DNA of 64,000 nucleotides, taken from the NCBI RefSeq assembly GCF_024055795.1, contig NZ_JAMXMY010000017.1, positions 62,001-126,000 on the forward strand, in the 5' to 3' direction. The notes beneath the pieces are model-generated. The model was not told the DNA's origin. It made no database searches and saw only the letters and a list, made by a program, of their open reading frames with translations. Source of the DNA: Actinoallomurus purpureus (GTDB taxonomy: Bacteria > Actinomycetota > Actinomycetes > Streptosporangiales > Streptosporangiaceae). Shown here piece after piece: positions 1 through 64,000 of the stretch; within the stretch, counting starts at the first letter, position 1, and the number at the start of each line of letters is the position of its first letter. Both the position numbers and the translations under genes were made by a program.

Positions 1-648
1 GAGGCGCTGCTGTTCGCGGTGCGCAACCCCGCGGCCTGCCCGATCCTGGAGGTCACCGATCCCGGCGACCCGTACGCCCGCGAGGTGGCAGCCGCCGATC
101 TGCGCACCGACCTGCCCGCCTACCGCGTCTACCAGGACGGCGCGCTCGTCGCCGAGGCGCCCGACGCCACGGAGTACTGGCGGGACGACCTCGTCGCCTT
201 CCTGATCGGGTGCAGCTTCACGTTCGAGACGGCGCTCGCGACCGCGGGCGTGCCCTTGCGCCATATCGAGCAGGGCCGGAACGTCCCCATGTACGTCACG
301 TCGCGGCAGTGCCGCCCGGCCGGGCGGCTGTCCGGCCCGCTGGTGGTGTCGATGCGCCCCATCCCCGCCGACCTGGTCGACGTCGCGATCGAGGTGACCG
401 CGCGCTATCCGGCGATGCACGGCGCCCCGGTGCACGTCGGCGACCCCGCCGAGCTCGGAATCGCGTCGCTCGCGGTCCCGCAGTTCGGGGACGCGGTCGC
501 GTTCGAGCCGGGGGACGTGCCGGTCTTCTGGGCGTGCGGCGTCACCCCGCAGGCGGTGGTGATGGCGAGTGCCCCGCCGTTCGCCATCACGCACGCGCCG
601 GGCAGGATGCTGATCACCGATCGTTCGGATGAGAGTGTGGCAGGGTGA
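1..648 (+). CDS. DUF1445 (YcsI-type) putative hydro-lyase, 5' end cut by window edge
   Basis: The reading frame is open from base 1, so the true start lies upstream; the GTG at 19 is only an internal codon. The visible 215 residues match the DUF1445/YcsI family: an early CSFTFE segment, then the R-x-VPMYVT stretch and a CGVTPQ motif near the C-terminus. Family members have been linked to D-glutamate cyclase or hydro-lyase activity and often travel with 5-oxoprolinase genes. The stop overlaps the GTG of pxpA, which argues for translational coupling and a role in the same 5-oxoproline/glutamate pathway. The function is inferred from family and context; the exact substrate is uncertain. Confidence 0.85.
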
Positions 649-1388
649 TCGACCTCAATGCCGACCTGGGCGAGGGATTCGGGCCGTGGCGGCTCGGCGA
701 CGACCTGGCCCTCATGTCCGTCATCACCAGCGCGAACGTCGCCTGCGGTTTCCACGCCGGAGATCCGCTGATCCTCCGACGCACGTGCGCGGCGGCCGTC
801 GAGCGCGATGTGGTGATCGGCGCCCAGGTCTCCTACCGGGATCTGGCCGGATTCGGCCGCCGGGAGATGGACGTCGCCCCGGAGGAGCTGACCGCGGAGG
901 TGCTCTACCAGATCGCCGCGCTCGACGGCATCGCCCGCGCCGAGGGCGGCCGGGTGCGCTACGTCAAGCCGCACGGCGCGCTGTACAACCGGATCGTGCG
1001 CGACCCGGTCCAGGCCGGGGCGGTGGCCTCCGCCATCGCCGCGTACGACCCGTCGCTGCCGGTGCTGACCCTTCCCGGCTCCGCCCTGCACCAGGTGACG
1101 GACCTGACGATCGTCCACGAGGCCTTCGCCGACCGTGCCTACACCCCGGCGGGCGCTCTGGTCTCCCGGCGGGAGCCGGGCGCGGTGATCCACGACGTCG
1201 AACGGGTGACGCGACGGGCGTTGCGGATGGCCGTCGACGGCGTGGTCGAGGCGGTCGACGGCACCGAGGTGCGCCTCGACGCCCGGTCGATCTGCCTGCA
1301 CGGCGACACGCCGGGCGCGGTGGAGCTGGCCCGCTCGGTACGGGAGGCCCTGGAGAAGGCGGGTGTGAGCGTGGAGCCGTTCGCTTGA
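645..1388 (+). CDS. pxpA: 5-oxoprolinase subunit A (LamB/YcsF family)
   Basis: PxpA is one of three subunits of the ATP-dependent prokaryotic 5-oxoprolinase, which opens pyroglutamate to glutamate in the cytoplasm. The protein (247 aa, usual length about 245-255) begins [12 protein letters not shown], the family hallmark, and keeps the [27 protein letters not shown]-like and [11 protein letters not shown] blocks. The GTG start at 645 overlaps the upstream stop by 4 nt. The end overlaps a possible TTG start of pxpB. The pxpA-pxpB-pxpC order is the standard operon, so confidence is high. Confidence 0.95.
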
Positions 1389-2263
1389 GCGCCGGCGGCG
1401 GGATCGAGGGCGCGGACCGCGCCGGCGGCGATGTGGCGGCCGATCCGGGGGCGGGCGACGGGGTCGAGGGGGCCCGCGGTGCCGAGAGCGGCCAGGGCGG
1501 CTTCGCGAACGCACCGAAGCCGGACGACGGGGTCGAAGAGCCAATCGGAGCCGAGAGCGGGCGCGGCGGCGTCGTGAACGCCCCGGAGGCGGGCGAGGAG
1601 ATCGCGAAGCGCGGTGGAGCCGGGAGCGGGCGTGTCGGCGGCGTCGGGGAGGTCCGGCGAGCGGGCGACGCCGCGCTCCTGATCGAGACGGACGCGCCGC
1701 ACCGGCTGCACACGGCGGTGCGGGGGCTCGCCCGGCCGGAGATCGTGGACGTCATCCCCGGCGAGCGCACGGTCCTGGTGACGACGCGCCCCGGAACCGA
1801 CCTGGCCCGGCTCGACGGGCTGCTGCGGGACCTGCCGCTGCCCGAGGCGACGGAGGCGGGCGGGGAGCCGCTGCGGATCCCGGTCGTGTACGACGGGCCG
1901 GACCTGGAGGAGGTCGCCTCGCTCACCGGCCTGTCCGCGGACGAGGTCGTCGAACGCCACGCCGCCGCCGACTACGTCGTGGCCTACCTCGGCTTCTCCC
2001 CCGGCTTCGGCTACCTCACCGGCCTCGACGAGGCACTGCACGTCCCCCGGCGCGAATCCCCGCGCACCGCCGTCCCGGCCGGCTCGGTGGCGATCGCCGG
2101 GCCGTACACCGCCGTCTACCCCGCGCGCTCCCCTGGCGGCTGGCGGCTCCTCGGCCGTACGACACTGCGGCTGTGGGACGCCGACCGCGACCCGCCGTCA
2201 CTCCTGAGACCCGGCACCCGGATCCGCTTCGAACCCGAGACCACCTCCTCGGGGGCGGCATGA
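1385..2263 (+). CDS. pxpB: 5-oxoprolinase subunit B (KipI/AHS1 family) with repetitive N-terminal extension
   Basis: The conserved PxpB domain starts near base 1650 (VRRAGDAALLIE) and holds the hallmark GFSPGFGYL and the PAGSVAIAG / YPARSPGGWRLLGRT blocks. Together with PxpC it forms the ATP-using part of 5-oxoprolinase. The start is uncertain: TTG 1385 overlaps the pxpA stop, while GTG 1574 would give a protein nearer the normal size of about 210-230 aa. Everything between 1389 and about 1650 reads as low-complexity Gly/Ala/Glu repeats that are not part of the family. The last 80 or so bases of the gene are duplicated immediately downstream. Confidence 0.88.
   Translation: MSAGGGIEGADRAGGDVAADPGAGDGVEGARGAESGQGGFANAPKPDDGVEEPIGAESGRGGVVNAPEAGEEIAKRGGAGSGRVGGVGEVRRAGDAALLIETDAPHRLHTAVRGLARPEIVDVIPGERTVLVTTRPGTDLARLDGLLRDLPLPEATEAGGEPLRIPVVYDGPDLEEVASLTGLSADEVVERHAAADYVVAYLGFSPGFGYLTGLDEALHVPRRESPRTAVPAGSVAIAGPYTAVYPARSPGGWRLLGRTTLRLWDADRDPPSLLRPGTRIRFEPETTSSGAA
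1425..1650 (+). repeat. Degenerate in-frame repeats between pxpA and the PxpB domain
   Basis: Two or three degenerate units of roughly 66-69 bp follow one another. Each contains a GCCGAGAGCGG-type core (near 1479 and 1549, with a weaker GCCGGGAGCGGG near 1619), then a glycine/alanine-rich run. Unit length is a multiple of three or nearly so, and the frame into pxpB stays open throughout. They translate as GAES-G-GG-NAP-like blocks. Confidence 0.6.
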
Positions 2264-2404
2264 ACGAGCAGGTCGAGGTGGTCCGGCAGCGGGACGCCGA
2301 CCGCGACCCGCCGTCGCTCCTGAGACCCGGCACCCGCGTCCGCTTCGAACCCGAAGCCGCCTCCCCGGGGGCGGCATGAACGGGCAGCTCGAGGTGGTCC
2401 GGCC
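2175..2404 (+). repeat. 116-bp tandem duplication spanning the pxpB 3' end and pxpC 5' end
   Basis: Bases 2175-2290 and 2291-2404 are two copies, offset by exactly 116 nt, with about 9 mismatches in the first 112 positions. Each contains the end of pxpB, the GGCATGAAC stop/start overlap, and the first codons of pxpC. Copy 1 terminates pxpB at 2263; copy 2 provides the functional pxpC ATG at 2376. Confidence 0.93.
2260..2379 (+). pseudogene. Chimeric 39-codon ORF created by the tandem duplication
   Basis: The first-copy pxpC start (ATG 2260, MNEQVEVVRQR) runs in frame into the second-copy pxpB tail and stops at 2379. It therefore starts like PxpC and ends like PxpB (RFEPEAASPGAA). Both junctions keep the stop/start overlap, so ribosomes could pass pxpB to this ORF to pxpC by coupling. 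A function as a peptide is unlikely; its likely effect is to preserve coupling. Confidence 0.7.
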
Positions 2405-3221
2405 CGGGCCGCTGGCCACGGTCCAGGACCTCGGGCGGCCCGGCCACGCCCACCTCGGGGTGCCGCACTCCGGCGCGGCGGACCCCGGCAGCCTGCGGCT
2501 GGCCAACCGCCTGGTCGGCAACCCCGAGAACGCCGCCGGGCTGGAGCTCACCTTCGGCGGCGCGGCCCTGCGGTTCCACGCCGCGGCCTGGATCGCGGTG
2601 ACCGGCGCGCCGCTTCCCATACGGCCTGGCGCGATGAACGCGCCCTGTCACGTCCCGGCGGGCGCCGTCATCGAGTTCGGCACGCCGCCCGGCGGCGTCC
2701 GCACGTACGTCGCGATCCGGGGCGGTCTCGACGTCCCGCCCGTCCTGGGCAGCCGGTCGGCCGACCTCCTGTCGGGCCTCGGTCCCGCCCCCCTCGCGCC
2801 CGGCGACCGCCTCCCGATCGGCGCCGCCTCAGGCCCGATCACGGTGGACGTCGCCCCCGGCTACGAGCCGGAGGAGGCGCCCGTGCTGCGGATCATCCCC
2901 GGGCCGCGCGCGGACTGGTTCGAGAACCTGGAGCCGCTCGTCCGAGGGACGTACGAGGTCAGCTCGCGGAGCAACCGGATCGGGGTGCGGCTGGAGGGTC
3001 CGCCGCTGGTCCGGCGGCGCGAGGGCGAGCTGCCGAGCGAGGGGATGGTGACCGGAGCGCTGCAGGTGCCCCCGAACGGCCTGCCCATCATCTTCCTCGC
3101 CGATCACCCGACGACCGGCGGCTATCCGGTCGCGGCCGTCGTGGCGACCGGCGATCTGAGCCGCGCCGGGCAGCTCCGCCCGGGGCAGCGCGTCCGGTTC
3201 CGTCTCGTCACCCGTTCATGA
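2376..3221 (+). CDS. pxpC: 5-oxoprolinase subunit C (KipA/AHS2, biotin-dependent carboxyltransferase family)
   Basis: The third 5-oxoprolinase subunit, 281 aa, close to the family length. It opens with LEVVRPGPLATVQDLGRPGHAHLGVPHSG-type sequence (the family start), then NRLVGNPENAAGLELTFGG, and later the YEVSSRSNRIGVRLEG and LPSEGMVTGALQVPPNG blocks typical of AHS2 proteins. ATG 2376 overlaps the stop of the small chimeric ORF. It acts with PxpB; annotations calling such proteins allophanate hydrolase or urea amidolyase refer to the same fold. Confidence 0.94.
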   Translation: MNGQLEVVRPGPLATVQDLGRPGHAHLGVPHSGAADPGSLRLANRLVGNPENAAGLELTFGGAALRFHAAAWIAVTGAPLPIRPGAMNAPCHVPAGAVIEFGTPPGGVRTYVAIRGGLDVPPVLGSRSADLLSGLGPAPLAPGDRLPIGAASGPITVDVAPGYEPEEAPVLRIIPGPRADWFENLEPLVRGTYEVSSRSNRIGVRLEGPPLVRRREGELPSEGMVTGALQVPPNGLPIIFLADHPTTGGYPVAAVVATGDLSRAGQLRPGQRVRFRLVTRS

Positions 3222-3262
3222 CCCCCACGTCGTGGCGAGGGGCCCTGGTCAGGCGCAAGGCT

Positions 3263-3312
3263 TGATCATCGAGAATGCTGACACTCCTGACGCCTGGGAA
3301 CCTCGATGATCA
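3263..3312. terminator. Inverted repeat between convergent pxpC and ABC permease genes
   Basis: TGATCATCGAG (3263-3273) is repeated inverted as CTCGATGATCA (3302-3312), with a 28-nt loop. It lies between two convergent genes and could terminate transcription from either side. There is no T-tract, which is usual in high-GC actinomycetes. Confidence 0.55.
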
Positions 3313-3331
3313 GGCGGCTGACGCGAATCGC

Positions 3332-5068
3332 TCACTCGGCGCGCAGGACCTCGGCGACCGGGCGCCGGCCGGCCATCCGGACCGGAAGGGCGGTGAGCAG
3401 CGCGACGGCCACGAGGGTCCCCGGAATGACGGCGGGGAGCCACGCGTACGGGATCGCGCCGCCGCCCGACGCTCCGCCGGCCGCCCGCGCGCCGGCGTAT
3501 ACCGCCAGGCCGAGGGGGATGGCGAGGGTTCCGGCCAGGGCGGCGGGGAACAGCTGTGCCGCCGACAGCCCGGCGGTCACCTGGCCGGGGGTCGCTCCGA
3601 GGGCGCGAGCCAGCGCGGTCGGCCGCCGGGAATCGAGCGACGTCGCCCAGGCGATCAGCACGGCGTTGACCGCCGCGAGGGCCAGCAGCGCGAAGGTGAT
3701 GACGAACACGACGTGGTCGACCTGCTCGGTCACCGGGTTGGGGGCGCCGGGAACGAACATGATCCCCGTGGTCCGGGCGTCTTTACGGGTGATGTCGCCG
3801 TTCAGGGCGATCGCCGAGACGACCATCGCGCCGGTGATCGCGAGGCTGACCAGGGCGAGCACGGCCCGGCGCGGGCGGCGGACCGCGAGCCGCACCCCCA
3901 GCAGGAGGGGCACGGGGAGCCGGGCCGACAGCGCGACCAGCCTGGGTGATCGCCGTGGCGCCCTCGCGGGACCGGCCAGGGCCCGTACGGTGCTGGTCCG
4001 GGCCCCGCGGACCGCGGGGACCAGGGTCGCCGCGCCGGTCACGGCGAGGGCCACGGCGACCACGATGACGGCCGATCCGGGGGTCAGGTCGGGTCGGCCG
4101 GTCGCCAGCAGTCCGGTGCTCGGCCGGGCCAGCGCAGGGGCCGCCGCCCAGCCGGCGAAGAGTCCGACCGCCGCCGCGGCCAGTGCCACCAGCAGGTGCT
4201 CGGCGAGCAGGACGACGGCGACCAGCCGGGGTGTCGCGCCGACCGCCTTGAGCAGTCCCACGCGCCGTATCTGGTCCGCCAGGCGCCCGCCGACCAGCAC
4301 CGCCACGCAGGCGACGGCCAGCAGGGCGAGCGCCCAGGTGCCGGTGAGCAGGGCCTGGTTCACCAGGTGCAGTTCGGCGGTGGCGTACGCCCCCATGTCC
4401 TGCCAGGAGCGGACGTTCCGGTGCGCGGCGGCGAAGGCGGGCGCGGTGGACGGGTCGGCGAGCCGGATCGGCATCACGTGGGAGGTCACCGGCCTGCCGA
4501 GCAGCCTCAGGTCGGCCCTGGTCGTCCAGACCAGGCCGGGGGTCGACGAGGGATAGGGCACCCGGGCGGCGGTGATGGCGACGCCCGCGACGCGGAGACG
4601 GCGACCGGCGATGGTGATCTCGTCGCCCGGCCGTGCCTTCAGCGCGTGCGCGAAGGCACGTTCGACGACGACCCCGCCACGGCGCACCCAGCCGCCCGCC
4701 GTGACCACCGGTCGGTCGACGGGACCGGTGGCGGTGTCACGTCCCTGCACCACCGCCGCGACGCGGACGTCCCGGACGCGCAGGTCCGTGACAGAGACGG
4801 TGGGGTACGGCCCGGCCGTCCCGGTGACGCCCGGCGCGTTCGCCAGGGCGGTCAGGTCGGCGGAGCGGGCCGAGGTGGCCACCGCGTCGGGAGCCGCCGT
4901 CGCGGCGCGCGTGCGGTCCCAGGGCCGGTCGGCCGCCCCGCCCACCGTCAGGCCGACGGTGAGCGTCGTCGTGGTCGCCGCGATCGCGATCAGCAACAGC
5001 AGCGCCTCGGTGCGCCTGCGGCGCAGGTCGCGCAGTGCCAGGCGGATCACTGCCGTGAGCACGCCCAT
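3332..5068 (-). CDS. ABC transporter permease, FtsX-like
   Basis: A 578-aa integral membrane permease with an N-terminal membrane anchor (residues about 18-40), a large extracytoplasmic MacB_PCD-like region to about residue 230, and two FtsX-type blocks of membrane helices. The C-terminus reads RRPVAEVLRAE, and RRVGLLKAVGATPR is the typical coupling segment. Its start overlaps the stop of the ATPase gene by one base (TGATG). With the ATPase and PadR it forms a three-gene operon. Substrates of such systems include peptides, lipids or antibiotics; nothing here tells which. Confidence 0.9.
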   Translation of the reverse strand: MGVLTAVIRLALRDLRRRRTEALLLLIAIAATTTTLTVGLTVGGAADRPWDRTRAATAAPDAVATSARSADLTALANAPGVTGTAGPYPTVSVTDLRVRDVRVAAVVQGRDTATGPVDRPVVTAGGWVRRGGVVVERAFAHALKARPGDEITIAGRRLRVAGVAITAARVPYPSSTPGLVWTTRADLRLLGRPVTSHVMPIRLADPSTAPAFAAAHRNVRSWQDMGAYATAELHLVNQALLTGTWALALLAVACVAVLVGGRLADQIRRVGLLKAVGATPRLVAVVLLAEHLLVALAAAAVGLFAGWAAAPALARPSTGLLATGRPDLTPGSAVIVVAVALAVTGAATLVPAVRGARTSTVRALAGPARAPRRSPRLVALSARLPVPLLLGVRLAVRRPRRAVLALVSLAITGAMVVSAIALNGDITRKDARTTGIMFVPGAPNPVTEQVDHVVFVITFALLALAAVNAVLIAWATSLDSRRPTALARALGATPGQVTAGLSAAQLFPAALAGTLAIPLGLAVYAGARAAGGASGGGAIPYAWLPAVIPGTLVAVALLTALPVRMAGRRPVAEVLRAE

Positions 5069-5793
5069 CAGCCCTCCAGCCCGGCGAACGCCCCGAGACC
5101 GCCGCCCGCGCCGGCCAGGTTCGTCTGGCCGACGAGCGCACCGTCCCGCATGGTGATCACGCGGTCCGCCGTCGCCGCCACACGGGATTCGTGCGTGACG
5201 AGCAGCAGGGTCTGCCCGTCGGCCCGCAACGCGGCGAACAGCCGCAGCACCTCGGTGGTCGCGGCGCTGTCGAGATTGCCGGTGGGCTCGTCGGCCAGCA
5301 CGACGTACGGCCGGCCGACCAGGGCACGGGCGACCGCGACCCGCTGGCGCTGCCCGCCGGACAGTGCCGCCGGGAGGTGCGCGGCCCGGTCGGCCAGCCC
5401 GACCCGCTCCAGCAGTTCGACGGCACGCCGCCGCGCCACGCGGGGACCGGCCCCGGCGAGCAGCGCGGGCAGTTCGACGTTCTCCAGGGCGGTGAGCTCG
5501 TCGACGAGCTGGAAGGCCTGGAAGACGAACCCGATCGCCTGCCGCCGGAGCCGGGCGAGCTCGGTCTCCGACATCCGGTCGATCCGCCGGTCGGCCAGCC
5601 GCAGTTCACCGCCGGTGGGCCGTTCGAGCCCGCCGAGCAGGTGCAGCAGCGTCGACTTGCCGCAGCCGCTCGGTCCCACGATGGCGACGGTCTCACCGGC
5701 CTCCACGTCGAGATCGACGTGGTCGACCGCGCGGACGAGCCCCGTTCCCCTGCCGTACTCCTTGCGCAGCCCACAAGCTCGCAATATCGCCAT
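5068..5793 (-). CDS. ABC transporter ATP-binding protein (LolD/MacB type)
   Basis: A 241-aa nucleotide-binding domain with Walker A GPSGCGKST (40-48), Q-loop FVFQAFQLVDELTALENVELP, signature LSGGQRQR (144-151), Walker B plus D-loop VVLADEPTGNLD (164-175) and the switch histidine in VTHE. The EPTGNLD form is typical of the LolD/MacB subfamily that pairs with FtsX-like permeases. It starts 2 nt past the PadR stop and overlaps the permease start, so the partners are clear. Confidence 0.94.
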   Translation of the reverse strand: MAILRACGLRKEYGRGTGLVRAVDHVDLDVEAGETVAIVGPSGCGKSTLLHLLGGLERPTGGELRLADRRIDRMSETELARLRRQAIGFVFQAFQLVDELTALENVELPALLAGAGPRVARRRAVELLERVGLADRAAHLPAALSGGQRQRVAVARALVGRPYVVLADEPTGNLDSAATTEVLRLFAALRADGQTLLLVTHESRVAATADRVITMRDGALVGQTNLAGAGGGLGAFAGLEG

Positions 5794-5795
5794 GG

Positions 5796-6302
5796 TCAGC
5801 CCTTTCGGTCCCAGTGCCGGGCGCAGGCGTCGAGCCAGCGCAGGTCGGCCTCCAGCCGCAGGGTGATGCCCTCGATGAGCAGCGCCGCCGCCGAGCCGTC
5901 CGGCTCGATGAGGGCGGCACGCTGGACGTCGGCCAGCCGGCGTAGCAGCTCCCGGCGCTGGGCCTCCACGAGATCCACCGGGTCGGCCAGCCGGGCCGCC
6001 GCGGCGGCGACGAGCTTCAGGTGGAACTCGCTCGGTTTTCCCCAGGTCAGGTCCGCGAGCCAGGCGTCGACGCGCCGTCGGCCGTCGGCCGTCAGCGCGT
6101 ACACCTTCCGGTCCGGCCGGTGGGCCTGGCCGACGTGCTCGGCCGTGACCAGCCCGGCCTTCTCCAGCCGGGTGAGGGTGACGTAGACCTGCCCGGCATT
6201 GAGCGCGTCCCCCATCGGGCCGAGCGCCTCCTGGAGCCGGGCCCGCAGCTCATAGCCGTGGGAGGGCTCCTTGGCCAGCAGCGCCAGTACGACGTCCTGC
6301 AC
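5796..6302 (-). CDS. PadR family transcriptional regulator
   Basis: 168 aa. The N-terminal winged helix has the family pattern LALLAKEPSHGYELRARL, then GQVYVTLTRLEKAGLV and KVYALTADGRRRVDAWL. The C-terminal helical dimerization part follows. The GTG start at 6302 is preceded by AGAGGTGATCACTC, a good ribosome binding site. It is the first gene of an operon with the ABC ATPase and permease, so it probably represses its own operon, as PadR proteins commonly do for exporters. Confidence 0.9.
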   Translation of the reverse strand: MQDVVLALLAKEPSHGYELRARLQEALGPMGDALNAGQVYVTLTRLEKAGLVTAEHVGQAHRPDRKVYALTADGRRRVDAWLADLTWGKPSEFHLKLVAAAAARLADPVDLVEAQRRELLRRLADVQRAALIEPDGSAAALLIEGITLRLEADLRWLDACARHWDRKG

Positions 6303-6315
6303 GAGTGATCACCTC

Positions 6316-6359
6316 TAACGGTTAGCCATATAGATAACGGATAGCTATTAAGGCGTCAA
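6316..6359 (-). promoter_or_regulatory. Promoter and direct-repeat operator of the padR-ABC operon
   Basis: On the minus strand TTGACG (6354-6359) and TATCTA (6331-6336) sit 17 nt apart. Two direct repeats, TAACGGTTAG (6316-6325) and TAACGGATAG (6335-6344) on the plus strand, are offset by 19 bp and overlap the -10. The region is AT-rich compared with its surroundings. PadR autorepression here is an inference. Confidence 0.65.
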
Positions 6360-6406
6360 CCGACTCGGCCGGATCCGGGAGACGCGGCGCGGCCGACGGC
6401 CGCGTC

Positions 6407-7258
6407 TCAGTGCAGGTTGATCAGGGCGACTCCCGTGACGACGACGCCCGCGGCCGCCAGCCTCGGCAGCCCCATGCGCTCGTGGAAGAAGACGACGCCG
6501 ATGATCGCACCAGTGATCACACCAGTCTCGCGGAGGGCCGCCACCGCGGCCAGCGCACCGCGCGTCTGCGCCCACACCACGATCCCGTACCCCAGCACGG
6601 AGATCAGCCCACCCGGCAGCCCGCTCCTCCACTGGGCCCGCGCGGCCGGCCACACCGAGCGGCCGCGCGCCACGGCCACCCACGCGACGACGACGGGCCC
6701 CATGCCGAAGAAGAGCCAGCCGCTGTAGCCGACGGCCGTGCCGGCGTGCCGTACGCCCACGCCGTCGACCAGGGTGTAACCGGCGATCGAGACGCCCGTC
6801 AGCACCGCCGCGCCGATGGCGCGCCCCTGCCGGCGCGACACGCCCCCGGCGAACGCCAGCGCGCCCAGGCCACCGCAGATCGCCGCCACCCCGGCGAGCT
6901 GGGTCGTGCTGAGATGCTCGCCGAGGGCGGTGGCGGCGACGAACGCGACGATGAGCGGGCCGGTGCCGCGCGCCAGCGGGTAGACCTGGTTGAAGTCGCC
7001 GAGCTCGTACGAGCGCGCGAGCAGCCAGGTGTAGACGGCGTGCAGCGCGATCGATACCGCGATCCACGGCCAGGAGGCGCGGGCGGGCGCGGCGGCCAGG
7101 CACAGCATCAGCAGACCCGCGCCGCCCTGCGCGGCCCCGATCAGCGCGAACCCGGCGTATCGGTCGGTCGCCGCCTTGGCGAGGGCGTTCCACGTGGCGT
7201 GGAGGACCCCGGCGAAGATCACGGCGAGGGCGGGCACGAGGGGAAAGGTATGACTCAC
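6407..7258 (-). CDS. EamA/DMT-superfamily permease
   Basis: 283 aa, almost wholly hydrophobic, with ten probable membrane helices arranged as two EamA repeats. The first contains HATWNALAKAATDRYAGFALIG. The second ends GVVFFHERMGLPRLAAAGVVVTGVALINLH, typical of the drug/metabolite transporter superfamily. GTG start at 7258 is preceded by GGTGAGGTGG. No neighbour indicates the substrate; it may export amino acids or other metabolites. Confidence 0.88.
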   Translation of the reverse strand: MSHTFPLVPALAVIFAGVLHATWNALAKAATDRYAGFALIGAAQGGAGLLMLCLAAAPARASWPWIAVSIALHAVYTWLLARSYELGDFNQVYPLARGTGPLIVAFVAATALGEHLSTTQLAGVAAICGGLGALAFAGGVSRRQGRAIGAAVLTGVSIAGYTLVDGVGVRHAGTAVGYSGWLFFGMGPVVVAWVAVARGRSVWPAARAQWRSGLPGGLISVLGYGIVVWAQTRGALAAVAALRETGVITGAIIGVVFFHERMGLPRLAAAGVVVTGVALINLH

Positions 7259-7333
7259 CCATCCACCTCACCGGACCGCCGTGATCTTGTGAAGAGCCGG
7301 GTTCGCGCCGCCGTCCTCCAGAGGTGGTCCAGG

Positions 7334-7441
7334 CCGGTCGGCCGGGCTCGTCCGGAAACGGCCCATGCCCGGTCGGCCGGAAGCGGCTCGCGTCCGGTCG
7401 GCCGGGCCTCTCCGGAGGCCGTCCCCCGTTCGGTCAGCCGG
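7334..7441 (-). repeat. Degenerate repeats at the 3' end of the lipoprotein gene
   Basis: The 12-mer CCGGTCGGCCGG occurs at 7334, 7369 and 7394. A variant, TCGGTCAGCCGG at 7430, contains the actual stop codon of the lipoprotein gene (TCA 7434-7436 on the plus strand). Units around 7334 and 7394 share further sequence on their right side (TCCGGA). The array is thus a set of decayed copies of the gene's last bases. Confidence 0.65.
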
Positions 7442-8165
7442 CCGCCTTGACCTTCTTCGCCACCCGCTCGGTCATGGCGACCGCCTTCGCGCCCTTGTCC
7501 GCGTGGCTGGAGCTGTAGAGCGTGGTCACGATCGCGTTCCCGACCCTGACCGCCGCCAGGGTCGTGCCGCCCTCCCAGGTGGAGGACGTCTGGACGGCCT
7601 TGACGCCCTCGTCGCCGGCGCCGGGAAGCGTGGCGCTCTTCACCTTGACCTTGGCCACCCCGCCATCCGCATTGTCGGTGAACGCCGCGCAGTGGGCGAA
7701 CACCTTCCGCAGCTTCGCGATCACCTGCCGGGCGTCGTCGCCGTGGTAGGTGTCGATCTCCTGGGCGATCTCCTCGGTGTGCGCGGCGTTGGCGTAGTCG
7801 TTCTGCGCGAAGGTGGCGCCGCCGATGCCCGTGACGCGGATCCAGGAGGTCTGGCCGAGCGCGCCGCAGACCTTCTTGGCCGGGACGGGGGCGTCGGAGC
7901 GGGACGCGACGGCCTCGCCGCTGTCGCGGGTGCCGTCCTCGGAGACCCGGAACCCCTTGGGCATCGCGCCGGCGGGGAGCAGGAGTCCCTTGAGGGCGGA
8001 CCCCTTCAGTATCGCGGGCGCGGCGGAGGCGGACGGCGTCTTGGAACCGGTGGCCGAGTCGTGCGCCGCACCGCCGCCGCCTCCACAGCCGCCGACGGCC
8101 AGAACGGCGGCGGAGGCCGTGGCGAGGACGGCGCCGGTCCGGATACGGGCAGAGGGGATCTTCAT
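7434..8165 (-). CDS. Secreted lipoprotein with PknH-like sensor-type domain
   Basis: The start at 8165 gives MKIPSARIRTG then a hydrophobic stretch and the lipobox LAVGGC; a good GGAG lies 9 nt upstream. A longer in-frame start at 8243 would bury the signal and is unlikely. After a Gly/Ser/Thr linker the mature part has spaced cysteines (KKVCGALGQTSWIRV and FAHCAAFTDN) and alternating beta-rich sequence, like the extracellular PknH/LppH-type sensor fold of actinobacterial lipoproteins. Exported and anchored to the membrane outside. The ligand is unknown. Confidence 0.75.
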   Translation of the reverse strand: MKIPSARIRTGAVLATASAAVLAVGGCGGGGGAAHDSATGSKTPSASAAPAILKGSALKGLLLPAGAMPKGFRVSEDGTRDSGEAVASRSDAPVPAKKVCGALGQTSWIRVTGIGGATFAQNDYANAAHTEEIAQEIDTYHGDDARQVIAKLRKVFAHCAAFTDNADGGVAKVKVKSATLPGAGDEGVKAVQTSSTWEGGTTLAAVRVGNAIVTTLYSSSHADKGAKAVAMTERVAKKVKAAG

Positions 8166-8365
8166 CTCCGGTCTCCAAGGCTGAAAGTAGTTGATCATGC
8201 TCACCGAGAACTCGCTGGTTCCGGCGCCCGCCAAGGAAAGCACATGTGAATTCGATTAACAACTGTGACGGGTGTGGTCGACTGTGCGATCACTTCGCTG
8301 TAACGTGGCGGCGCAACAGCCGGGGCGCCGGGTCGTGTTCAGGACCGTGAGGGGGACGACGGACC

Positions 8366-10264
8366 GTGCAGGACGAGGCAACTGTGAGCGCGGCGGACAT
8401 CGCCCGGCTGGCCGGCGTCGGCCGGGCCGCCGTCAGCAACTGGCGCCGTCGGCACCCCGACTTCCCCCAGCCCGTCGGAGGCACCCCCACCAGCCCCGTC
8501 TTCGCGCTCGCCGACGTCGAGGCATGGCTCCGGGACCAGCACAAACTCCAAGAGCTGCCGCTGGAGGAGCGAATCTGGCAACGGCTGCGGGCCGAGGCGC
8601 GCGACGACCTGCGCGTCGCCGAGGTGGTGGCGGACGCCGGCGAGCTGCTCCTGGAGCACCACGCTGCCGGCACCCTGCGACCCGGGCGACCGCCCGGCCC
8701 GCTGAGCGCCGAGACGGCCCGGGCGGTCGCCGAACTCGCCGACGCGCAGAGCGCCATCCGGGCGTTCGAGTTCCTCTTCACCCGCTACCGGGAAACACAG
8801 ATCCGCCGCGCCTCCACCACGCCCCCGGAGGTCACCGGGCTGATGGCAGCGCTCGCCGGCGACGCCCGGACCGTCCTGGACCCGGCCTGCGGCACCGGCG
8901 ACCTCCTCCTCGCCGCGATCGACGGCGGCGATGCCCCGCGCCGCCTCCTCGGCCAGGACGCCGACCGGGACGTCACCCGGCTGGCCACCGTCCGGCTCGC
9001 CCTGCTCGGCGGGGACCCGAGCATCCGGGACGGTGACTCGTTGCGCCGCGACGCGTTCCCCGGAGCCCTGGCCGACGCGGTGCTGTGCGATCCCCCCTTC
9101 CACGAGCGCGCGTGGGGCCATGACGAGCTCACCACCGACCCGCGCTGGGAGTACGGCCTGCCCCCGCGCCTGGAGCCGGAGCTGGCGTGGGTGCAGCACG
9201 CGCTCGCCCACCTCGCGCCCGGCGGGCGGGCGGTCGTCCTGATGCCCGCCGTCGCGGCCGGGCGCCGCTCGGGCCGGCGCGTCCGGGCACAACTGCTCCG
9301 CAAGGGCGCGCTGCGCGCCGTGGCGGGACTGTCCGCGACCCACCACCTGTGGGTGCTGCGGCGGCCCGAGATCGCCCCGCCGGCGACCGTCCTGATGATC
9401 GACAGCGCCGATCCGGAGACGGTCGTCACCACGTGGCGGCGGCACGCGGACGACCCCGACCACGACGAGCCGGGCGTCAGCAGGGCCGTCCCCGTCATCG
9501 ACCTCCTCGACGAGGAGGTCGACCTGACGCCGTCCCGCCACATCTCCGCCGCCCGGTCCGAGCGCACCGCCGAACGCTTCACCGACACCCACGACCGGCT
9601 GGCCACGACGCTGGAGAAGGCCGGCGGCCTCGTACCGGCCCTGCCCCCGGCGGCCGCGCGGCGGGAGGCCCGGTCGGTTCCGCTGTCCGAACTCGCCCGG
9701 ATCGGACACCTGGTGATCCACCACGCGCCGATGCGCGGGGACACCGAGGACGGCGGCGACGGCGGCCCGCCCCTGCTCACCGCCGAGGACCTCGTCGAGG
9801 GCCGCCCCCCGACGGGCAAAGCCGCCCGCGGCGACAACCGCTGGATCCCCATCGAGACCGGCGACGTCCTGGTCGCCGTGGTCGCCCGGAGTTTCGTGGT
9901 CCGGGTCGCCGAGGCCGACGGGCCCCTGCTCGGCCCGCAGCTGTGCCTGCTCCGCGTCGACCCCCGGCACCTCGACCCGTACTTCGTCGCCGGGGTGCTG
10001 CGCAGCTCGGCCAACGCCCGCGCGTCGATCGTCCAGTCGACGGGGACCATCGGCCGCGCCGACATCCGGCGCGCGCAGGTGCCTCGCCTCCCGCTGGAGG
10101 ACCAGCGCGGGTACGGCGCCGCGTTCCGCCGCATGACGGAGTTCGAATCGGCCCTGCGGAACACCGTCGCCATGGGCACCGAGCTGGCGCAGCTCCTGGC
10201 CGACGGAGTGGCCGAGGGCACCCTCGCCCCTCCGGACGGCCCCCTCCCCCGGCCCGCCCGGTGA
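8366..10264 (+). CDS. N6-adenine DNA methylase (HsdM-like) with N-terminal HTH and C-terminal specificity-like region
   Basis: 632 aa. Residues 7-55 form a helix-turn-helix (ADIARLAGVGRAAVSNWRRRHPDFP), residues 120-250 the methylase core with AdoMet motif DPACGTGD (172-179) and catalytic DPPF (242-245, in place of the usual NPPY/F). The last 200 residues resemble an HsdS half-subunit (VPRLPLEDQRGYGAAF). No restriction subunit is nearby. Start GTG 8366, or GTG 8384 six codons later with a better GAGG. A Ser/Thr kinase follows 30 nt downstream. It may be an orphan methylase or part of a reduced defence module. Confidence 0.85.
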   Translation: MQDEATVSAADIARLAGVGRAAVSNWRRRHPDFPQPVGGTPTSPVFALADVEAWLRDQHKLQELPLEERIWQRLRAEARDDLRVAEVVADAGELLLEHHAAGTLRPGRPPGPLSAETARAVAELADAQSAIRAFEFLFTRYRETQIRRASTTPPEVTGLMAALAGDARTVLDPACGTGDLLLAAIDGGDAPRRLLGQDADRDVTRLATVRLALLGGDPSIRDGDSLRRDAFPGALADAVLCDPPFHERAWGHDELTTDPRWEYGLPPRLEPELAWVQHALAHLAPGGRAVVLMPAVAAGRRSGRRVRAQLLRKGALRAVAGLSATHHLWVLRRPEIAPPATVLMIDSADPETVVTTWRRHADDPDHDEPGVSRAVPVIDLLDEEVDLTPSRHISAARSERTAERFTDTHDRLATTLEKAGGLVPALPPAAARREARSVPLSELARIGHLVIHHAPMRGDTEDGGDGGPPLLTAEDLVEGRPPTGKAARGDNRWIPIETGDVLVAVVARSFVVRVAEADGPLLGPQLCLLRVDPRHLDPYFVAGVLRSSANARASIVQSTGTIGRADIRRAQVPRLPLEDQRGYGAAFRRMTEFESALRNTVAMGTELAQLLADGVAEGTLAPPDGPLPRPAR

Positions 10265-10294
10265 CGTCACCGTAGGGTTCGGCGTCGAACGGTC

Positions 10295-11908
10295 ATGTCA
10301 GGGGGGAACGTGGGACGGTCCATGGTGCTGGCCGATCGCTACGAACTGCTGAGCCCACTGGGCCGCGGCGGCATGGGACAGGTGTGGGAGGGCGAGGACC
10401 GGCAGCTGGAACGCCGGGTCGCGATCAAGCTCCTGACCGAGGACACTCTGGCCGGCCACTCCCGGCCAGACGAACTCGCCCGCAGGTTCGCCCGTGAGGC
10501 GGCCGTCACGGCCGGGCTACGGCACCCCGGCGTTCCGGCCGTCCACGACGCGGGCACCTACGACGGCGGGCTGTTCCTCGTCCTGGAGCTCATCACGGGC
10601 CGTACCCTCGGCGACCTCATAGCCGAGGAGGGGCCGCTCCCGCTCCCGTGGGCCGCCGGGATCGCCGCGCAGGTCGCGGCGGTGCTCGCCGCCGCCCACG
10701 AGCGCGGGTTCATCCACCGCGACATCAAGCCACAGAACGTCATGATCACCGGCGACGGCGCCGTCAAGGTACTCGACTTCGGTGTGGCGGCCCTGACCGA
10801 CCAGGCCACGATCTCCCGGCTCACCCGGACCGGCCAGCCGATCGGCACCCCCGCGTACATGGCGCCCGAGCAGCTGCGCGGCCTGCCGGCCACCCCGCGC
10901 ACCGACCTGTACGCGCTCGGGTGCCTCCTGTACGAGATGCTCGCCGGCGATCCGGTCTTCGACGCCGGCTCTCCCGCCGAGCTCATGCACCGGCAGCTCG
11001 AACAGTCCCCCGCCCCGCTGCGCCGCGACGACCTGCCCGCCGCGATCGACGCCCTCATCGGGCTGCTCCTTGAGAAGGACCCGGCGCGGCGGCCCGCGAC
11101 CGCCCGGGAGACCTATGACCGCCTGCTGCCGCACGTCGTGCCGCCGGGACCGCTCGGCGAGATCGACGCCCGCGGCCGGGCGGGCGGGACGCACCTGTAC
11201 TCCCGCGTCCTGGTACGGCTGTCCGGCGCGGACGCTCCCCGTCCGGCACCGGATCCCCACGTCGCATCGCCGACCCGGGCCGCGGCCGGCCCGCATGCGG
11301 CACCCGGTCCGCTCCCCGCCATCGGCTCTCCAGAGGCGGCGGGCCGAGGGAACGCCGTGCCGGTCTCGCACGGCGGATCGCTCGCGTTCGGTCGGCGGGA
11401 CGGGCTCGGCCGGCCCGTTCCGGCGGAGGGCCCGATCACGGTCGGCGGCCCGGGGTCGGCGAGCGGACCGTTGGAGCCGGGAGGTCTCGGCTGGAAGGTG
11501 CGGCACAGCCTCTGGACGCTGCCGACGCTGCTGTTCGGCATGGGCACGTGGCTGTCGTTCGGCTACCTCGCGGTCCGGCACAGGCGGCCCTCGTGGCTCG
11601 CCACGGCCGCCGTCTATCTCGTGCTGGCCGTCCTCGCCTTCGTCCTGGTCGGCAGCGGTCCCGACAACGACACCGACACGGCCCAGACGACGGTGGGCAT
11701 GGTGCTGGGACTGCTCCTGTGGCCCGCCGGGATCATCCACGCCCTCTGGGTCAACGCGACGACGCACCTGCGCCTGCTCGAACCTGCCAGAAGCCCCTTG
11801 TCGGTCGGTCGTGCCGGACATCCGGCCGGCCATCCGCAGCGAGTCGTCGACGGTGTCGAAGCCGCGCGGCAGCATGATGCTCTCGTACGCGGCGACCGCG
11901 TCGAATGA
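10295..11908 (+). CDS. Membrane-anchored eukaryotic-type Ser/Thr protein kinase
   Basis: Residues 16-275 are a complete kinase domain: P-loop GRGGMGQV (23-30), VAIK lysine (45), HRDIKPQN (141-148), DFG (161-163), GTPAYMAPEQ (184-193). A 110-residue Pro/Gly/Ala linker leads to three membrane helices between about residues 405 and 490; there are no PASTA repeats. Three in-frame starts are possible: ATG 10295, GTG 10310 (just after AGGGGGG) and ATG 10322. It follows the methylase gene closely on the same strand. Substrates cannot be read from sequence. Confidence 0.9.
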   Translation: MSGGNVGRSMVLADRYELLSPLGRGGMGQVWEGEDRQLERRVAIKLLTEDTLAGHSRPDELARRFAREAAVTAGLRHPGVPAVHDAGTYDGGLFLVLELITGRTLGDLIAEEGPLPLPWAAGIAAQVAAVLAAAHERGFIHRDIKPQNVMITGDGAVKVLDFGVAALTDQATISRLTRTGQPIGTPAYMAPEQLRGLPATPRTDLYALGCLLYEMLAGDPVFDAGSPAELMHRQLEQSPAPLRRDDLPAAIDALIGLLLEKDPARRPATARETYDRLLPHVVPPGPLGEIDARGRAGGTHLYSRVLVRLSGADAPRPAPDPHVASPTRAAAGPHAAPGPLPAIGSPEAAGRGNAVPVSHGGSLAFGRRDGLGRPVPAEGPITVGGPGSASGPLEPGGLGWKVRHSLWTLPTLLFGMGTWLSFGYLAVRHRRPSWLATAAVYLVLAVLAFVLVGSGPDNDTDTAQTTVGMVLGLLLWPAGIIHALWVNATTHLRLLEPARSPLSVGRAGHPAGHPQRVVDGVEAARQHDALVRGDRVE

Positions 11909-11987
11909 GTGACGATCAGAAGCCCCGGGCGGGAACGACGACGGGCCCCGCGCAGGAACGCGCGCGCCCGTGGCGGATCGGGGAAGG

Positions 11988-12467
11988 TCAGCACTTGGTC
12001 CCGGGGTCGCGGGTCAGGCTGACCGTGTAGCTGTAGCCCTTGTAGTGGATCGTGTGCTGCGACCAGCAGCGGGCGCCGGTTCCGTCCACAGTCGCCGTAC
12101 CATTCCTCTTTACCGCGCGCAACGTGTGCAGCTTGCTGTCCTTCATTGCGCGCATGCGCAGCTTCACCTCGGCCCAGCAGTCCTTCGGGCTGTTGTGAAG
12201 CTGGGTGTTGCTGACCATGTAGGTCCAGTGACGGGGACCGGTGGCGCTGCCGATGTTGCGGTGCCAGGCAATGGCCTTGCAGGGGCCCAGCCAGAACTCC
12301 GCGTCGTAGTTCTTGTTGGTGAACAGCAGCTTCTTCTTGGGCGGCGTGGCCGCGACGCCCACATCGGTCGAGGCCGAGGCGGGCATCGCCAGGGAAGCGG
12401 CGGCGAAGGCGGTCACGGCCACGGTGGCCAGCGACAGCGTTCCGAACCGGGACATGGTCGAGCGCAT
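11988..12467 (-). CDS. Small secreted cysteine-containing protein
   Basis: The ATG at 12467 is preferred over 12473 because GGAGG lies 7 nt before it but only 1 nt before the other. A clear signal peptide (SLATVAVTAFAAASLAMPASAS) is followed by a 125-residue basic domain with four cysteines (GPCKAI, KDCWAEV, ARCWSQ, TKC at the end), suggesting two disulfides. I do not recognise the family. It is probably a secreted structural or inhibitory protein; the small secreted protein at 20398 has a similar build but no obvious sequence match. Confidence 0.7.
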   Translation of the reverse strand: MRSTMSRFGTLSLATVAVTAFAAASLAMPASASTDVGVAATPPKKKLLFTNKNYDAEFWLGPCKAIAWHRNIGSATGPRHWTYMVSNTQLHNSPKDCWAEVKLRMRAMKDSKLHTLRAVKRNGTATVDGTGARCWSQHTIHYKGYSYTVSLTRDPGTKC

Positions 12468-12691
12468 CGTCATACCTCCAGGGATCGCCGGATGGTCGAG
12501 GCACCAATCAAGATCATCAGCGCCGCCCCGGCCCGGGGGAACCCAAGATCAACAAGGTTCACCACCCGGCCGCCCATCAGCCACCACCCCGTCGCCACGA
12601 CGTCCGCCACCGGTCCGGGCCGGTCACGGTCGGCGACACACGGCACGACCTGAGCCCTACGCGGTCAGTCGCCTTCGCCGTGACCGGCTGG

Positions 12692-13155
12692 GGCCTGTTT
12701 CGAAGCCAAGCATCAAGCGTCCCTGCTGAACGGAAGTCCACGCCCGAATGCTCGCTCAATGGCGATGCGGGTAAGCCAGCCAAGACCGGCAGTGAAAAGC
12801 GGCGGCCATACGATCGGCCCGAAGCTGTAGCCGATCAGCACCACGAGCGGGATCCACACGCGGTGTACCGCTTGGTAGAGCAGCGTGGGCGGACGGACCA
12901 CGGCGAGCCGCGCCAGGTCGGGCAGCGCGAAGAACACCAGCGCGGCTGCCGTGGTCGGCAGGCCGTACTTGGCGCTCTCGAAAACCGCGAACGCGGCCAA
13001 GAACAGCGCGAATGCCCCCCAGTAAATCTTTCGAAGCCGACCGCCGACCTCTGGAGCGCGCTGCGACACGCCGTCGCGCGTCTGTTCTGTTGCCACACGC
13101 ACAGCGTAGGCCGGAGATCGGACAGCGCGCCGTCGCGCGGATTTCGAAACAGGCC
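12692..13155. mobile_element. 464-bp unit bounded by 13-bp perfect inverted repeats around a small membrane-protein gene
   Basis: GGCCTGTTTCGAA (12692-12704) recurs inverted as TTCGAAACAGGCC (13143-13155). Ends of this form resemble those of IS5-like elements, but no transposase is present, and I cannot see a target-site duplication. The enclosed gene is the DUF4260-like protein. The unit could be a MITE carrying a passenger, or chance. Confidence 0.4.
12713..13102 (-). CDS. DUF4260-like small membrane protein
   Basis: 129 aa with three or four membrane helices (YWGAFALFLAAFAVFE, TTAAALVFFALPDLARLAV, WIPLVVLIGYSFGPIVW and the next). The pattern ALPDL, then Y-x-x-VHRVWIPLV, and the end AIERAFGRGLPF resembles DUF4260 proteins, whose function is unknown. 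GTG start at 13102 lacks a clear ribosome binding site, so the N-terminus is uncertain. It sits alone between inverted repeats. Confidence 0.6.
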   Translation of the reverse strand: MRVATEQTRDGVSQRAPEVGGRLRKIYWGAFALFLAAFAVFESAKYGLPTTAAALVFFALPDLARLAVVRPPTLLYQAVHRVWIPLVVLIGYSFGPIVWPPLFTAGLGWLTRIAIERAFGRGLPFSRDA

Positions 13156-13577
13156 GTAGCCGGCGAGGCCCTCGACGGTTGCCGGCGCCGAGGGGTCGCC
13201 GCGGTTCAAGTGCCTAGGCGGACGCCCGCCGATGCACTCGGTGCAGCAGCGGCGGCGTGCGGAATGCTCGGCGACCGCACCGCGTAATAGGGACCGAAGC
13301 CACAGACCGGCGCTCCCCCGCGCCCGTTCGCCGAGCAATCGGCCGGGCAACCCGGCACCGATCACGAGAGGCCGGTCGAGCGCAGCCCCGCTCTCGTTGA
13401 GTTCGGGATTCTCGCCCTTTCCGAGCGGCGCGGAACGGCGATTCTCCCGAAGTCAACGAGAGTCAGGCGGGCTGCGGCCCTGGGACTCGTGTGGTGCGGT
13501 CGCGGCGGGGACCAGATGACCAGACGCTTTCCGTTGGCTTGATCGTTTGGACGGGGCGGCCACTGAACTCCCCGGCC
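13156..13577. other. Non-coding stretch with one long inverted repeat
   Basis: No convincing gene on either strand. The only structure I see is the imperfect inverted repeat at 13391-13466. Long frames here have shadow-type composition rich in Arg. Confidence 0.6.
13391..13466. repeat. Imperfect inverted repeat, about 26-bp arms
   Basis: CTCTCGTTGAGTTCGGGA (13391-13408) pairs with TCCCGAAGTCAACGAGAG (13445-13462), one mismatch. The pairing extends inward by several bases (TCGCC/GGCGA). The loop is about 20-36 nt. It could be a terminator, a small structured RNA, or a MITE end pair. Confidence 0.7.
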
Positions 13578-13879
13578 ATGCCGGATGAGACCGACGCGCT
13601 GGTGGAATTTCACCGCGGTGCGGCGATGCTCGACGAGGACCGGTTCGACGCGGCCGTGGAGGTGTTGCGCGCGTCGGCCGAGGGCGGCGACGCGGACACG
13701 ACTTCGATCTTGAGACGGTTGCTGTGCCTCGACGCGCATTGCCGGCGTGGCCGGCCCTGTTCGATCCGTTCGCGTCCGTCTGGGTCGCGGTGAGGAGGCG
13801 AGACGGGTACGTGGCGGCCGCCACGGCGTACGAGCTTCATGATCGTCTCGCCGCCTTAGGACAGTCCGCGCTGACGTAG
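13578..13879 (+). pseudogene. Small gene broken by a frameshift (TPR-like start)
   Basis: ATG 13578 opens MPDETDALVEFHRGAAMLDEDRFDAAVEVLRAS, a convincing helical, TPR-like beginning. Around 13690-13700 this frame loses coding character and soon hits a stop (13793). A second frame then reads DFDLETVAVPRRALPAWPALF and continues sensibly to TAYELHDRLAALGQSALT, ending at TAG 13877. Joining both gives a protein of about 100 residues. Either a one-base error or a real frameshift explains it. It ends just before the LtrA gene. Confidence 0.6.
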
Positions 13880-13889
13880 TCTTCGAGCG

Positions 13890-15077
13890 GTGAACCATGG
13901 GACCTCAATGGGGCTGCTGCGCTCCCGCCGCGACGGGACACGCGTCACGTTCTTCGAGCTGTTCTTCGACCTGGTCTTCGTCTTCGCGGTGACGCAGCTG
14001 TCCCACCGGCTGCTGAAGGATCTCACCGTGAGCGGCGCCGGCGAGACGCTGGTGCTGCTGCTGGCGGTCTGGTGGGCGTGGATGTACACGTGCTGGACGA
14101 CCAACTGGTTGAATCCCGACCATCCCGCCGTCCGGATGGTGCTGACCGGGACCATGCTCGCCGGTCTGTTGATGGCGGCCGCGATCCCCCGGGCGTTCGA
14201 GGGCCGTGGCCTCTGGTTCGCCGTCGCCTACGTCGCCGCCCAGGCCGGCCGGACGGCGTTCGTGACCATCATGACCCGGCACGATGAGCTCGGCCCGAAC
14301 TTCCTGCGGATCCTGGCCTGGAAGATGACCACGGGCGTGCTCTGGATCGCCGGCGGCTTCGCCGACCATCCGGCCCGGCTCCTGTTGTGGCTGCTGGCGC
14401 TGGCCCTGGAGTACGCCGCGCCCTGGCACGGCTACACGTACCCGGGGCTGGGCCGTTCGCGGACGACGGACTGGGTGATCGACGGCGCGCACATGGCGGA
14501 GCGGTGCCAGTTGTTCCTGATCATCGCCCTGGGCGAGTCGCTACTCGTCACGGGCGCCACGTTCAGCGACCTGAGCGGCGTGGAGGCGGCCGCGGGCGCG
14601 GCCTTCGCGGTCGCCTTCCTCGGGGCCGTCGCGATGTGGTGGATCTACTTCGACCGGAGCGCGGAGGCCGCCGCGGCGCAGGTCGCGGCCTCGCCCGATC
14701 CGGGCCGCCTGGGCCGGTCCGCCTACACCTTCATCCACCTGCCGATGGTCGCGGGGATCATCGTCAGCGCCGTCGCCGACGAACTGGTCGTCGCCCACCC
14801 GCACGGGCACGTCACGGGCGGTACGGCGGCGGTGGTGCTCGGCGGTCCGGCGCTGTTCGTCGCGGGGCACGCGCTGTTCAAGCGGGCGGTGTGGGGCCGC
14901 TTCACGACCGCCCGCCTGCTGGCGCTGGCGGCGCTCGCGCTCCTCGCACCGGTCTCTCCCCTGTTCGACCCGCTGATGCTGGCCTTCGTGGCCCTGCTGG
15001 TCATGGCGGCGCTGGCCGGCTGGGACGTGCGCGCCACGCGGGCGAGCACCGTCGCGGTCGAGGACACCATCGCCTGA
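13890..15077 (+). CDS. ltrA: Low temperature requirement protein A (LtrA) family membrane protein
   Basis: 395 aa with about ten to twelve membrane helices. The N-terminus has the family signature RVTFFELFFDLVFVFAVTQLSH, and the middle AHMAERCQLFLIIALGESLLVTG, both diagnostic of LtrA. The family name comes from a Listeria cold-sensitivity locus; the biochemical role is not established. Start GTG 13890, or ATG 13908 (MGLLRSRRDG) which has GGGA before it. It stands alone, 10 nt after the broken small gene. Confidence 0.88.
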   Translation: MNHGTSMGLLRSRRDGTRVTFFELFFDLVFVFAVTQLSHRLLKDLTVSGAGETLVLLLAVWWAWMYTCWTTNWLNPDHPAVRMVLTGTMLAGLLMAAAIPRAFEGRGLWFAVAYVAAQAGRTAFVTIMTRHDELGPNFLRILAWKMTTGVLWIAGGFADHPARLLLWLLALALEYAAPWHGYTYPGLGRSRTTDWVIDGAHMAERCQLFLIIALGESLLVTGATFSDLSGVEAAAGAAFAVAFLGAVAMWWIYFDRSAEAAAAQVAASPDPGRLGRSAYTFIHLPMVAGIIVSAVADELVVAHPHGHVTGGTAAVVLGGPALFVAGHALFKRAVWGRFTTARLLALAALALLAPVSPLFDPLMLAFVALLVMAALAGWDVRATRASTVAVEDTIA

Positions 15078-15083
15078 CGGGGC

Positions 15084-16043
15084 TCAGGCGCCGCTGGACA
15101 CGTGCGGTGCGGCGACCGAGGGGCGGGTCCTGTCCCTCGCCCGGCCCGCCCGCAGCAGCCGCCGCCATCGCGCCGGGTCGTGCAACGCGGGCTCGGTGGT
15201 CTCCAGGAACCGTTCGACCGTGGTGACGAAACGGTCGGGATCGTCATGGTGCGGGAAGTGGCCGGACCGTCCGAAGATCTCCAGCGTGCTGCCGGGCATC
15301 GCGGCGTGCGCGATCGTCGCGTGGCGCACCGGGATGACGCGGTCCTCCCGTCCCCAGATGATGAGGATGGGCATGCCCTCGGCGAGATAACAGCGGTCCA
15401 GCATGGTGATGACCTGGCCGCGCACGTCGACTCCGGCCCGGAGCGTCCGCAGGAACGCCTGACGCGCCGTCTTGGAGCGCAGCCGCCGGTAGCGCCGGAG
15501 CACGTGGTCGAAGTCGGCTCCGAGGAACAGGCCGCCGGTGAGGCGCAACGCCGGGGCCACGAGCCGTACGGCCGTACGCGCGGGCACGGACGTCGCCAGC
15601 GACAGCCCGATCTCGGCCCCCGGCGCCGCCGCCGCGCGCAGCAGCGGATGGACCTCACGGCCGATGCCGCCGCCGGCGACGAGCACGAGCCGTTCGCAGC
15701 GCTCGGGGAACTGGTAGGCGAATTGCATCGCGATGCCGCCGCCGAGCGAATGGCCGACCACGGACACCCGGTCGACGTCGAGGACGCTCAGCAGGTCGCG
15801 CATCCCGCAGGCGTACGCGGCGATGGCGTAGTCGGCGCGCGGCTTGGCCGACTCGCCGTGGCCGAGCAGGTCGGGCGCGATGACGGTGTGGCGCTCGGCC
15901 AGGCGCGGGATGACGTCGAGCCACGTGCCGGAGTCGTCACCGATGCCGTGGATGAGGAGCAGCGGGGGCCCGCTGCCCACCATGCGGAAGGCCCGCCAGT
16001 ATCCGTGGATGTCACGGAAGCGGATGAGAGATCCAGGACTCAC
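15084..16043 (-). CDS. Alpha/beta-fold hydrolase
   Basis: 319 aa. The catalytic triad is visible: nucleophile in VVGHSLGGG (about residue 97), acid in IIWGREDRVIPV (about 233), histidine in FGRSGHFPHHDDP (about 262). The oxyanion segment is LLIHGIGDDSGTW. A cap region separates the two halves. Substrate unknown; relatives include esterases, C-C hydrolases and haloperoxidase-like proteins. It is convergent with ltrA, 6 nt apart. Confidence 0.85.
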   Translation of the reverse strand: MSPGSLIRFRDIHGYWRAFRMVGSGPPLLLIHGIGDDSGTWLDVIPRLAERHTVIAPDLLGHGESAKPRADYAIAAYACGMRDLLSVLDVDRVSVVGHSLGGGIAMQFAYQFPERCERLVLVAGGGIGREVHPLLRAAAAPGAEIGLSLATSVPARTAVRLVAPALRLTGGLFLGADFDHVLRRYRRLRSKTARQAFLRTLRAGVDVRGQVITMLDRCYLAEGMPILIIWGREDRVIPVRHATIAHAAMPGSTLEIFGRSGHFPHHDDPDRFVTTVERFLETTEPALHDPARWRRLLRAGRARDRTRPSVAAPHVSSGA

Positions 16044-16196
16044 ACCTGCTCACCACCCGAGGTCGGTTCCTCGCATCGTCCGGCGGGCGCGTTACGCGGC
16101 GGCTACCGCGCTGTTAGCCCCCCGTAACGCCTTCCTGGGACACCGGGCCGGCCGCGGGCGGCGTCTTGATCCCGTCGAGGATGGCCAGAGCGTCGC

Positions 16197-16315
16197 GCCG
16201 GGCACGGCCCCGCACTGGGCCGGATCCCGCGCCGGGCACGGCCCCGCACTGGGCCGGATCCCGCACTGGGCCGGATCCCGCACTGGGCCGGATCCCGCAC
16301 TGGGCCGGATCCCGC
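16197..16315. repeat. Array of seven 17-bp units in the order A-B-A-B-B-B-B
   Basis: Unit A is GCCGGGCACGGCCCCGC and unit B is ACTGGGCCGGATCCCGC; they follow without spacers over exactly 119 bp. Each unit is perfect. The array lies between a hydrolase start (16043) and the end of the AAA gene (16428), in DNA otherwise without a gene. There are no spacers, so it is not CRISPR. Confidence 0.97.
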
Positions 16316-16427
16316 GACGTTCCTGGGCGCCCACGGTTCGGCAGGCCGATCCGAGGCTGCGGCGGCAGTTCCTCGATCCGACCGCCGGCGTCTCCACGAG
16401 GGGCACCTTAGAGTCCGGCACCGACGG

Positions 16428-18773
16428 TCAGTGGCGGCGGGCCAGGTCGGTGTAGGCGGCCCGGACGTCCTCGGTCGTCAGGGTGGTCAGGTCGGCGGTG
16501 GTGGCGTCCGCGCCGAGCGCGGCGACGCGCAGGTCCCGGAAGCCGCAGGCCTTCTCATGCAGCGAGCGCACGAACCGGCCGTTACCGAGCTCATCGATCC
16601 GGCCGAGGCCGCAGACGCGCTGGAAGATACCCGCCAGGTCGTCGAGCGCCCCCTCCTCCCAGGTGTCGCCGGCCCGTACGGCGAGCGCGAGCGCGATCTC
16701 CAGCAGCTCGTCGGGCCCGTACGAGGGGAACGCCACGCGCTCGGAGAAGCGCGACGCCAAGCCGGGGTTGGAGCGCAGGAACCGGTCCATGTCCTCGTCG
16801 TAGCCGGCCAGGATGATCACCAGGCGCTCGCGGTCGTCCTCCGCGCGCTTGAGGAGGGTCTGCACGGCTTCGGAGCCGAACGCGTCGCCGCCGGAGTAGC
16901 CGGAGTTGACGAGGGAGTACGCCTCGTCGACGAACAGCACCCCACCGAGCGCGGAGTCGATCACCTTGTTGGTCTTGATCGCCGTCGCCCCGAGGTGCTC
17001 GCCGACGAGGTCCGCGCGCTGGGCCTCGACGACCTCGGGCCGGGCCAGCAGGCCGAGCGCGGCGAACACCCGGCCGAGGATGCGGGCGACCGTGGTCTTG
17101 CCGGTGCCCGGCGGCCCGGCGAACACGAAGTGCCGCATCGGCGGATGGGTGGGCAGTCCCTGCTCCTCGCGCAGCTGCGCGACCTGCAGCTGCGCGGCGA
17201 TCGCGCGGACCTGCCGCTTCACCGGCTCCAGGCCGATCATCCCGTCCAGGTCGGCGAGCGCCTCCTCCAGCGTGGGCGTCTCGGCGTAGCCGCGGTAGCG
17301 CTCGGTGAGCTCCGCGAACGCGATCTCGACGTCGACCGCGTGGATCGTGACGAGCTCTTCCGGAGCGGGGTCGGCGCGGGCGTGGACGATCCGGACATCG
17401 CGGGCGCGGGCCGCGGACTCGATCAGCGAACGCACGAAACGCCCGTTGCCCAGCTCGTCGATGACACCGCGCCGGGAGACCTCCTCGAACTTGGAGCGCA
17501 GGCAGGAACCGGTGTCGGGGCCGAGGCGGTCGCCGCGCAGGCCGGTGTGGTAGTCGGCGATCCGCAGCAGCTCGGCCGGCGCGTAGGCGGGGAACTTCAC
17601 GCGCGTGCCGAACCGGGACGCCAGGCCGGGGTTGGAAGCGAGGAAGCCCTCCATCTCCTCCTCGTAGCCGGCCAGGATGATCACGAGGTTGTCGCGGTCG
17701 TCCTCGGCGCGCTTGAGGAGCGTCTGGACGGCCTCGCCACCGAAGCGGTCGGGCTGCCCGTCCCCCGCGTTGACCAGGGAATACGCCTCGTCGACGAACA
17801 GGACTCCGCCGAGCGCGCGGTCGACGACCTCGTTGGTCTTGATCGCGGTGGCGCCGAGGTACTCCCCCACCAGGTCGGCGCGCTGTACCTCGACGACCTG
17901 TGGAGTCGGCAGCAGTCCGAAGGCGTAGAAGATCCGCGCGACGGCGCGGGCGACCGTCGTCTTGCCGGTTCCGGACGGCCCGACGAACACGAAGTGCCGC
18001 ATCGGCTTCTCGGTGGGGAAGCCGGCCGCGGCGCGCATCCGGGCGGCCTCGATCGAGGCCGCGATCGACCGGACCTGCCGCTTCACCGGCTCCAGGCCGA
18101 TCATGGCCGCCAGCTCGGCGAACGCATCGTCGACCGAGACATCGGGGACGTCCTCGACGGCTCGGCCCTGGTCCGGCGCGGTGTACTCGCCCTCCTCCGG
18201 GTAGTCCTCCTGGGCCCAGCCGGTGTCGTACGCCTCGGCGGAGACGATGCGGCGCGCCTGCCACCACCGGTAGGCGAGGACGGCCGACGCCGCGGCCCAG
18301 GCGGGCGCGGCGTTCAGCCGGGGTACCGGATGGGCAAGCGCGGCGGCCACGATCCCGGCCAGCCCGAGAGAGACCACCGCGGTGCGCCACGGCGCGTACG
18401 CGTTGATGCGGTGTGCGAGGACGGCGACCGGAAGCGCCAGCGCCGCGAGGAAGACGGCCTCGTGGCCGCCGGCCGGATAGAGGCGGCTGAGCGGGATCGC
18501 GGCCGCCAGCCAGCAGGCGACGACGAACGCCGTCGCCATTCCGCTCGGTGAGCGCAGGGTGAAGTCGACGACGAGCAGCAGCGTGGCCACGAACACGACG
18601 GTGGTGAGCAGCGGCAGGCTCGTGACGATCGCGACGGCCGCCGACCCCACGATCATCAGCAGAAACGTCAGTCTCCGCAAACCCGGCTGAATCTGGAAAT
18701 AGTGCCAGCGGGCGCGTTCGAACAGATCACGCGCCACCGGAGGGCGCGATCGGGATCTGCCGAACGGTCGCAT
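16428..18773 (-). CDS. Membrane-anchored tandem AAA ATPase, CbxX/EccA-like
   Basis: 781 aa. Four or so membrane helices occupy residues 35-165, followed by an acidic linker and two closely similar CbxX/CfqX AAA modules. Module 1 has GPSGTGKTT and GVLFVDEAYSLV; module 2 has GPPGTGKTT and GVLFVDEAYSLV. Both keep the IGLEPVKRQVR entry motif and the IDELGNGRFVR segment. EccA proteins of type VII secretion share this module but are soluble with one copy and a TPR region. No esx, pe or ecc gene is nearby. It probably remodels a protein complex at the membrane. ATG is preceded by GGGAGAG. Confidence 0.87.
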   Translation of the reverse strand: MRPFGRSRSRPPVARDLFERARWHYFQIQPGLRRLTFLLMIVGSAAVAIVTSLPLLTTVVFVATLLLVVDFTLRSPSGMATAFVVACWLAAAIPLSRLYPAGGHEAVFLAALALPVAVLAHRINAYAPWRTAVVSLGLAGIVAAALAHPVPRLNAAPAWAAASAVLAYRWWQARRIVSAEAYDTGWAQEDYPEEGEYTAPDQGRAVEDVPDVSVDDAFAELAAMIGLEPVKRQVRSIAASIEAARMRAAAGFPTEKPMRHFVFVGPSGTGKTTVARAVARIFYAFGLLPTPQVVEVQRADLVGEYLGATAIKTNEVVDRALGGVLFVDEAYSLVNAGDGQPDRFGGEAVQTLLKRAEDDRDNLVIILAGYEEEMEGFLASNPGLASRFGTRVKFPAYAPAELLRIADYHTGLRGDRLGPDTGSCLRSKFEEVSRRGVIDELGNGRFVRSLIESAARARDVRIVHARADPAPEELVTIHAVDVEIAFAELTERYRGYAETPTLEEALADLDGMIGLEPVKRQVRAIAAQLQVAQLREEQGLPTHPPMRHFVFAGPPGTGKTTVARILGRVFAALGLLARPEVVEAQRADLVGEHLGATAIKTNKVIDSALGGVLFVDEAYSLVNSGYSGGDAFGSEAVQTLLKRAEDDRERLVIILAGYDEDMDRFLRSNPGLASRFSERVAFPSYGPDELLEIALALAVRAGDTWEEGALDDLAGIFQRVCGLGRIDELGNGRFVRSLHEKACGFRDLRVAALGADATTADLTTLTTEDVRAAYTDLARRH

Positions 18774-18958
18774 CGCTCTCCCTCATGCCTGAGCACGTGT
18801 ATAGCGCAGCTTGGGCATCGAATGGCAGGACCCATTGCGTGGCGCGTCCCTATCAAGACCGTTATCGGACAGTGGCGGTGCCCATGACACGCCTTCCCCG
18901 GCCAAGGACGACCGGCCGGCCGGGCGGCGGACCCCGGCCGGGGTCGGTGCGTGCGTCA
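18774..18958. other. Short intergenic region, nothing recognised
   Basis: It should hold the promoter of the AAA gene. I see no hairpin or repeat of note. Confidence 0.5.
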
Positions 18959-19591
18959 CTATCCCTTCGCCACCTGATCGGCGAGCTTCTTGTCCTTGGC
19001 GACGCGGACCAGTGCGGCCGCCAGCTGCGCCAGGTCCCGCTCCTTGACCAGGTCGGCCAGGCGCTTGGCATCGGTCGGCAGGCCGACGCGCTCGGCGCCC
19101 TTCAACGTCAGGTCGTCGAAGTACGGGCGCAGCCACGGCCATACCCCCTGCGCCTCGCGGCAGAAGATGTCGGCCCCCACCGGCCCGATGCCGGGGAACT
19201 CCTCCAGCAGCTCCTTCGCCCGGCCGACGTCGCGCTCGGCCTTCAGCGGCAGCCTGCGCAGATCGCCCTCGTACTGGTCGAGGACGAGGTCGGCCATGTC
19301 CCCGAGATGGCTGGAGGTGCTCTCGTCGTAGCGGACGTAGTGCGCCCGGCCGAGCGCGTCGACCCGCTGCTGCCAGGTCAGTTTCGCCATGCCGCGCGCC
19401 GTTCCGCCGCCCGCCTCGAACAGTTCCCGCGCCGCGGCGACCGCGATGTCGGCGCTGATCCGGGTGCTCAGCAGATTGGCGAGAACGAGGAGCTTGAACA
19501 GCGCGGCCGGCTGGTCCTTCAGGGGAATCCCGGCCTCTTCGGCGAAGGTCCGCCCGGCCTCCGACAGCAACGCCTTGACCGTCTTGTCCAT
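18959..19591 (-). CDS. HhH-containing endonuclease III-like protein
   Basis: 210 aa, all-helical. The helix-hairpin-helix LLEEFPGIGPVGADIFCREAQ (about residues 131-151) has the P-GIG-VGA form used by the endonuclease III/AlkA glycosylase superfamily to hold DNA. There is no iron-sulfur cysteine cluster, and the catalytic lysine of Nth is not obvious. The aspartate expected after the HhH could be D in YFDDL. Many actinobacteria carry this as an uncharacterised 'endonuclease'. ATG 19591 follows GGAGGTG. Confidence 0.75.
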   Translation of the reverse strand: MDKTVKALLSEAGRTFAEEAGIPLKDQPAALFKLLVLANLLSTRISADIAVAAARELFEAGGGTARGMAKLTWQQRVDALGRAHYVRYDESTSSHLGDMADLVLDQYEGDLRRLPLKAERDVGRAKELLEEFPGIGPVGADIFCREAQGVWPWLRPYFDDLTLKGAERVGLPTDAKRLADLVKERDLAQLAAALVRVAKDKKLADQVAKG

Positions 19592-19618
19592 GACGCCACC
19601 TCCAAGTAGGTCAGGTCC

Positions 19619-20326
19619 TTACCCCATAACCGACGTTCTTAGCACGGGCACCCGTTCCGAGTAGCGAGCCAGGAGTTCGGCATTGCGCTCATCTCCCCCC
19701 GGCACGTTGGCGCTCGCCCACAACGGGAGGTCGGCCCGTCCTGACATCCGGGCGAGGAGGAGATTCCACAGGTAGACGGAGGACAGCGACGACAGCGCCG
19801 CCGTGCGCGGGGCGTCGACGGGATGGGAGACATCACCGGGCGGCGCCAGGGTGTCGAGCACCAGATCCGCGACCTCGCCGAGCTTCACCCCCGCCCGGGC
19901 CGGAGCGATCTCCATCGAGGGGCCGGACACCACCGCGACGACCGGCAGGCCGTACGACCTGGCCGCCGTCGCGAGCTCCACCGGATAGGGGTTGGCGCCG
20001 CTGTTGGAGAAGATCACCACCAGGTCCCCCGCCCGGGGCGCGGCGGCCTCGAGGACCGGGCCGCCCAGGCCGGAGCGTCGCTCGGCCTCCGTCGCGGGCC
20101 AGGCCCCGTGAAGCGGGGAGATCTCCGGCCGGTACAGTGGGTACACGCACGCCAGCCCCCCCGCGCGGAAGAAGCCCTCGAGGACCATCCCCAGCGAATG
20201 GCCGGATCCGCCGAGATAGAGCAGGCCGTCGTTGACGACCGTGTCGAGGACCAGGCCGCAGGCGCGTTCCAGCGCCTCGGCGTTGTGCCGTTCGACCCGG
20301 TCGAGGTGATCGCGCATCCAGTTCAC
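19619..20326 (-). CDS. SIS-domain sugar-phosphate isomerase-like protein
   Basis: 235 aa. Early GLLYLGGSGHSLGM provides the phosphosugar-binding loop, and LVVIFSNSGANPYPVELATAARSYGLPVVAVV is the classic SIS core with its serine/asparagine loop. Such proteins bind phosphorylated sugars as isomerases or regulators. Start is GTG 20326 or ATG 20317. No sugar operon surrounds it, so the substrate is open. Confidence 0.85.
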   Translation of the reverse strand: MNWMRDHLDRVERHNAEALERACGLVLDTVVNDGLLYLGGSGHSLGMVLEGFFRAGGLACVYPLYRPEISPLHGAWPATEAERRSGLGGPVLEAAAPRAGDLVVIFSNSGANPYPVELATAARSYGLPVVAVVSGPSMEIAPARAGVKLGEVADLVLDTLAPPGDVSHPVDAPRTAALSSLSSVYLWNLLLARMSGRADLPLWASANVPGGDERNAELLARYSERVPVLRTSVMG

Positions 20327-20397
20327 AGGACGGGTCTACCAGCTTTCCCGGCCGGCGTTCCAGACGCGGATCCCGATCTTCCTGTTCGGGGGCTCCG

Positions 20398-20814
20398 TCA
20401 GAGGAGGAGGTCGCCGCGGATCGTACCGGCGTCCGAGCGCCCCGCCTGGACCCGGAAACAGGTGCCCTTCTTCACCTTCTTGTCGAAGGTGTAGTAGTAC
20501 ATTCCGGCCTTCAGGTCCCGCCAGCCGGTGAGCGACTTCTTCGCCCCGCAGGTGACGAGCCGCACACCGACGGAATGCTGGACCCGATGCTTATACGTCA
20601 GTTCGACCTTCACCTTCCCCGCGCGGCGCGTGATGAACTTCGCCGTGGCGTACTTGGTGTCCTTACTCTCCGTCTTCTCCCAGAAATGGGTTTCGATCTC
20701 GTACGAGCAGCGGCTCGCCTTGCAGGCGGGTTTGGCGGCGGCGACGGCCGGGGACGCGGCGAACGCGACGGTCGCGACGCTCGCCACCGCGACGAAGGTG
20801 AATTTTCGGTGCAT
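20398..20814 (-). CDS. Small secreted basic protein with four cysteines
   Basis: 138 aa. A signal peptide MHRKFTFVAVASVATVAFA...AVAAA is followed by PACKASRCSYEIE, beta-rich sequence (KVKVELTYKHRVQHSVGVR), and two further cysteines (VTCGAKK and GTCFRV). AGAAGGG lies about 10 nt before the ATG. I do not recognise the family. Likely secreted with two disulfides. Confidence 0.72.
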   Translation of the reverse strand: MHRKFTFVAVASVATVAFAASPAVAAAKPACKASRCSYEIETHFWEKTESKDTKYATAKFITRRAGKVKVELTYKHRVQHSVGVRLVTCGAKKSLTGWRDLKAGMYYYTFDKKVKKGTCFRVQAGRSDAGTIRGDLLL

Positions 20815-21198
20815 AATTGATTAAGCCCTTCTGAATGGACGGCACGGACCGTTGAGCCCGCGCGATATCGGCTCGATGCGCGGTCGACTATCGCGGTGAC
20901 AGCACGGAATACGGAAGAGCCTCTGGACCTAATTCACGCGGAGCCCCGTGGGTCTTTCGGCCCAATCCGCGGAAAAGGCGGTCGCGCCACCGATGCGGCG
21001 CGGGTGCGCCGGCCGCCCGCCCGTCCCTGGCACCGGGTTTCGATCACCTGGGTGCCCACCGGGACATTCGTCCCTGCGCGTACCGGGATCGACGGATCTG
21101 CGCGGCCGGTCGGCCCCGCCCTAGAGTGTCGCCTGGCGATATCGGGGCCGGGGGCGTGCGGGGCCGCGCGGCGAAGTGCGAGGACGAACGAGGCGGGC
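20815..21198. other. Divergent intergenic region upstream of the histidine kinase
   Basis: The frame continuing upstream of the kinase start is open but its composition (Arg/Pro rich) is not that of a protein family. TAGAGT at 21123 is a possible -10 for the kinase operon; I see no good -35. It should also hold the promoter of the secreted protein gene on the minus strand. Confidence 0.45.
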
Positions 21199-22437
21199 GT
21201 GAAAAGGCTGGTCAGGGCCGGACGGGATCCGGCGGAACGCGAAGCGGCCGGGTCGGGCGGCACGGCGACAGAGGACCGGACGGACACCACCGGCACGGCG
21301 ACGCAGGACCGCACGGACACCACCGGCCAGATCGACGACGGTCCGGGGCCGTTCGGGATCTACCCGTGGCTCCTGATCGGGTACGACGCGTTCTCCGACG
21401 TGCTGAACGGGCGGGCCCGCCCGGTATGGGCGTCCGGCTCCCTTCTGGCGATCTACGCCCTGCTGCTCTGCACCGCCATCTGGTACGGATTCCGCCGAGG
21501 TCAGGGTGATCGGTGGGCGACCGTCCTGCTCGCGGCGGCCGGGGTGGACGCCTTCACCCTGGTCGGCTGGTTCGGGCACGGCATGAGTGCGCTCATGCCG
21601 ACGCTCGCCCTGGGCTGCGGGGTCGTCATCCAGTGGGGCCGGCGTCCCTGGCCGGTGCTGGTGATCGCGCCGCTGTCCGTCGCCGCGGGACTGCTGGCCT
21701 GGGTGCGGGGCGCGTCGGCCGGGGACGCCATCGGCGCGTGGTACGGCACCCTGATCTCCGGCTTCATCATCGCCACGATGCTGCGGCTGTTCGGCGCGGT
21801 CAAGGAGCTGCGCGAGACCCGCGAGGAGCTGGCCAGGACGGCCGTCTCCGAAGAACGTCTGCGGTTCGCCCGCGACCTGCACGACCTGCTCGGGCACACA
21901 CTGTCGGTCATGGTCGTCAAGGCGCAGGCGGTGCGCAAGCTCGCCGCCCGCGACGCCGGTCTCACCGCCGAGCAGGCGGCCGACATCGAGGAGATCGGCC
22001 GGGACGCGCTCCGGCAGGTGCGCCTCGCGGTGACCGGCTACCGCGGCCGTGGTCTCGACGCCGAGATCGACGGCGCCCGCACCGCCCTGCGGGACGCCGG
22101 GATCACCGTGCTGGTCCGCAAGGAGGGCACCCCGCTGCCGGAGGAGACGGACGCGCTGCTCGGCTGGGCGGTACGCGAGGGCGTGACCAACGTCATCCGG
22201 CACAGCGGCGCGGGCACCTGCGAGATCTCGGTCGTCCGGCGCGCCGGCGCGGCCGTGCTGTCCGTCCGTGACGACGGGCGCGGAGCGCCGGCGCCCTCCG
22301 GGACGTCCCCGGGCAACGGCCTGCGCGGGCTCGTCGAGCGGATCGGCGTCGCGGAGGGCCGCCTCGAGGCCGGCCCGGCCGACGGCGGTGGTTACCTGCT
22401 CACCGTCACACTGCCCCTGAAGGAGACCGTTTCTTGA
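21199..22437 (+). CDS. Sensor histidine kinase, NarL/DesK-type (HisKA_3)
   Basis: GTG 21199 (MKRLVRAGRD) is preferred, with a GAGG just before it; a longer start at 20896 would add about 100 residues of unrelated sequence. About 412 aa: a short N-terminal tail with an imperfect 11-residue repeat, five or six membrane helices (residues about 55-190), phosphoacceptor ARDLHDLLGH (His about 228), and HATPase with REGVTNVIRHS and GNGLRGLVERI. Its stop overlaps the response regulator start, so the two form one operon. The membrane-embedded sensor suggests a membrane or lipid signal, as in DesK. Confidence 0.9.
   Translation: MKRLVRAGRDPAEREAAGSGGTATEDRTDTTGTATQDRTDTTGQIDDGPGPFGIYPWLLIGYDAFSDVLNGRARPVWASGSLLAIYALLLCTAIWYGFRRGQGDRWATVLLAAAGVDAFTLVGWFGHGMSALMPTLALGCGVVIQWGRRPWPVLVIAPLSVAAGLLAWVRGASAGDAIGAWYGTLISGFIIATMLRLFGAVKELRETREELARTAVSEERLRFARDLHDLLGHTLSVMVVKAQAVRKLAARDAGLTAEQAADIEEIGRDALRQVRLAVTGYRGRGLDAEIDGARTALRDAGITVLVRKEGTPLPEETDALLGWAVREGVTNVIRHSGAGTCEISVVRRAGAAVLSVRDDGRGAPAPSGTSPGNGLRGLVERIGVAEGRLEAGPADGGGYLLTVTLPLKETVS
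21260..21325 (+). repeat. 33-bp tandem repeat inside the histidine kinase gene
   Basis: Two copies encode GTATEDRTDTT and GTATQDRTDTT in frame, with only a few base changes. It extends the cytoplasmic N-terminal tail. Confidence 0.9.
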
Positions 22438-23039
22438 TCAAGGTGCTGCTCGCGGAGGACCAGGGCATGATGCGGGGTGCGCTGGCCCTCCTCCTGAATC
22501 TGGAGGACGACTTCGAGGTCGTCGGCCAGGTCTCCGCCGGCGACCAGATCGTCCCGGCGGCACTCGAGCTGCGGCCCGACGTGGCCGTGCTCGACATCGA
22601 GATGCCGGGGCGCAGCGGCCTCGACGCCGCCGCCGACCTGCACGCCCGGCTGCCGAACTGCAAGATCCTCATCGTCACGACGTTCGGCCGGCCCGGCTAC
22701 CTGCGGCGCGCGATGGAGGCGGGCGCGAGCGGCTTCCTGGTCAAGGACGGCCCGGTCGAGGATCTGTCGTCGGCGATCCGGCGGGTCCTCGCGGGCGAAC
22801 GCGTGGTCGACCCGGAGCTGGCCACCGCGGCGCTGAGCGCCGGCCCCAGCCCGCTGACCCCCCGCGAATGCGACGTGTTGTCGGCCGCCGCGGACGGGTC
22901 CACCATCGCCGACATCGCCGGACGCCTGCACCTGTCCGAGAGCACGGTCCGCAACTACCTGTCCGCGGCGATCGGCAAGACCGGCGCCCGCAACCGGATC
23001 GAGGCCGTACGGGCGGCCCGCCACAACGGCTGGCTGTGA
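22434..23039 (+). CDS. Response regulator, NarL/DesR type (REC + LuxR HTH)
   Basis: 201 aa. TTG start at 22434 overlaps the kinase stop and has AAGGAG 8 nt before it. The receiver has AED (8-9), phospho-acceptor in VLDIEMPG (Asp 54) and FLVKDGP lysine; the C-terminal HTH is LTPRECDVLSAAADGSTIADIAGRL with STVRNYLSAAIGK. It is the partner of the preceding kinase; its DNA target is not evident. The last 40 bases of the gene are repeated three times downstream. Confidence 0.93.
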   Translation: MIKVLLAEDQGMMRGALALLLNLEDDFEVVGQVSAGDQIVPAALELRPDVAVLDIEMPGRSGLDAAADLHARLPNCKILIVTTFGRPGYLRRAMEAGASGFLVKDGPVEDLSSAIRRVLAGERVVDPELATAALSAGPSPLTPRECDVLSAAADGSTIADIAGRLHLSESTVRNYLSAAIGKTGARNRIEAVRAARHNGWL

Positions 23040-23205
23040 CGGGGCCCCGCGTGGGAGCCGCACGAGCCGCCCGCCACAGCGGTCGGCTGTGACGGGATCT
23101 CGCACCTGAGCCGTACGGCCGCCCGCCACAACGACCGACGGTGACGAAACCTCGCACCTGAGCCGTACCCGGCGCCGGCAACGACGGCCGACGGTGACGG
23201 GTCAG
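23001..23205 (+). repeat. Degenerate tandem copies of the response-regulator 3' end
   Basis: The gene end (from 23001: GAGGCCGTACGGGCGGCCCG, then CCACAACGGCTGGCTGTGACGG) is followed by decayed copies starting at 23055, 23108 and 23160, unit length 52-54 bp. Each keeps the GAGCCG-x-AC start and a TGACG-like end where the stop codon lies. Nothing encodes a protein here. Confidence 0.88.
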
Positions 23206-23960
23206 ATCAGGGACAGCTGTCCCTCGATGTCCGGGCGGTGCTTCTTCAGGTGCCGCCACTGGGGAAGGTCGTCCAGGTAAGACCATGACAGCCGGTGGTG
23301 CGGCGTCGGCCCGAGCCGGCGCAGCGCCTCCTGGTGGACCGGTGAGGGGTAGCCGGCGTTGGCGGCGAAGCCGTACTCCTCGTACCCGAGTCCGGCCATC
23401 AGCGTGTCGCGGTGCACCTTGGCGAGGACGGAGGCGGCCGCCACCGTCACCGACCGCAGGTCGGCCTTGATCTCGGTGCGCACCGGCCACGAACGGCCCC
23501 CGCCGCCGAGGTAGTCGTGCTTGCCGTCGAGGATGATCGCGTCAGGGCGGTCCGGAAGCGCCTCCAGGGCCCGTACGGCCGCGCGCCGCAGCGCCTCGGT
23601 CATCCCGGCCTCGTCGATCTCCTCGGGGCTCGCCGCGCCGATGGCGTACGCCGGCAGCCAGCCGTGGAGCTCCTCCGCGATCCGCCCGCGACGGCGGGCG
23701 CTGAGCATCTTGGAGTCGGTGAGCCCGGCGGGGGGCGCGGTCAGGTCCGTGACCGCCGCGCAGACGACGACCGGTCCGGCCCAGGCGCCCCGGCCGACCT
23801 CGTCGACCCCGGCGACGTGCGAGGCCCCGGCGTCGATCAGCCGCCGCTCCAGCGAGTAGTCGGGGCCCGTGGAGTGGTCGGGGCCCGTCCCGCCCGGCCC
23901 AGCGGCCTCCCGGGGTTCGCCGGTGAACGCGCCATCGTCGATCGTGCCCTCGTCGTGCAT
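23202..23960 (-). CDS. rnhB: Ribonuclease HII
   Basis: Removes ribonucleotides from DNA and RNA-DNA hybrids. With the ATG at 23960 it is 252 aa: VDEVGRG (catalytic Asp53-Glu54), [11 protein letters not shown] (Asp145), and [22 protein letters not shown]-like segment (Asp167). All four metal-binding residues are present. The open frame continues far upstream as an artefact, through the neighbouring gene. An imperfect 4-5 residue repeat ([12 protein letters not shown]) lies in the N-terminal tail. The start is not certain because no strong ribosome binding site is visible. Confidence 0.93.
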
Positions 23961-24001
23961 GGGGGCCATCATGGCACCGCCGGGCGGATGCGGCGCGTAC
24001 G

Positions 24002-25537
24002 TCAGTAGTCGCGCCAGCCTTCGTCCTCGTACCGCACCAGCCGGGGCTCCATCAGCGTGTTGATCTGCACGTCGTCCCGGTGCAGGTCCTTGGCGAAGGT
24101 CCCGGCGGCCTGCAGCGTCGCGTCGTCGAGGAACCGCAGCGGCGGGACCTGCGGCGACAGCGCCAGGCTCGGGGGCGTCCCGGGGGCGGCCAGCACGAAC
24201 CCCCAGTCGCCGAAGCTGGGCACGTCCACGTGGTACGGACGGGTCGCGAAGCCGGCCGCCCCGATGGTCTTGGCCACGCACCAGAACGACTTGGCGGCGA
24301 AGTACGGCGAGGTGGACTGCACGACCATCCGCCCACCGGGGGCCAGAACGCGTTTGACCATCCCGTAGAACTCGACGGAGTAGAGCTTGGCGGTGGCCAC
24401 CGCGTCCGGGTCGGGCATGTCGACGATGATCGCGTCGAACCGGTCCGTGGTGCGCCGCAGCCAGGAGAAGGCGTCGGCGTTGACCGCGCGCACCCGCGGG
24501 TCCGCGAAGGAATGCCGGTTGAGCGCGGTGAGGTACCCGTCGGTGCTCGCCAGCCTGATCATCGCCGGGTCGAGCTCGACGAGAGTGGCCGACCGGACGT
24601 CCCTGTAGCGCAGCACCTCCCGCAGCGCGAGGCCGTCGCCGCCGCCGAGGATCAGCACCCGGCCGTGCGGCCCGGCCATCACCGGATGCACGAGCGACTC
24701 GTGGTACCGGTACTCGTCGACGGAGGAGAACTGCAGGTCGCCGTTCAGAAAGAGGCGCAGATCGGGCCGGCCCGACAGCGCCACCTTCCGCGTCATCACG
24801 ATCTCCTGGTACGGCGTCCGCTCCGACACGACGATGGGATCGCGGTAGAGCGCCTGCCGCGCGCTCACCTCGAACCGGTCGGCGACGGCGTAGGTCGCGG
24901 CGAGGACCGCCAGTACGAGCAGCATCGCGCCGCACAGCAGCGTCCGCGCCAGGCGACCCACCTCCCGCCGGAACAGCCACAGCACGACGGCGGTGCCCGC
25001 GACGACGTTGACCGCCCCGACCAGGAGCGCCCCCTTGATCTGCCCGAACACCGGCAGCAGGACGAACGGGAACGCCAGCCCGCCGACCAGCGCGCCGACG
25101 TAGTCGGCGGCGGACAGTTCGGCGACCGCGCTGCCGGGGTCCTGCCGCCTGATCCGCTGTAGCAGCGTCATCAGCAGCGGGATCTCGGCGCCGATGAGCG
25201 CGCCGAGGGCGAACGCCACCGCGATCAGCGCGGGAACGTACAGGTCGAGCCAGGCGAACGCCGCGTACAGCCCGAGCACCGACAGGCCGCCGAGCAGCGC
25301 GAGCAGGGCCTCGACCACGGCGAACGCCTCGACGGCCCGCCGCCGCAACGGCTTGGTGGCCAGCGCCCCGACGCCCATCGCGAAGACCATGTCCGACAGC
25401 ACGATGGACGCCTGGGTGACCGAGTCGCCCACGAGGTAGCTGCCGAGCGCGACCAGCGCGAGCTCGTACACCAGTCCGCAGGCGGCGCAGACGAACACCG
25501 CCGCGAACACCAGTGCGCGGGCGGCCCGTACGGGCAT
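24002..25537 (-). CDS. Membrane-fused spermidine-synthase-like aminopropyltransferase
   Basis: 511 aa. Residues 1-215 hold about seven membrane helices; the rest is a polyamine aminopropyltransferase domain with [33 protein letters not shown], the AdoMet-type loop LILGGGDG (about 298), [11 protein letters not shown] and [17 protein letters not shown]. These are the landmarks of SpeE. It is the last gene of a DUF4178-DUF2617-DUF4247-DUF350 cluster and overlaps the DUF350 stop by one base. Family knowledge says soluble SpeE makes spermidine; the membrane form and its company suggest modification of a membrane-bound or exported target instead. Confidence 0.88.
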
Positions 25538-25962
25538 CAGGACACCGCGCCGCAGATGACCCCGGAGACGGCCAGGTCGGCGGCGGCGACCACCCAGCCG
25601 GCCGGGTGCACGCTGGAACCGTCCACGAGGATCGCGCCGAGGCGGCCCGGGGTGACCAGGTCCAGCAGGTAGAAGGCGAGCACCGTCAGCAGCACGCCCA
25701 GCACCCCGAAGATCGCCGTGTCGGCCAACCCGGCGCCCAGGGCGTCGTCGCTGGTGGCGATCGCTACGGTCACGATCGCGCCCATCCCGAGCAGCCGCAC
25801 CGACAGCAGCAGCGCGGCGCCGCGGTTGCGCTCCTCCCAGATCTGGCGGCCGAGCCGTCCCGGGGTGGTCATCTCCACGGCCAGGTAGCTCAGCGCCATC
25901 AGTCCGATGCCGACCAGGCCGTAGGCCACGGTGGCGCCGATCTCGCGCAGGACGTCATGCAT
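25537..25962 (-). CDS. DUF350 (YjfL-type) membrane protein
   Basis: 141 aa with four membrane helices. The two-fold DUF350 pattern is visible: [23 protein letters not shown] and then [29 protein letters not shown] 25962 is preceded by GAGGAGC. The family is poorly characterised and co-occurs with polyamine-synthase-like proteins. It overlaps the aminopropyltransferase start by 1 nt and lies 10 nt from DUF4247, so it is in the same operon. Confidence 0.87.
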
Positions 25963-25972
25963 CAGGTGCTCC

Positions 25973-26389
25973 TCACTTGCCCGATCCCGACCCGCCGCCG
26001 CGGAACGACGCTCCGCCGCGCCGGTCCCAGCCGTTGCTTCCCGGACGATGCCAGTACCGGCCGACGTGGGAGGAGTAGCGGTTGTAGCCTGCGGAAGGGC
26101 TGTCGACGGTGATGTCGGTCCCGCCGCCGCCCGGCAGCACCCCGACCACCCACGAGCGGTACTGCAGGTAGGTGCCGGCGCTGTCGGCGATCCGGTCGAC
26201 GGGGCGGAACTTACGGGTGATCTCGGCGGCGACCCGGGACGGCGGTTTCGCCGAGTGGTACCGGTGGTAGCCGACGGTGGTGTAACGCTTGGCGATCCAC
26301 TTCTGCGGCGACGTCGAGAAGTGACCGACCGCGAAGATCGTTCCGACGATGGCGACCAGCACGCCCCCGGCGATCGCGGCATACTTCAT
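25973..26389 (-). CDS. DUF4247 membrane-anchored protein
   Basis: ATG 26389 gives 138 residues: MKYAAIAGGVLVAIVGTIFAVGHF as signal/anchor, then an extracytoplasmic domain with WIAKRY, AEITRKFRPVDRIADSAGTYLQYRSWVVGVLPGG and a Gly/Ser/Arg tail. This matches DUF4247, always in DUF350/DUF2617/DUF4178 neighbourhoods. The start overlaps the DUF2617 stop (ATGA). Function unknown. Confidence 0.82.
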   Translation of the reverse strand: MKYAAIAGGVLVAIVGTIFAVGHFSTSPQKWIAKRYTTVGYHRYHSAKPPSRVAAEITRKFRPVDRIADSAGTYLQYRSWVVGVLPGGGGTDITVDSPSAGYNRYSSHVGRYWHRPGSNGWDRRGGASFRGGGSGSGK

Positions 26390-26880
26390 CGGGGGCTCAC
26401 GAGCCGGCTGCGCGTCATCACGATCTCCTTGGTCTGCGGGTAGGCGTGCCAGGTCCGCCACGCGACGCCACCCGGTTCGGGCTCCACGGCGAGCGCGGTG
26501 ACGGCGTACGGGGAGCCGGGGAAGGTCCCGGTCAGGGCGTCGTCACGGCCGGACAGGCGGGCGGACAGCGCCTCGACCGCCCGCGCGAACGCCGCGTCAC
26601 CGTCGTGCGCCACGACGTCGGCCGTGAACTCGTACGACCAGGACGGCAGGGCGTGGCTCACGCGTCCGGGCAGCGGGCCGCCGCCGGCCAGGCAGGCCAC
26701 CGTCTCGCTCACCGGCCCGGCCAGGACCTGATGGGAGGCGCCGAGCAGCCGGAGCTCCAGCGACAGGCCGGCGCGCTCGACCGGGAGGACGGCCAGCGCG
26801 TCCTGCGGCGCCAGCCCCAGCGCGAACGACAGCGTGTGCGCCCCGGTGTCGGCGTACGGGACGTCGAGGTCGGCGAGCAT
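26386..26880 (-). CDS. DUF2617 protein
   Basis: 164 aa, soluble, beginning MLADLDVPYADTGAHTLSFALG and containing ELRLLGASHQVL, VSETVACL and the late TWHAYPQTKEIVMTRS. These are DUF2617 features. No catalytic motif is obvious. It starts 3 nt after the DUF4178 stop and overlaps DUF4247, so the four DUF genes and the aminopropyltransferase are one transcription unit. Confidence 0.82.
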   Translation of the reverse strand: MLADLDVPYADTGAHTLSFALGLAPQDALAVLPVERAGLSLELRLLGASHQVLAGPVSETVACLAGGGPLPGRVSHALPSWSYEFTADVVAHDGDAAFARAVEALSARLSGRDDALTGTFPGSPYAVTALAVEPEPGGVAWRTWHAYPQTKEIVMTRSRLVSPR

Positions 26881-26883
26881 CCC

Positions 26884-27498
26884 TCAGCCGCCCGGGTAGA
26901 TGGTCAGGGCGCCGGCGGGCACGGAGTCGCCGGCGCTCATCTCCCAGGCGCCGCCGTCGTAGCGTTCGAACGACAGGTACCGGCCGCCGGGCCGCTCGAA
27001 GTCGACGTACTCGACGCGGCCGGAGGCGCCGAGGCCGGTGGTGCCCTCGGTGGTGTAGGTGGCCGTGCCGTGCTCGTCCCGGCGGTACTCCACGCCGTCC
27101 AGCGTGAGGGTCCGCCCGTCCGGTCGCAGCCCGGCGTCACGCCCGGTCCACCAGACGACCTGCAGGTCGGGGTCCTCCTCGACCGAGAGCCAGACCTTGA
27201 CGCCGTCGGCCCCGTCACCGTCGAGGAGGTGCTCGCTCCAGGTGAAGCCGCCCTCGCGCAGCCGGACCGACCCGCGTACGAAGTAGCGTGCGCCGAGATA
27301 GTCGATCATGTCCCCGGCCTTGAGCGTCCGAGGGTCGCCCCCGGCCTGATCCTCCGGGCCGAAGGGGTCGCGCGGCACCGGAACCGGCGCCGGCCGCGCG
27401 TCACCGCCGCGCCGACCCACCACAATGATCAACACCACGATCACGGCGATCAGCGCGAGCAAGATCAACGCCAGGAGAACGAGGACCGCCGCGTTCAT
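26884..27498 (-). CDS. DUF4178 protein with N-terminal membrane anchor
   Basis: 204 aa. One membrane helix (residues 4-28) is followed by a Pro-rich linker and a DUF4178 domain: LKAGDMIDYLGARYFVRGSVRLREGGFTWSEHLL, then VEYRRDEHGTATYTTEG and RYLSFERYDGGAWEMSAG. It is the first gene of the operon. DUF4178 proteins appear with aminopropyltransferases and PspA-like membrane-stress genes in other bacteria; a role at the membrane is inferred. Confidence 0.85.
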   Translation of the reverse strand: MNAAVLVLLALILLALIAVIVVLIIVVGRRGGDARPAPVPVPRDPFGPEDQAGGDPRTLKAGDMIDYLGARYFVRGSVRLREGGFTWSEHLLDGDGADGVKVWLSVEEDPDLQVVWWTGRDAGLRPDGRTLTLDGVEYRRDEHGTATYTTEGTTGLGASGRVEYVDFERPGGRYLSFERYDGGAWEMSAGDSVPAGALTIYPGG

Positions 27499-27605
27499 CA
27501 GATACCCCCGAGAAGATCGCCGCCATTAGGCGGGGGAGGAACCGGGCCCCTGCGGAGTGGGCAAGAACCGTAAACCCACCTCAACGGATTCCCGCAACTC
27601 TCCGC

Positions 27606-27832
27606 ATGCGATCCGTGACCACTGGTAGCCTTACTTGCGTCCGGCGGGCGAGAAACAAGTCCGCCGGGCCTACCGCCGGGCTGGCGGGAAGTCACGTCTG
27701 TGGAGCCTGTGTAAGACCGATGGACGGCACTCCGTCCTTCGCCGGTGATCCGGGTCGGCAACGGGCGATGAAGCAGAAAGCTCAACCCGCGAGGGTTGAA
27801 TCCCCTGCTTCGGCTAGAGGGAGATGCCAAGA
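27606..27832 (+). mobile_element. 3' remnant of an IS605-family tnpB with its right end
   Basis: The plus-strand frame reads like the poorly conserved C-terminal tail of actinomycete TnpB proteins (RPMDGTPSFAGDPGRQ, then MKQKAQPARVESPASA). It runs into AATCCCC...GAGGGAGATGCCAAG near 27797-27832. That is the same hairpin-plus-tail layout found at the right ends of both intact tnpB elements. The rest of the gene is gone. It lies tail to tail with the tnpB at 28100. Confidence 0.55.
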
Positions 27833-27995
27833 CGAAACCTTCCCACTGGTAACAGCTGTCACATCATTCGAAAACGACAGCAAGCTGTCAAACCGTGACG
27901 GGACGGAGGAGCGCTCACCTTCCCGTAGCTCACGATCAAGCAGCGGGTCGCGGAACCCAGTGGACGGCGATTCTGCCTGGAAGCATCATCGCGGG

Positions 27996-28032
27996 TTGGC
28001 TTCCTCCCCTCAGGGACGAGGGGGATCCCTAC
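27996..28032 (-). ncRNA. Right end / guide-RNA 3' hairpin of the first tnpB element
   Basis: Reading the minus strand: GGGATCCCCCTCGTCCCTGA, then GGGGAGGAAGCCAAC. CCCCCTC pairs with GAGGGG. In TnpB systems the transcript through this end forms the guide RNA, and bases just beyond it (here starting CCGCGATGATGC) would be the guide. This is family knowledge applied by layout. Confidence 0.55.
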
Positions 28033-28099
28033 GTTTTCCGCCATCGGGCTTCCTGTTTCACTGCCGACGCCTCGTCCGGGAGGGATCCTGCCCGAGGTC

Positions 28100-29239
28100 T
28101 TACGCCGGTTCCACAGCCTGACACCGCCAGCCCGCAGCCAGAATGTTCTTCGCCGCGTTCACGTCGCGGTCATGGGTGATACCGCACGCGCACGTCCACT
28201 CCCGGACGTTCAGCGGCATCGCCGGTTGCAGGACACCACAGGCCGAGCACAGCTTGGACGAGGGGAACCAGCGGTCCACCGCGATCACCTGCCGCCTGTG
28301 CCAGGCGGCTTTGCACTCCAGCATGTCGCGGAACTCGCGCCATGCGGCATCCGAGATCGCCCGGGACAGGCTGCGGTTCTTCAACATGTTCCGGACGGCA
28401 AGGTCCTCGATCACGATCGTTTGGTTTTCACGAACGAGCCGAGTCGTCAGCTTGTGCAACAAGTCCCGGCGCCGGTCGGCGATCCGGGCGTGGATACGGG
28501 CCACCTTCCGACGTGCCTTAGCCCGGTTGGCGCCATCGCCGGAGGCTTTGCGGGACAGTTCCCGCTGCGCCCGGGCCAGGCGCTTGCGGTCTTTACGCTC
28601 GTGGCGAGGGTTGGTGATCTTCTCACCGGTGGACAGGGTGAGCAGGTAATCCAAGCCCGCATCCACGCCGACCGCGACATCCGTCGCCGGCAGCGGATCT
28701 GCACCGGGGTCTTCCACCAGCAACGAGACGAACCAGCGACCCGCCGCGTCCTGGGAGACGGTCACGGTCGAGGGCTCCGCATCATCCGGCAATGGCCTCG
28801 ACCAGACGATGGCCAGCGGCTCGGTCATCTTCGCGAGAGTGAGCCAGCCGTCACGGAATCGGAACCCGCTGCGGGTGTACTCGGCGGATGCGCGCGACTT
28901 CCTCTTCGCTTTGAACCGCGGGTATCCCGCCCGCTTGGCGAAGAAGTTGCTGAACGCCGTCTGCAGGTGCCGCAGTGCCTGCTGCAGCGGCACACAGGAC
29001 ACCTCATTCAGGAAGGCCAGTTCCTCGGTCTTCTTCCAGGCCGTCAGCAACGCGGAGGTGGCGTTGTAGTCGATCCGTTCGCCCCGGGCGGACCAGGCCT
29101 CGGTACGGGCGGTCAGCGCCAAGTTGTAGACCTTCCGTACACACCCGAACGTCCGAGCTAGCTCTGCGGCCTGCTCGGACGTCGGGTAGAAGCGGTACTT
29201 GAACGCCCGCTTCACACGGATGGTCGGCACGACGCGCAC
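28100..29239 (-). CDS. tnpB: IS200/IS605-family RNA-guided endonuclease TnpB
   Basis: GTG 29239 gives 379 aa. N-terminal IRVKRAFKYRFYPTSEQ and LARTFGCVRKVYNLAL are the family start. The RuvC residues are all present: Asp192 (VGVDAGLDY), Glu277 (IVIEDLAVRNM) and Asp358 (HDRDVNAAKN). The zinc ribbon is CSACG...CACG, using the C-x-C variant of the second pair. So it looks catalytically intact. No tnpA is nearby, so movement would depend on a TnpA elsewhere. Confidence 0.93.
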   Translation of the reverse strand: MRVVPTIRVKRAFKYRFYPTSEQAAELARTFGCVRKVYNLALTARTEAWSARGERIDYNATSALLTAWKKTEELAFLNEVSCVPLQQALRHLQTAFSNFFAKRAGYPRFKAKRKSRASAEYTRSGFRFRDGWLTLAKMTEPLAIVWSRPLPDDAEPSTVTVSQDAAGRWFVSLLVEDPGADPLPATDVAVGVDAGLDYLLTLSTGEKITNPRHERKDRKRLARAQRELSRKASGDGANRAKARRKVARIHARIADRRRDLLHKLTTRLVRENQTIVIEDLAVRNMLKNRSLSRAISDAAWREFRDMLECKAAWHRRQVIAVDRWFPSSKLCSACGVLQPAMPLNVREWTCACGITHDRDVNAAKNILAAGWRCQAVEPA

Positions 29240-29370
29240 GCTAACGGTAGCCAGCGGGCGGACGAGATCAAACGACCAATCATCCCAGCAATTCGTCTTC
29301 GCCTGATCTACCCTGCAATACTCCGATTCCTTCCCACCTTGAGATGGTGGGGTCCCCTCAGAGGTATTTG

Positions 29371-30303
29371 ATGAAGACGTCGCCCGAGGACATGAACGCG
29401 TTCTGGACGGACGACCGCCAACAGGAGCGGCCCGCGCCACGCGGCCGGCCCGTGTACGACGTCGTCGCGCTGCTCGCCCGCTGTGGCGTCGGCGTGGTGT
29501 TCCTGGCCCACGGCTGGCAGAAGATCCAGGTCGGCGTGAACGCGACCGGCCACAACTTCGACGCGATGGGCGTGCCCGCGCCGACGGCGGCGGCCGTCTA
29601 CTCGACCTTCGTCGAGCTGCTCGGGGGGACGGCTCTCATCCTCGGCGTCGGACTGCCGGTGGCGGGCACGCTGCTCTTCCTGGACATGGCGGGGGCCTTC
29701 GTGTTCGTCCACGCCGAGCACGGGGTCTTCCTCGTCGACAAGGGCACACCCCGGAACGGCTTCGAGCTGGTCCTCGTGCTCGGACTGGTCTCCCTGCTGT
29801 TCGCGGCGGGCGGCGGCGGGCGGCTCACCCTGGACCACCGCCTGTTCGGCTGGGGCGGGCCCGGCCGCCCTCCCAGACGCCGCCGGTCACGCTCCGGCGA
29901 GACCCCGGCGCCCTTGGCGCCCGGCGCCTCCGCAGAGCCGGGCGGCCTGGACGCTGACGCTTCGACCTCCCCCGGCGGGCGAGGCGCCGACGGCAGCCTG
30001 GACACCTCGGCCACTCGCGACCGGCGAGGCACCCGCCGAAAATCGGCCACCTCGCCCTCCCCGGGCGCGCCGGACGCCGCAGCCGCGCCGGACGCGGTGG
30101 GCGCGCCGGACCCCTCCGGCGCCCCCCAGGAGCCTGACGGCGGCACGCCGGCCGGACGACCGAAGCGCGGCACGATGGGCACGTCCCACGACGTACGCGT
30201 CGCCGGGCCCAAGCCGGAACAGGAGCCACCGGCCGAGGGCACGCCTCCGAAGGGCACATCCCGAGCGAGGCCACGCAAGGGACCGTCCGCGAAGAGCTCC
30301 TGA
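29371..30303 (+). CDS. DoxX-family membrane protein with long disordered C-terminal tail
   Basis: ATG 29371 follows AGAGG by 7 nt. Residues 25-155 are a four-helix DoxX domain (VALLARCGVGVVFLAHGWQKIQVG, NFDAMGVPAPTAAAVYSTFVELLGG, GVFLVDKGTPRNGFELVLVLG). The remaining 150 residues are Pro/Gly/Ala/Ser/Asp with scattered basic runs and repeated GAPD/APDAVGAPD-type blocks. DoxX proteins act in redox or thiol stress at the membrane; the tail is not part of the family. Confidence 0.87.
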   Translation: MKTSPEDMNAFWTDDRQQERPAPRGRPVYDVVALLARCGVGVVFLAHGWQKIQVGVNATGHNFDAMGVPAPTAAAVYSTFVELLGGTALILGVGLPVAGTLLFLDMAGAFVFVHAEHGVFLVDKGTPRNGFELVLVLGLVSLLFAAGGGGRLTLDHRLFGWGGPGRPPRRRRSRSGETPAPLAPGASAEPGGLDADASTSPGGRGADGSLDTSATRDRRGTRRKSATSPSPGAPDAAAAPDAVGAPDPSGAPQEPDGGTPAGRPKRGTMGTSHDVRVAGPKPEQEPPAEGTPPKGTSRARPRKGPSAKSS

Positions 30304-30320
30304 CCCGGCCGTCGTGTTCT

Positions 30321-30367
30321 GCGTCGTTCATTGAGGCGAGGGATCTTCTCGCCTCAATGAACGACGC
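30321..30367. terminator. Perfect 20-bp hairpin between convergent DoxX and pgi
   Basis: GCGTCGTTCATTGAGGCGAG (30321-30340) is exactly complementary to 30348-30367, with a 7-nt loop. Placed 18 nt after DoxX and 46 nt from the pgi stop, it is a bidirectional terminator. Confidence 0.93.
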
Positions 30368-30412
30368 GGAGTGAGACACCGCCCCGGGCTGCCGCGGAGG
30401 CTGCCGAACCGG

Positions 30413-32056
30413 TCAGCGGCCCCGGAGCCCGCGGTAGCGCTCGACGAGGGCGGCCGTCGAGCCGTCCAGGTCCCCGGTGTCCGCCGTGGCGGCCGTCAGC
30501 TGGGGCTCCAGCCGCTTGGCGAGCGCCTTGCCGAGCTCCACACCCCACTGGTCGAAGGAGTCGATGTCCCAGATCGCGCCCTGGACGAACACCTTGTGCT
30601 CGTAAAGCGCGATCAGCTGACCGAGCACCGACGGGGTCAGCGAGTCGGCCAGGATCGTCGTCGTCGGGCGGTTGCCGGGGAAGGTGCGGTGCGGCACCTG
30701 CTCGGCGGGCACGCCCTCCGCCGCGACCTCCTCGGCCGTCTTGCCGAACGCCAGCGCCTGTCCCTGCGCGAACAGGTTCGCGATCAGCAGGTCGTGCTGG
30801 TCGGCGAGCTCTCCCAGCTCCTCCACCGGGCGGGCGAATCCGATCAGGTCCGCCGGGATGAGCTTGGTGCCCTGGTGCAGCAGCTGGTAGTAGGCGTGCT
30901 GGCCGTTCGTGCCGGGCGTGCCCCACACGACCGGGCCGGTCTCCCAGCTCACCGGCTCGCCCTGGCGGTCCACCGACTTGCCGTTGGACTCCATGTCGAG
31001 CTGCTGCAGGTAGTCGGTGAACCGGGACAGGTAGTGGCTGTAGGGCAGCACCGCGTGGGTCTGCGCGCCGTGGAAGTCGTCGTACCAGATGCCGAGCAGC
31101 CCCAGCAGGAGCGGCACGTTGCTCTCCGGCGGAGCCGTGCGGAAGTGCTCGTCGATCAGGTGGAAGCCGTCCAGGAACTCGCGGTACCGCTCCGGCCCCA
31201 CGGCGATCATCAGGGACAGGCCGATGGCCGAGTCGACGGAGTACCGGCCGCCCACCCAGTCCCAGAACTCGAACATGTTGGCGGTGTCGATGCCGAACTT
31301 GGCCACCTGCTCGGCGTTGGTGGACACCGCGACGAAGTGGCGCGCCACCGCCGACTCGTCGCCGAGCTCCGACAGCAGCCAGCGCCGCGCCGAGGTGGCG
31401 TTCGTGATCGTCTCGACCGTCGTGAACGTCTTGGAGGAGACGATGAACAGCGTCTCGGCCGGGTCGAGGTCGCGGATGTTCTCGTGCAGGTCGGCGCCGT
31501 CGACGTTCGACACGTACCGGAACTGACGCGACCGGTCGGTGAACGGCTTCAGCGCCTCGCACGCCATCTTCGGGCCCAGGTCGGAGCCGCCGATGCCGAT
31601 GTTGACGACCGTACGGATCGGCCTGCCCGTGTGGCCCTTCCACTCCCCGGACCGGACCCGCTCGGCGAAGGCGGCCATCTTGTCCAGCACCGCGTGCACC
31701 GCGGGGACGACGTCCTCGCCGTCCACCTCGACGCGCGCGGTGCGCGGGGCGCGCAGCGCGGTGTGCAGCACCGCACGGCCCTCGGTCACGTTGATCTTCT
31801 CCCCGGCGAACATGGCGTCGCGCAGGTCCGCGATCCTCCGGGCCTCCGCGAGGTCACGCAGCAGCCGAAGCGTCTCATCGGTGATCAGATGCCGTGAGTA
31901 GTCGATGTAGAGGTCGCCGACCTCCAACGCGTAGCGGCGGCCCCGGTCCGGGTCGGACGCGAACAGCTCGCGCAGCGGCGGCTCGCCCAGCTCCCGGTGG
32001 TGTTGTCGCAGCGCCCGCCACTGTTCCGTCTGATCCAGCCGAGCACGGTCGGACAT
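30413..32056 (-). CDS. pgi: Glucose-6-phosphate isomerase
   Basis: Interconverts glucose-6-P and fructose-6-P in the cytoplasm. 547 aa, the usual length. Signature blocks: [37 protein letters not shown], the catalytic glutamate region GNGKSV-like [12 protein letters not shown], and [25 protein letters not shown] 32056 is preceded by GGGGAGG. It appears to be a single gene with its own terminator. Confidence 0.97.
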
Positions 32057-32089
32057 CTTGCCTCCCCTTGATCAGATCCAGCCGAGCAC
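32032..32089. repeat. 15-bp direct repeat across the pgi start
   Basis: GATCCAGCCGAGCAC occurs at 32032-32046, inside the first codons, and again at 32075-32089 upstream of the ribosome binding site; offset 43 bp. It is a partial duplication of the gene's own 5' end. Confidence 0.85.
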
Positions 32090-32162
32090 TCTCTCCGGGT
32101 GCCCTCTCCACGACCATCCAACCGAAGCGCGAGCGGGCCCGTCTCACGGACCCCCGGACCGG

Positions 32163-33212
32163 TCAGGGCACGCGCGCCGTCCACTCGACCGTGCCGAACT
32201 TCTCGGCCACCCTCTTGTCCGCCGCCCGCAGCTCGCCGGCCGTGAGCCGGTCCTCCGTCAGCCCGTACCGGCCGCCGAAGTGGGCGATCATACGGTCGAT
32301 GATCTCCGACCGGGGCAGTCCGGTCTGGCGCCGCAACGGGTCCACGCGCTTCTTCGCGCTGGCGATGCCCTTGTCCGACAACTTCTCCCGGCCAATCCGC
32401 AGCACCTGCAGCATCTTGTCCGCGTCGATGTCGTACGACATGGTCACGTGGTGCAGCACCGCGCCTCCGCTCACCCGCTTCTGCGCGGCACCGGCGATCT
32501 TCCCCTGGTCGGAGGTGATGTCGTTGAGGGGCTGGTACCACGCCCTGATGCCGAGCTCGCCCAGCGCGCCGAGCACCCAGTCGTCGAGGAAGGCGTAGCT
32601 GTCGGCGAAGGTCATGCCCTGGACGAGAGCGTCGGGGACGTACAGGGAGTAGGTGATCGTGTTGCCGGGCTCGACGAACATCGCCCCGCCGCCGCTGATC
32701 CTGCGGACCACGGTCACGCCGTGCCGGCGCGCGGCGTCGGCGTCCACCTCGTTGCGCAGCGACTGGAAGCTGCCGATCACCACGGCGGGTGCCGCCCACT
32801 CCCAGACCCGTAGCGTCGGCGGACGGCGCCCGGCCGCCACCTCCTCGGTGAGCACCTCGTCGAGGGCCATGTGCAGCGCCGGGTCCTGCGGCTCCTCGTG
32901 GATGAGCCGCCAGTCGTAGTCACGCCAGTCGCTCGCGTCCGTCAGCGCGCGGCGTACCGCGATCCCGACGGCCTCCGTGGAGAATCCGAACATCGTGGTG
33001 CCCGCCGGCAGCCGCGCGTCGATCCGGGCGGCGATGTCCCGCGCCTCCAGGTGGGCGGGCAGCCCGTCCAGGGTGGCGTCGATGGAGTCCAGGGCCTCGT
33101 CCGGTTCGAGGAAGAAGTCGCCACTGACCTGGGTGCTCCGCAGTCGGCCGTCATCGACGTCGAAGTCGACGACCACGAGCTTGCCGCCCGGCACCTTGTA
33201 CTCACCATGCAT
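32163..33212 (-). CDS. Lipoate-protein ligase A-like protein with fused N-terminal accessory domain
   Basis: 349 aa. Residues 1-90 resemble the small lipoate-ligase accessory domain (GEYKVPGGKLVVVDFDVDDGRL), fused before the catalytic BPL/LplA domain rather than after it. The latter has LHMALDEVL, VVIGSFQSLRNEVD, the RRISGGGAMFVEPGN loop and KIAGAAQKR with the catalytic lysine. Attaches lipoate or octanoate to carrier domains of 2-oxoacid dehydrogenases. ATG 33212 follows AGGTAGG. Confidence 0.85.
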   Translation of the reverse strand: MHGEYKVPGGKLVVVDFDVDDGRLRSTQVSGDFFLEPDEALDSIDATLDGLPAHLEARDIAARIDARLPAGTTMFGFSTEAVGIAVRRALTDASDWRDYDWRLIHEEPQDPALHMALDEVLTEEVAAGRRPPTLRVWEWAAPAVVIGSFQSLRNEVDADAARRHGVTVVRRISGGGAMFVEPGNTITYSLYVPDALVQGMTFADSYAFLDDWVLGALGELGIRAWYQPLNDITSDQGKIAGAAQKRVSGGAVLHHVTMSYDIDADKMLQVLRIGREKLSDKGIASAKKRVDPLRRQTGLPRSEIIDRMIAHFGGRYGLTEDRLTAGELRAADKRVAEKFGTVEWTARVP

Positions 33213-33360
33213 CCTGGCCTACCTGCCTGTCCCGACCGGTGCTGCCGGAACCGCGCCCGGCGCGCGGCCCCGGTGCTCCTCAACCCCGCCGGCCCGGCGC
33301 GGATTCCTGCTCGCCCGCCGTGATCGCGTGATCCGGACGGACGGCGATTTATGGACGGCA

Positions 33361-33392
33361 GTAGATAATCTACAACTTTACCTATTTGCTAG
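33361..33392 (+). promoter_or_regulatory. Palindromic operator and promoter of the marR gene
   Basis: GTAGATAATCTAC (33361-33373) is a perfect palindrome about its central base. TCTACAAC (33369) and TGCTAG (33387) are 18 nt apart; the same pair recurs at 33907 and 33924 before the MFS gene. The regulator probably binds here and at the exporter promoter. Confidence 0.7.
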
Positions 33393-33402
33393 ATTGGCGC
33401 CC

Positions 33403-33891
33403 ATGACGACCAGCGCACCTTCCCGTACCGTCCCGGACCTGTCGTACCTGCTCACCCACACCGCCCACGTGCTGACCACCCGAATGAGCGCCGCCTTCGA
33501 AGAGATCGGCATCACGCCGCGGGCGTACTGCGTCCTGTTCCACGCGATCGAAGAGGAACGCACCCAGATCCAGCTGGCCGAGATCTCCGACCTCGACAAG
33601 ACGACGATGGTCGTGACCATGGACGAACTGGAGAAGGCCGGCCTCGCGGAGCGCCGGCCGTCGAGCCGGGACCGGCGCGCGCGGATCATCTCGGTCACCG
33701 AGGCGGGGAGAAGGATCGTCGCCGAAGGCACGCGCATCGCCGACCGGGTGCACCGCGAGGCCCTGGAGGCGCTCCCCGAAGCAGAGCGCGACGTGCTGGT
33801 CGGCGCGCTGACCCGGCTGGCCGAAGGGCACCTGGCGACCCCGGTGGAGTGCGACCGGCCGGTCCGGCGGGCACGCCAGTCCCGAAAGTAA
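33403..33891 (+). CDS. MarR family transcriptional regulator
   Basis: 162 aa from ATG 33403. The winged helix is ISDLDKTTMVVTMDELEKAGLAERRPSSRDRRARIISVTEAGRR, textbook MarR. The DNA-recognition and wing parts are complete. It lies just before an MFS exporter and a PPOX oxidoreductase on the same strand. Shared upstream motifs suggest it represses itself and the exporter. Confidence 0.9.
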   Translation: MTTSAPSRTVPDLSYLLTHTAHVLTTRMSAAFEEIGITPRAYCVLFHAIEEERTQIQLAEISDLDKTTMVVTMDELEKAGLAERRPSSRDRRARIISVTEAGRRIVAEGTRIADRVHREALEALPEAERDVLVGALTRLAEGHLATPVECDRPVRRARQSRK

Positions 33892-33906
33892 GTCCGTTCA
33901 AGATGG

Positions 33907-33929
33907 TCTACAACAAAACAATCTGCTAG
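33907..33929 (+). promoter_or_regulatory. MFS gene promoter copy of the MarR module
   Basis: TCTACAAC (33907-33914) and TGCTAG (33924-33929) mirror the marR promoter (33369, 33387) with 17 instead of 18 nt between starts. The full palindrome is not kept. Confidence 0.55.
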
Positions 33930-33966
33930 CGTCTCTCTCGGTTGCCCACGAACCGGGAGACACCCC

Positions 33967-35445
33967 ATGACCTCACCCCACGCTCCATCCCCCGTCCGCT
34001 CGCGTACGGCCGCGCTGGTGGCCCTGTGCGCCGGAACGCTGATGATCATTCTTGACGGCAGCATCGTGACGGTCGCGCTGCCGGCCATCCAGCGGGACCT
34101 GCGGTTCTCCCCCGCGAACCTCACCTGGACCGTCAACGCCTACATGATCGCCTTCGGCGGTCTCCTACTCTTGGCCGGACGGCTCGGCGACCTGGTCGGC
34201 CGCAAGCGCGTGTTCGTCGCCGGACTGGCGCTGTTCACCGTGGCGTCGCTGCTGTGCGGTGTCGCCACCGGCCAGGAGATGCTGATCGCCGCGCGGTTCA
34301 TCCAGGGCGTCGGCGGTGCGCTGACCTCCGCCGTGAGCCTCGGGATGATCGTCACGTTGTTCCCCGAGCCGCGCGAGCGCGGCACGGCGATCGGCGCGTT
34401 CAGCTTCGTCGGGGCCGCGGGCGCATCGCTCGGCCAGGTCCTCGGCGGCGTCCTCACCGAGGCGATCAACTGGCACTGGATCTTCTTCATCAACGCGCCG
34501 ATCGGCCTGGCGACGATCCTCCTGGCGATCCGGGTCCTGCCCGCCGACCGCGGGCTCGGGTTCGGCGCGGGTGCGGACGGGATCGGCGCCCTGCTGGTCA
34601 CCACCGGGTTGATGCTCACGGTCTACACGATCGTCCAGACGAACCGCCACGGCTGGACCTCGCCGTACACGCTGGGCCTCGGCGGGCTCTCGGTGGCCCT
34701 TCTCGCCGCCTTCGTCCTGCGGCAGGCCACCGCCACCGCCCCCCTGCTGCCCCTGCGGATGTTCCGGTCGCGGAAGGTCTCGGGAGCCAACCTCATTCAG
34801 GTCCTGATGGTCTCCGCCCTCTTCGGGTTCCAGATCCTCATCGCCCTGTACCTGCAGAACGTGGGAGGGTACGGCGCGCTGGGCACCGGCCTGGCCCTGC
34901 TGCCGGCGGCCGGGACGATCGCGGCGGTCTCGCTCCTGCTCTCGGCGCGGTCGATCGCGCGGTTCGGTGAGCGGGCCGTGCTCCTGACGGGCCTGGCGCT
35001 GCTGACCGTGGGCCTCGCGCTGCTGACCCGGCTGCCCGTTCATGCCGGCTACGTCGTGGACCTGCTGCCGACGATGCTGCTGGCGGGCGGGTTCGGCCTG
35101 GCGATCTCGGCGGTGACCGCCCTCGGCATGTCGGGCGCGCGCCCGGACGACGCTGGCGTGGCCTCCGGGCTGTTCAGCACGGCCCAGCAGGTCGGCGGCG
35201 CGCTCGGCGTCGCGGTGCTGTCCACTCTGGCGACCGCGCGCACCAGCGGGCTGGCGGCCCATGGACACGATCGGGCGTCCGCGCTGACCGGCGGATTCCA
35301 CCTGGCGTTCGGCATCGGCGCCGGCCTGCTCGCCGTCGCCTTCATCCTCGCCCTCACCGTCCTACGGCAGCCGCGCCGCACGACGGCCGCGCCGACCGGC
35401 ACCGAGAGCACGGGCGGCATCCCCGCCGCGGCCCCCACTCGCTGA
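33967..35445 (+). CDS. MFS exporter, DHA2 (14-helix) family
   Basis: 492 aa with 14 probable membrane helices. Motif C-like and D1 regions are visible: LDGSIVTVALPAIQRDLRFSP (DHA2 start), GGLLLLAGRLGDLVGRKRVF (motif A), and GVGGALTSAVSLGMIVTLFPEPRERG. Such pumps export drugs or biocides by proton antiport. ATG follows CGGGAGAC. Placed behind a MarR gene and 18 nt before a PPOX enzyme. Confidence 0.92.
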   Translation: MTSPHAPSPVRSRTAALVALCAGTLMIILDGSIVTVALPAIQRDLRFSPANLTWTVNAYMIAFGGLLLLAGRLGDLVGRKRVFVAGLALFTVASLLCGVATGQEMLIAARFIQGVGGALTSAVSLGMIVTLFPEPRERGTAIGAFSFVGAAGASLGQVLGGVLTEAINWHWIFFINAPIGLATILLAIRVLPADRGLGFGAGADGIGALLVTTGLMLTVYTIVQTNRHGWTSPYTLGLGGLSVALLAAFVLRQATATAPLLPLRMFRSRKVSGANLIQVLMVSALFGFQILIALYLQNVGGYGALGTGLALLPAAGTIAAVSLLLSARSIARFGERAVLLTGLALLTVGLALLTRLPVHAGYVVDLLPTMLLAGGFGLAISAVTALGMSGARPDDAGVASGLFSTAQQVGGALGVAVLSTLATARTSGLAAHGHDRASALTGGFHLAFGIGAGLLAVAFILALTVLRQPRRTTAAPTGTESTGGIPAAAPTR

Positions 35446-35463
35446 AAGCCAGGAGCACGAATC

Positions 35464-35952
35464 ATGAGCCACACCGACGACGCCCCAGGATCGGGCCCCG
35501 CCCCCGTCGCGCTGTCCGACGACGCCCTCGTCCGATTCCTCGCCGATCACAATTTCGGGGCGCTGGCCACGAACAAGAGCAACGGTCACCCCCACCTCTC
35601 GACCGTTCTGTACGCCTGGGACGGCCGGGAGCGCATCGCCCGGGTCAGCACGACCGCCGATCGGCTGAAGGTGCGCCACCTGCGCAAGGATCCGCGGAGC
35701 GCCCTGTACGTGAGCAGCGGGGACCACTGGTCCTTCGCCGTGGCCGAGGGCACCGCGGAGCTCTCCCCGATCACGGCCACACCCGGGGACCCGACGGGGC
35801 TGGAACTGCTCGCCATGGTGCCGCCCTTCGAGAGCCCCGACGAGCGGGCCGCCTTCCTGACGCAGATGGTGGCCGACCAGCGGCTGGTGATCCGGCTGCG
35901 CGTCGACCGTCTCTACGGAACCGCCTTGGACATTCCCTCCGGCGGCCGGTGA
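35464..35952 (+). CDS. PPOX-class F420-dependent or FMN oxidoreductase
   Basis: 162 aa split-barrel protein: FLADHNFGALATNKSNGHPHLSTVLYAWDG, RVSTTADRLKVRHLRKDPRSALYV and the end RLRVDRLYGTALD. These fit the Rv1155-like actinobacterial family that uses F420. AGGAG precedes the ATG. Co-transcribed with the MFS gene, so it may alter the same compound that the pump exports. Cofactor choice is inferred. Confidence 0.87.
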   Translation: MSHTDDAPGSGPAPVALSDDALVRFLADHNFGALATNKSNGHPHLSTVLYAWDGRERIARVSTTADRLKVRHLRKDPRSALYVSSGDHWSFAVAEGTAELSPITATPGDPTGLELLAMVPPFESPDERAAFLTQMVADQRLVIRLRVDRLYGTALDIPSGGR

Positions 35953-35987
35953 CAGGGGCGGCCTGACCGCGGCGGAGAGCGCGTGTG

Positions 35988-36013
35988 GGGGCGCCGGAAC
36001 GTTCCGGCGCCCC
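35988..36013. terminator. 13-bp perfect palindromic terminator after the PPOX gene
   Basis: GGGGCGCCGGAAC is directly followed by GTTCCGGCGCCCC. It lies 35 nt past the stop and closes the marR-MFS-PPOX unit. Confidence 0.88.
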
Positions 36014-36161
36014 GCCGCATACTCACCGGTATTCGTTATTTCTCCGTTATTCGTCGCGCTCTGGCCAGCTAGTTAACCCAGAGGTAACTTCCCTCATAAG
36101 TGACCAGTTACGTGAGCTGGTTCACATCGACACTCCCCCCTCCACGCCTCCGGGAGGAACC

Positions 36162-37055
36162 GTGCCCCCAGGCCCCCGCACCCTCCGCACCCTCTGTGCC
36201 ACCGCCGCCGCAGCGCTCTCCACCGCCCTTCTCGCCGTCCTCACCGCCCCCGCGAGCGCGACCACCCCCGTCGACGCGGCCAAGGCGCTCGCCGCCCCCG
36301 GCGTCCCCGGCGCGAACGACTGGTCGTGCCGGCCGACCACCGCCCATCCCCGCCCGGTGGTGCTCGTCCACGGCACGTTCGCCAACGGCAGCGTCAACTG
36401 GATCACCGACGCACCGGCTCTCGCCGCACGCGGCTACTGCGTCTTCGCCCTCACCTACGGCCAGGTGCCCGGTGTCCCCGTCCTTCGCGCCGTCGCCCCG
36501 GTGGCGGAGTCGGCGGCCCAGCTGGCGACCTTCGTCACCGGCGTCCTCGCCGCCACGAACGCCGACCAGGTCGACGTCGTCGGACACTCGCAGGGCGGCA
36601 TGATGCCGCGCTACTACCTGCGATTCCTCGGCGGGGCGGCCCAGGTACACGCCCTCGTCGGACTTGCCCCCTCCAACCACGGGACCACGCTCGACGGTCT
36701 CGCCGCCCTCGCCGCGTCCTTCCCCGGCGCGATCGACCTCCTCAATGCCGGCTGCCCGGCCTGCGGCGACCAGATCGTCGGATCGGACCTGCTGACCAGG
36801 CTGAACGCCGGCGGCGACACGGTCCCGGGCGTCTCCTACACCGTGATCTCCACCAAGTACGACGAGGTCGTCACTCCGTACGGCACGCAGTTCCTCAGCG
36901 GCTCCGGCGTCCGCAACGTCACCCTTCAGGACCTCTGCCCGGCCGATCTGTCCGAGCACGCCGCGATGGCCTTCGACCCGGTCGTCCTGCACGAAGTCGA
37001 GAACGCACTCGACCCCGCCCACGCGACCACGACCACCTGCGCGTCCCACGGCTGA
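36162..37055 (+). CDS. Secreted lipase/esterase (triacylglycerol-lipase-like)
   Basis: GTG 36162 follows GGGAGGAACC, so the longer upstream frame is not used. 297 aa with a signal peptide (LCATAAAALSTALLAVLTAPASA). The mature alpha/beta hydrolase has the oxyanion VVLVHGTFANGSVNW and nucleophile VVGHSQGGMMPRYYL. The lid is followed by an Asp in STKYDEVVTPY and His in SEHAAMAFDP. Cysteines (DWSCRP, AGCPACGD, LQDLCPAD) suggest disulfides. Secreted lipid or ester degradation. Confidence 0.9.
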   Translation: MPPGPRTLRTLCATAAAALSTALLAVLTAPASATTPVDAAKALAAPGVPGANDWSCRPTTAHPRPVVLVHGTFANGSVNWITDAPALAARGYCVFALTYGQVPGVPVLRAVAPVAESAAQLATFVTGVLAATNADQVDVVGHSQGGMMPRYYLRFLGGAAQVHALVGLAPSNHGTTLDGLAALAASFPGAIDLLNAGCPACGDQIVGSDLLTRLNAGGDTVPGVSYTVISTKYDEVVTPYGTQFLSGSGVRNVTLQDLCPADLSEHAAMAFDPVVLHEVENALDPAHATTTTCASHG

Positions 37056-37061
37056 GCCGTT

Positions 37062-37101
37062 CCCGCCGTCCGGGGGCGGTCACCCGCTCCCGGACGGCGG
37101 G
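37062..37101 (+). terminator. Terminator hairpin after the lipase gene
   Basis: CCCGCCGTCCGGG (37062-37074) pairs exactly with CCCGGACGGCGGG (37089-37101), 14-nt loop. Confidence 0.9.
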
Positions 37102-37392
37102 CCGTACGCGCGAAGTGACAGCGCGGGACCTCCCGTCCGGGCGACCCGGAGGACAAGGGCCAGCAGCGTCAGGCCGGCACCGACTCCCACCCGGAAACGG
37201 CCGCCGCCACGCGGCGTTCCCCCGCGGCGCTTCCGTGCGCAAGGCTCGGTGAAGGCACCCGACACACCGGAGAAATCCGGCATTCCGGCGTCCGTACCCT
37301 CTTTCTCCGAGCATCCCGTTCGCGCAGGTGCCGCCTGGGGGTTCGTTTGGGCAGGTCGCATCGAAATACCGCGAAACGTCGGGATTGGCCCC

Positions 37393-37398
37393 TATACT
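37393..37398 (+). promoter_or_regulatory. -10 element TATACT of a near-leaderless ArsR promoter
   Basis: TATACT ends 14 nt before the ATG at 37413, which leaves only a few bases of 5' leader. No Shine-Dalgarno sequence is present, so leaderless translation is likely. Confidence 0.65.
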
Positions 37399-37412
37399 CG
37401 CCTCGACGACTT

Positions 37413-37754
37413 ATGACGACACACGCCACATCCTCCCAAGACGCCTCCGCGCAGCTGGTCGACGTGTTCAAGGCGCTCGCCAACCCTGTACGGCTCCAGG
37501 TGCTCCAGTGGTTGCGCGACCCCGAGCACCATTTCCCGGTGGAGGAGGGGATCGCGGACCCCCACGAGGTCGGCGTGTGCGTAAGCCACATTCAGGCCAA
37601 GACCGGGCTCGCCCAGTCGACCGTCTCCGCCTACATGGCCTCGCTGGAGCGTGCCGGACTCGTCCGCTCCACTCGTATCGGGAAGTGGACGCACTACCGG
37701 CGCGACGAGGAGCGCATCGCCCAGCTCGTCGACGCGCTCGGACGCTCGCTCTAG
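37413..37754 (+). CDS. ArsR/SmtB-type helix-turn-helix regulator
   Basis: 113 aa. ATG 37413 gives an N-terminus DASAQLVDVFKALANPVRLQVLQWLRDPE, then VSHIQAKTGLAQSTVSAYMASLERAGLVRSTRIGKWTHYRRDEE, the ArsR winged helix. The insert HHFPVEEGIADPHEVGVCVS contains His and one Cys, but there is no classic CxC metal site. Stands alone; its target gene is not evident. Confidence 0.88.
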   Translation: MTTHATSSQDASAQLVDVFKALANPVRLQVLQWLRDPEHHFPVEEGIADPHEVGVCVSHIQAKTGLAQSTVSAYMASLERAGLVRSTRIGKWTHYRRDEERIAQLVDALGRSL

Positions 37755-37896
37755 AGCCGCGTCAAAGCTCTCAGGCTCGCCGTCGCCGCGCGCGCGGGAA
37801 ACTCCGCACCCGGCCGATCGACCATGCCGCGATGGCGGCGGCCGGCGGGTGGCGCCCCGGCGCCCTGAACCGCCGCCGCCATGGCACCGAGCGTGC

Positions 37897-38355
37897 TCAG
37901 CGGACCCGCAGGATCCGGGTGGCCAGAGCGGCCAGGGTGCCCTGTTCGGTCTTCGTGAGTCCGGCCGTCAGCGTGGTGATGCGGTCGCGTATCCGGCGTT
38001 CGCCGTCGCTGGTGAGCCGGCGGCCCTGGGAGGTCAGGGTGACCAGGACGGCGCGGCGGTCGCGGGGTGAGGGAACGCGCCGCACCAGGTCACGCCGCTC
38101 GGCACGGGTGACCAGCCCGGTCACGCTGGACTTGTCCAGGCCGAGGTGGCCTGCGAGCTGGAGCATTTCGGCGTCCCGGTCGCGCAGGATGCCCAGCAGC
38201 CGGATCTGTGTGATCGACAGATCGTGGTCGGCGGCGACCTGCGCCAGGACCGCCTGGATGTGGAAGGACAGCTGGACGAGGCCGTCGACGACGTCCAGCC
38301 CGTCGTCTGCTGTGGAGCCTTCGCCGACGGCCGGAGGCGGCGGTTGCGCGGTCAT
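37897..38355 (-). CDS. MarR family transcriptional regulator
   Basis: 152 aa from ATG 38355. The winged helix runs ITQIRLLGILRDRDAEMLQLAGHLGLDKSSVTGLVTRAERRDLVRRVPSPRDRRAVLVTLTSQG. An earlier GTG (38388) lies inside the operator and is unlikely. A promoter TTTGTG-17-TAGACT places the transcript start right at this ATG. It is divergent from the quinone-reductase-like gene, which it probably represses. Confidence 0.88.
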   Translation of the reverse strand: MTAQPPPPAVGEGSTADDGLDVVDGLVQLSFHIQAVLAQVAADHDLSITQIRLLGILRDRDAEMLQLAGHLGLDKSSVTGLVTRAERRDLVRRVPSPRDRRAVLVTLTSQGRRLTSDGERRIRDRITTLTAGLTKTEQGTLAALATRILRVR

Positions 38356-38376
38356 GCCACTCAGTCTAGTTGACAT

Positions 38377-38415
38377 GGTTGGTGCCACAAACTAATTTGG
38401 TTTGTGACACCAACC
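38377..38415. promoter_or_regulatory. 16-bp inverted-repeat operator between marR and the quinone reductase gene
   Basis: GGTTGGTGCCACAAAC (38377-38392) and GTTTGTGACACCAACC (38400-38415) pair with one mismatch, 7-nt spacer. It overlaps the -35 of the marR promoter and is placed to control both divergent genes. Confidence 0.88.
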
Positions 38416-38462
38416 ATTCCGGTTGTCCCTCACCGGGTTTCCGCTTCCGATTGGAGCCTGCC

Positions 38463-39434
38463 ATGGGCCGTACCACGCATGCCGCCGTCGTCCGTTCCTT
38501 CGACGCACCGCCCCGCCATGAGGCCATCCCGCTCCCGGAGCCCTCGGGCGAGCACGATGTGGTGGTCGACGTGCTGGCCGCGGGCCTGCATCCGCGGGTC
38601 CGGTCGACGGCCGACGGGTCGCATTACACGTCCGAGGGGGTCCTGCCGTTGGTCCCCGGCATCGACGGCGTCGGCCGCACCCCGGAGGGGGACCTGCTGT
38701 ACTTCGTGCTCCCCGACACCGCGTTCGGGTCGATGGCCGAGCAGACGGTGATCGACCGGCGGCGCGCATTCGCCCTGCCGGCCGGGACCGACCCGATCGC
38801 GGTCGCGGCCGCGATGAACCCGGGCATGTCCTCCTGGGTGGCGCTGCACCGCCGCATCGACCTCCAGCCGGGACAGGACGTACTGGTGCTCGGCGCCACC
38901 GGTAACGCCGGGCAGCTCGCGGTGCAGATCGCCCGCCACCTGGGCGCCGGCCGCGTCATCGGCGCGGGCCGCGACGCCGAACGCCTGAAGCTGGTCACCG
39001 GCCTCGGCGCCGATGAGGTCGTGTCCCTGGACGGCGAAGACGCCGACATCGCCCACCGGATCAGCACGGCCGCAGCCGACGTCGACGTCGTCATCGACTA
39101 TCTGTGGGGCCACCCGGCCGAGCAGGCGATGCTCGCCCTGGCCAAGGCCCGCACCGACCGCGCCAAGCCCCTGACCTGGATCCAGATCGGCTCCGTCGCC
39201 GGCGCCGACATCAGCCTGCCCTCGTCTCTGCTCCGGGCCGCGAATCTCCAGATCATGGGCAGCGGACAGGGATCGGTCACCACCGCCGCGATCCTCGCCG
39301 AACTCCCCGCCCTGGCAGCCCAGATCTCCAGCGGCACCCTCACCGTCGACCCGCTACCGATGCCGCTGGCCCAGGTCGAGCAGGCCTGGACCACACCCAC
39401 CATCCCCGGCCAGCGCCTCGTCCTCACCACTTGA
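38463..39434 (+). CDS. Zinc-independent MDR quinone oxidoreductase-like protein
   Basis: 323 aa. Medium-chain dehydrogenase fold: N-terminal GroES-like domain (HDVVVDVLAAGLHPRVRSTADG) and a Rossmann part with VLVLGATGNAGQLAVQIARHLGAGRVIGAGRD. The catalytic-zinc cysteine/histidine set is missing, as in quinone reductases. NADPH-dependent reduction of quinones or enones is likely. Divergent MarR partner suggests induction by such a compound. ATG 38463. Confidence 0.87.
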   Translation: MGRTTHAAVVRSFDAPPRHEAIPLPEPSGEHDVVVDVLAAGLHPRVRSTADGSHYTSEGVLPLVPGIDGVGRTPEGDLLYFVLPDTAFGSMAEQTVIDRRRAFALPAGTDPIAVAAAMNPGMSSWVALHRRIDLQPGQDVLVLGATGNAGQLAVQIARHLGAGRVIGAGRDAERLKLVTGLGADEVVSLDGEDADIAHRISTAAADVDVVIDYLWGHPAEQAMLALAKARTDRAKPLTWIQIGSVAGADISLPSSLLRAANLQIMGSGQGSVTTAAILAELPALAAQISSGTLTVDPLPMPLAQVEQAWTTPTIPGQRLVLTT

Positions 39435-39517
39435 GGCCGTCTGCATCTCGCCGGACAGCAGGGCGTTCGACCTGCCGCCTTCGATCGGTGAGCGCTCGCT
39501 GTACGGGCGCAGCTCAC

Positions 39518-40468
39518 TCATTCGGAGGGTGCGGCACTCCCCCGGGATGCCAGCCGATCACCGAGGTCCGCGCGCAGAGCGGCGATCAGCCACTCGAAGC
39601 CGGGAACGGCCGGCGACTGCGGCCGGCGGCCGTTGATGATCGCCAGTAGCTGCCAGTACCGCTCCACCCGAGCGTCGACGAACGTCTCGAGCTGTTCGAG
39701 CATCCGTGCACGGTGTTCGGCCGGGATGTCCGGCGCGACGATGCGATCCAGAACGGCCTTTCCCTGGGTCGAGTCAGGTGCGATCCCCTCCGCCAGAGCC
39801 CGTCCCGCGTTCTCGACGACCGCGTGGTAGCCGGGGCCGAACTCCAGCTCATCGGCTCCTCCACCGGCGACGGCCATGGCACGAACTCGCTTGCAAAAGT
39901 CCTCGTCCGCGACGAGCTCCCCGAGTTCGATCCACGCGTCGACCTGTTCCGGGGCCGGGTCATCGGGCAGCTCTGCGGGCATCTTGCGCATGCTCTGTGC
40001 GATGCCCATCGCGGGTGCGTCGGGTTCGATGCCCTCGACGACGCTCTGGACGAAATCGTCGATGATCTGCTGCCGTTCCTGGGCCGACAGCCGGGCCAGC
40101 TTGTGCATCAGTAGCGTCTCCTTGATCGTGCTTCCGCGCTTGGCGACCGTGCTGAGCACTGCGCGGCGTAGCCGCAGGGTCCGGATCTCCGCGTCCAGAG
40201 CGGCGACCTCCGCGGCCGCCACCTCCGAGAGCGTGGCGGCCCGCGCCAGGACCGCCTGCACCACGTCCAGTCTGAGTCCCAGGTCCCGCAGAGTCCGGAC
40301 AAGATCGAGTCGGGCCATCGCTTCGGTGTCATAGAGGCGATATCCCCCGGCGGATCGACCGACGGGAGACACCAGCCCGGCGTCCGACCAGAACCGGATC
40401 GTCCGCGTCGGCACCCCGCACCGATCCGCCAACCGCCCGATCGTGAACAGCTCCGCGCTCGTGCTCAT
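39518..40468 (-). CDS. MerR family regulator with large effector domain
   Basis: 316 aa from ATG 40468. The N-terminus is a MerR HTH: FTIGRLADRCGVPTRTIRFWSDAGLVSPVGRSAGGYRLYDTEAMARL, followed by a dimerization helix. The C-terminal 200 residues are helical (HKLARLSAQERQQIIDDFV, ELVADEDFCKRVRAM) and resemble effector-binding domains rather than metal loops. Probably senses an organic ligand. Its own promoter carries a MerR-type palindrome. Confidence 0.87.
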   Translation of the reverse strand: MSTSAELFTIGRLADRCGVPTRTIRFWSDAGLVSPVGRSAGGYRLYDTEAMARLDLVRTLRDLGLRLDVVQAVLARAATLSEVAAAEVAALDAEIRTLRLRRAVLSTVAKRGSTIKETLLMHKLARLSAQERQQIIDDFVQSVVEGIEPDAPAMGIAQSMRKMPAELPDDPAPEQVDAWIELGELVADEDFCKRVRAMAVAGGGADELEFGPGYHAVVENAGRALAEGIAPDSTQGKAVLDRIVAPDIPAEHRARMLEQLETFVDARVERYWQLLAIINGRRPQSPAVPGFEWLIAALRADLGDRLASRGSAAPSE

Positions 40469-40477
40469 GAAGACGAC

Positions 40478-40508
40478 TGTGCACCTTCCAGCCGCTGGAA
40501 CCTCAAGC
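40478..40508 (-). promoter_or_regulatory. MerR-type promoter with long spacer and palindrome
   Basis: On the minus strand TTGAGG is followed, after 19 nt, by CACAGT. Between them lies TTCCAGCGGCTGGAA, a palindrome (40486-40500). A 19-nt spacer with a central palindrome is the signature of MerR-activated promoters, so the gene probably controls itself. Confidence 0.68.
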
Positions 40509-40557
40509 CGACGGCTCCCGAAGATGCGGTGGCGGGGGACCGTACGTTCGGGATCGG

Positions 40558-41109
40558 CTATTCGCGACGGCGTAGTCCGTCGAGGACGATGTGGAGCAGG
40601 TGCCGGGCTCTGGCGTCCCACTCGGCCTCCTCGAGGCGGGTCAGGTAGCCGATGAGGAGGATGACGTCACGGGCGTCGACGTCGGAGCGGATGGTCCCGT
40701 CGGCCTTGCCGGCGTCGAGGAGTGTGGTCAGCGCGTCACCGATCGGGCCGAGGCTGTGCGCGGAGAGGTCCCGCCACACCCCCACTTCGACGGCGGCGAA
40801 CACTCCACGCTTGACCTGCGCGTAGTCGGCCACCCGGTCGAACCACCGAGCCAGCGCGGTGAGCGGCTCGTGCTCGGCGAGCAGCGCGGGCGCCGCCGCC
40901 ACGAGCGCGTCTACGTCCTCCCGATAGACCTCGGCGAGCAGATCCTCACGGGTCGGAAAGTGGCGGTACAGGGTGCCCTGGCCGACCCCTGCCTGCTTGG
41001 CGATCGCGTTGAGCTTGATCTCGTCTGCGTTCGCGATGACCGCTCGCGCGGCCCGGATGATCCGTGCGCGATTGTCGGCCGCGTCGGCCCGGCGGCGGGT
41101 TGAGTCCAT
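40558..41109 (-). CDS. TetR family transcriptional regulator
   Basis: 183 aa from ATG 41109, preceded by AGAGGAA. HTH: RARIIRAARAVIANADEIKLNAIAKQAGVGQGTLYRHFPTREDLLAEVY, typical TetR. The C-terminal helical domain is ligand-binding. Divergent from an SDR gene, with two palindromic operators between them, so it very likely represses itself and the SDR. Confidence 0.92.
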   Translation of the reverse strand: MDSTRRRADAADNRARIIRAARAVIANADEIKLNAIAKQAGVGQGTLYRHFPTREDLLAEVYREDVDALVAAAPALLAEHEPLTALARWFDRVADYAQVKRGVFAAVEVGVWRDLSAHSLGPIGDALTTLLDAGKADGTIRSDVDARDVILLIGYLTRLEEAEWDARARHLLHIVLDGLRRRE

Positions 41110-41134
41110 CGTTCCTCTGCTCGACGGTTGGCTA

Positions 41135-41183
41135 AGCGGACATGTGTCCGCTAGCGTGAGAACAAAGCGGACACATGTCCACT
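41135..41183. promoter_or_regulatory. Two TetR operators between tetR and the SDR gene
   Basis: AGCGGACATGTGTCCGCT (41135-41152) is near-perfectly palindromic. AGCGGACACATGTCCACT (41166-41183) is a second, slightly weaker copy 31 bp away, which places both on the same face of the helix. The shared core is GGACAyrTGTCC. Confidence 0.92.
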
Positions 41184-41203
41184 TTACGTTGGAGGAGCTC
41201 CCT

Positions 41204-41944
41204 ATGACAGCCATCAGCGGCAAGGTCGTCGCCATCACCGGAGCGAGCAGTGGCATCGGCGAGGCCACGGCGCGCCTGCTCGCCGAGCGCGGCGCGGCCG
41301 TCGTCCTCGGCGCGCGCCGGACTCAGCGCCTCGACGAGATCGCCCAGGACATCTGCGGCCACGGTGGACGTGCCATCACCTGCGCCACGGACGTCGCTCG
41401 GCACGAGGACCTCGAACGACTCGTCGGCCGGGCCGTCGCGGAGTTCGGCCGGCTCGACGTGCTGGTGAGCAACGCCGGCATCAGCAAGATCGGGCCTGTA
41501 ACCGACCTCGACGTCGACGGCTGGTCGGCGATGATCGATGTCAACCTCCGCGGGGTGCTCCACGGCATCGCCGCCGCGCTGCCGGTCTTCCGCCGACAGG
41601 GCCACGGCCACCTGGTGACCACGGTGTCGACGTCCGGCCTGAAGATCGTCCCTACGCAGGCCGTCTACGCCGCGACCAAGAACGCCGTTCGTACTCTCCT
41701 GGAAGGACTGCGGCAGGAGTCGACCGACGGCGTGCTGCGGACGACAGCGGTGTCGCCGGGCGTCGTCCGTACCGAACTCGCCGACTCGATCGACAACGCC
41801 GATGTCCGCGAGCAGATCCGCCGCACCATGGACGAGTTCGCCATCGCCCCCGAAGCCGTCGCCCGCGCCATCGCCTTCGCCATCGAACAGCCCCACGACG
41901 TCGAAATCGGCGACATCACCATCCGCCCGACCGTCCAAAGCTAG
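41204..41944 (+). CDS. Short-chain dehydrogenase/reductase
   Basis: 246 aa. Classical SDR: TGASSGIG (cofactor loop), NAG (in LVSNAGISK), catalytic Ser in TVSTSG, and YAATK. Basic residues after the first loop (GARRTQR) favour NADP(H). Strong GGAGGAG before ATG 41204. Its divergent TetR neighbour suggests it is induced by its substrate or a related compound. Confidence 0.93.
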   Translation: MTAISGKVVAITGASSGIGEATARLLAERGAAVVLGARRTQRLDEIAQDICGHGGRAITCATDVARHEDLERLVGRAVAEFGRLDVLVSNAGISKIGPVTDLDVDGWSAMIDVNLRGVLHGIAAALPVFRRQGHGHLVTTVSTSGLKIVPTQAVYAATKNAVRTLLEGLRQESTDGVLRTTAVSPGVVRTELADSIDNADVREQIRRTMDEFAIAPEAVARAIAFAIEQPHDVEIGDITIRPTVQS

Positions 41945-42064
41945 TGTTGCGTCAACTAACGTTGGCCTCGTAATCGGGCTTCGGCGACGACCGCTCCGGG
42001 CGGTTCAGAGCGCGGTCTAGCTGTGGGGGTCTGTTCTGTCGTAGGCACCTGCTGTAATCACTTC

Positions 42065-42262
42065 GTGCCTCGACGTGTTGATCCGGATGCTCCCCGGGTG
42101 GTGCTGCGCACCGCCCGGGTCGGCCTGCGTGTGACGGCCGGCCAGCGGCGGCGGTGTTTCGGGCTGCTGGCCTCAGCCGGTGACGTGTGGGCGTGCGTGC
42201 TGGATATGAATCGGTGGCGGCGCCAGCGCGGCCTGCCGGCCGTGGTGGCGTATCAGGACCGA
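42065..42262 (+). pseudogene. N-terminal remnant of an IS605-like TnpB transposase
   Basis: GTG 42065 opens VVLRTARVGLRVTAGQRRRCFGLLASAGDVWACVLDMNRWRRQRGLPAVVAYQ-like sequence (partly quoted), the N-terminus of a common actinomycete TnpB subfamily distinct from the two intact copies here. It stops making sense after about 42260, where the 3' end of the next gene begins. So only about 65 codons remain. Confidence 0.6.
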
Positions 42263-42305
42263 CGCCGCCGCTATTCGGCGGGCGCGGTATTCCAAAGCCC
42301 CGGGC

Positions 42306-42869
42306 TCAGGACGGTTCCTCTGTGCCGGGGAGATCCGCGTCGCGCTCGATGGCCCTGCCATGACCGTCGAGGGCCACGGCATCGAACCGCCACGGCTGCG
42401 CCTCCGAGGGCCAGGGCAGGAGATCCAGGAAGTAGCCGTTGGATTGCACGGCGACCTCGTGGCTGTGGCCGTCCTCGAAGTCGAGACGAACCGCCACCGC
42501 TCCGGGCCTGTAGATGTGCCCGGCCACGAACCAGCGGCCGCGGCGCAGCGTCTCCTCGATCACGATGAGCATGGGGAGCACGCCGGGCGGCCGGAATTCG
42601 GCGCTGTCGCCTTGGGTACTCCCCTTCTCGTCTCCGCCGTCGGCCGGGAGCTGGCGTAGGTAGATGAAAGTCCCGCCGGCCTCGTTGGGAGCTTCCCACC
42701 ATTCGATGACGTCTCCGGTGGGTGTCCGAAGTCGTGCCATCATGGCCGCCTGGTCGATGATGACCCGGAACATCGGCGAGGTGCGATCGAGCGCGTCCTG
42801 AACGAGCTCATCGCGGAATTTGCGGACGACGCCGGCGGGAATCCGGTCTGCGGGTTCTGACGTGGTCAT
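42306..42869 (-). CDS. Uncharacterised protein, beta-rich, DUF402-like in outline
   Basis: 187 aa from ATG 42869. I do not recognise it with certainty. It has FRVIIDQAAMMARLRTPTGDVIEWWEAPNEAGGTFIYLRQLP, a Gly/Asp linker, and LRRGRWFVAGHIYRPGAVAVRLDFEDG. Its aromatic end YFLDLLPWPSEAQPWRFDAVALD recalls proteins that bind nucleotides or lipids, but no motif proves it. Lies alone behind the nrdJ terminator. Confidence 0.62.
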   Translation of the reverse strand: MTTSEPADRIPAGVVRKFRDELVQDALDRTSPMFRVIIDQAAMMARLRTPTGDVIEWWEAPNEAGGTFIYLRQLPADGGDEKGSTQGDSAEFRPPGVLPMLIVIEETLRRGRWFVAGHIYRPGAVAVRLDFEDGHSHEVAVQSNGYFLDLLPWPSEAQPWRFDAVALDGHGRAIERDADLPGTEEPS

Positions 42870-43087
42870 GACGTCGAGCCTGGCGCCACCCCGTCGCCGA
42901 CAACATCGGGAAGATCCCTGGTGCGACCCTGAAATCATCGACGAACCCCGCACCGCCCGTGGAGGGAAAGTGGGGAACCAACGCGAGCCGCTTCCCCATC
43001 TGACAGGCTTCCAACGCTGAGGTCCGGCGTCTACCGCAAGCTCGGATCGGCTGCGCCGAAGGCGACAGCCGAGTCACCGAAGCACCA

Positions 43088-43123
43088 AGCGGGGGAGCCG
43101 ACGTCTCGTCGACTCCCCCGCTC
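43088..43123 (-). terminator. Terminator of the nrdR-nrdJ operon
   Basis: AGCGGGGGAGCCGACG (43088-43103) pairs with CGTCGACTCCCCCGCT (43107-43122), one mismatch and a very short loop. Placed 37 nt past the nrdJ stop. Confidence 0.85.
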
Positions 43124-43158
43124 TGACCTGCTATTTCACGCCTTAATGGCGCCCAGAA

Positions 43159-45978
43159 TCAGCTGCAGCCGCTGGTGGAGCCGCAGCCCTCGCAGACGTA
43201 GCAGCTGCCGGCCGGGCGCATCTTCGTGCCGCAGGTCATGCACAGCGGCGCGTCGGCCGTACGGCCCTGATGGCTCTCGATCAGCTCGGTCGAGGAGTGC
43301 GCCGCCGCGGGCGGCTCGGGCTCCTTGACCTTCGGCTGCTCGACCGGCACCGACTGGGCCAGCGACTCGCGGTCGACGTCCTCCTCGGCGTGCAGCGTCG
43401 CCGGGTCCTGTCCCGCCGCCTGGGCCGTCCGTTCCTCGGCCGAGAAGATCCCCAGCTCGGCGCGCGTCTCGTACGACAGGTGGTCCAGGGCCAGGCGACG
43501 GAAGATGTAGTCCATCATCGAGGTCGCCATCCGGATGTCCGGGTCATCCGTCATGCCCGCCGGCTCGAAGCGCATGTTGGTGAACTTCTCCACCCAGGTC
43601 TCCAGCGGCACGCCGTACTGGAGGCTGATGGAGATCGCCATCGAGAAGGCGTCCATGACGCCCGCCAGGGTGGAGCCCTGCTTGCCGAGCTTGAGGAAGA
43701 CCTCGCCGAGCCCGTTGTCGGGGTAGCTGGAGGCCGTCATGTAGCCCTCGGCACCACCGACGGAGAACCGGGTCACGGTCGCGGACCGCTGCTTGGGCAG
43801 GCGGGTACGGACCGGGCCGCGCTCGACCACCGGGGCCGGCGCCTCCACGACCTTCTCCTCGGTCTTCCTCTTGGACGCCGACAGCGGCTGGCCGACCTTG
43901 CAGTTGTCGCGGTAGATCGCGAGCGCCTTCAGGCCGAGCTTCCAGCCCTCGAAGTAGATCTTCTCGACGTCCTCGACGGCGGCCTGCTCCGGCATGTTCA
44001 CGGTCTTGGAGATCGCGCCGGACAGGAACGGCTGCACCGCGGCCATCATCCGCACGTGGCCCATCGGGCTGATGGCCCGCTCGCCCATCGCGCAGTCGAA
44101 GACCTCGTAGTGCTCGGCGCGCAGGCCGGGCGCGTCGACGACGTGGCCGTGCTCGGCGATGTACTCGACGACCGCCTCGATCTGCTCCTGCTGGTAGCCG
44201 AGCTTCTTGAGGGCGCGGGGCACGGTGTTGTTGACGATCTGCATCGAGCCGCCGCCGACCAGCTTCTTGTACTTGACCAGCGCCAGGTCGGGCTCGATGC
44301 CCGTCGTGTCGCAGTCCATCATGAGGCCGATCGTGCCGGTCGGCGCCAGCAGGGAGGCCTGGGCGTTGCGGTAGCCGTTCTTCTCGCCGAGCTTGAGGCA
44401 CTGCTGCCACTGCCTCGTGGCCTCGATGTGGACGGCCTTGTCCACCTCGTCGAGCGTGCGGATCTCGTCGTTGGCGACGGCGTGCTTGCTCATGACGCGC
44501 TTGTGCGCCTCGGCGTTGCGGGCGTAGCCCTCGTACGTGCCGACCGCGCCGGCCAGCTCGGCGGAGCGGCGGTAGGCCACGCCGGTCATCAGCGAGGTGA
44601 TGGCCGCCGCGAGCGTGCGCCCGCCCTCGGAGTCGTACGCGTGGCCGGTCGCCATCAGCAGCGCGCCCAGGTTGGCGTAGCCGATGCCGAGCTGGCGGTA
44701 CGCCCGCGTCGTCTCGCCGATCTTCTCGGTCGGGAAGTCCGCGAACGTGATGGAGATGTCCATCGCGGTGATGACCAGCTCGCTGAGCTTGACGAACCGC
44801 TCGACGTCGATGGTGTTGTCGTCGTTCAGGAACTTCAGCAGGTTGATGCTGGCCAGGTTGCAGGACGAGTTGTCCAGGCTCATGTACTCCGAGCACGGGT
44901 TGCTGGCCGTGATGCGCCCCGTCTCGGGGTTGGTGTGCCAGTCGTTGATCGTGTCGTCGTACTGGATGCCGGGGTCCGCGCACGCCCAGGCCGCCTGGGC
45001 GAGCTTGCGGAAGAGGTCCTTGGCGTCGACCTGCTGGATGGGCTCGCCGGTGCGGCGGGAACGCAGGCCGAAGGAGCCTCCCGACTCGACCGCCCGCATG
45101 AAGTCGTCCGAGACGCGGACGGAGTTGTTGGCGTTCTGGTACTGGACGCTGACGATGTCCTTGCCGCCGAGGTCCATGTCGAAGCCGGCGTCGCGGAGGG
45201 CTCGGATCTTGTCCTCTTCACGCGCCTTGGTCTCGATGAACTCCTCGACGTCCGGGTGGTCGACGTCGAGGACGACCATCTTCGCCGCACGGCGGGTGGC
45301 ACCACCGGACTTGATCGTCCCGGCGGAGGCGTCGGCGCCGCGCATGAAGGACACCGGTCCGCTGGCGGTGCCGCCGGAGGACAACAGCTCCTTGCTGGAG
45401 CGAATGCGCGAGAGGTTCACCCCCGAGCCGGAGCCGCCCTTGAAGATGACGCCCTCTTCCTTGTACCAGTCCAGGATCGACTCCATCGTGTCGTCCACGG
45501 ACAGGATGAAGCACGCGCTGACCTGCTGCGGGGAGGCCGTGCCGACGTTGAACCAGACCGGCGAGTTGAAGCTGAACACCTGGTTGACCAGGGCGTGCTT
45601 CAGCTCGTGGTCGAAGATCTCGGCGTCCTCCTCGGAGGAGAAGTAGCCGTTCTCGCGGCCCGTCTCGGTGTAGACGCCGACGACCCGGTCGACCAGCTGC
45701 TTGAGACTCCACTCGCGCTGCGGGGTGCCCACCGCGCCACGGAAGTACTTCGACGTGACGATGTTGACCGCGTTGACCGACCAGCTGTCGGGGAACTCGA
45801 CGCCTTTCTGCTCGAAGTTCACCGACCCGTCACGCCAGTTGGTCATGACGACGTCGCGCCGCTCCCACCGGACGTCGTCATACGGGTGGACGCCCGGCCG
45901 CGTGAAGATCCGCTCCATCTTCACGCCCTTGCGGCCCGTCTTGCCCCGTCGGGCTGAGCCGCTCACCGTCTCCGTCAT
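43159..45978 (-). CDS. nrdJ: Vitamin B12-dependent (class II) ribonucleotide reductase
   Basis: Converts ribonucleotides to deoxyribonucleotides using adenosylcobalamin, so it works with or without oxygen. 939 aa from ATG 45978 (GGGGG just before it), the length of actinobacterial NrdJ. Visible: NSPVWFNVG, GGSGSGVNLSRIRSS, NPCSEYMSLDNSSCNLASINL (active-site cysteine region, partly quoted), PTGTIGLMMDCDTTGIEPD, and the C-terminal CMTCGTKMRPAGSCYVCEGCG zinc/redox tail. Sits 74 nt after nrdR in one operon. Confidence 0.97.
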   Translation of the reverse strand: MTETVSGSARRGKTGRKGVKMERIFTRPGVHPYDDVRWERRDVVMTNWRDGSVNFEQKGVEFPDSWSVNAVNIVTSKYFRGAVGTPQREWSLKQLVDRVVGVYTETGRENGYFSSEEDAEIFDHELKHALVNQVFSFNSPVWFNVGTASPQQVSACFILSVDDTMESILDWYKEEGVIFKGGSGSGVNLSRIRSSKELLSSGGTASGPVSFMRGADASAGTIKSGGATRRAAKMVVLDVDHPDVEEFIETKAREEDKIRALRDAGFDMDLGGKDIVSVQYQNANNSVRVSDDFMRAVESGGSFGLRSRRTGEPIQQVDAKDLFRKLAQAAWACADPGIQYDDTINDWHTNPETGRITASNPCSEYMSLDNSSCNLASINLLKFLNDDNTIDVERFVKLSELVITAMDISITFADFPTEKIGETTRAYRQLGIGYANLGALLMATGHAYDSEGGRTLAAAITSLMTGVAYRRSAELAGAVGTYEGYARNAEAHKRVMSKHAVANDEIRTLDEVDKAVHIEATRQWQQCLKLGEKNGYRNAQASLLAPTGTIGLMMDCDTTGIEPDLALVKYKKLVGGGSMQIVNNTVPRALKKLGYQQEQIEAVVEYIAEHGHVVDAPGLRAEHYEVFDCAMGERAISPMGHVRMMAAVQPFLSGAISKTVNMPEQAAVEDVEKIYFEGWKLGLKALAIYRDNCKVGQPLSASKRKTEEKVVEAPAPVVERGPVRTRLPKQRSATVTRFSVGGAEGYMTASSYPDNGLGEVFLKLGKQGSTLAGVMDAFSMAISISLQYGVPLETWVEKFTNMRFEPAGMTDDPDIRMATSMMDYIFRRLALDHLSYETRAELGIFSAEERTAQAAGQDPATLHAEEDVDRESLAQSVPVEQPKVKEPEPPAAAHSSTELIESHQGRTADAPLCMTCGTKMRPAGSCYVCEGCGSTSGCS

Positions 45979-46052
45979 GACATCCCCCTTCTCGGGCACA
46001 CCAGGCCCACCTCCAGGATTACCCGTACAGCCCGCCGCGCCGGGCGCCGCCC

Positions 46053-46517
46053 CTAGGACCGGGCGTCGCCGCCGAACGCCGCGCGCAGTGATTCGATTTC
46101 CTTGGCGAAGTCGTCGAGCGTCTCGAACCCCCGGTAGACGGAGGCGAATCGCAGGTACGCGACCTCGTCGAGCTCACGGAGCGGGCCGAGGATCGCCAGC
46201 CCGATCTGGTGCGAGGGAATCTCGGCGTTCCCGGTCGCCCGGATCGCCTCCTCGACCCTCTGCCCGAGCATGGCCAGGGCGTCCTCGTTGACGGGACGGC
46301 CCTGACACGCCCGGCGCACTCCGGCGATGATCTTCTCCCGGGAGAATGGCTCGGTGACGCCGCTACGCTTGGCGACCATCATGAGCACCGTCTCCTGGGT
46401 GGTGAAGCGACGACCGCACTCCGGGCACGAGCGACGGCGCCGAATCGCGGCTCCGTCCTCGGCCGTCCGGCTGTCGATGACCCTGCTGTCGGTGTGGCGG
46501 CAGAACGGGCAATGCAT
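46053..46517 (-). CDS. nrdR: Transcriptional repressor NrdR
   Basis: 154 aa from ATG 46517: [17 protein letters not shown] with CxxC, then [13 protein letters not shown] completing the zinc finger, and the ATP-cone ([41 protein letters not shown]). It senses dATP/ATP and represses ribonucleotide reductase genes. First gene of the nrdR-nrdJ operon; two NrdR boxes precede it, so it is autoregulated. Confidence 0.97.
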
Positions 46518-46579
46518 GCCTCCGGACTCCTCCCCCTGACAGCGGGTCACGCGCCTTCTGCGCGAACCTCACCTTGTAA

Positions 46580-46626
46580 CCACAACTTATAGTGAACTAC
46601 ATCCATGTAACTACTAGATGTTGTGG
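46580..46626. promoter_or_regulatory. Pair of NrdR boxes upstream of nrdR-nrdJ
   Basis: CCACAACTTATAGTG (46580-46594) and CTACTAGATGTTGTGG (46611-46626; reverse complement CCACAACATCTAGTAG) share CCACAAC-WTMTAGTR. They face each other with centres about 31 bp apart, three helical turns, as NrdR pairs usually do. The minus-strand TATAAG inside box 1 could be the operon's -10. Confidence 0.88.
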
Positions 46627-47156
46627 TCCAACCGTAGAGCCCGACCGGGTCCATCGCAACCCACGCGGGACACCCGGCGGGAAGACGCCGCTCACGTGGC
46701 GATCCGCCGCCGTTCACCGGCGTGTCGCACCCTCCACCGGCCGCCGCGATCCACCGAATCGGCGCGGGACACCCTAGATCACCTGCGTAAACGCCACTGG
46801 CGGCCGCAACGGTGAAGTGGATCACATCGCGCGGGCACCCTGCGCGAGTCATGCCCCCAGGGGACCCCCAGCCTGCCATGGCCCTCCGGGCGACAGGTCG
46901 GCGGCCACCCCCTTCGCACCCCCCTACGGCGGACACCGGCCACCCTGTTCGCGCCCCACGAGAACCACCCCCTCCACGCCCCGCGACGACGGATGCCGAC
47001 GCCCGCGAGGACGGATGCCGCCCACACCCCATTCACACCCCCACGAGGACCGCCCCCTCCACGCCCCGCGAGGACGGATGGCGGCTGTTCCGCATCGGCC
47101 GGCGAGGGGCGCGCCAATGGCCCCGCCCTTCACGGATCCGGTCGCGGGAATTATCA
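46627..47156. other. Long gene-free region between nrdR and lexA with degenerate repeats
   Basis: No convincing gene. Pro/Arg-rich frames on both strands arise from repeated C-rich DNA. A 43-bp element at 46956-46998 recurs at 47041-47083 with about four mismatches, and shorter pieces (GCGAGGACGGATG) occur in between. Confidence 0.65.
46956..47083. repeat. 85-bp-spaced 43-bp direct repeat upstream of lexA
   Basis: Copies begin CCACGAGAACCACCCCCTCC (46956) and CCACGAGGACCGCCCCCTCC (47041) and continue to GACGGATGCCG / GACGGATGGCG. Four mismatches in 43. Spacing is 85 bp. Confidence 0.88.
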
Positions 47157-47172
47157 TCGAACGTATGTGCGA
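47157..47172 (+). promoter_or_regulatory. Distal SOS box of lexA
   Basis: TCGAACGTATGTGCGA fits TCGAAC-N4-GTTCGA with one mismatch. It is 57 bp upstream of the proximal box. Confidence 0.7.
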
Positions 47173-47213
47173 ACTAAAGGTCACATAGCCCGGACCGTAA
47201 TATTCCACATTTT

Positions 47214-47229
47214 TCGAACACCTGTTTGA
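47214..47229 (+). promoter_or_regulatory. Proximal SOS box of lexA
   Basis: TCGAACACCTGTTTGA fits the actinobacterial SOS consensus TCGAAC-N4-GTTCGA with one mismatch. About 90 nt before the lexA ATG. It accounts for LexA autorepression. Confidence 0.9.
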
Positions 47230-47318
47230 TCATTTCCCGTCGAAGCGATAACGTCCCTCTGGGAGCGAAATACCGGCGGCGGCGGCCCGTCACCGGGCAG
47301 ACATCCATCGGAGACACC

Positions 47319-48017
47319 ATGAGCAAGGTTTCGGAAATGCCGGACGGCCCACACGACGAGAGCGGGCTCACCACCCGCCAGCGCAAGGTGCTGGAAGTCA
47401 TCAGGGACTCGGTCCAGCGGCGCGGCTATCCCCCGTCGATGCGCGAGATCGGCGAGGCGGTCGGGCTGACCAGCACCTCGAGCGTGTCCCACCAGCTGCG
47501 CACCCTGCAGCGCAAGGGCTTCCTGCTGCGCGACCCCAACCGGCCGCGCGCCGTCGTCGTCCGCATGCCCGGATCCGCCGGAGTCCCCGCCGAGCCCGAC
47601 GAGTCGTACGACGCCGCCAACGGCCAGACCTCGACGCGTCCCGCTCCCGCGTACGTCCCGCTCGTCGGGCGCATCGCGGCGGGCGGTCCGATCCTCGCCG
47701 AAGAGGCGGTCGAGGACGTCTTCGCGCTCCCGAGGCAGCTCGTCGGCGAGGGCACGCACTTCCTGCTCAACGTCACCGGTGACTCGATGATCGAGGCCGC
47801 CATCGCCGACGGCGACTGGGTCGTCGTGCGCCAGCAGCCCGTCGCGGAGAACGGCGACATCGTGGCCGCGATGATCGACGGCGAGGCCACCGTCAAGACG
47901 CTCAAGCGCCGCGACGACAAGGTCTGGCTGATGCCGCACAACCCGGCGTACGACCCGATCCCCGGCGACGACGCCACCATCCTCGGACGCGTGGTCGCGG
48001 TCCTGCGCAAGATGTGA
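47319..48017 (+). CDS. lexA: SOS repressor LexA
   Basis: 232 aa from ATG 47319 (CGGAGAC before it). [56 protein letters not shown]. The cleavage site sits in [14 protein letters not shown] (Ala-Gly), and the serine protease domain has [18 protein letters not shown] (catalytic Ser) and ATVKTLKRR (catalytic Lys). All needed residues are present. It turns off SOS genes until RecA triggers self-cleavage. Confidence 0.97.
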
Positions 48018-48021
48018 TCCG

Positions 48022-48052
48022 ACCCGGGTCGGCGTTTCGCACCGACCCGGGT
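48022..48052. terminator. Shared terminator of convergent lexA and leuS
   Basis: ACCCGGGTCGG (48022-48032) pairs exactly with CCGACCCGGGT (48042-48052), 9-nt loop. Only 46 nt separate the two stops. Confidence 0.92.
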
Positions 48053-48063
48053 GGCTCCGCCCG

Positions 48064-50529
48064 TCAGGCGGGCACGATGTTCACGATCTTCGGAGCGCGG
48101 ACGATGACCTTGCGCACGCCCTGGTCGCCCAGCGCCGCCCGGACCTTCTCCGAGTCCAGGGCCAGTCGCTCCAGGTCGGCCCCGGCGATGTCCGGGGACA
48201 CCTCCAGGCGGTCGCGGACCTTGCCCGCCACCTGCACCACGCAGGTGACCGACTCCTGGACCAGCAGCGAGGGCTCGGCCGTCGGCCAGCCCGCCTTGGC
48301 CGCCGGGGCGACGCCGCCCAGCCGCTCCCACATCTCCTCGGCGGTGTACGGCGCGATCAGCGACAGCAGGACCGTCAGGGTCTCGGCCGCCTCCCGCACC
48401 GCCGGGTCTGCGGCGCCCGCACCCGTGTCGATGGCCTTGCGCGCGGCGGAGGTCAGCTCCATCATGCGCGCGATCACCACGTTGTAGCGGTGCGCCTCGA
48501 CCAGCCGGGTGACCTCGTCGATCGTCCGGTGCGTGACCTTGCGCAGCTCGATGTCGCCCGTGGCGGGATCGGCACCCGGCACGGACGTCACGTCGGCGGC
48601 CACGCGGAAGGCCCGCGCCAGGAACTTCACCGACCCCGACGGGGACATGTCGGCCCAGTCGATGTCGTCCTCCGGAGGCCCGGAGAAGAGCATCGTCAGG
48701 CGCACGGCGTCGACGCCGTACTCGGCGATCTGCTCCCCCAGGTCGACCAGGTTGCCCGTGGACTTCGACATGGCCGAGCCGTTCAGGATGACCTGGCCCT
48801 GGTTGACCAGCCGCTTGAACGGCTCGGTGAAGTCGACCATCCCCATGTCATACAGCACCTTGGTGAAGAACCGCGCGTACAGCAGGTGCAGGATGGCGTG
48901 CTCGACACCGCCGGTGTACTGGTCGGCCGGCATCCACCGGCGCACCTTCTCGGCGTCGAACGGCCCGTCGGCGTAGCCCGGCGAGCAGTAGCGCAGGAAG
49001 TACCACGAGGAGTCGACGAAGGTGTCCATCGTGTCGGTGTCCCGCGTGGCCGGGCCGCCACACTTGGGGCACGCGACGTTGACCCAGTCGGCGGCGGCCG
49101 CCAGCGGCGACACGCCCTTCGGGGCCAGGTCGGCACCGCGCAGGTCGTCCGGCAGGCGCACCGGCAGCTGGTCGTCCGGGACCGGAACCTCGCCGCACGC
49201 GTCGCAGTGGATGATCGGGATCGGCGTGCCCCAGAACCGCTGCCGGGAGATCAGCCAGTCGCGCAGCCGGTAGTTGACGGCGGCCTTGCCCAGGCCCTTC
49301 TCCTCCAGGACCTCGACGATCCGCGGGATGGCGGAGGACTTGGCCAGGCCGTTCAGCGGCCCGGAGTTGACCAGCTCGCCCTCGCCGGGGGTGGCGACCC
49401 CGGTCTCGGCCGGGTCCGGCTGCCCGGTCTGCACGACGACGCGGACCGGCAGGGCGAACTTGCGGGCGAAGTCCAGGTCGCGCTGGTCGTGGGCGGGCAC
49501 CGCCATGATCGCGCCGTGGCCGTACTCCGCCAGCACGTAGTCGGACGCCCACACGGGGATGCGCTCGCCGTTCACCGGGTTGACGGCGTGGCGGCCCAGG
49601 AAGACGCCGGTCTTCTCCCGGTCGGCGGACAGCCGCTCGATCTCCGACTCCCTGCGCACCGCGTCGCGGTAGGCCTCGAACTCCGCGCGCTGCTCCGGCG
49701 CGCAGATCTCATCGGCCAGCGGGGCGTCGGCGGCGACGACGAAGAAGGTCGCGCCGTACAGGGTGTCCGGCCGGGTGGTGTAGACGGTGATCGGATCGTC
49801 GCGCCCCTCGATCTGGAAGGCGACGTCGGCGCCCTCCGAGCGGCCGATCCAGTTGCGCTGCATCAGCAGCACCCGCTCGGGCCACTCCAGGCCCTTCATG
49901 TCGGCCAGCAGCCGGTCGGCGTACTCAGTGATCTTGAAGTACCACTGCGTCAGGACGCGCTTCTCGACGACGGCGCCACACCGCTCGCAATGGCCGTCCT
50001 TCACCTGCTCGTTGGCCAGCACCGTCTGGTCCTGCGGGCACCAGTTGACCTGCCCGCCCTTGCGGTAGGCCAGGCCGCGCTCGTAGAAGCGCAGGAACAG
50101 CCATTGGTTCCAGCGGTAGTACTCCGGGTCGGAGGTGTGCAGCCGGCGCGACCAGTCGAAGGCGATCGCGTAACGCTTGAACGACTCCGCCTGGGTGTCG
50201 ATGTTGGTGTACGTCCAGTCGGCGGGGTGAGAATTGCGCTTGATCGCGGCGTTCTCGGCCGGCAGACCGAAGGAATCCCAGCCGATCGGGTGCAGGACGT
50301 TATAGCCCTTCTGGAACCAGTAGCGGGCGATGACATCGCCGATCGCGAACGCCTCGGCGTGACCCATGTGAAGATCGCCGGAGGGATACGGGAACATGTC
50401 CAGCGCGTACTTGCGAGGCCGCTCATCACCGGGGTCCTCGCTCGCGGCGAAGGGCTTCAGTTCCTCCCACCGGGACTGCCACTTGTCCTGGATCGTCCGT
50501 GGGTCGTAGTTCTCGTCGGCGCCTGTCAT
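48064..50529 (-). CDS. leuS: Leucyl-tRNA synthetase
   Basis: Charges tRNA-Leu with leucine. 821 aa. Class I signature [10 protein letters not shown] (HIGH-like) near residue 54, editing-domain stretch [20 protein letters not shown], a zinc-type [24 protein letters not shown] segment, and [12 protein letters not shown] (KMSKS-like). ATG 50529 is preceded by GAGGAAC. A leucine leader peptide and terminator hairpin lie upstream, indicating control by leucyl-tRNA supply. Confidence 0.97.
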
Positions 50530-50589
50530 GGGTTCCTCGTCTGATTCGCACGGCTTCGGCTGGCGGATGACCGTGCCCCTTGCATGAGA

Positions 50590-50640
50590 ACGCCCCTCGC
50601 GCAGGAGGGGCTGCCGCGTCGACGCCTCGGGTCAACGCGG
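50590..50640 (-). promoter_or_regulatory. Attenuator of leuS: alternative hairpins
   Basis: Terminator stem GCCCCTC / GAGGGGC (50592-50598 with 50605-50611) is followed on the minus strand by GTTCTCAT. Upstream stem CCGCGTCGA / TCAACGCGG (50613-50621 with 50632-50640; wobble at one base) includes the stop of the leader peptide. A ribosome stalled at leucine codons would change which stems form. Inferred from layout. Confidence 0.72.
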
Positions 50641-50667
50641 CCGGCTGAGGAGCAGCCGAGATCGCAT
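50632..50667 (-). CDS. Leader peptide MRSRLLLSRPR of leuS
   Basis: ATG 50667 to TGA 50632-50634, 11 residues, with three leucine codons in a row (CTG CTC CTC). GAGG lies directly before the ATG, and GATAGT a few bases upstream may be the -10, so the mRNA could be nearly leaderless. Too short for gene finders. Together with the hairpin downstream it forms a classical transcription attenuation leader. Confidence 0.78.
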   Translation of the reverse strand: MRSRLLLSRPR

Positions 50668-50834
50668 ACCTCAAGACTATCGCAGAGGCAAGAACGCCGG
50701 GCGACGAAGCCGTTCGCCCGACCCGCGCCGACGCCCCTCGGGCCGATCGGCCGCCGTCCGCGACGCGCGCACGGCGGCGTCCGAGGCGGTGTGGCGGGGA
50801 GGCCGGTTCGCCGCTCCCCGAGGCCTCCTCCATG

Positions 50835-52082
50835 TCAGACGGTGTACGGCAGGCGCTTGATGCCGTTGATGAAGTTGGACAGCAGGCGGTCGGGTTCGCC
50901 GGTGGCGCGGATGCCCGGAGCCCGGCGGAACAGCTCACGGAACATCACCGTGATCTCCCGCCGGGCCAGGTGCGCGCCGAGGCAGAAGTGCGGGCCCGGG
51001 CCGCCGAAGCCGACGTGCGGGTTGGGATCCCGGGTGATGTCGAAGACCTCCGGGTCGGTGAAGACGGTCTCGTCCCGGTTGGCCGCCCAGTAGTAGAGGA
51101 GCAGCTTGTCACCGGCCGTGAACTCGTGGCCGTTGATCTCGGTGTCGCGGGTCGCGGTGCGCCGCATCCAGATGACCGGCGAGGCGTACCGCACGATCTC
51201 CTCGACCGCGCCGGGGATGTACCGCTCGAAGTCCGACGCGAGCAGCTCTCGCTGCCCGGGGTTCTCGCTGAGCAGGTGCAGGCCGGGGGCGATGGCGTTG
51301 CGCGTGGTCTCGTTGCCGGCGACGACCAGGAGGATGAAGAACGAGCCGAGCTCCTGGTCGGTGAGTGACTCGCCGTCGATGTTGGCGTTGACGAGGGCGG
51401 AGGTGAGGTCGCCGGTCGGGTCGTCGCGGCGCCGCCGGCCGAGCTCCTCGACGAGGTCCTTCAGGGTCTGTCCCGCGTCAAGGAGCTGCAACGCGACCTG
51501 GTCGGGCTCGTCGGGGACGAACTCGGTGTCGGCGCCCGCGAGGATGATGTTGGAGTTGTCGAAGACGGTCTTGTAGTGGCTCTCGTCGATGCCCATCAGG
51601 TCACAGATGATCTTCAGGGGGAGCCGGGCGGCCACATCGGTGACGAAGTCGCCGCCGCCCTTGGCCAGGACCTCCTCGACGACCTGCTCGGCGACGGCCT
51701 GCACCTGGTCCTCGAACCGCTGGATCATCCGCGGCGAGAAGGCCCGCGAGACGATCCGGCGGATCTTGGCATGGCGCGGGTCGTCCATACTGATCATTGA
51801 GCCGAAATACTCGCCGAGGTCGGCCGGCATGTCGGTGATGTTGATCGCGCCCTGCCCGGAGCAGAAGTCGGCCGGCCGGCGCGACGCCTCCACGACGTCC
51901 GCGTGCGTGACCAGCGCGTAGTAGCCGGGCCCCGCGGGCACGAAGGACAGCTCCGGCTCCCGGAAGAAGGCCGGCCGGGGCAGCCACCGCAACGTACGGA
52001 ACGCCGCGTGACGCTCGTCGAGCGGGCGCGCCCAGAAGTCCCAGTCGGTCAGATCGATCCCGTCGGGCCGGGTCTTGTCCAC
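50835..52082 (-). CDS. Cytochrome P450 (CYP124/125/142-like)
   Basis: 415 aa with the GTG start at 52082, chosen because GGAGGAG lies 7 nt before it; ATG 52097 and 52118 are alternatives. The I-helix has VVAGNETTRNA, the K-helix EEIVRYASPVIWMRR (ExxR as E-IVR), and the heme loop FGGPGPHFCLGAHLARREI with the cysteine ligand. The sequence resembles actinobacterial P450s that hydroxylate sterol or branched-lipid side chains; that is a family-level guess. A small inverted repeat AGAA-CGCGA-TTCT lies at the promoter. Confidence 0.9.
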   Translation of the reverse strand: MDKTRPDGIDLTDWDFWARPLDERHAAFRTLRWLPRPAFFREPELSFVPAGPGYYALVTHADVVEASRRPADFCSGQGAINITDMPADLGEYFGSMISMDDPRHAKIRRIVSRAFSPRMIQRFEDQVQAVAEQVVEEVLAKGGGDFVTDVAARLPLKIICDLMGIDESHYKTVFDNSNIILAGADTEFVPDEPDQVALQLLDAGQTLKDLVEELGRRRRDDPTGDLTSALVNANIDGESLTDQELGSFFILLVVAGNETTRNAIAPGLHLLSENPGQRELLASDFERYIPGAVEEIVRYASPVIWMRRTATRDTEINGHEFTAGDKLLLYYWAANRDETVFTDPEVFDITRDPNPHVGFGGPGPHFCLGAHLARREITVMFRELFRRAPGIRATGEPDRLLSNFINGIKRLPYTV

Positions 52083-52160
52083 GCCGCTCCTCCTCATTAG
52101 AACGCGATTCTGCTCCATTCTGCCAAAGTGACCACTTACGCGGGGTGGGATCCGTATGTG

Positions 52161-53030
52161 TCAGTTCGCGGCGAGCCACTCAAGGACCAGCCGGCCGACC
52201 TCCGCCGGCCGCTCCAGCTGCACGAAATGCCCGGCGTCCGCGACGATCCGAGAGCGCGAACCGGGCGGAAGCCAGCCCTCGACGTCGCGGGCGAGCCCCA
52301 CGTCCAGGCAGCCGTCGGCCGCGCCGTGCAGATAGAGCGTCGGCCGCTCACCGACGCGTTCGGCCGACTCCTGCTCGGCGGCGTAGGCGGGAACGTGCAG
52401 CGACGGGTCGAGCATCGCCCGGTAGTAGCCGATGGCGGCGGCCAGGTGCTCCGGATCGCGCAGGCACTCCTTGGCGTACGCGACGTCGCGGGCCGCGTCG
52501 TAACCCGGGGACCAGTCGGCCCACAGACCGTCCAGGAACGCCATGTCGCCGGTCGACACGGCGGCTTCGGCGAGCGGCGTCTGGAAGAGGAAGACGTAGA
52601 AGGACCGCTTGAGCTGCGCGTAGTCGAAGAACGTCGACAGCAGGGCCCCGAACGGCGGCAGTGACAGCGCCACCGAGCGCCGCCAGCGCTCCGGCGCGTG
52701 CGCGACCGCGGCGTACGTCGCGGCTGCGCCCCAGTCGTGCCCGACGAGCACCGCGTCGGCGTCCCCGCCGAACGCCTCGTGCAGGGCGTTCGCGTCGGCC
52801 GCCAGCGCGCCGACCTGGTAGGCCCCGTCCTTGGGCACCTCCGTCGGCGCGTAGCCGCGCAGGAACGGCGCGACCGCGTGGTAGCCGGCGTCGGCCAGCG
52901 CGGGAAGCAGATGCCGCCAGGTGTACGCCGAGTCGGGGAAGCCGTGCAGGCACAGCGCGAGCGGCCCGCTGCCGGCCTCCAGGTAACCGAAGGCCAGGCC
53001 GTTCGCCTGAATCGTCGCGATCTCCGTCAT
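52161..53030 (-). CDS. Alpha/beta hydrolase, epoxide-hydrolase-like
   Basis: 289 aa from ATG 53030. Oxyanion region LCLHGFPDSAYTWRHLLPAL, nucleophile VLVGHDWGAAATY (Asp nucleophile, as in epoxide hydrolases and haloalkane dehalogenases), and DAGHFVQLERPAE histidine. The cap holds tyrosines that could serve an epoxide hydrolase (FYVFLF, GYYRAML). Substrate unknown; adjacent to a P450, which might make an epoxide. Confidence 0.85.
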   Translation of the reverse strand: MTEIATIQANGLAFGYLEAGSGPLALCLHGFPDSAYTWRHLLPALADAGYHAVAPFLRGYAPTEVPKDGAYQVGALAADANALHEAFGGDADAVLVGHDWGAAATYAAVAHAPERWRRSVALSLPPFGALLSTFFDYAQLKRSFYVFLFQTPLAEAAVSTGDMAFLDGLWADWSPGYDAARDVAYAKECLRDPEHLAAAIGYYRAMLDPSLHVPAYAAEQESAERVGERPTLYLHGAADGCLDVGLARDVEGWLPPGSRSRIVADAGHFVQLERPAEVGRLVLEWLAAN

Positions 53031-53150
53031 GAGCGTGACGGTAAGCGGTCGCCGCCGCCGCGTCATCGCCTCCGGGGAAGGCGGCCAGGGCAGGACATCA
53101 TCGGCGACCGGGGCGACAAGACCGGCCGACGATGCTCCATGCGCGTGAGC

Positions 53151-53178
53151 AGCGGTCGCGGCACGCGCCGCGACCGCT
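53151..53178 (-). terminator. Terminator at the end of the tmsB gene
   Basis: AGCGGTCGCGGC (53151-53162) pairs exactly with GCCGCGACCGCT (53167-53178), 4-nt loop, 12 nt past the tmsB stop. Confidence 0.93.
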
Positions 53179-53189
53179 CGTCACCGCGG

Positions 53190-54473
53190 TCAGCCGGCCG
53201 ACGGCGGCTCGAACGAGGGCCGCAGCGGCATGCCGGAGCGGCCGTCGTCGTGGACCTTGACGCCGAGCACTTGGTGCAACTGGATCCAGTTCAGCTCGAA
53301 CCCGAGTCGCGAGCCGGCCATGTACAGCCGCCACACGCGGGCGGTGCCCTCCCCCACCTCGGCGACCGCCTCGTCCCAGTGGTCGTCGAGGTTGCGGCAC
53401 CAGCCGGTGAGGGTCTTGGCGTAGTGCTCGCGGAGGTTCTCCTCGTGCCGGATCTCGAACCCCGCGTCGTTCATCCGCGAGATCAGCCAGCCCGGCCCCT
53501 CCAGTTCGCCGTCGGGGAAGACGTACCGGTTGATGAAGCCTTCCTGGCGGATCGACGGCTGGCCGTCGTCCGGGCGCGTGATGCAGTGGTTGAGCATGCG
53601 GCCGCCCGGCTTGAGCTTGCCGTGCAGGAACGCGAAGTAGCCGGGGACGTTCGCCTTGCCGATGTGCTCGGTCAGGCCGATCGAGCTGACGGCGTCGAAG
53701 TCGCCCTCGGTGACGTCCCGGTAGTCGAGGTGGCGGACCTCGGCGAGCTCCGACAGCCCGGCCTCGGCGATCGCCTTCTGCGCCCACTCGGCCTGCTGCT
53801 TGGACAGCGTCACGCCGAGCGCCTTCACGCCGTACTCCCGCGCGGCGTGCATGACCATGCCGCCCCAGCCGCAGCCCACGTCGAGCAGCCGCATGCCCTT
53901 GCGCAGCCCGAGCTTGCGCGCCACGAGGTCGAACTTGTTGAACTGCGCCTGTTCCAGCGTCGCTTCCTCCGATGGGAAGCACGCGCAGGTGTAGGCCATC
54001 GACGGGCCGAGCACCCACTCGTAGAAGGTGTTCGAGACGTCGTAGTGGTGGGAGATCGCCTTTGCGTCGCGGCGCTTGGAATGCCGCAGCCCCGACAGCA
54101 GCGGCACCCGGGCGGGCCGCACCTCCTGCGGCGGCGGGTCCAGGCGCGTCAGCGCCGCCGCGCGCAGCAGCGGGTCGCGCATGATGCCGCGCAGCAGGAT
54201 CCTCTTGTCGGCCCACGTCAGCTCGCCGAGCGCCGACTGCATGCGGTACAGCGCCGTGTGCATGTCCCCGATGATGTCGAGGTGCCCGGCGACGTACGCC
54301 CGCGCCAGCCCGAGCGCGCCGGGCGCGTGGGCGAGATACGAGATCGCGTACGGCGATCTGACCTCCACCCGGACGTCCGCGCCGAGTGCCCCGGCGCGGC
54401 TGTCGTCGTACGCCCGGAACTCCACCTGCGCGTCACGGCCGACGACGCGCTCGAATGCCTCTGCCAGCTTCAT
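53190..54473 (-). CDS. tmsB: SAM-dependent fatty-acyl methyltransferase (TmsB/UfaA1-like, cyclopropane-synthase fold)
   Basis: 427 aa. AdoMet loop LLDVGCGWGGMVMHAAREYGVKALGVTLSKQQ, ISHHYDVSNTFYEWVLGPSMAYTCACF (the acyl-chain methyltransferase signature, partly quoted) and SIGLTEHIGKANVPGYF. An N-terminal extension of about 100 residues is normal for this subgroup. In actinomycetes this enzyme adds a methyl group to C10 of oleate; TmsA then reduces the methylene product to 10-methylstearate. Starts 3 nt after tmsA ends, so they are coupled. Confidence 0.88.
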   Translation of the reverse strand: MKLAEAFERVVGRDAQVEFRAYDDSRAGALGADVRVEVRSPYAISYLAHAPGALGLARAYVAGHLDIIGDMHTALYRMQSALGELTWADKRILLRGIMRDPLLRAAALTRLDPPPQEVRPARVPLLSGLRHSKRRDAKAISHHYDVSNTFYEWVLGPSMAYTCACFPSEEATLEQAQFNKFDLVARKLGLRKGMRLLDVGCGWGGMVMHAAREYGVKALGVTLSKQQAEWAQKAIAEAGLSELAEVRHLDYRDVTEGDFDAVSSIGLTEHIGKANVPGYFAFLHGKLKPGGRMLNHCITRPDDGQPSIRQEGFINRYVFPDGELEGPGWLISRMNDAGFEIRHEENLREHYAKTLTGWCRNLDDHWDEAVAEVGEGTARVWRLYMAGSRLGFELNWIQLHQVLGVKVHDDGRSGMPLRPSFEPPSAG

Positions 54474-54476
54474 GAA

Positions 54477-55841
54477 TCACCTGCCCCGTACGGTTTTGTC
54501 GTAGAGATCCAGCAGCCGCAGCCCCGGGTCGTAGTGCTCCTTCAGCGTGCGGTAGGTCGTGCCGTCATAGTGCCGCCAGAATTCCTCGCGGGTGTAGAAG
54601 GCCGTCGAGTACAGCGACTTGTGGCCGTCGAGGCGGGCGACCTCCCGCTCGATCAGCCGGTTGTGGTGTTCGGGCAGCCGGCCGGGCTTCTGCGGCACCG
54701 TCCCCCAGAAGCCCACGTTCACGTACGTCCGCCCGGGCTCCAGGGGATACAGCGGCCACTTGTCCTGTGCCCGCAGCGGACACAGCCATACCGGGCTCAT
54801 GCCGATCTCGCGGTGGAAGAACTCGAGGAACTCGGGCAGCCGCTCCACCGGGACCTCGACGTCCTGGATGACGTCCTCCCGAGGGGGCCGGCCGAGCCAG
54901 CGGTCGACCCGCGCCGACGTCTGCAGGCGCTTGTCGAGTGCGACCAGGCGACGGTAGACGTCGGAGCGCTTCTTGGACGCCGGCCAGACACTGCGGATCA
55001 GGGGGTTCTGGACGCCGAACGCCCGCGAGCACCAGAACCAGTCGGTGTCCCAGCGCCAGAGGTAGTCGTGCGTGGTCAGGACGTCGGTCGGCGGGCCGTC
55101 CGGTCGCAGCCAGCGCGACGTGACGGAGCGGTCGCGGATCGAACGGTAGTAGATGTCCCGCCCGGTGTAGTCGGAGACGCGCTCGGCCGTGTCGGTGAAC
55201 CTGCCCAGCGTGAGGTACACCTCGTCCTCGCCGAACACCGTGCCGTCGATGAAGTCCGCCTCCGCGCCGAGCTTGTCGACGGCCTCCGCACACTCCTGGG
55301 CGGAGGAGAACCGCACGTGCCACAGCGCGACGTACGGCTTGACCGGCTGCAGTTCGATCTTCAACCGCAGGGCGTACCCGAGCGTCCCGTACGAGTTGGG
55401 GAACCCGCGGAACAGCTCACGGTGCTCGTTGTCCGGCGTCGCGATGACGACCTCGCCGGCGCCGGTGAGGATCTCCATCTCCAGTACGGACTCGTGCGGC
55501 AGCCCGTTGTGGAACGACGACGACTCGATGCCGAGCCCGGTGACCGCGCCGCCCAGCGTGATCGTCTTCAGCTGCGGGACGACCAGTGGCATCAGGCCGT
55601 ACGGCAGGGTGGCGTCGACCAGGTCCTCGTACGTCGTCATGCCCTGGACGTCGGCGACACGGGCGTCGGGGTCCACGCTCAGGACCTTGTCGAATCCGCT
55701 GACGTCGAGGCCGGGCGCCTGGATCTCTTCGCGGAACCGGAACAGGTTCGAGGTGCGTTTCGCCAGCCGCACCGGTGCGCCTTCGGGGATGGCCCGATAG
55801 GAGGCCAGGAGCTTCTCGACCGCGGTGTGGTGACCTGTCAC
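54477..55841 (-). CDS. tmsA: FAD-dependent oxidoreductase (TmsA-like, DHCR24 family)
   Basis: 454 aa. FAD-binding PCMH start with GLDVSGFDKVLSVDPDARVADVQGMTTYEDLVDATLPYG, then TLGGAVTGLGIESSSFHNGLPHESVLEMEILTG, and a C-terminal DHCR24-like part. It pairs with the methyltransferase gene, and the two fit the tms operon for 10-methyl branched fatty acids. It would reduce 10-methylene to 10-methyl acyl chains with NADPH. GTG 55841. No tmsC-like gene is visible beside them. Confidence 0.87.
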   Translation of the reverse strand: MTGHHTAVEKLLASYRAIPEGAPVRLAKRTSNLFRFREEIQAPGLDVSGFDKVLSVDPDARVADVQGMTTYEDLVDATLPYGLMPLVVPQLKTITLGGAVTGLGIESSSFHNGLPHESVLEMEILTGAGEVVIATPDNEHRELFRGFPNSYGTLGYALRLKIELQPVKPYVALWHVRFSSAQECAEAVDKLGAEADFIDGTVFGEDEVYLTLGRFTDTAERVSDYTGRDIYYRSIRDRSVTSRWLRPDGPPTDVLTTHDYLWRWDTDWFWCSRAFGVQNPLIRSVWPASKKRSDVYRRLVALDKRLQTSARVDRWLGRPPREDVIQDVEVPVERLPEFLEFFHREIGMSPVWLCPLRAQDKWPLYPLEPGRTYVNVGFWGTVPQKPGRLPEHHNRLIEREVARLDGHKSLYSTAFYTREEFWRHYDGTTYRTLKEHYDPGLRLLDLYDKTVRGR

Positions 55842-55934
55842 CGGTCGATCTTCTCATCCCCGTGTCGGCCGTTACAGGGAGGGCGCGCACGGTGTCCGTC
55901 TCGTTTTCGCCGTCCGCGCGGGTGAGGTCGGGGG

Positions 55935-56459
55935 TCAGCGCACCAGTCGCAGGGTGAACGGATAGCGGAACGGCGTGCCCGCGAGCGCCAGCAGCGCGGC
56001 CACCGCGCAGACCATCCAGCTCACCGCGTACACGATCGCCCCGACGCCGAGCGTCACGATCGTCAGTATCAGGAGCGTGAGCTGGAAGTTGAGCGCCGTC
56101 ACGATGTGGCCACGGACGTACGGCGAGCGCCGCGCGCCGGTGCACAGCATGATGAGCGGCCCCAGGAAGAGGGTCGTGGCGCCGAGGACGTGCGCGAGCG
56201 CGGCCAGCACCCGCTGTTCGGCCGTCGGCTCGCCGGTCGGCACCGGCGCGGGATGCGCCGCGGCGGGCACGGGCGCCAGGTCCGCCAGCACCGCGTCCAG
56301 GTCGGCGCGTGTCTTCGCGGTCATGGCGAGGTGCAGCCGCAGGTCGAGTTCTTCCTTGTCGATGCGGCCTTCGGCGAAGGCCTGCTGCAGCCGGTCGACG
56401 ATCGGCTCGCGTTCGGTGTGGGACACGCGCAACGCGCCGAGCGGTACTGAGGTGGTCAT
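55935..56459 (-). CDS. DUF1707-DUF4870 membrane protein
   Basis: 174 aa from ATG 56459. Residues 10-60 are a DUF1707 domain (LRVSHTEREPIVDRLQQAFAEGRIDKEELDLRLHLAMTAKTRADLDAVLADL, partly quoted), then a Pro/Ala linker and a DUF4870-like membrane part (HVLGATTLFLGPLIML, HIVTALNFQLTLLIL, ALLALAGTPFRYPFTLRLV). Common in actinomycetes; function unknown. Convergent or neighbouring to tmsA with about 93 nt between. Confidence 0.85.
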   Translation of the reverse strand: MTTSVPLGALRVSHTEREPIVDRLQQAFAEGRIDKEELDLRLHLAMTAKTRADLDAVLADLAPVPAAAHPAPVPTGEPTAEQRVLAALAHVLGATTLFLGPLIMLCTGARRSPYVRGHIVTALNFQLTLLILTIVTLGVGAIVYAVSWMVCAVAALLALAGTPFRYPFTLRLVR

Positions 56460-56544
56460 GCCTCGATCGTGCGCCGCGCCCCGGTTCCGGAGCCATCCGG
56501 GAAACCCCTGATCCGCCCCTGGGGTCCTCCCCAGGGGCGACGCG

Positions 56545-56632
56545 TCAGCGCCCGGGGGTGCACCGCCCCAGCGCGTCAGCGCCCGGGTGGCGCACCGTCC
56601 CGGCGGGTCAGCGTCCGGGTGGCGCACCGCCC
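56545..56632 (-). repeat. Degenerate copies of the deacetylase gene end
   Basis: GTCAGCG...GCACCG occurs with its TCA at 56545, 56576 and 56608, unit length 31-32 bp. The rightmost is the real end of the gene (GAPPGR then stop). So two decayed copies of the C-terminal codons plus stop lie past the gene. Confidence 0.88.
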
Positions 56633-57648
56633 GTCGTCGACACCGGCGTCCCGGCCGCGGCGTGGGGTGACGCGCCTGGGCCCTTGGGGCGAGGCGCCAC
56701 GTCCTTGCGCGGGTTCTTCGGACGGGGCACGGGCCCGTCGAAGTAGGTCTGCCCGGGTTTGAGCGACCGGCCGCCGAACAGCTCGGGCACGGTGACGAAC
56801 GTGAAGCCACGCCGGGCCAGACCGGCCAGGATCTTCGGGACGGCGTTCACCGTCGTCGGGTGGATGTCGTGCATCAGGATGATGCCGCCGGGCCTGGCCC
56901 AGGAGACGGCCCGGTGCGCGACGATCGCCGAGTTCCGGTCACGCCAGTCGTTCGTGTCGACGCTCCAGAGGATCTGCGCGAAGCCCATGTGCCGCGTCAC
57001 CACGGCCACCCGCCGGTTCGTCGCGCCGTACGGCGGGCGCATAAGGGCGGTTCCGCCACCGGTCGCCCTGCGGATCTCCCCCAGAGTGCGCGTCAGCTGT
57101 GACCGGATCGCGCCGTCGGACAGCACGCTGAGTTGCGGATGTGACCAGGTGTGGTCACCGATCGCGTGGCCTTCGGCGAGCTCGCGCCGGACGACCGCCT
57201 CCCGGCCACGGATGCTGCCGCCGATGAGGAAGAACGTCGCCTTGACGTGGTGTGCGGCGAGCATGCCGAGCAGCTTCGTGGTGTACGGGCCGGGGCCGTC
57301 GTCGAACGTCAGCGCGATGCACTTGGCCTTGCGGCAGTCGACCTCGGGCCGGGCCGCCGAGGCCGTGGCGGCGCCACGCGGCCAGGAGGTGTACCGCAGG
57401 CGCGCGGCGAGGTCGTGCGTCGTGGGGGCGGCGGGCGAGCCGTCGGCGGGGCGGGACCGGAGTGGGCCGGCCGGCGGTGCGGGCCACCCGGCCGCCAGGT
57501 GCGGAGCGGGACGGCCGAGGGCCGGCGGCGGAAGACGCGTCGACGCCGCGGTGTGCGCTCCGAGGCCGCTGAGCCAGCCCAGTCCCAGGACGGCCCCGGC
57601 GATCGCGGCGCCTTTACGGACGGTCTCCGACGGTACGACGAAGCGCAT
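56608..57648 (-). CDS. Secreted polysaccharide deacetylase (NodB domain)
   Basis: 346 aa from ATG 57648, preceded by GGGGG. A hydrophobic N-terminus (GAAIAGAVLGLGWLSGLGAHTAA) acts as signal or anchor; a Pro/Ala linker follows. The NodB domain has ALTFDDGPGPYT (catalytic Asp), DHTWSHP (metal His pair), RPPYGAT and IILMHDIHPTT. Removes acetyl groups from cell-wall sugars such as peptidoglycan or chitin. The last 35 residues are Pro/Gly/Ala/Thr-rich and end at a stuttered stop codon. Confidence 0.9.
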   Translation of the reverse strand: MRFVVPSETVRKGAAIAGAVLGLGWLSGLGAHTAASTRLPPPALGRPAPHLAAGWPAPPAGPLRSRPADGSPAAPTTHDLAARLRYTSWPRGAATASAARPEVDCRKAKCIALTFDDGPGPYTTKLLGMLAAHHVKATFFLIGGSIRGREAVVRRELAEGHAIGDHTWSHPQLSVLSDGAIRSQLTRTLGEIRRATGGGTALMRPPYGATNRRVAVVTRHMGFAQILWSVDTNDWRDRNSAIVAHRAVSWARPGGIILMHDIHPTTVNAVPKILAGLARRGFTFVTVPELFGGRSLKPGQTYFDGPVPRPKNPRKDVAPRPKGPGASPHAAAGTPVSTTGGAPPGR

Positions 57649-57869
57649 CAAACCCCCGTTTTGGCCTATCGCGCGATAGCGCACACCTTAGCGCCGCATT
57701 CCGGTCGATGATCTCTAGTCGGTCAAATACCGCCAAACACATGGTGCCATCGTCGGGAACCCTGCACGATGGGTCGGCGTTAGAGACGTGACAAATCGCG
57801 CGATCCGGCGCCGGAACCCGTCAGGTGACGGGTGAGAGGGCCGCAACGGGGTCTTGGGGAGGACGTCCG

Positions 57870-58220
57870 ATGAAGTGGGGCGATCGCTTCGGAATTCGCC
57901 GCTGGCGGGGGCACAAGGTGACCATTCTCGACCGCGAGGCGACGAACGCCGACATCGAGTCGCTGATGGCGTTCGCCCGCAGCCGCAGGGGCGTCGAGTT
58001 CTACGTCGAACCCGAGACGTTCGCCACCGACACCACCGCCGTGGCGATCGCCGCCGACGGCGAGTGGACCCGCCGCCGCGTCGGTTCCCCGCAGGTCATC
58101 CGGAAGGTCGCCCGGGATCTACGGCTCCCGGTCTACGACGTGCAGATCACCGGCTATCCGCAGCGCATGCGGGACTTCAACGAACGCCGCAAACGCCAGG
58201 GCGGCGCCGCCTCCCTCTGA
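57870..58220 (+). CDS. Small conserved actinobacterial protein of unknown function
   Basis: 116 aa. ATG 57870 has GGGGAGG upstream. It starts MKWGDRFGIRRWRGHKVTILDREATNADIESLM, and ends LPVYDVQITGYPQRMRDFNERRKRQGG. I recognise it as a protein widespread in actinomycetes with no assigned function; the fold looks alpha/beta. No operon partner is visible. Confidence 0.8.
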   Translation: MKWGDRFGIRRWRGHKVTILDREATNADIESLMAFARSRRGVEFYVEPETFATDTTAVAIAADGEWTRRRVGSPQVIRKVARDLRLPVYDVQITGYPQRMRDFNERRKRQGGAASL

Positions 58221-58282
58221 CCCGGAACCTCACACGCCCACCGCGACGCCGAGCAGGAGCAGCAGCCGGTGAGCATGTGGTG

Positions 58283-58319
58283 TTGACTTCCTCCCCCTTC
58301 TGAAGAAAGGGGGATTCCC
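58283..58319 (-). ncRNA. Right end / guide-RNA 3' hairpin of the second tnpB element
   Basis: Minus strand: GGGAATCCCCCTTTCTTCAG, then AAGGGGGAGGAAGTCAAC. CCCCCTTTCTTC pairs with GAAGGGGG. Bases beyond it (ACCACATGCTCACC) would be the guide of a TnpB RNA. Layout matches 27996-28032. Confidence 0.6.
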
Positions 58320-58344
58320 ATCGGCCTTGTGGCCGATCCGGCCT

Positions 58345-59553
58345 TTAGGCCGGGCGCCTCACGGCGCGGGTTTCCTGTTTCAGCGCCGGCTGCGGAAGGG
58401 AGGACCCTTGCCGTCTGACACCAGCTCCACAGGCATCACCAGGGGTTTGCCTGGCTACGGCTCGACCAGCCGCAACGATGTTCTTGGCCGCGTTGATGTC
58501 CCGGTCATGCCGGGTGCGGCAGGTAGGGCACGTCCAGTGCCGGGTGGAAAGACTCAGCTTGGCGAGCAGGTGCCCGCAGTTCGAGCAGGTCTTGGAGGAG
58601 GGATACCAGCGGTCGATGACCACGAGGGTGCGCCCGGCGCGTTCGGCCTTGTACTCCAACTGCCGCCGGAACTCCCCCCACCCCGCATCGGAGATCACCC
58701 GCGCCAGCCTGCGGTTCTTGACCATGTTGGCGATCGCGAGGTCTTCGATGACGATGGTGTCGGCCCGGCGGATCAGGTTGGTGCTGGTGCGGTGCAGGAA
58801 GTCGGCGCGGGCGTTACGGACCTTACGGTGGGCGCGGGCGACCTTCGCCTTGGCCTTACGCCGGTTGGCGCTCCCGCGCTCGCGGCGGGCCATCCGCCGC
58901 TGGTAGCGGGCCAGGTTGCGGGCCTTGCACTCCAGATGCCGGGGGTTGGCGATGCGTTCCCCGTCCGAGGTCACCGCGAAATCCTTGATCCCCAGATCGA
59001 CGCCGATGGCGTGCCCGGCCTCATCCATGGGGTCGGGCGTGTCGGTGTCGACAGCGAACGTCACATACCAGCGGCCGTCGGGATCCCGGGAGATGACGAC
59101 CATGGTCGGGTTCAGCGCGGCCAGGTCCACGTCCTCGAAAGACCACACGAACCTCAGCGGCGTGGTGGTCTTGGCCATGTACAGCTCGTCGTTCTTCATC
59201 CGGAACGCCGAGCGGGTGTAATGCGCCGACTGCCGGGAGCTGCGGTTCTTGAACCGCGGGTACTTCGCGCGGCCGGCGAAGAAGTTCGCGAACGCCGCGT
59301 GCTGATGCCTCAGCGCCTGCTGCAACGGAACCGACGACACCTCCGAGAGGAACGCCAGGTCCTCGGTCTTCTTCCACCCGGTCAACGCGGCGTCGGTCTG
59401 CCGGTAGGAGGTCTTCTGGCCTCGCTGGTGGTACGCGGCGTGGCGTTCGGTGAGGGTCTTGTTCCACACCAGGCGCACACACCCGAACGTACGGCTGAAA
59501 ACCGCCGCCTGTTCGGGGTCCGGGTAGGCCCGGCACTTGTACGCCGTCCGCAT
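58345..59553 (-). CDS. tnpB: IS200/IS605-family RNA-guided endonuclease TnpB, second intact copy
   Basis: 402 aa from ATG 59553. It differs clearly from the copy at 28100. RuvC residues: Asp186 (HAIGVDLGIK), Glu270 (IVIEDLAIANM), Asp352 (HDRDINAAKN). Zinc ribbon CSNCG...CPTC is complete. The C-terminal tail after residue 365 is basic and unconserved, as usual. Appears functional. Confidence 0.93.
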   Translation of the reverse strand: MRTAYKCRAYPDPEQAAVFSRTFGCVRLVWNKTLTERHAAYHQRGQKTSYRQTDAALTGWKKTEDLAFLSEVSSVPLQQALRHQHAAFANFFAGRAKYPRFKNRSSRQSAHYTRSAFRMKNDELYMAKTTTPLRFVWSFEDVDLAALNPTMVVISRDPDGRWYVTFAVDTDTPDPMDEAGHAIGVDLGIKDFAVTSDGERIANPRHLECKARNLARYQRRMARRERGSANRRKAKAKVARAHRKVRNARADFLHRTSTNLIRRADTIVIEDLAIANMVKNRRLARVISDAGWGEFRRQLEYKAERAGRTLVVIDRWYPSSKTCSNCGHLLAKLSLSTRHWTCPTCRTRHDRDINAAKNIVAAGRAVARQTPGDACGAGVRRQGSSLPQPALKQETRAVRRPA

Positions 59554-59737
59554 GACCAACACCTTACAACTGTCACGCTCCCATGTAAGTCGAATGACCG
59601 AATGCCGGCGGACTCCGTTCTCAGGCCGTCCCGGCTCCGCCGGGCCGCTCCTGACCGAGTCCGGAATCCTCCCCGGCCTGAAGGCCAGGGCATCCTCCGG
59701 AAAACTAGGTGAAGAGGCCTGCCGCCCGGCCACCCGC

Positions 59738-59777
59738 AGAGGATGCTCCGGACGCCCCCGCGGTCGGAGCATCCTCT
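59738..59777 (-). terminator. Terminator after the FMN-reductase gene
   Basis: AGAGGATGCTCCG (59738-59750) pairs exactly with CGGAGCATCCTCT (59765-59777), 14-nt loop, about 30 nt past the stop. Confidence 0.9.
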
Positions 59778-59808
59778 CGCCGATCAGCCGTGCGACCGAC
59801 GGGGTGTG

Positions 59809-60372
59809 TCAGGCCCGGACGGTCTTGAGCGCGCGGGCCCAGGACTCCAGCTGCTCGAACAGGACGACCGCCGCGTCGTCGTGCAGCCCAGCGGGCTTGA
59901 ACACCGAGTAGTTCTCGAAGTCGGTGAAGAGCGAGAACGACAACTGCTGGCGTACGTGGGCCAGCTGCAGCTCGCTGGCAATGGCCCGCAGGTGTTCGAT
60001 GGCCCGGGCGCCGCCGAGGGCTCCGTAGGAGACGAAGGCGGCGGCCTTGTTGTTCCACTCCCCGTAGAGGTAGTCGATGGCGTTCTTCAGAACGCCCGAG
60101 GTGGAGTGGTTGTACTCCGGGGTGACGAAGATGTATCCGTCGAACTCGGCGATCTTCGCGGCCCAGGTCTTGGTGTGCTCGCCCTGGTACTGGCCCATGG
60201 AAGGCGGGGCGGCCTCGTCCAGGTGCGGCAGCGGGTAGTCGGCCAGATCGACCAGCTCGTACTCGGCGCCGGTGCGTGCGCCGGCCCGGTCCACCACCCA
60301 GTCGGCGACGCCCTTGCCGTTGCGGCCGGGCCGGGTGCTGCCGAGGATGACGGCGATCTTCAGGTCACTCAT
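59809..60372 (-). CDS. NADPH-dependent FMN reductase (flavodoxin-like), also the second half of a fused ORF
   Basis: 187 aa from ATG 60372, with AAGGAG 9 nt before it. Flavodoxin-like: IAVILGSTRPGRNGKGVADWV (FMN phosphate loop), FVTPEYNHSTSGVLKNAIDYLY and FVSYGALGGARAIEHLR, all typical of chromate/FMN reductases. The upstream YceI frame runs into it without a stop, so it may be made both alone and as the tail of a 373-aa fusion. Linked to a divergent MarR gene. Confidence 0.88.
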   Translation of the reverse strand: MSDLKIAVILGSTRPGRNGKGVADWVVDRAGARTGAEYELVDLADYPLPHLDEAAPPSMGQYQGEHTKTWAAKIAEFDGYIFVTPEYNHSTSGVLKNAIDYLYGEWNNKAAAFVSYGALGGARAIEHLRAIASELQLAHVRQQLSFSLFTDFENYSVFKPAGLHDDAAVVLFEQLESWARALKTVRA

Positions 60373-60930
60373 GTGATGTTCTCCTTGCTGAGCCGGTCGG
60401 CCGGATGGTGGACCGGCGGGTATGCGGCGGGCGCGAATCGCGGCGTCGATATGGACGTGACGGCCCGCCATTCCGTTGAGCGCGGTGATGCCGTGGGCAT
60501 GGCGGTCCACCGTCGCCGTAGCGGCCAGTGACAGCTCGTCGCCGAGCGTCTCGGCCTCCGTCACGGTGAACACGACGGGTGCCTGGACTCCGCGAGCCGT
60601 CAGCAGGCCGTGCAGCCTCCAGACGCCGTCGGCATCGACCTCCGCGCTGGTGGAAGTGAAGCCGATGTCCGGGTGCCCGTCCGTGTCCAGGAACGTCTTC
60701 GACCGCACCTTGCGATCACGTGCGGCGTTGCCACTGGCAAAGCTGGCCGCGTCCGCCACGGCCTGCACGTGAGAGTCGGCAGGCGCCTCGGCGACGGAGA
60801 TGGTCCCCGAGCGCAGCCGGAAACCACCGCGGACGGTTCCCAGACCGAACATGTGCTTGGCGGAGAAGGCGATCGCGGAACGGGCCGGGTCGATGGCGTA
60901 CTCGCCCGGAGGGGGCACTTCGGCGGTCAC
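60373..60930 (-). CDS. YceI-family protein reading in frame into the FMN reductase (no stop codon)
   Basis: GTG 60930 with AGGAG before it. YceI lipocalin-like fold: YAIDPARSAIAFSAKHMFGLGTVRGGF, ADAASFASGNAARDRKVRSKTFLD, IGFTSTS, GLLTARGVQAPVVFTV. YceI proteins bind isoprenoid quinones or lipids. There is no signal peptide. The domain ends near IRARRIPAG, then a 15-residue linker leads directly to the Met of the FMN reductase. The complete ORF is 59809-60930, 373 aa. Confidence 0.85.
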
Positions 60931-60946
60931 GTACGACTCCTATCGA

Positions 60947-61015
60947 TTGAACTTTCAACTATCACGCTAGGGGAACTCACATGAAATTTCAAGTGTTGTC
61001 GTTTGAAGTTTCAAG
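60947..61015. promoter_or_regulatory. Three related operators between yceI and marR
   Basis: TTGAACTTTCAAC (60947), ATGAAATTTCAAG (60981) and TTTGAAGTTTCAAG (61002) share TTGAAnTTTCAA. The first covers the yceI side, the last the marR promoter. They probably bind the MarR protein. Confidence 0.82.
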
Positions 61016-61020
61016 AGAGC

Positions 61021-61026
61021 TAGACT
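61021..61026 (+). promoter_or_regulatory. -10 TAGACT of a leaderless marR promoter
   Basis: TAGACT is followed by exactly 7 nt and then ATG 61034. The same spacing occurs at the other MarR gene (ATG 38355). No ribosome binding site is present. Confidence 0.7.
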
Positions 61027-61033
61027 CGCGGGC

Positions 61034-61519
61034 ATGTCCGAAGGCCTGCCCACCTCGACCGAACAGCCGCGCTGGCTGAGTCCAGACGAGCTGGCGACCT
61101 GGCGCAGGTTCACCTTCCTGATGTACCGGCTGCCCACCGCGTTGGAGGCCCAGCTGCGCCAGGACTCGCAGCTCAGCTTCGTCGAGTACTACGCCCTCGC
61201 CGCGCTGTCGGAGCAACCCGGGCACCGGATGCGCATGGGCGACCTGGCGGTTCTCGCCAACTCCGAGCTGTCTCGCCTCTCCCATCTGATCAGCAGACTG
61301 GAAAAGCGCGGCTTCGTCCGACGCGAGCCGGACCCCACCAACGGCCGGTGCATCCACGCGGTCCTGACGGACGCCGGTCACGCCCACCTCGTCGAGGCCG
61401 CCCCGGGGCACGTGGCCGAGGTACGGAAACTGGTCTACGACGTCCTTGACCCGAACGAACTAGACGGTCTGCGCACCGCCGCAGAGAAGATCATCGACTG
61501 CATCGACTCCCGGCAGTAG
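61034..61519 (+). CDS. MarR family transcriptional regulator
   Basis: 161 aa. Winged helix GHRMRMGDLAVLANSELSRLSHLISRLEKRGFVRREPDPTNGRCIHAVLTDAGHAHL. Divergent from yceI-FMN reductase with three operator copies between. It likely controls those genes in response to a quinone, electrophile or oxidant, in keeping with the family and the two target domains. Confidence 0.92.
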   Translation: MSEGLPTSTEQPRWLSPDELATWRRFTFLMYRLPTALEAQLRQDSQLSFVEYYALAALSEQPGHRMRMGDLAVLANSELSRLSHLISRLEKRGFVRREPDPTNGRCIHAVLTDAGHAHLVEAAPGHVAEVRKLVYDVLDPNELDGLRTAAEKIIDCIDSRQ

Positions 61520-61833
61520 GGCGACCCGGACGAGCATGACGTTTGGCCTTGGAGCGCGCTCTAAGTCAAAGGTCCGGCCGGCATCGGCCGCTCAGCTGCT
61601 TGATCCCTGGCGGTCACCTGGCGGATCTGAGCGTGATTCCCGGCAAGCGCGGCAAGACCGTTCGCGCACGGCTGATAACCGGTCGGCCGCCTGCGGGGAG
61701 CACGTCATGATCAGGTGGCATTTCGATCATATTCGGCCGGTCTGGGTGTCCTTACCGGTCCCAGAACCGGTGTTCACCGAGGATTACCCCATTGCGCCGC
61801 AGAACGCGGCCGGTGCGTTGCTACGGTGCGGCA
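61520..61833. other. Gene-free stretch with a weak promoter at its end
   Basis: I see no gene. TACGGT at 61822 would put transcription a few bases from the ATG at 61834, another possible leaderless start. No repeats. Confidence 0.5.
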
Positions 61834-62556
61834 ATGACATCGTTCACCCACACCGCACCGGTACGCCAGGCGGTCATTCTCGCCGGCGGTCAAGGAACCC
61901 GGCTGCGTCCGTTCACCGACGACCGGCCCAAGCCGATGATCGAGATCGCGGGCAAGCCCATCATCGATCATCAGATCGAATGGCTGGCGTCCGAGGGCGT
62001 GGAGACGGTCATCGTCTCGTGCGGGCATCTGGCCGAGGTCCTCCAAGAGCACCTGGCCTCCCACGACCAGCCGGTCGATATCTCCACGGTGGTGGAGACC
62101 GAACCGCTCGGACGCGGCGGTGCGCTGAAGTACGCGGGCAAGCATCTACCGACGCCGAGCGGGCCGTGGTACGCCACCAACGGGGACGTGTGGACCCGGT
62201 TCTCGCTACGGCAGATGGCCGCCTACCACACCGAACGCGGCGCGACCGCGACGTTGGCGCTGGCGCGGCCCCGCCTGCCGTGGGGGGCGGTCGAGGTCGA
62301 CCAGCTCGGTCACATCGTCGATTTCGCCGAGGCACCGCGGCTGCCGTACCCGATCAACGGCGGGATCTACGTGTTCGGCCCCGACATCCTCGACCTGCTG
62401 CCGGACAAGGGCGACCACGAACGCACCACCTTCCCCCAACTGGCCAAGCAGCGGCGGCTGGCCGGCTTCGCGATCGAGGGCTACTGGCGTGCGATCGACA
62501 CCCACAAAGACATCCAGGAGGCCGCTAAAGAACTCGAAGGCTACCTGAACAAATAA
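61834..62556 (+). CDS. NDP-sugar pyrophosphorylase-like nucleotidyltransferase
   Basis: 240 aa from ATG 61834. Nucleotide-binding signature VILAGGQGTRLRPFTDDRPKPMIEIAGKP, then VSCGHLAEVLQEHL, ETEPLGRGGALKYAG, YATNGDVWTR (metal Asp) and EGYWRAIDTHKDI. It belongs with glucose- or mannose-1-phosphate nucleotidyltransferases lacking a C-terminal left-handed helix. Provides activated sugar for cell-surface glycans; which sugar is not evident. Confidence 0.9.
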   Translation: MTSFTHTAPVRQAVILAGGQGTRLRPFTDDRPKPMIEIAGKPIIDHQIEWLASEGVETVIVSCGHLAEVLQEHLASHDQPVDISTVVETEPLGRGGALKYAGKHLPTPSGPWYATNGDVWTRFSLRQMAAYHTERGATATLALARPRLPWGAVEVDQLGHIVDFAEAPRLPYPINGGIYVFGPDILDLLPDKGDHERTTFPQLAKQRRLAGFAIEGYWRAIDTHKDIQEAAKELEGYLNK

Positions 62557-62562
62557 TGCCTG

Positions 62563-62608
62563 GTCCGTGCAGCGCAATTCCGCACGGACATAAGGCGTTT
62601 CCCGCCTT
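62563..62608 (+). terminator. Double terminator after the nucleotidyltransferase gene
   Basis: GTCCGTGC / GCACGGAC (62563-62570 with 62582-62589), then AAGGCG TTTCC CGCCTT (62592-62608) followed by TAAAT. Both lie within 55 nt of the stop. Confidence 0.88.
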
Positions 62609-62631
62609 TAAATAGCATTACCGCCTGGCAA

Positions 62632-62673
62632 TCCCGGCGGGCGCTGCCTTGATGACGCAGCACCCGCCAGGGA
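62632..62673 (-). terminator. Terminator of the DUF4192 gene
   Basis: TCCCGGCGGGCGCTGC (62632-62647) pairs with GCAGCACCCGCCAGGGA (62657-62673) with two mismatches; 9-nt loop. It ends 30 nt past the stop on the minus strand. Confidence 0.85.
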
Positions 62674-62703
62674 TCTCCCGACGACGACGTCACCTCGTGC
62701 CGG

Positions 62704-63690
62704 TCAGCTCGCCTCGTCGAGTTGCTCCGGGGTGATGTCGAGCGGCACGGACCAGGGCGGCAGGCCGCTGACGAACAGCTCGTGCAGCAGCCGCGCCATG
62801 GAGTAATGCGGGTCGGCGGCCAGCGCCCGGTCCAACGCGAGGTTGGCCAGCGCACCCTCGCCCGCCCGCCAGGCGGCGAACGCCAGCAGGCAGGCCGGCC
62901 CGGCGAGGTAGGACTCGGGCACACGGCGCACCACGTCGCGCCACAACCCGATGTGCGCGCCGATCTCACCGTCGTCGATGCGCACCCACGCCTCGTCGCG
63001 AACCCGGAGGTTGACCAGGAGCACACCCAGCCAGGCGACCTCCTCATCAGTCGGCGGATCGCCTCCCGCCCGCGCGCGCTCGATGAGGACCCGCACCAGC
63101 CGCACCCCCTCATCGGCGACGCGGCGCCCCATCTCGCCGCTGCTCCCCTCGGCCCAGGAGACCAGGCGGCGCTCTGCCTGGAGCGCGGCCTGCCGCATCC
63201 GCTCCCCACCGACCGGCGCGATCATCCGCGCCAGCTCGTCGCGGTCCGGCAGTGCGACGAGACCCCCGGCGATGGCGGCCGCGGCCACCGCGCTGCCGCG
63301 CACGTCGACGAACGTGCCCTCCGGCGGGCAGCAGGCCGGGTCGGTGCACAGGTAGGACCAGTAGCGGGCGTCCTCGACGCGCAACACCTCGCGCAGCCGC
63401 ACACCCTCGCTGGCGAGGCGGTCGCCGACCCGCTCGACGACGGGCGTCACCCGCGCGCCCGGACCGTAACCGGCGAGGATGACATCCTCAGGCCGGCGCC
63501 GCGTGATGAGCTCGGTGACATGGTCGAGGAGCGCATCCGAGGCCGTTAAGTCCAGCCGGATCGCGTATGTGCCGTCTGCGCCGCCGCAACACAGCACGAC
63601 GACGCTGTCGGTGGGATGGAAGCCGACGAGGTAGGGGATGGCGGCGACGACGTCGGCGGGCGACCGGAGCCGCAAGGTGTTCGCTCTCAT
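62704..63690 (-). CDS. DUF4192 protein
   Basis: 328 aa from ATG 63690. Starts MRANTLRLRSPADVVAAIPYLVGFHPTDSVVVLCCGG (family start, partly quoted) and carries YWSYLCTDPACCPPEGT, the hallmark Cys segment of DUF4192. Middle and C-terminal parts are helical. The function of the family is unknown; it is restricted to actinobacteria. The earlier in-frame Met at 63813 belongs to the truncated tnpB upstream and is not its start. Confidence 0.9.
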   Translation of the reverse strand: MRANTLRLRSPADVVAAIPYLVGFHPTDSVVVLCCGGADGTYAIRLDLTASDALLDHVTELITRRRPEDVILAGYGPGARVTPVVERVGDRLASEGVRLREVLRVEDARYWSYLCTDPACCPPEGTFVDVRGSAVAAAAIAGGLVALPDRDELARMIAPVGGERMRQAALQAERRLVSWAEGSSGEMGRRVADEGVRLVRVLIERARAGGDPPTDEEVAWLGVLLVNLRVRDEAWVRIDDGEIGAHIGLWRDVVRRVPESYLAGPACLLAFAAWRAGEGALANLALDRALAADPHYSMARLLHELFVSGLPPWSVPLDITPEQLDEAS

Positions 63691-63768
63691 GGCCACGAGC
63701 CTCTCGCGCTCCGCCGCGCCCCGGCAGCCCCCGCTGAAGATCTGTGGAAAACCGTGCGTCCCGGTACG

Positions 63769-63895
63769 CCGCGTGGCGTTCGGTGAGGGTCTTGTTCCAC
63801 ACCAGGCGCACACACCCGAACGTGCGGCTGAAAACCGCTGCTTGTTCGGGGCCGGGGTAGGCCCGGCACTTGTACGCCGTCCGCATGACCGACAC
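63769..63895 (-). pseudogene. 5' fragment of a third tnpB
   Basis: From ATG 63886 (MRTAYKCRAYPGPEQ, or three codons earlier at 63895) the first 41 codons match the tnpB at 58345 nearly exactly, then diverge at about 63769 (HAAY, then RDARFSTD). The rest is deleted. The break is about 80 bp upstream of the DUF4192 start codon. Confidence 0.9.
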
Positions 63896-64000
63896 CTTAC
63901 AACTGTCGCGCTCCCATGTAAGTCGAATGACCGTATGTCGGCGGACTCCGTTCTCAGGCCGTCCCGGCTACGCCGGGCCGCTCCTGACGGAGCCCGGATT
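63769..64000 (-). mobile_element. Left part of a truncated IS605-family element, continues past the window
   Basis: Bases 63781-64000 align with 59461-59680 with only about a dozen changes, including the non-coding left side with GACTCCGTTCTCAGGCCGTC. The right part of the element is missing. Confidence 0.88.

Follow-up and report, generated by a model that had tools for sequence, protein, structure and literature searches.

Tandem copies of gene ends in Actinoallomurus: probable tolerance of silent duplications and frame compatibility at operon junctions

Introduction

Why should several unrelated genes in one stretch of the chromosome of a soil actinomycete be followed by degraded copies of their own last codons? 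A preliminary description of 64,000 nt of Actinoallomurus purpureus (the window) listed four such 'stuttered' gene ends, and we have asked whether the arrays are real, whether gene ends are special in carrying them, and what keeps the copies in place.

Results

Tandem arrays at gene ends

TRF returned head-to-tail copies of one unit, as in a tandem repeat or VNTR, at all four sites (Table 1). At three of them, pxpB/pxpC, the response regulator (RR) and the deacetylase, the gene's own stop lies inside the first unit; the array near the 'lipoprotein' gene does not span the stop, beginning 29 bp past it, and has not kept it. Six arrays in the window touch non-coding DNA (TRF score ≥60, period ≥15; sites of a MIRU-like repeat family, treated below, left in). 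Three span a stop, and two wholly intergenic ones, 16209-16315 and 47027-47075, were missing from the original list. Assembly error is an unlikely source, because the copies are 10-23% divergent, all four arrays are shorter than 240 bp and stop-spanning arrays occur also in the three-contig assembly of a congener (G007).

Table 1. Arrays, genes and the relay ORF in the window
Feature	Position	Strand	Description
pxpB/pxpC duplication	2168..2403	+	TRF: 116 bp x 2.0, 90%; covers pxpB stop and pxpC start; ATGA in each copy
Array near 'lipoprotein' gene	7348..7405	-	TRF: 25 bp x 2.3, 81%; 29-86 bp downstream of stop
RR array	23004..23201	+	TRF: 53 bp x 3.8, 77%; from last 12 codons of RR to convergent rnhB stop
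Deacetylase array	56541..56632	-	TRF: 32 bp x 2.9, 88%; over stop; TCA at 56608, 56576, 56545
pxpB, carboxyltransferase domain C/D (presumably 5-oxoprolinase subunit B; pxpC named on the same assumption)	1385..2263	+	Gene call; Pfam PF02682, E 8e-61, on longer ORF 629-2263
Relay mini-ORF at pxpB/pxpC	2260..2379	+	39 codons plus stop, from first ATGA to second; peptide duplicates the PxpB tail in diverged form
pxpC, carboxyltransferase domain A/B	2376..3221	+	Pfam PF02626, E 1e-88
'Lipoprotein' gene (label of the preliminary description)	7434-8165 or 7434-8243	-	Without Pfam match
LuxR-type RR	22467..23039	+	Pfam PF00072, PF00196 on longer ORF 22434-23039
rnhB (RNase HII), convergent to RR	23202..23972	-	Stop adjoins array; Pfam PF01351 on longer ORF 23202-24980
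Polysaccharide deacetylase	56608..57648	-	Pfam PF01522, E 5e-34, on longer ORF 56608-57684

That such cases exceed chance was confirmed: a tandem echo scoring ≥12 was found at 28/1374 stops against 1/1374 when gene tails were re-paired with other genes' downstream DNA (MIRU-like sites left in). The further claim that drifting copies keep the stop was borne out mildly. With MIRU-like sites taken out, the stop triplet was unchanged in copy 2 of 22/30 arrays, where 16.2 were expected from the same unit's other triplets (P = 0.012), the split being 9/13 at convergent ends (P = 0.08) and 13/17 at co-directional ones (P = 0.075); at the lipoprotein array the triplet matching TGA, aligned by eye, reads CGA.

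Comparison of orthologous gene ends in relatives, proposed at the outset as a check, separated the window from its congeners. The pxpB/pxpC duplication is absent from all four compared (G001, G003, G005 and G007), with the plain ATGA overlap seen in G001 and G003. The RR gene end of G005 is 90% identical to that of the window but reads TGA-cggg-TCA, a 4-bp gap in place of 162 bp of array; copies 1-4 share 39, 35, 33 and 31 of 40 bases with it, copy 1 being nearest and the later copies decayed. The lipoprotein array, like those at RR and pxpB/pxpC, was missing from the congeners compared. The deacetylase end carries different arrays, in G005 over the stop (41 bp x 1.9) and in G001 45 bp beyond it (28 bp x 5.2).

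Echo rates at stops and elsewhere

Echoes were counted in this genome (G000; 1.65 Mb sampled) and in four others, on contigs that were not randomly chosen, with genes called by our own script rather than from curated annotation and stops surer than starts. MIRU-like sites were removed before position-level rates, counts outside G000, the mod-3 tallies given below and the array null that includes overlapping pairs were taken. In G000, echoes were commoner at stops (28/1370, 2.0%) than at coding positions (24/2874, 0.8%) or starts (8/1368, 0.6%), but not than at arbitrary intergenic positions (177/8280, 2.1%), where a single array may be counted several times because anchors were 60 bp apart on both strands. 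In the four other genomes the stops (13/635) fell below the intergenic anchors (229/3042), and their difference from coding positions was significant at score ≥16 and not at ≥12 (P = 0.24). For echo rate, stops act like ordinary non-coding DNA, array counts aside. Replication slippage at gene ends had been put forward; tandem duplication or slippage fits these rates, but the gene end as a special site is not needed for them.

When arrays, not positions, are the unit of counting, stops in the five pooled genomes still exceed expectation modestly, by a factor of 1.5 to 1.7, under the null that includes overlapping pairs: 15 vs 9.8 expected at convergent stops (P = 0.028) and 18 vs 10.9 at co-directional stops (P = 0.016). 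Two other nulls, with MIRU-like sites left in, disagree (22 vs 16.6, P = 0.09, at array level; 22 vs 7.8 at unit level in G000). Both are reported, and weight is placed on the position-level rates and the array null including overlapping pairs. No start in a divergent gap was covered by an array, against 3.5 expected (P = 0.016); starts in co-directional gaps were not depleted at array level (11 vs 10.9). The stop-spanning share of arrays touching non-coding DNA, MIRU-like sites left in, was uneven: 9/19 in C33, 5/11 in C8, 8/27 in C22 and 0/9 in C11.

Gene ends might nevertheless be a true mutational hotspot, with transcription termination, R-loops or replication conflicts driving tandem duplication. 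The array-level excess in both convergent and co-directional gaps would agree with this, as would the unit-level count in G000, but the position-level rates do not, and the co-directional excess vanishes outside G000 (3 vs 3.2; in G007 alone 2 vs 3.9 at unit level). Moreover, the null is built on present-day gaps that the duplications themselves have lengthened, as at RR/rnhB. We consider a hotspot unlikely.

A role at the 3' end, as spare stop codons or as mRNA structure terminating or protecting transcripts, had also been suggested, and the slight excess of stop triplets kept in copy 2, like the recurrence of arrays at the deacetylase end in G005 and G001 and the folding of two of five stretches at z -2.15, points that way. 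However, periods at the 21 convergent ends leave remainders of 0, 1 and 2 modulo 3 in 6, 6 and 9 cases, with no in-frame preference, and spare in-frame stops are not supported. Structure is weak or absent: folding z-scores over five stretches were -1.42, -2.15, -2.15, -1.42 and +0.32, one of them positive, and the RR array, the sole array scanned, showed no terminator-like site. With three of the four arrays missing from the compared congeners, a 3'-end function appears very improbable. Least credible of all is an origin of the stuttered ends in a dispersed, mobile, MIRU-like repeat that inserted at stop codons: such a family is present in the genus, usually at stop/start overlaps, but its profile has no match in 206 kb of C8, window included, units of non-coding arrays in the G000 sample are not shared between arrays, with matches confined to near neighbours or to short stretches (a MIRU-like pair excepted), and each of the three window units that span a stop matches the tail of its own gene.

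The family itself, matched in seven of the eight genus genomes searched, consists of dispersed copies about 68 bp long that sit at stop/start overlaps and carry a small coupled ORF. Copy counts, with no more than 40 candidates scored per genome (no more than 7 and 5 in two other scans), are lower bounds. Loci with both neighbours called lay between co-directional genes in 23/24 cases, and the relay was complete in 20 of the 22 tested. The pxp region, besides itself, has only four weak matches of 30-80 bp in the genome and so lacks the dispersal of a MIRU. Among the arrays, only the one at pxpB/pxpC has the MIRU feature of a short ORF with -4 nt coupling to its neighbour; ATGA stands at both ends of the predicted 39-codon ORF.

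Relay ORFs at operon junctions

Returning to tolerated duplication, the pxpB/pxpC pair of the window is its clearest junction example. Six of 81 pxp loci carry an insertion between pxpB and pxpC (the window, A. latina, Acrocarpospora, N. lactucae and two Microtetraspora; five genera), and every one of these has a complete relay or in-frame extension. Where co-directional duplications put a copied stop beside the next start, the duplication length d equals 2 mod 3 in 7/8 cases (P = 0.0026 against 1/3), although a fair null lies nearer 1/2 (P about 0.035), because a duplication with d = 0 mod 3 will tend to be missed, the gene caller taking it for part of a longer gene; all eight come from G000 and include the window case that prompted the test. 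The eighth (61 bp, TGAgATG) is in frame as well. Convergent ends lack this bias (remainder 2 in 9/21).

With the MIRU-like family set aside, 7/20 echo junctions lack a relay, one of them (C33:201101-201231) an array over stop and start codons that do not overlap. An unbroken junction chain was present at 11/13 echo junctions vs 128/438 without echo for gaps of 11-120, and at 13/20 vs 178/680 for all gaps; this control is an unfair null because a duplicated ATGA supplies its own start and stop, and the mod-3 counts are therefore relied on instead. Between co-directional genes, then, it seems that copies persist where translational coupling is preserved. A selected effect seems to show here, as frame-preserving coupling, which the preliminary description had not proposed.

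Discussion

We propose, at a probability of roughly 0.75, that tandem duplication is unspecific along the chromosome and silent when it falls over a stop, and that at stop/start overlaps it is kept mainly with an open relay. Short duplications of about 15-250 bp would arise throughout the Actinoallomurus chromosome, perhaps by slippage or unequal exchange, and those within genes, or covering a promoter or start codon, would mostly be purged. A duplication across a stop should leave the protein unaltered because translation halts at the stop of copy 1; copy 1 would therefore keep its coding constraint while later copies decay, giving a 'stuttered' end. When the downstream gene runs in the same direction and its start overlaps the stop (ATGA, GTGA or TTGA), a duplication would split two translationally coupled genes, and might be retained mainly if its length leaves an open relay, either a mini-ORF between the overlaps or an in-frame N-terminal extension. 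Copies would thus survive where they are harmless: in spacer DNA, just past a gene end, or between linked genes whose reading frames still connect.

A puzzling pattern thereby becomes a testable rule: duplications past stops are tolerated because they are silent, and those at overlapping pairs chiefly where the reading frame is joined again. Were the relay ORFs translated, they would allow a direct test of how strongly selection acts on translational coupling, and would suggest how MIRU-type repeats, which serve as mycobacterial typing markers, might have originated. More tentatively, duplication over stop/start overlaps could be a recurrent route to translated relay mini-ORFs at the operon junctions of these actinomycetes, with coupling selecting 2 mod 3 and local relays possibly seeding dispersed MIRU-like elements; were this so, the pxpB-pxpC junction would offer a natural experiment, its six carriers being spread over five genera. 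Searches of the open-licence PMC literature yielded no description of such gene-end stutters or of a MIRU-like element in Actinoallomurus.

Three known systems bear comparison. The rnc-fpg1 intergenic repeats of M. tuberculosis are bacterial VNTR or minisatellite tandem duplications (PMC2734929), and the arrays resemble them in having head-to-tail units of tens of bp that are lineage-specific, with a much shorter gap in related species; unlike them, the window units consist of the upstream gene's tail with its stop, and are known here from one genome per species. In MIRUs a short ORF is coupled to the adjacent gene with a spacing of -4 nt (PMC12548453, which cites Supply et al. 1997), and the 116-bp copy with ATGA at both ends is alike in architecture; it is pxpB/pxpC sequence duplicated once and locally, whereas MIRUs are described as repetitive and apparently mobile. 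Finally, ATGA overlaps of co-directional genes are associated with coupled translation by termination-reinitiation (PMC6728339, PMC10666635), and the junctions described here share that overlap, but with a relay ORF set between the partners by duplication where the published cases are reported as direct overlaps.

Results

Tandem repeats were detected by TRF at all four gene ends singled out in the preliminary description (4/4), namely those of pxpB/pxpC, a response regulator, a 'lipoprotein' and a deacetylase, in a genome (G000) assembled as 9.25 Mb in 52 contigs and assigned to Actinoallomurus on the basis of its closest named relatives (A. soli, an Actinoallomurus MAG and A. iriomotensis). 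At three of the sites, all but the 'lipoprotein', the first unit holds the gene's last codons and stop, as had been described. The 'lipoprotein' array starts 29 bp beyond the stop codon and, by eye, retains no stop; a Pfam search with this gene gave no match. Two more arrays in the window, besides the named sites, are purely intergenic.

The age and origin of these ends were examined by comparison with congeners (G001, G003, G005 and G007). The response regulator end is 90% identical to that of G005 over 602 aligned bases, yet 4 bp separate its stop from that of the convergent rnhB in G005 versus 162 bp of array in the window. Of 40 bases compared with the G005 gene end, array copies 1–4 match 39, 35, 33 and 31, a pattern of conservation in the coding copy and decay in the rest. 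In G001 and G003 pxpB and pxpC simply overlap at ATGA, and the window duplication is absent from G005 and G007, where the genes are closely spaced; the G005 pxpB end carries a different 21 bp × 2 repeat within the gene. Neither of the congeners that possess the 'lipoprotein' gene, G001 and G005, has an array at its end. The deacetylase end has a different array across the stop in G005 (41 bp × 1.9), an array 45 bp beyond the stop in G001 (28 bp × 5.2) and no array in G003 or G007. G003 has its own array at the pxpC end, an independent case and the only stop-spanning array at pxpC among 80 named pxp loci.

Genes were called with a self-trained script in 1.646 Mb of G000 (1375 genes) and in stretches of the four congeners, and an echo was defined as similarity between the 60 bp immediately preceding an anchor and the 300 bp that follow it, the matched part of the former extending up to the anchor itself. 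At scores of at least 12, echoes occurred at 28/1374 real stops and 1/1374 re-paired controls in G000, an excess which shows that the stutter is real and upholds the claim that such ends exceed chance. For counts by position, sites of a dispersed MIRU-like family were taken out beforehand. G000 then gave 28/1370 stops, 8/1368 starts, 24/2874 coding-interior positions and 177/8280 arbitrary intergenic anchors, and the other genomes pooled 13/635, 2/630, 18/1394 and 229/3042, respectively; the intergenic anchors lie 60 bp apart, so that a single long array may count several times. The expectation that stops surpass other positions was borne out in part: in the G000 sample they were richer than starts (P=0.0011) and coding DNA (P=0.0015) but did not surpass spacer DNA (P=0.92). 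In the other genomes stops exceeded starts (P=0.007), exceeded coding DNA only at scores of at least 16 (P=0.0004; at 12 or more, P=0.24) and were poorer than spacer DNA.

Where a duplicated stop lies beside the next start of a co-directional pair, 7 of 8 periods leave a remainder of 2 modulo 3 (32, 98, 116, 50, 68, 74 and 77, the 116 being that of the window; all eight cases come from G000). At an ATGA overlap this is precisely the remainder that places the start copied from the downstream gene in the same frame as the stop copied from the upstream gene; the eighth pair (period 61, TGAgATG spacing) is in frame too. The result is a relay, a mini-ORF from the first stop/start overlap to the second. 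Two further junctions, with units of 30 and 24 bp, appear to carry in-frame N-terminal extensions (see table). With the MIRU-like family set aside, a relay or an extension was present at 13 of the 20 echo junctions, and the other seven are mostly distant from the next start. An array lies at or shortly ahead of the pxpC start in 7 of 80 other pxp loci: three are local duplications (see table), two are MIRU-like insertions, in Microtetraspora niveoalba and M. fusca, which may go back to a single event, and the remaining two are in-frame repeats within the end of pxpB that do not disturb the −4 overlap. Relay or extension was complete in 6/6 junction insertions, window counted, in a test devised after the pattern had been seen.

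The MIRU-like element (~68 bp, ends like ATGAGCGAGCG...GCGAGCGAATC and GACGAAGGAGG...CATGA) was found at 30 loci in the genus (L214-L243), usually at stop/start overlaps. Both neighbouring genes were called at 24 loci; they are co-directional at 23, and 13 of the 24 have gaps of exactly 64, 132 or 200 bp (one, two or three units). The relay is complete at 20 of 22 loci tested and mostly encodes 23-residue peptides, which begin MSERSER or similar. In overlapping genome sets that include the window's genome, matches occurred in 7/8 genomes of the genus (at least 15–51 per genome), at least 25/120 of the family (mostly weak) and at least 10/148 of the class; a profile search found none in the window. 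Relatives with like ends occur in other genera (L324, L325, L298 and L321).

Features located in this analysis (C22, contig of G000)
Feature	Position	Unit or length	Remark
Relay ORF	window 2260-2379	39 codons	peptide predicted from sequence to repeat the PxpB tail
Duplication	window 1452-1596	69 bp × 2.1 (77%)	close to pxpB start, ahead of Pfam domain
Array	window 16194-16315	17 bp × 6.3; 34-bp higher-order unit	intergenic, away from gene ends
Array across pxpC end	G003, L010, 1284-1562	86 bp × 3.1	extends beyond its stop
Apparent in-frame N-terminal extension	C22:433489	30 bp	junction script
Apparent in-frame N-terminal extension	C22:594701	24 bp	sequence inspection
MIRU-like element	C22:350127-350255		
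MIRU-like element	C22:417689-417834		
pxpB–pxpC duplication, A. latina		17 bp × 3.6	
pxpB–pxpC duplication, Acrocarpospora		83 bp × 2.5	
pxpB–pxpC duplication, Nonomuraea lactucae		24 bp × 2	

Discussion

Unspecific tandem duplication, kept where it is harmless, as past stop codons, accounts for most of the pattern. Across the five genomes, arrays over starts were depleted in divergent gaps (0 versus 3.5 expected) and as expected in co-directional gaps (11 versus 10.9). A small additional effect of gene ends as mutational hotspots is possible: stop-covering arrays numbered 15 in convergent gaps (9.8 expected) and 18 in co-directional gaps (10.9 expected), and two further null models bracket the five-genome result. 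This excess was strongest in the co-directional gaps of G000 (16 versus 6.7) and absent from those of the other genomes (3 versus 3.2), and stop-covering arrays were patchy among contigs (C33, 9/19; C11, 0/9). Eight stop-spanning echoes lie within ~55 kb of C33 (~183-238 kb); a sampled 400 kb of C11 has three.

The proposal that the copies keep the stop holds to a slight degree, stops being retained somewhat above other triplets of the same unit (22/30 versus 16.2 expected, P=0.012; co-directional ends 13/17, P=0.075; convergent ends 9/13, P=0.08). Because periods at convergent ends are spread across all frames (remainders 2, 0 and 1 in 9, 6 and 6 cases), the copies do not amount to a series of spare stops kept in frame; spare stop codons were among the effects previously suggested.

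Mycobacterial interspersed repetitive units (MIRU) are described as repetitive and apparently mobile, with a short ORF coupled to the adjacent gene at −4 nt spacing (PMC12548453). The 116-bp copy in the window works like a MIRU but, unlike MIRU, is not dispersed, and was ruled out as one on that account. Another junction offers a similar history: the Mycobacterium tuberculosis rnc-fpg1 junction (PMC2734929) spans 1–54 bp in species outside the complex versus 279–358 bp of repeats inside it.
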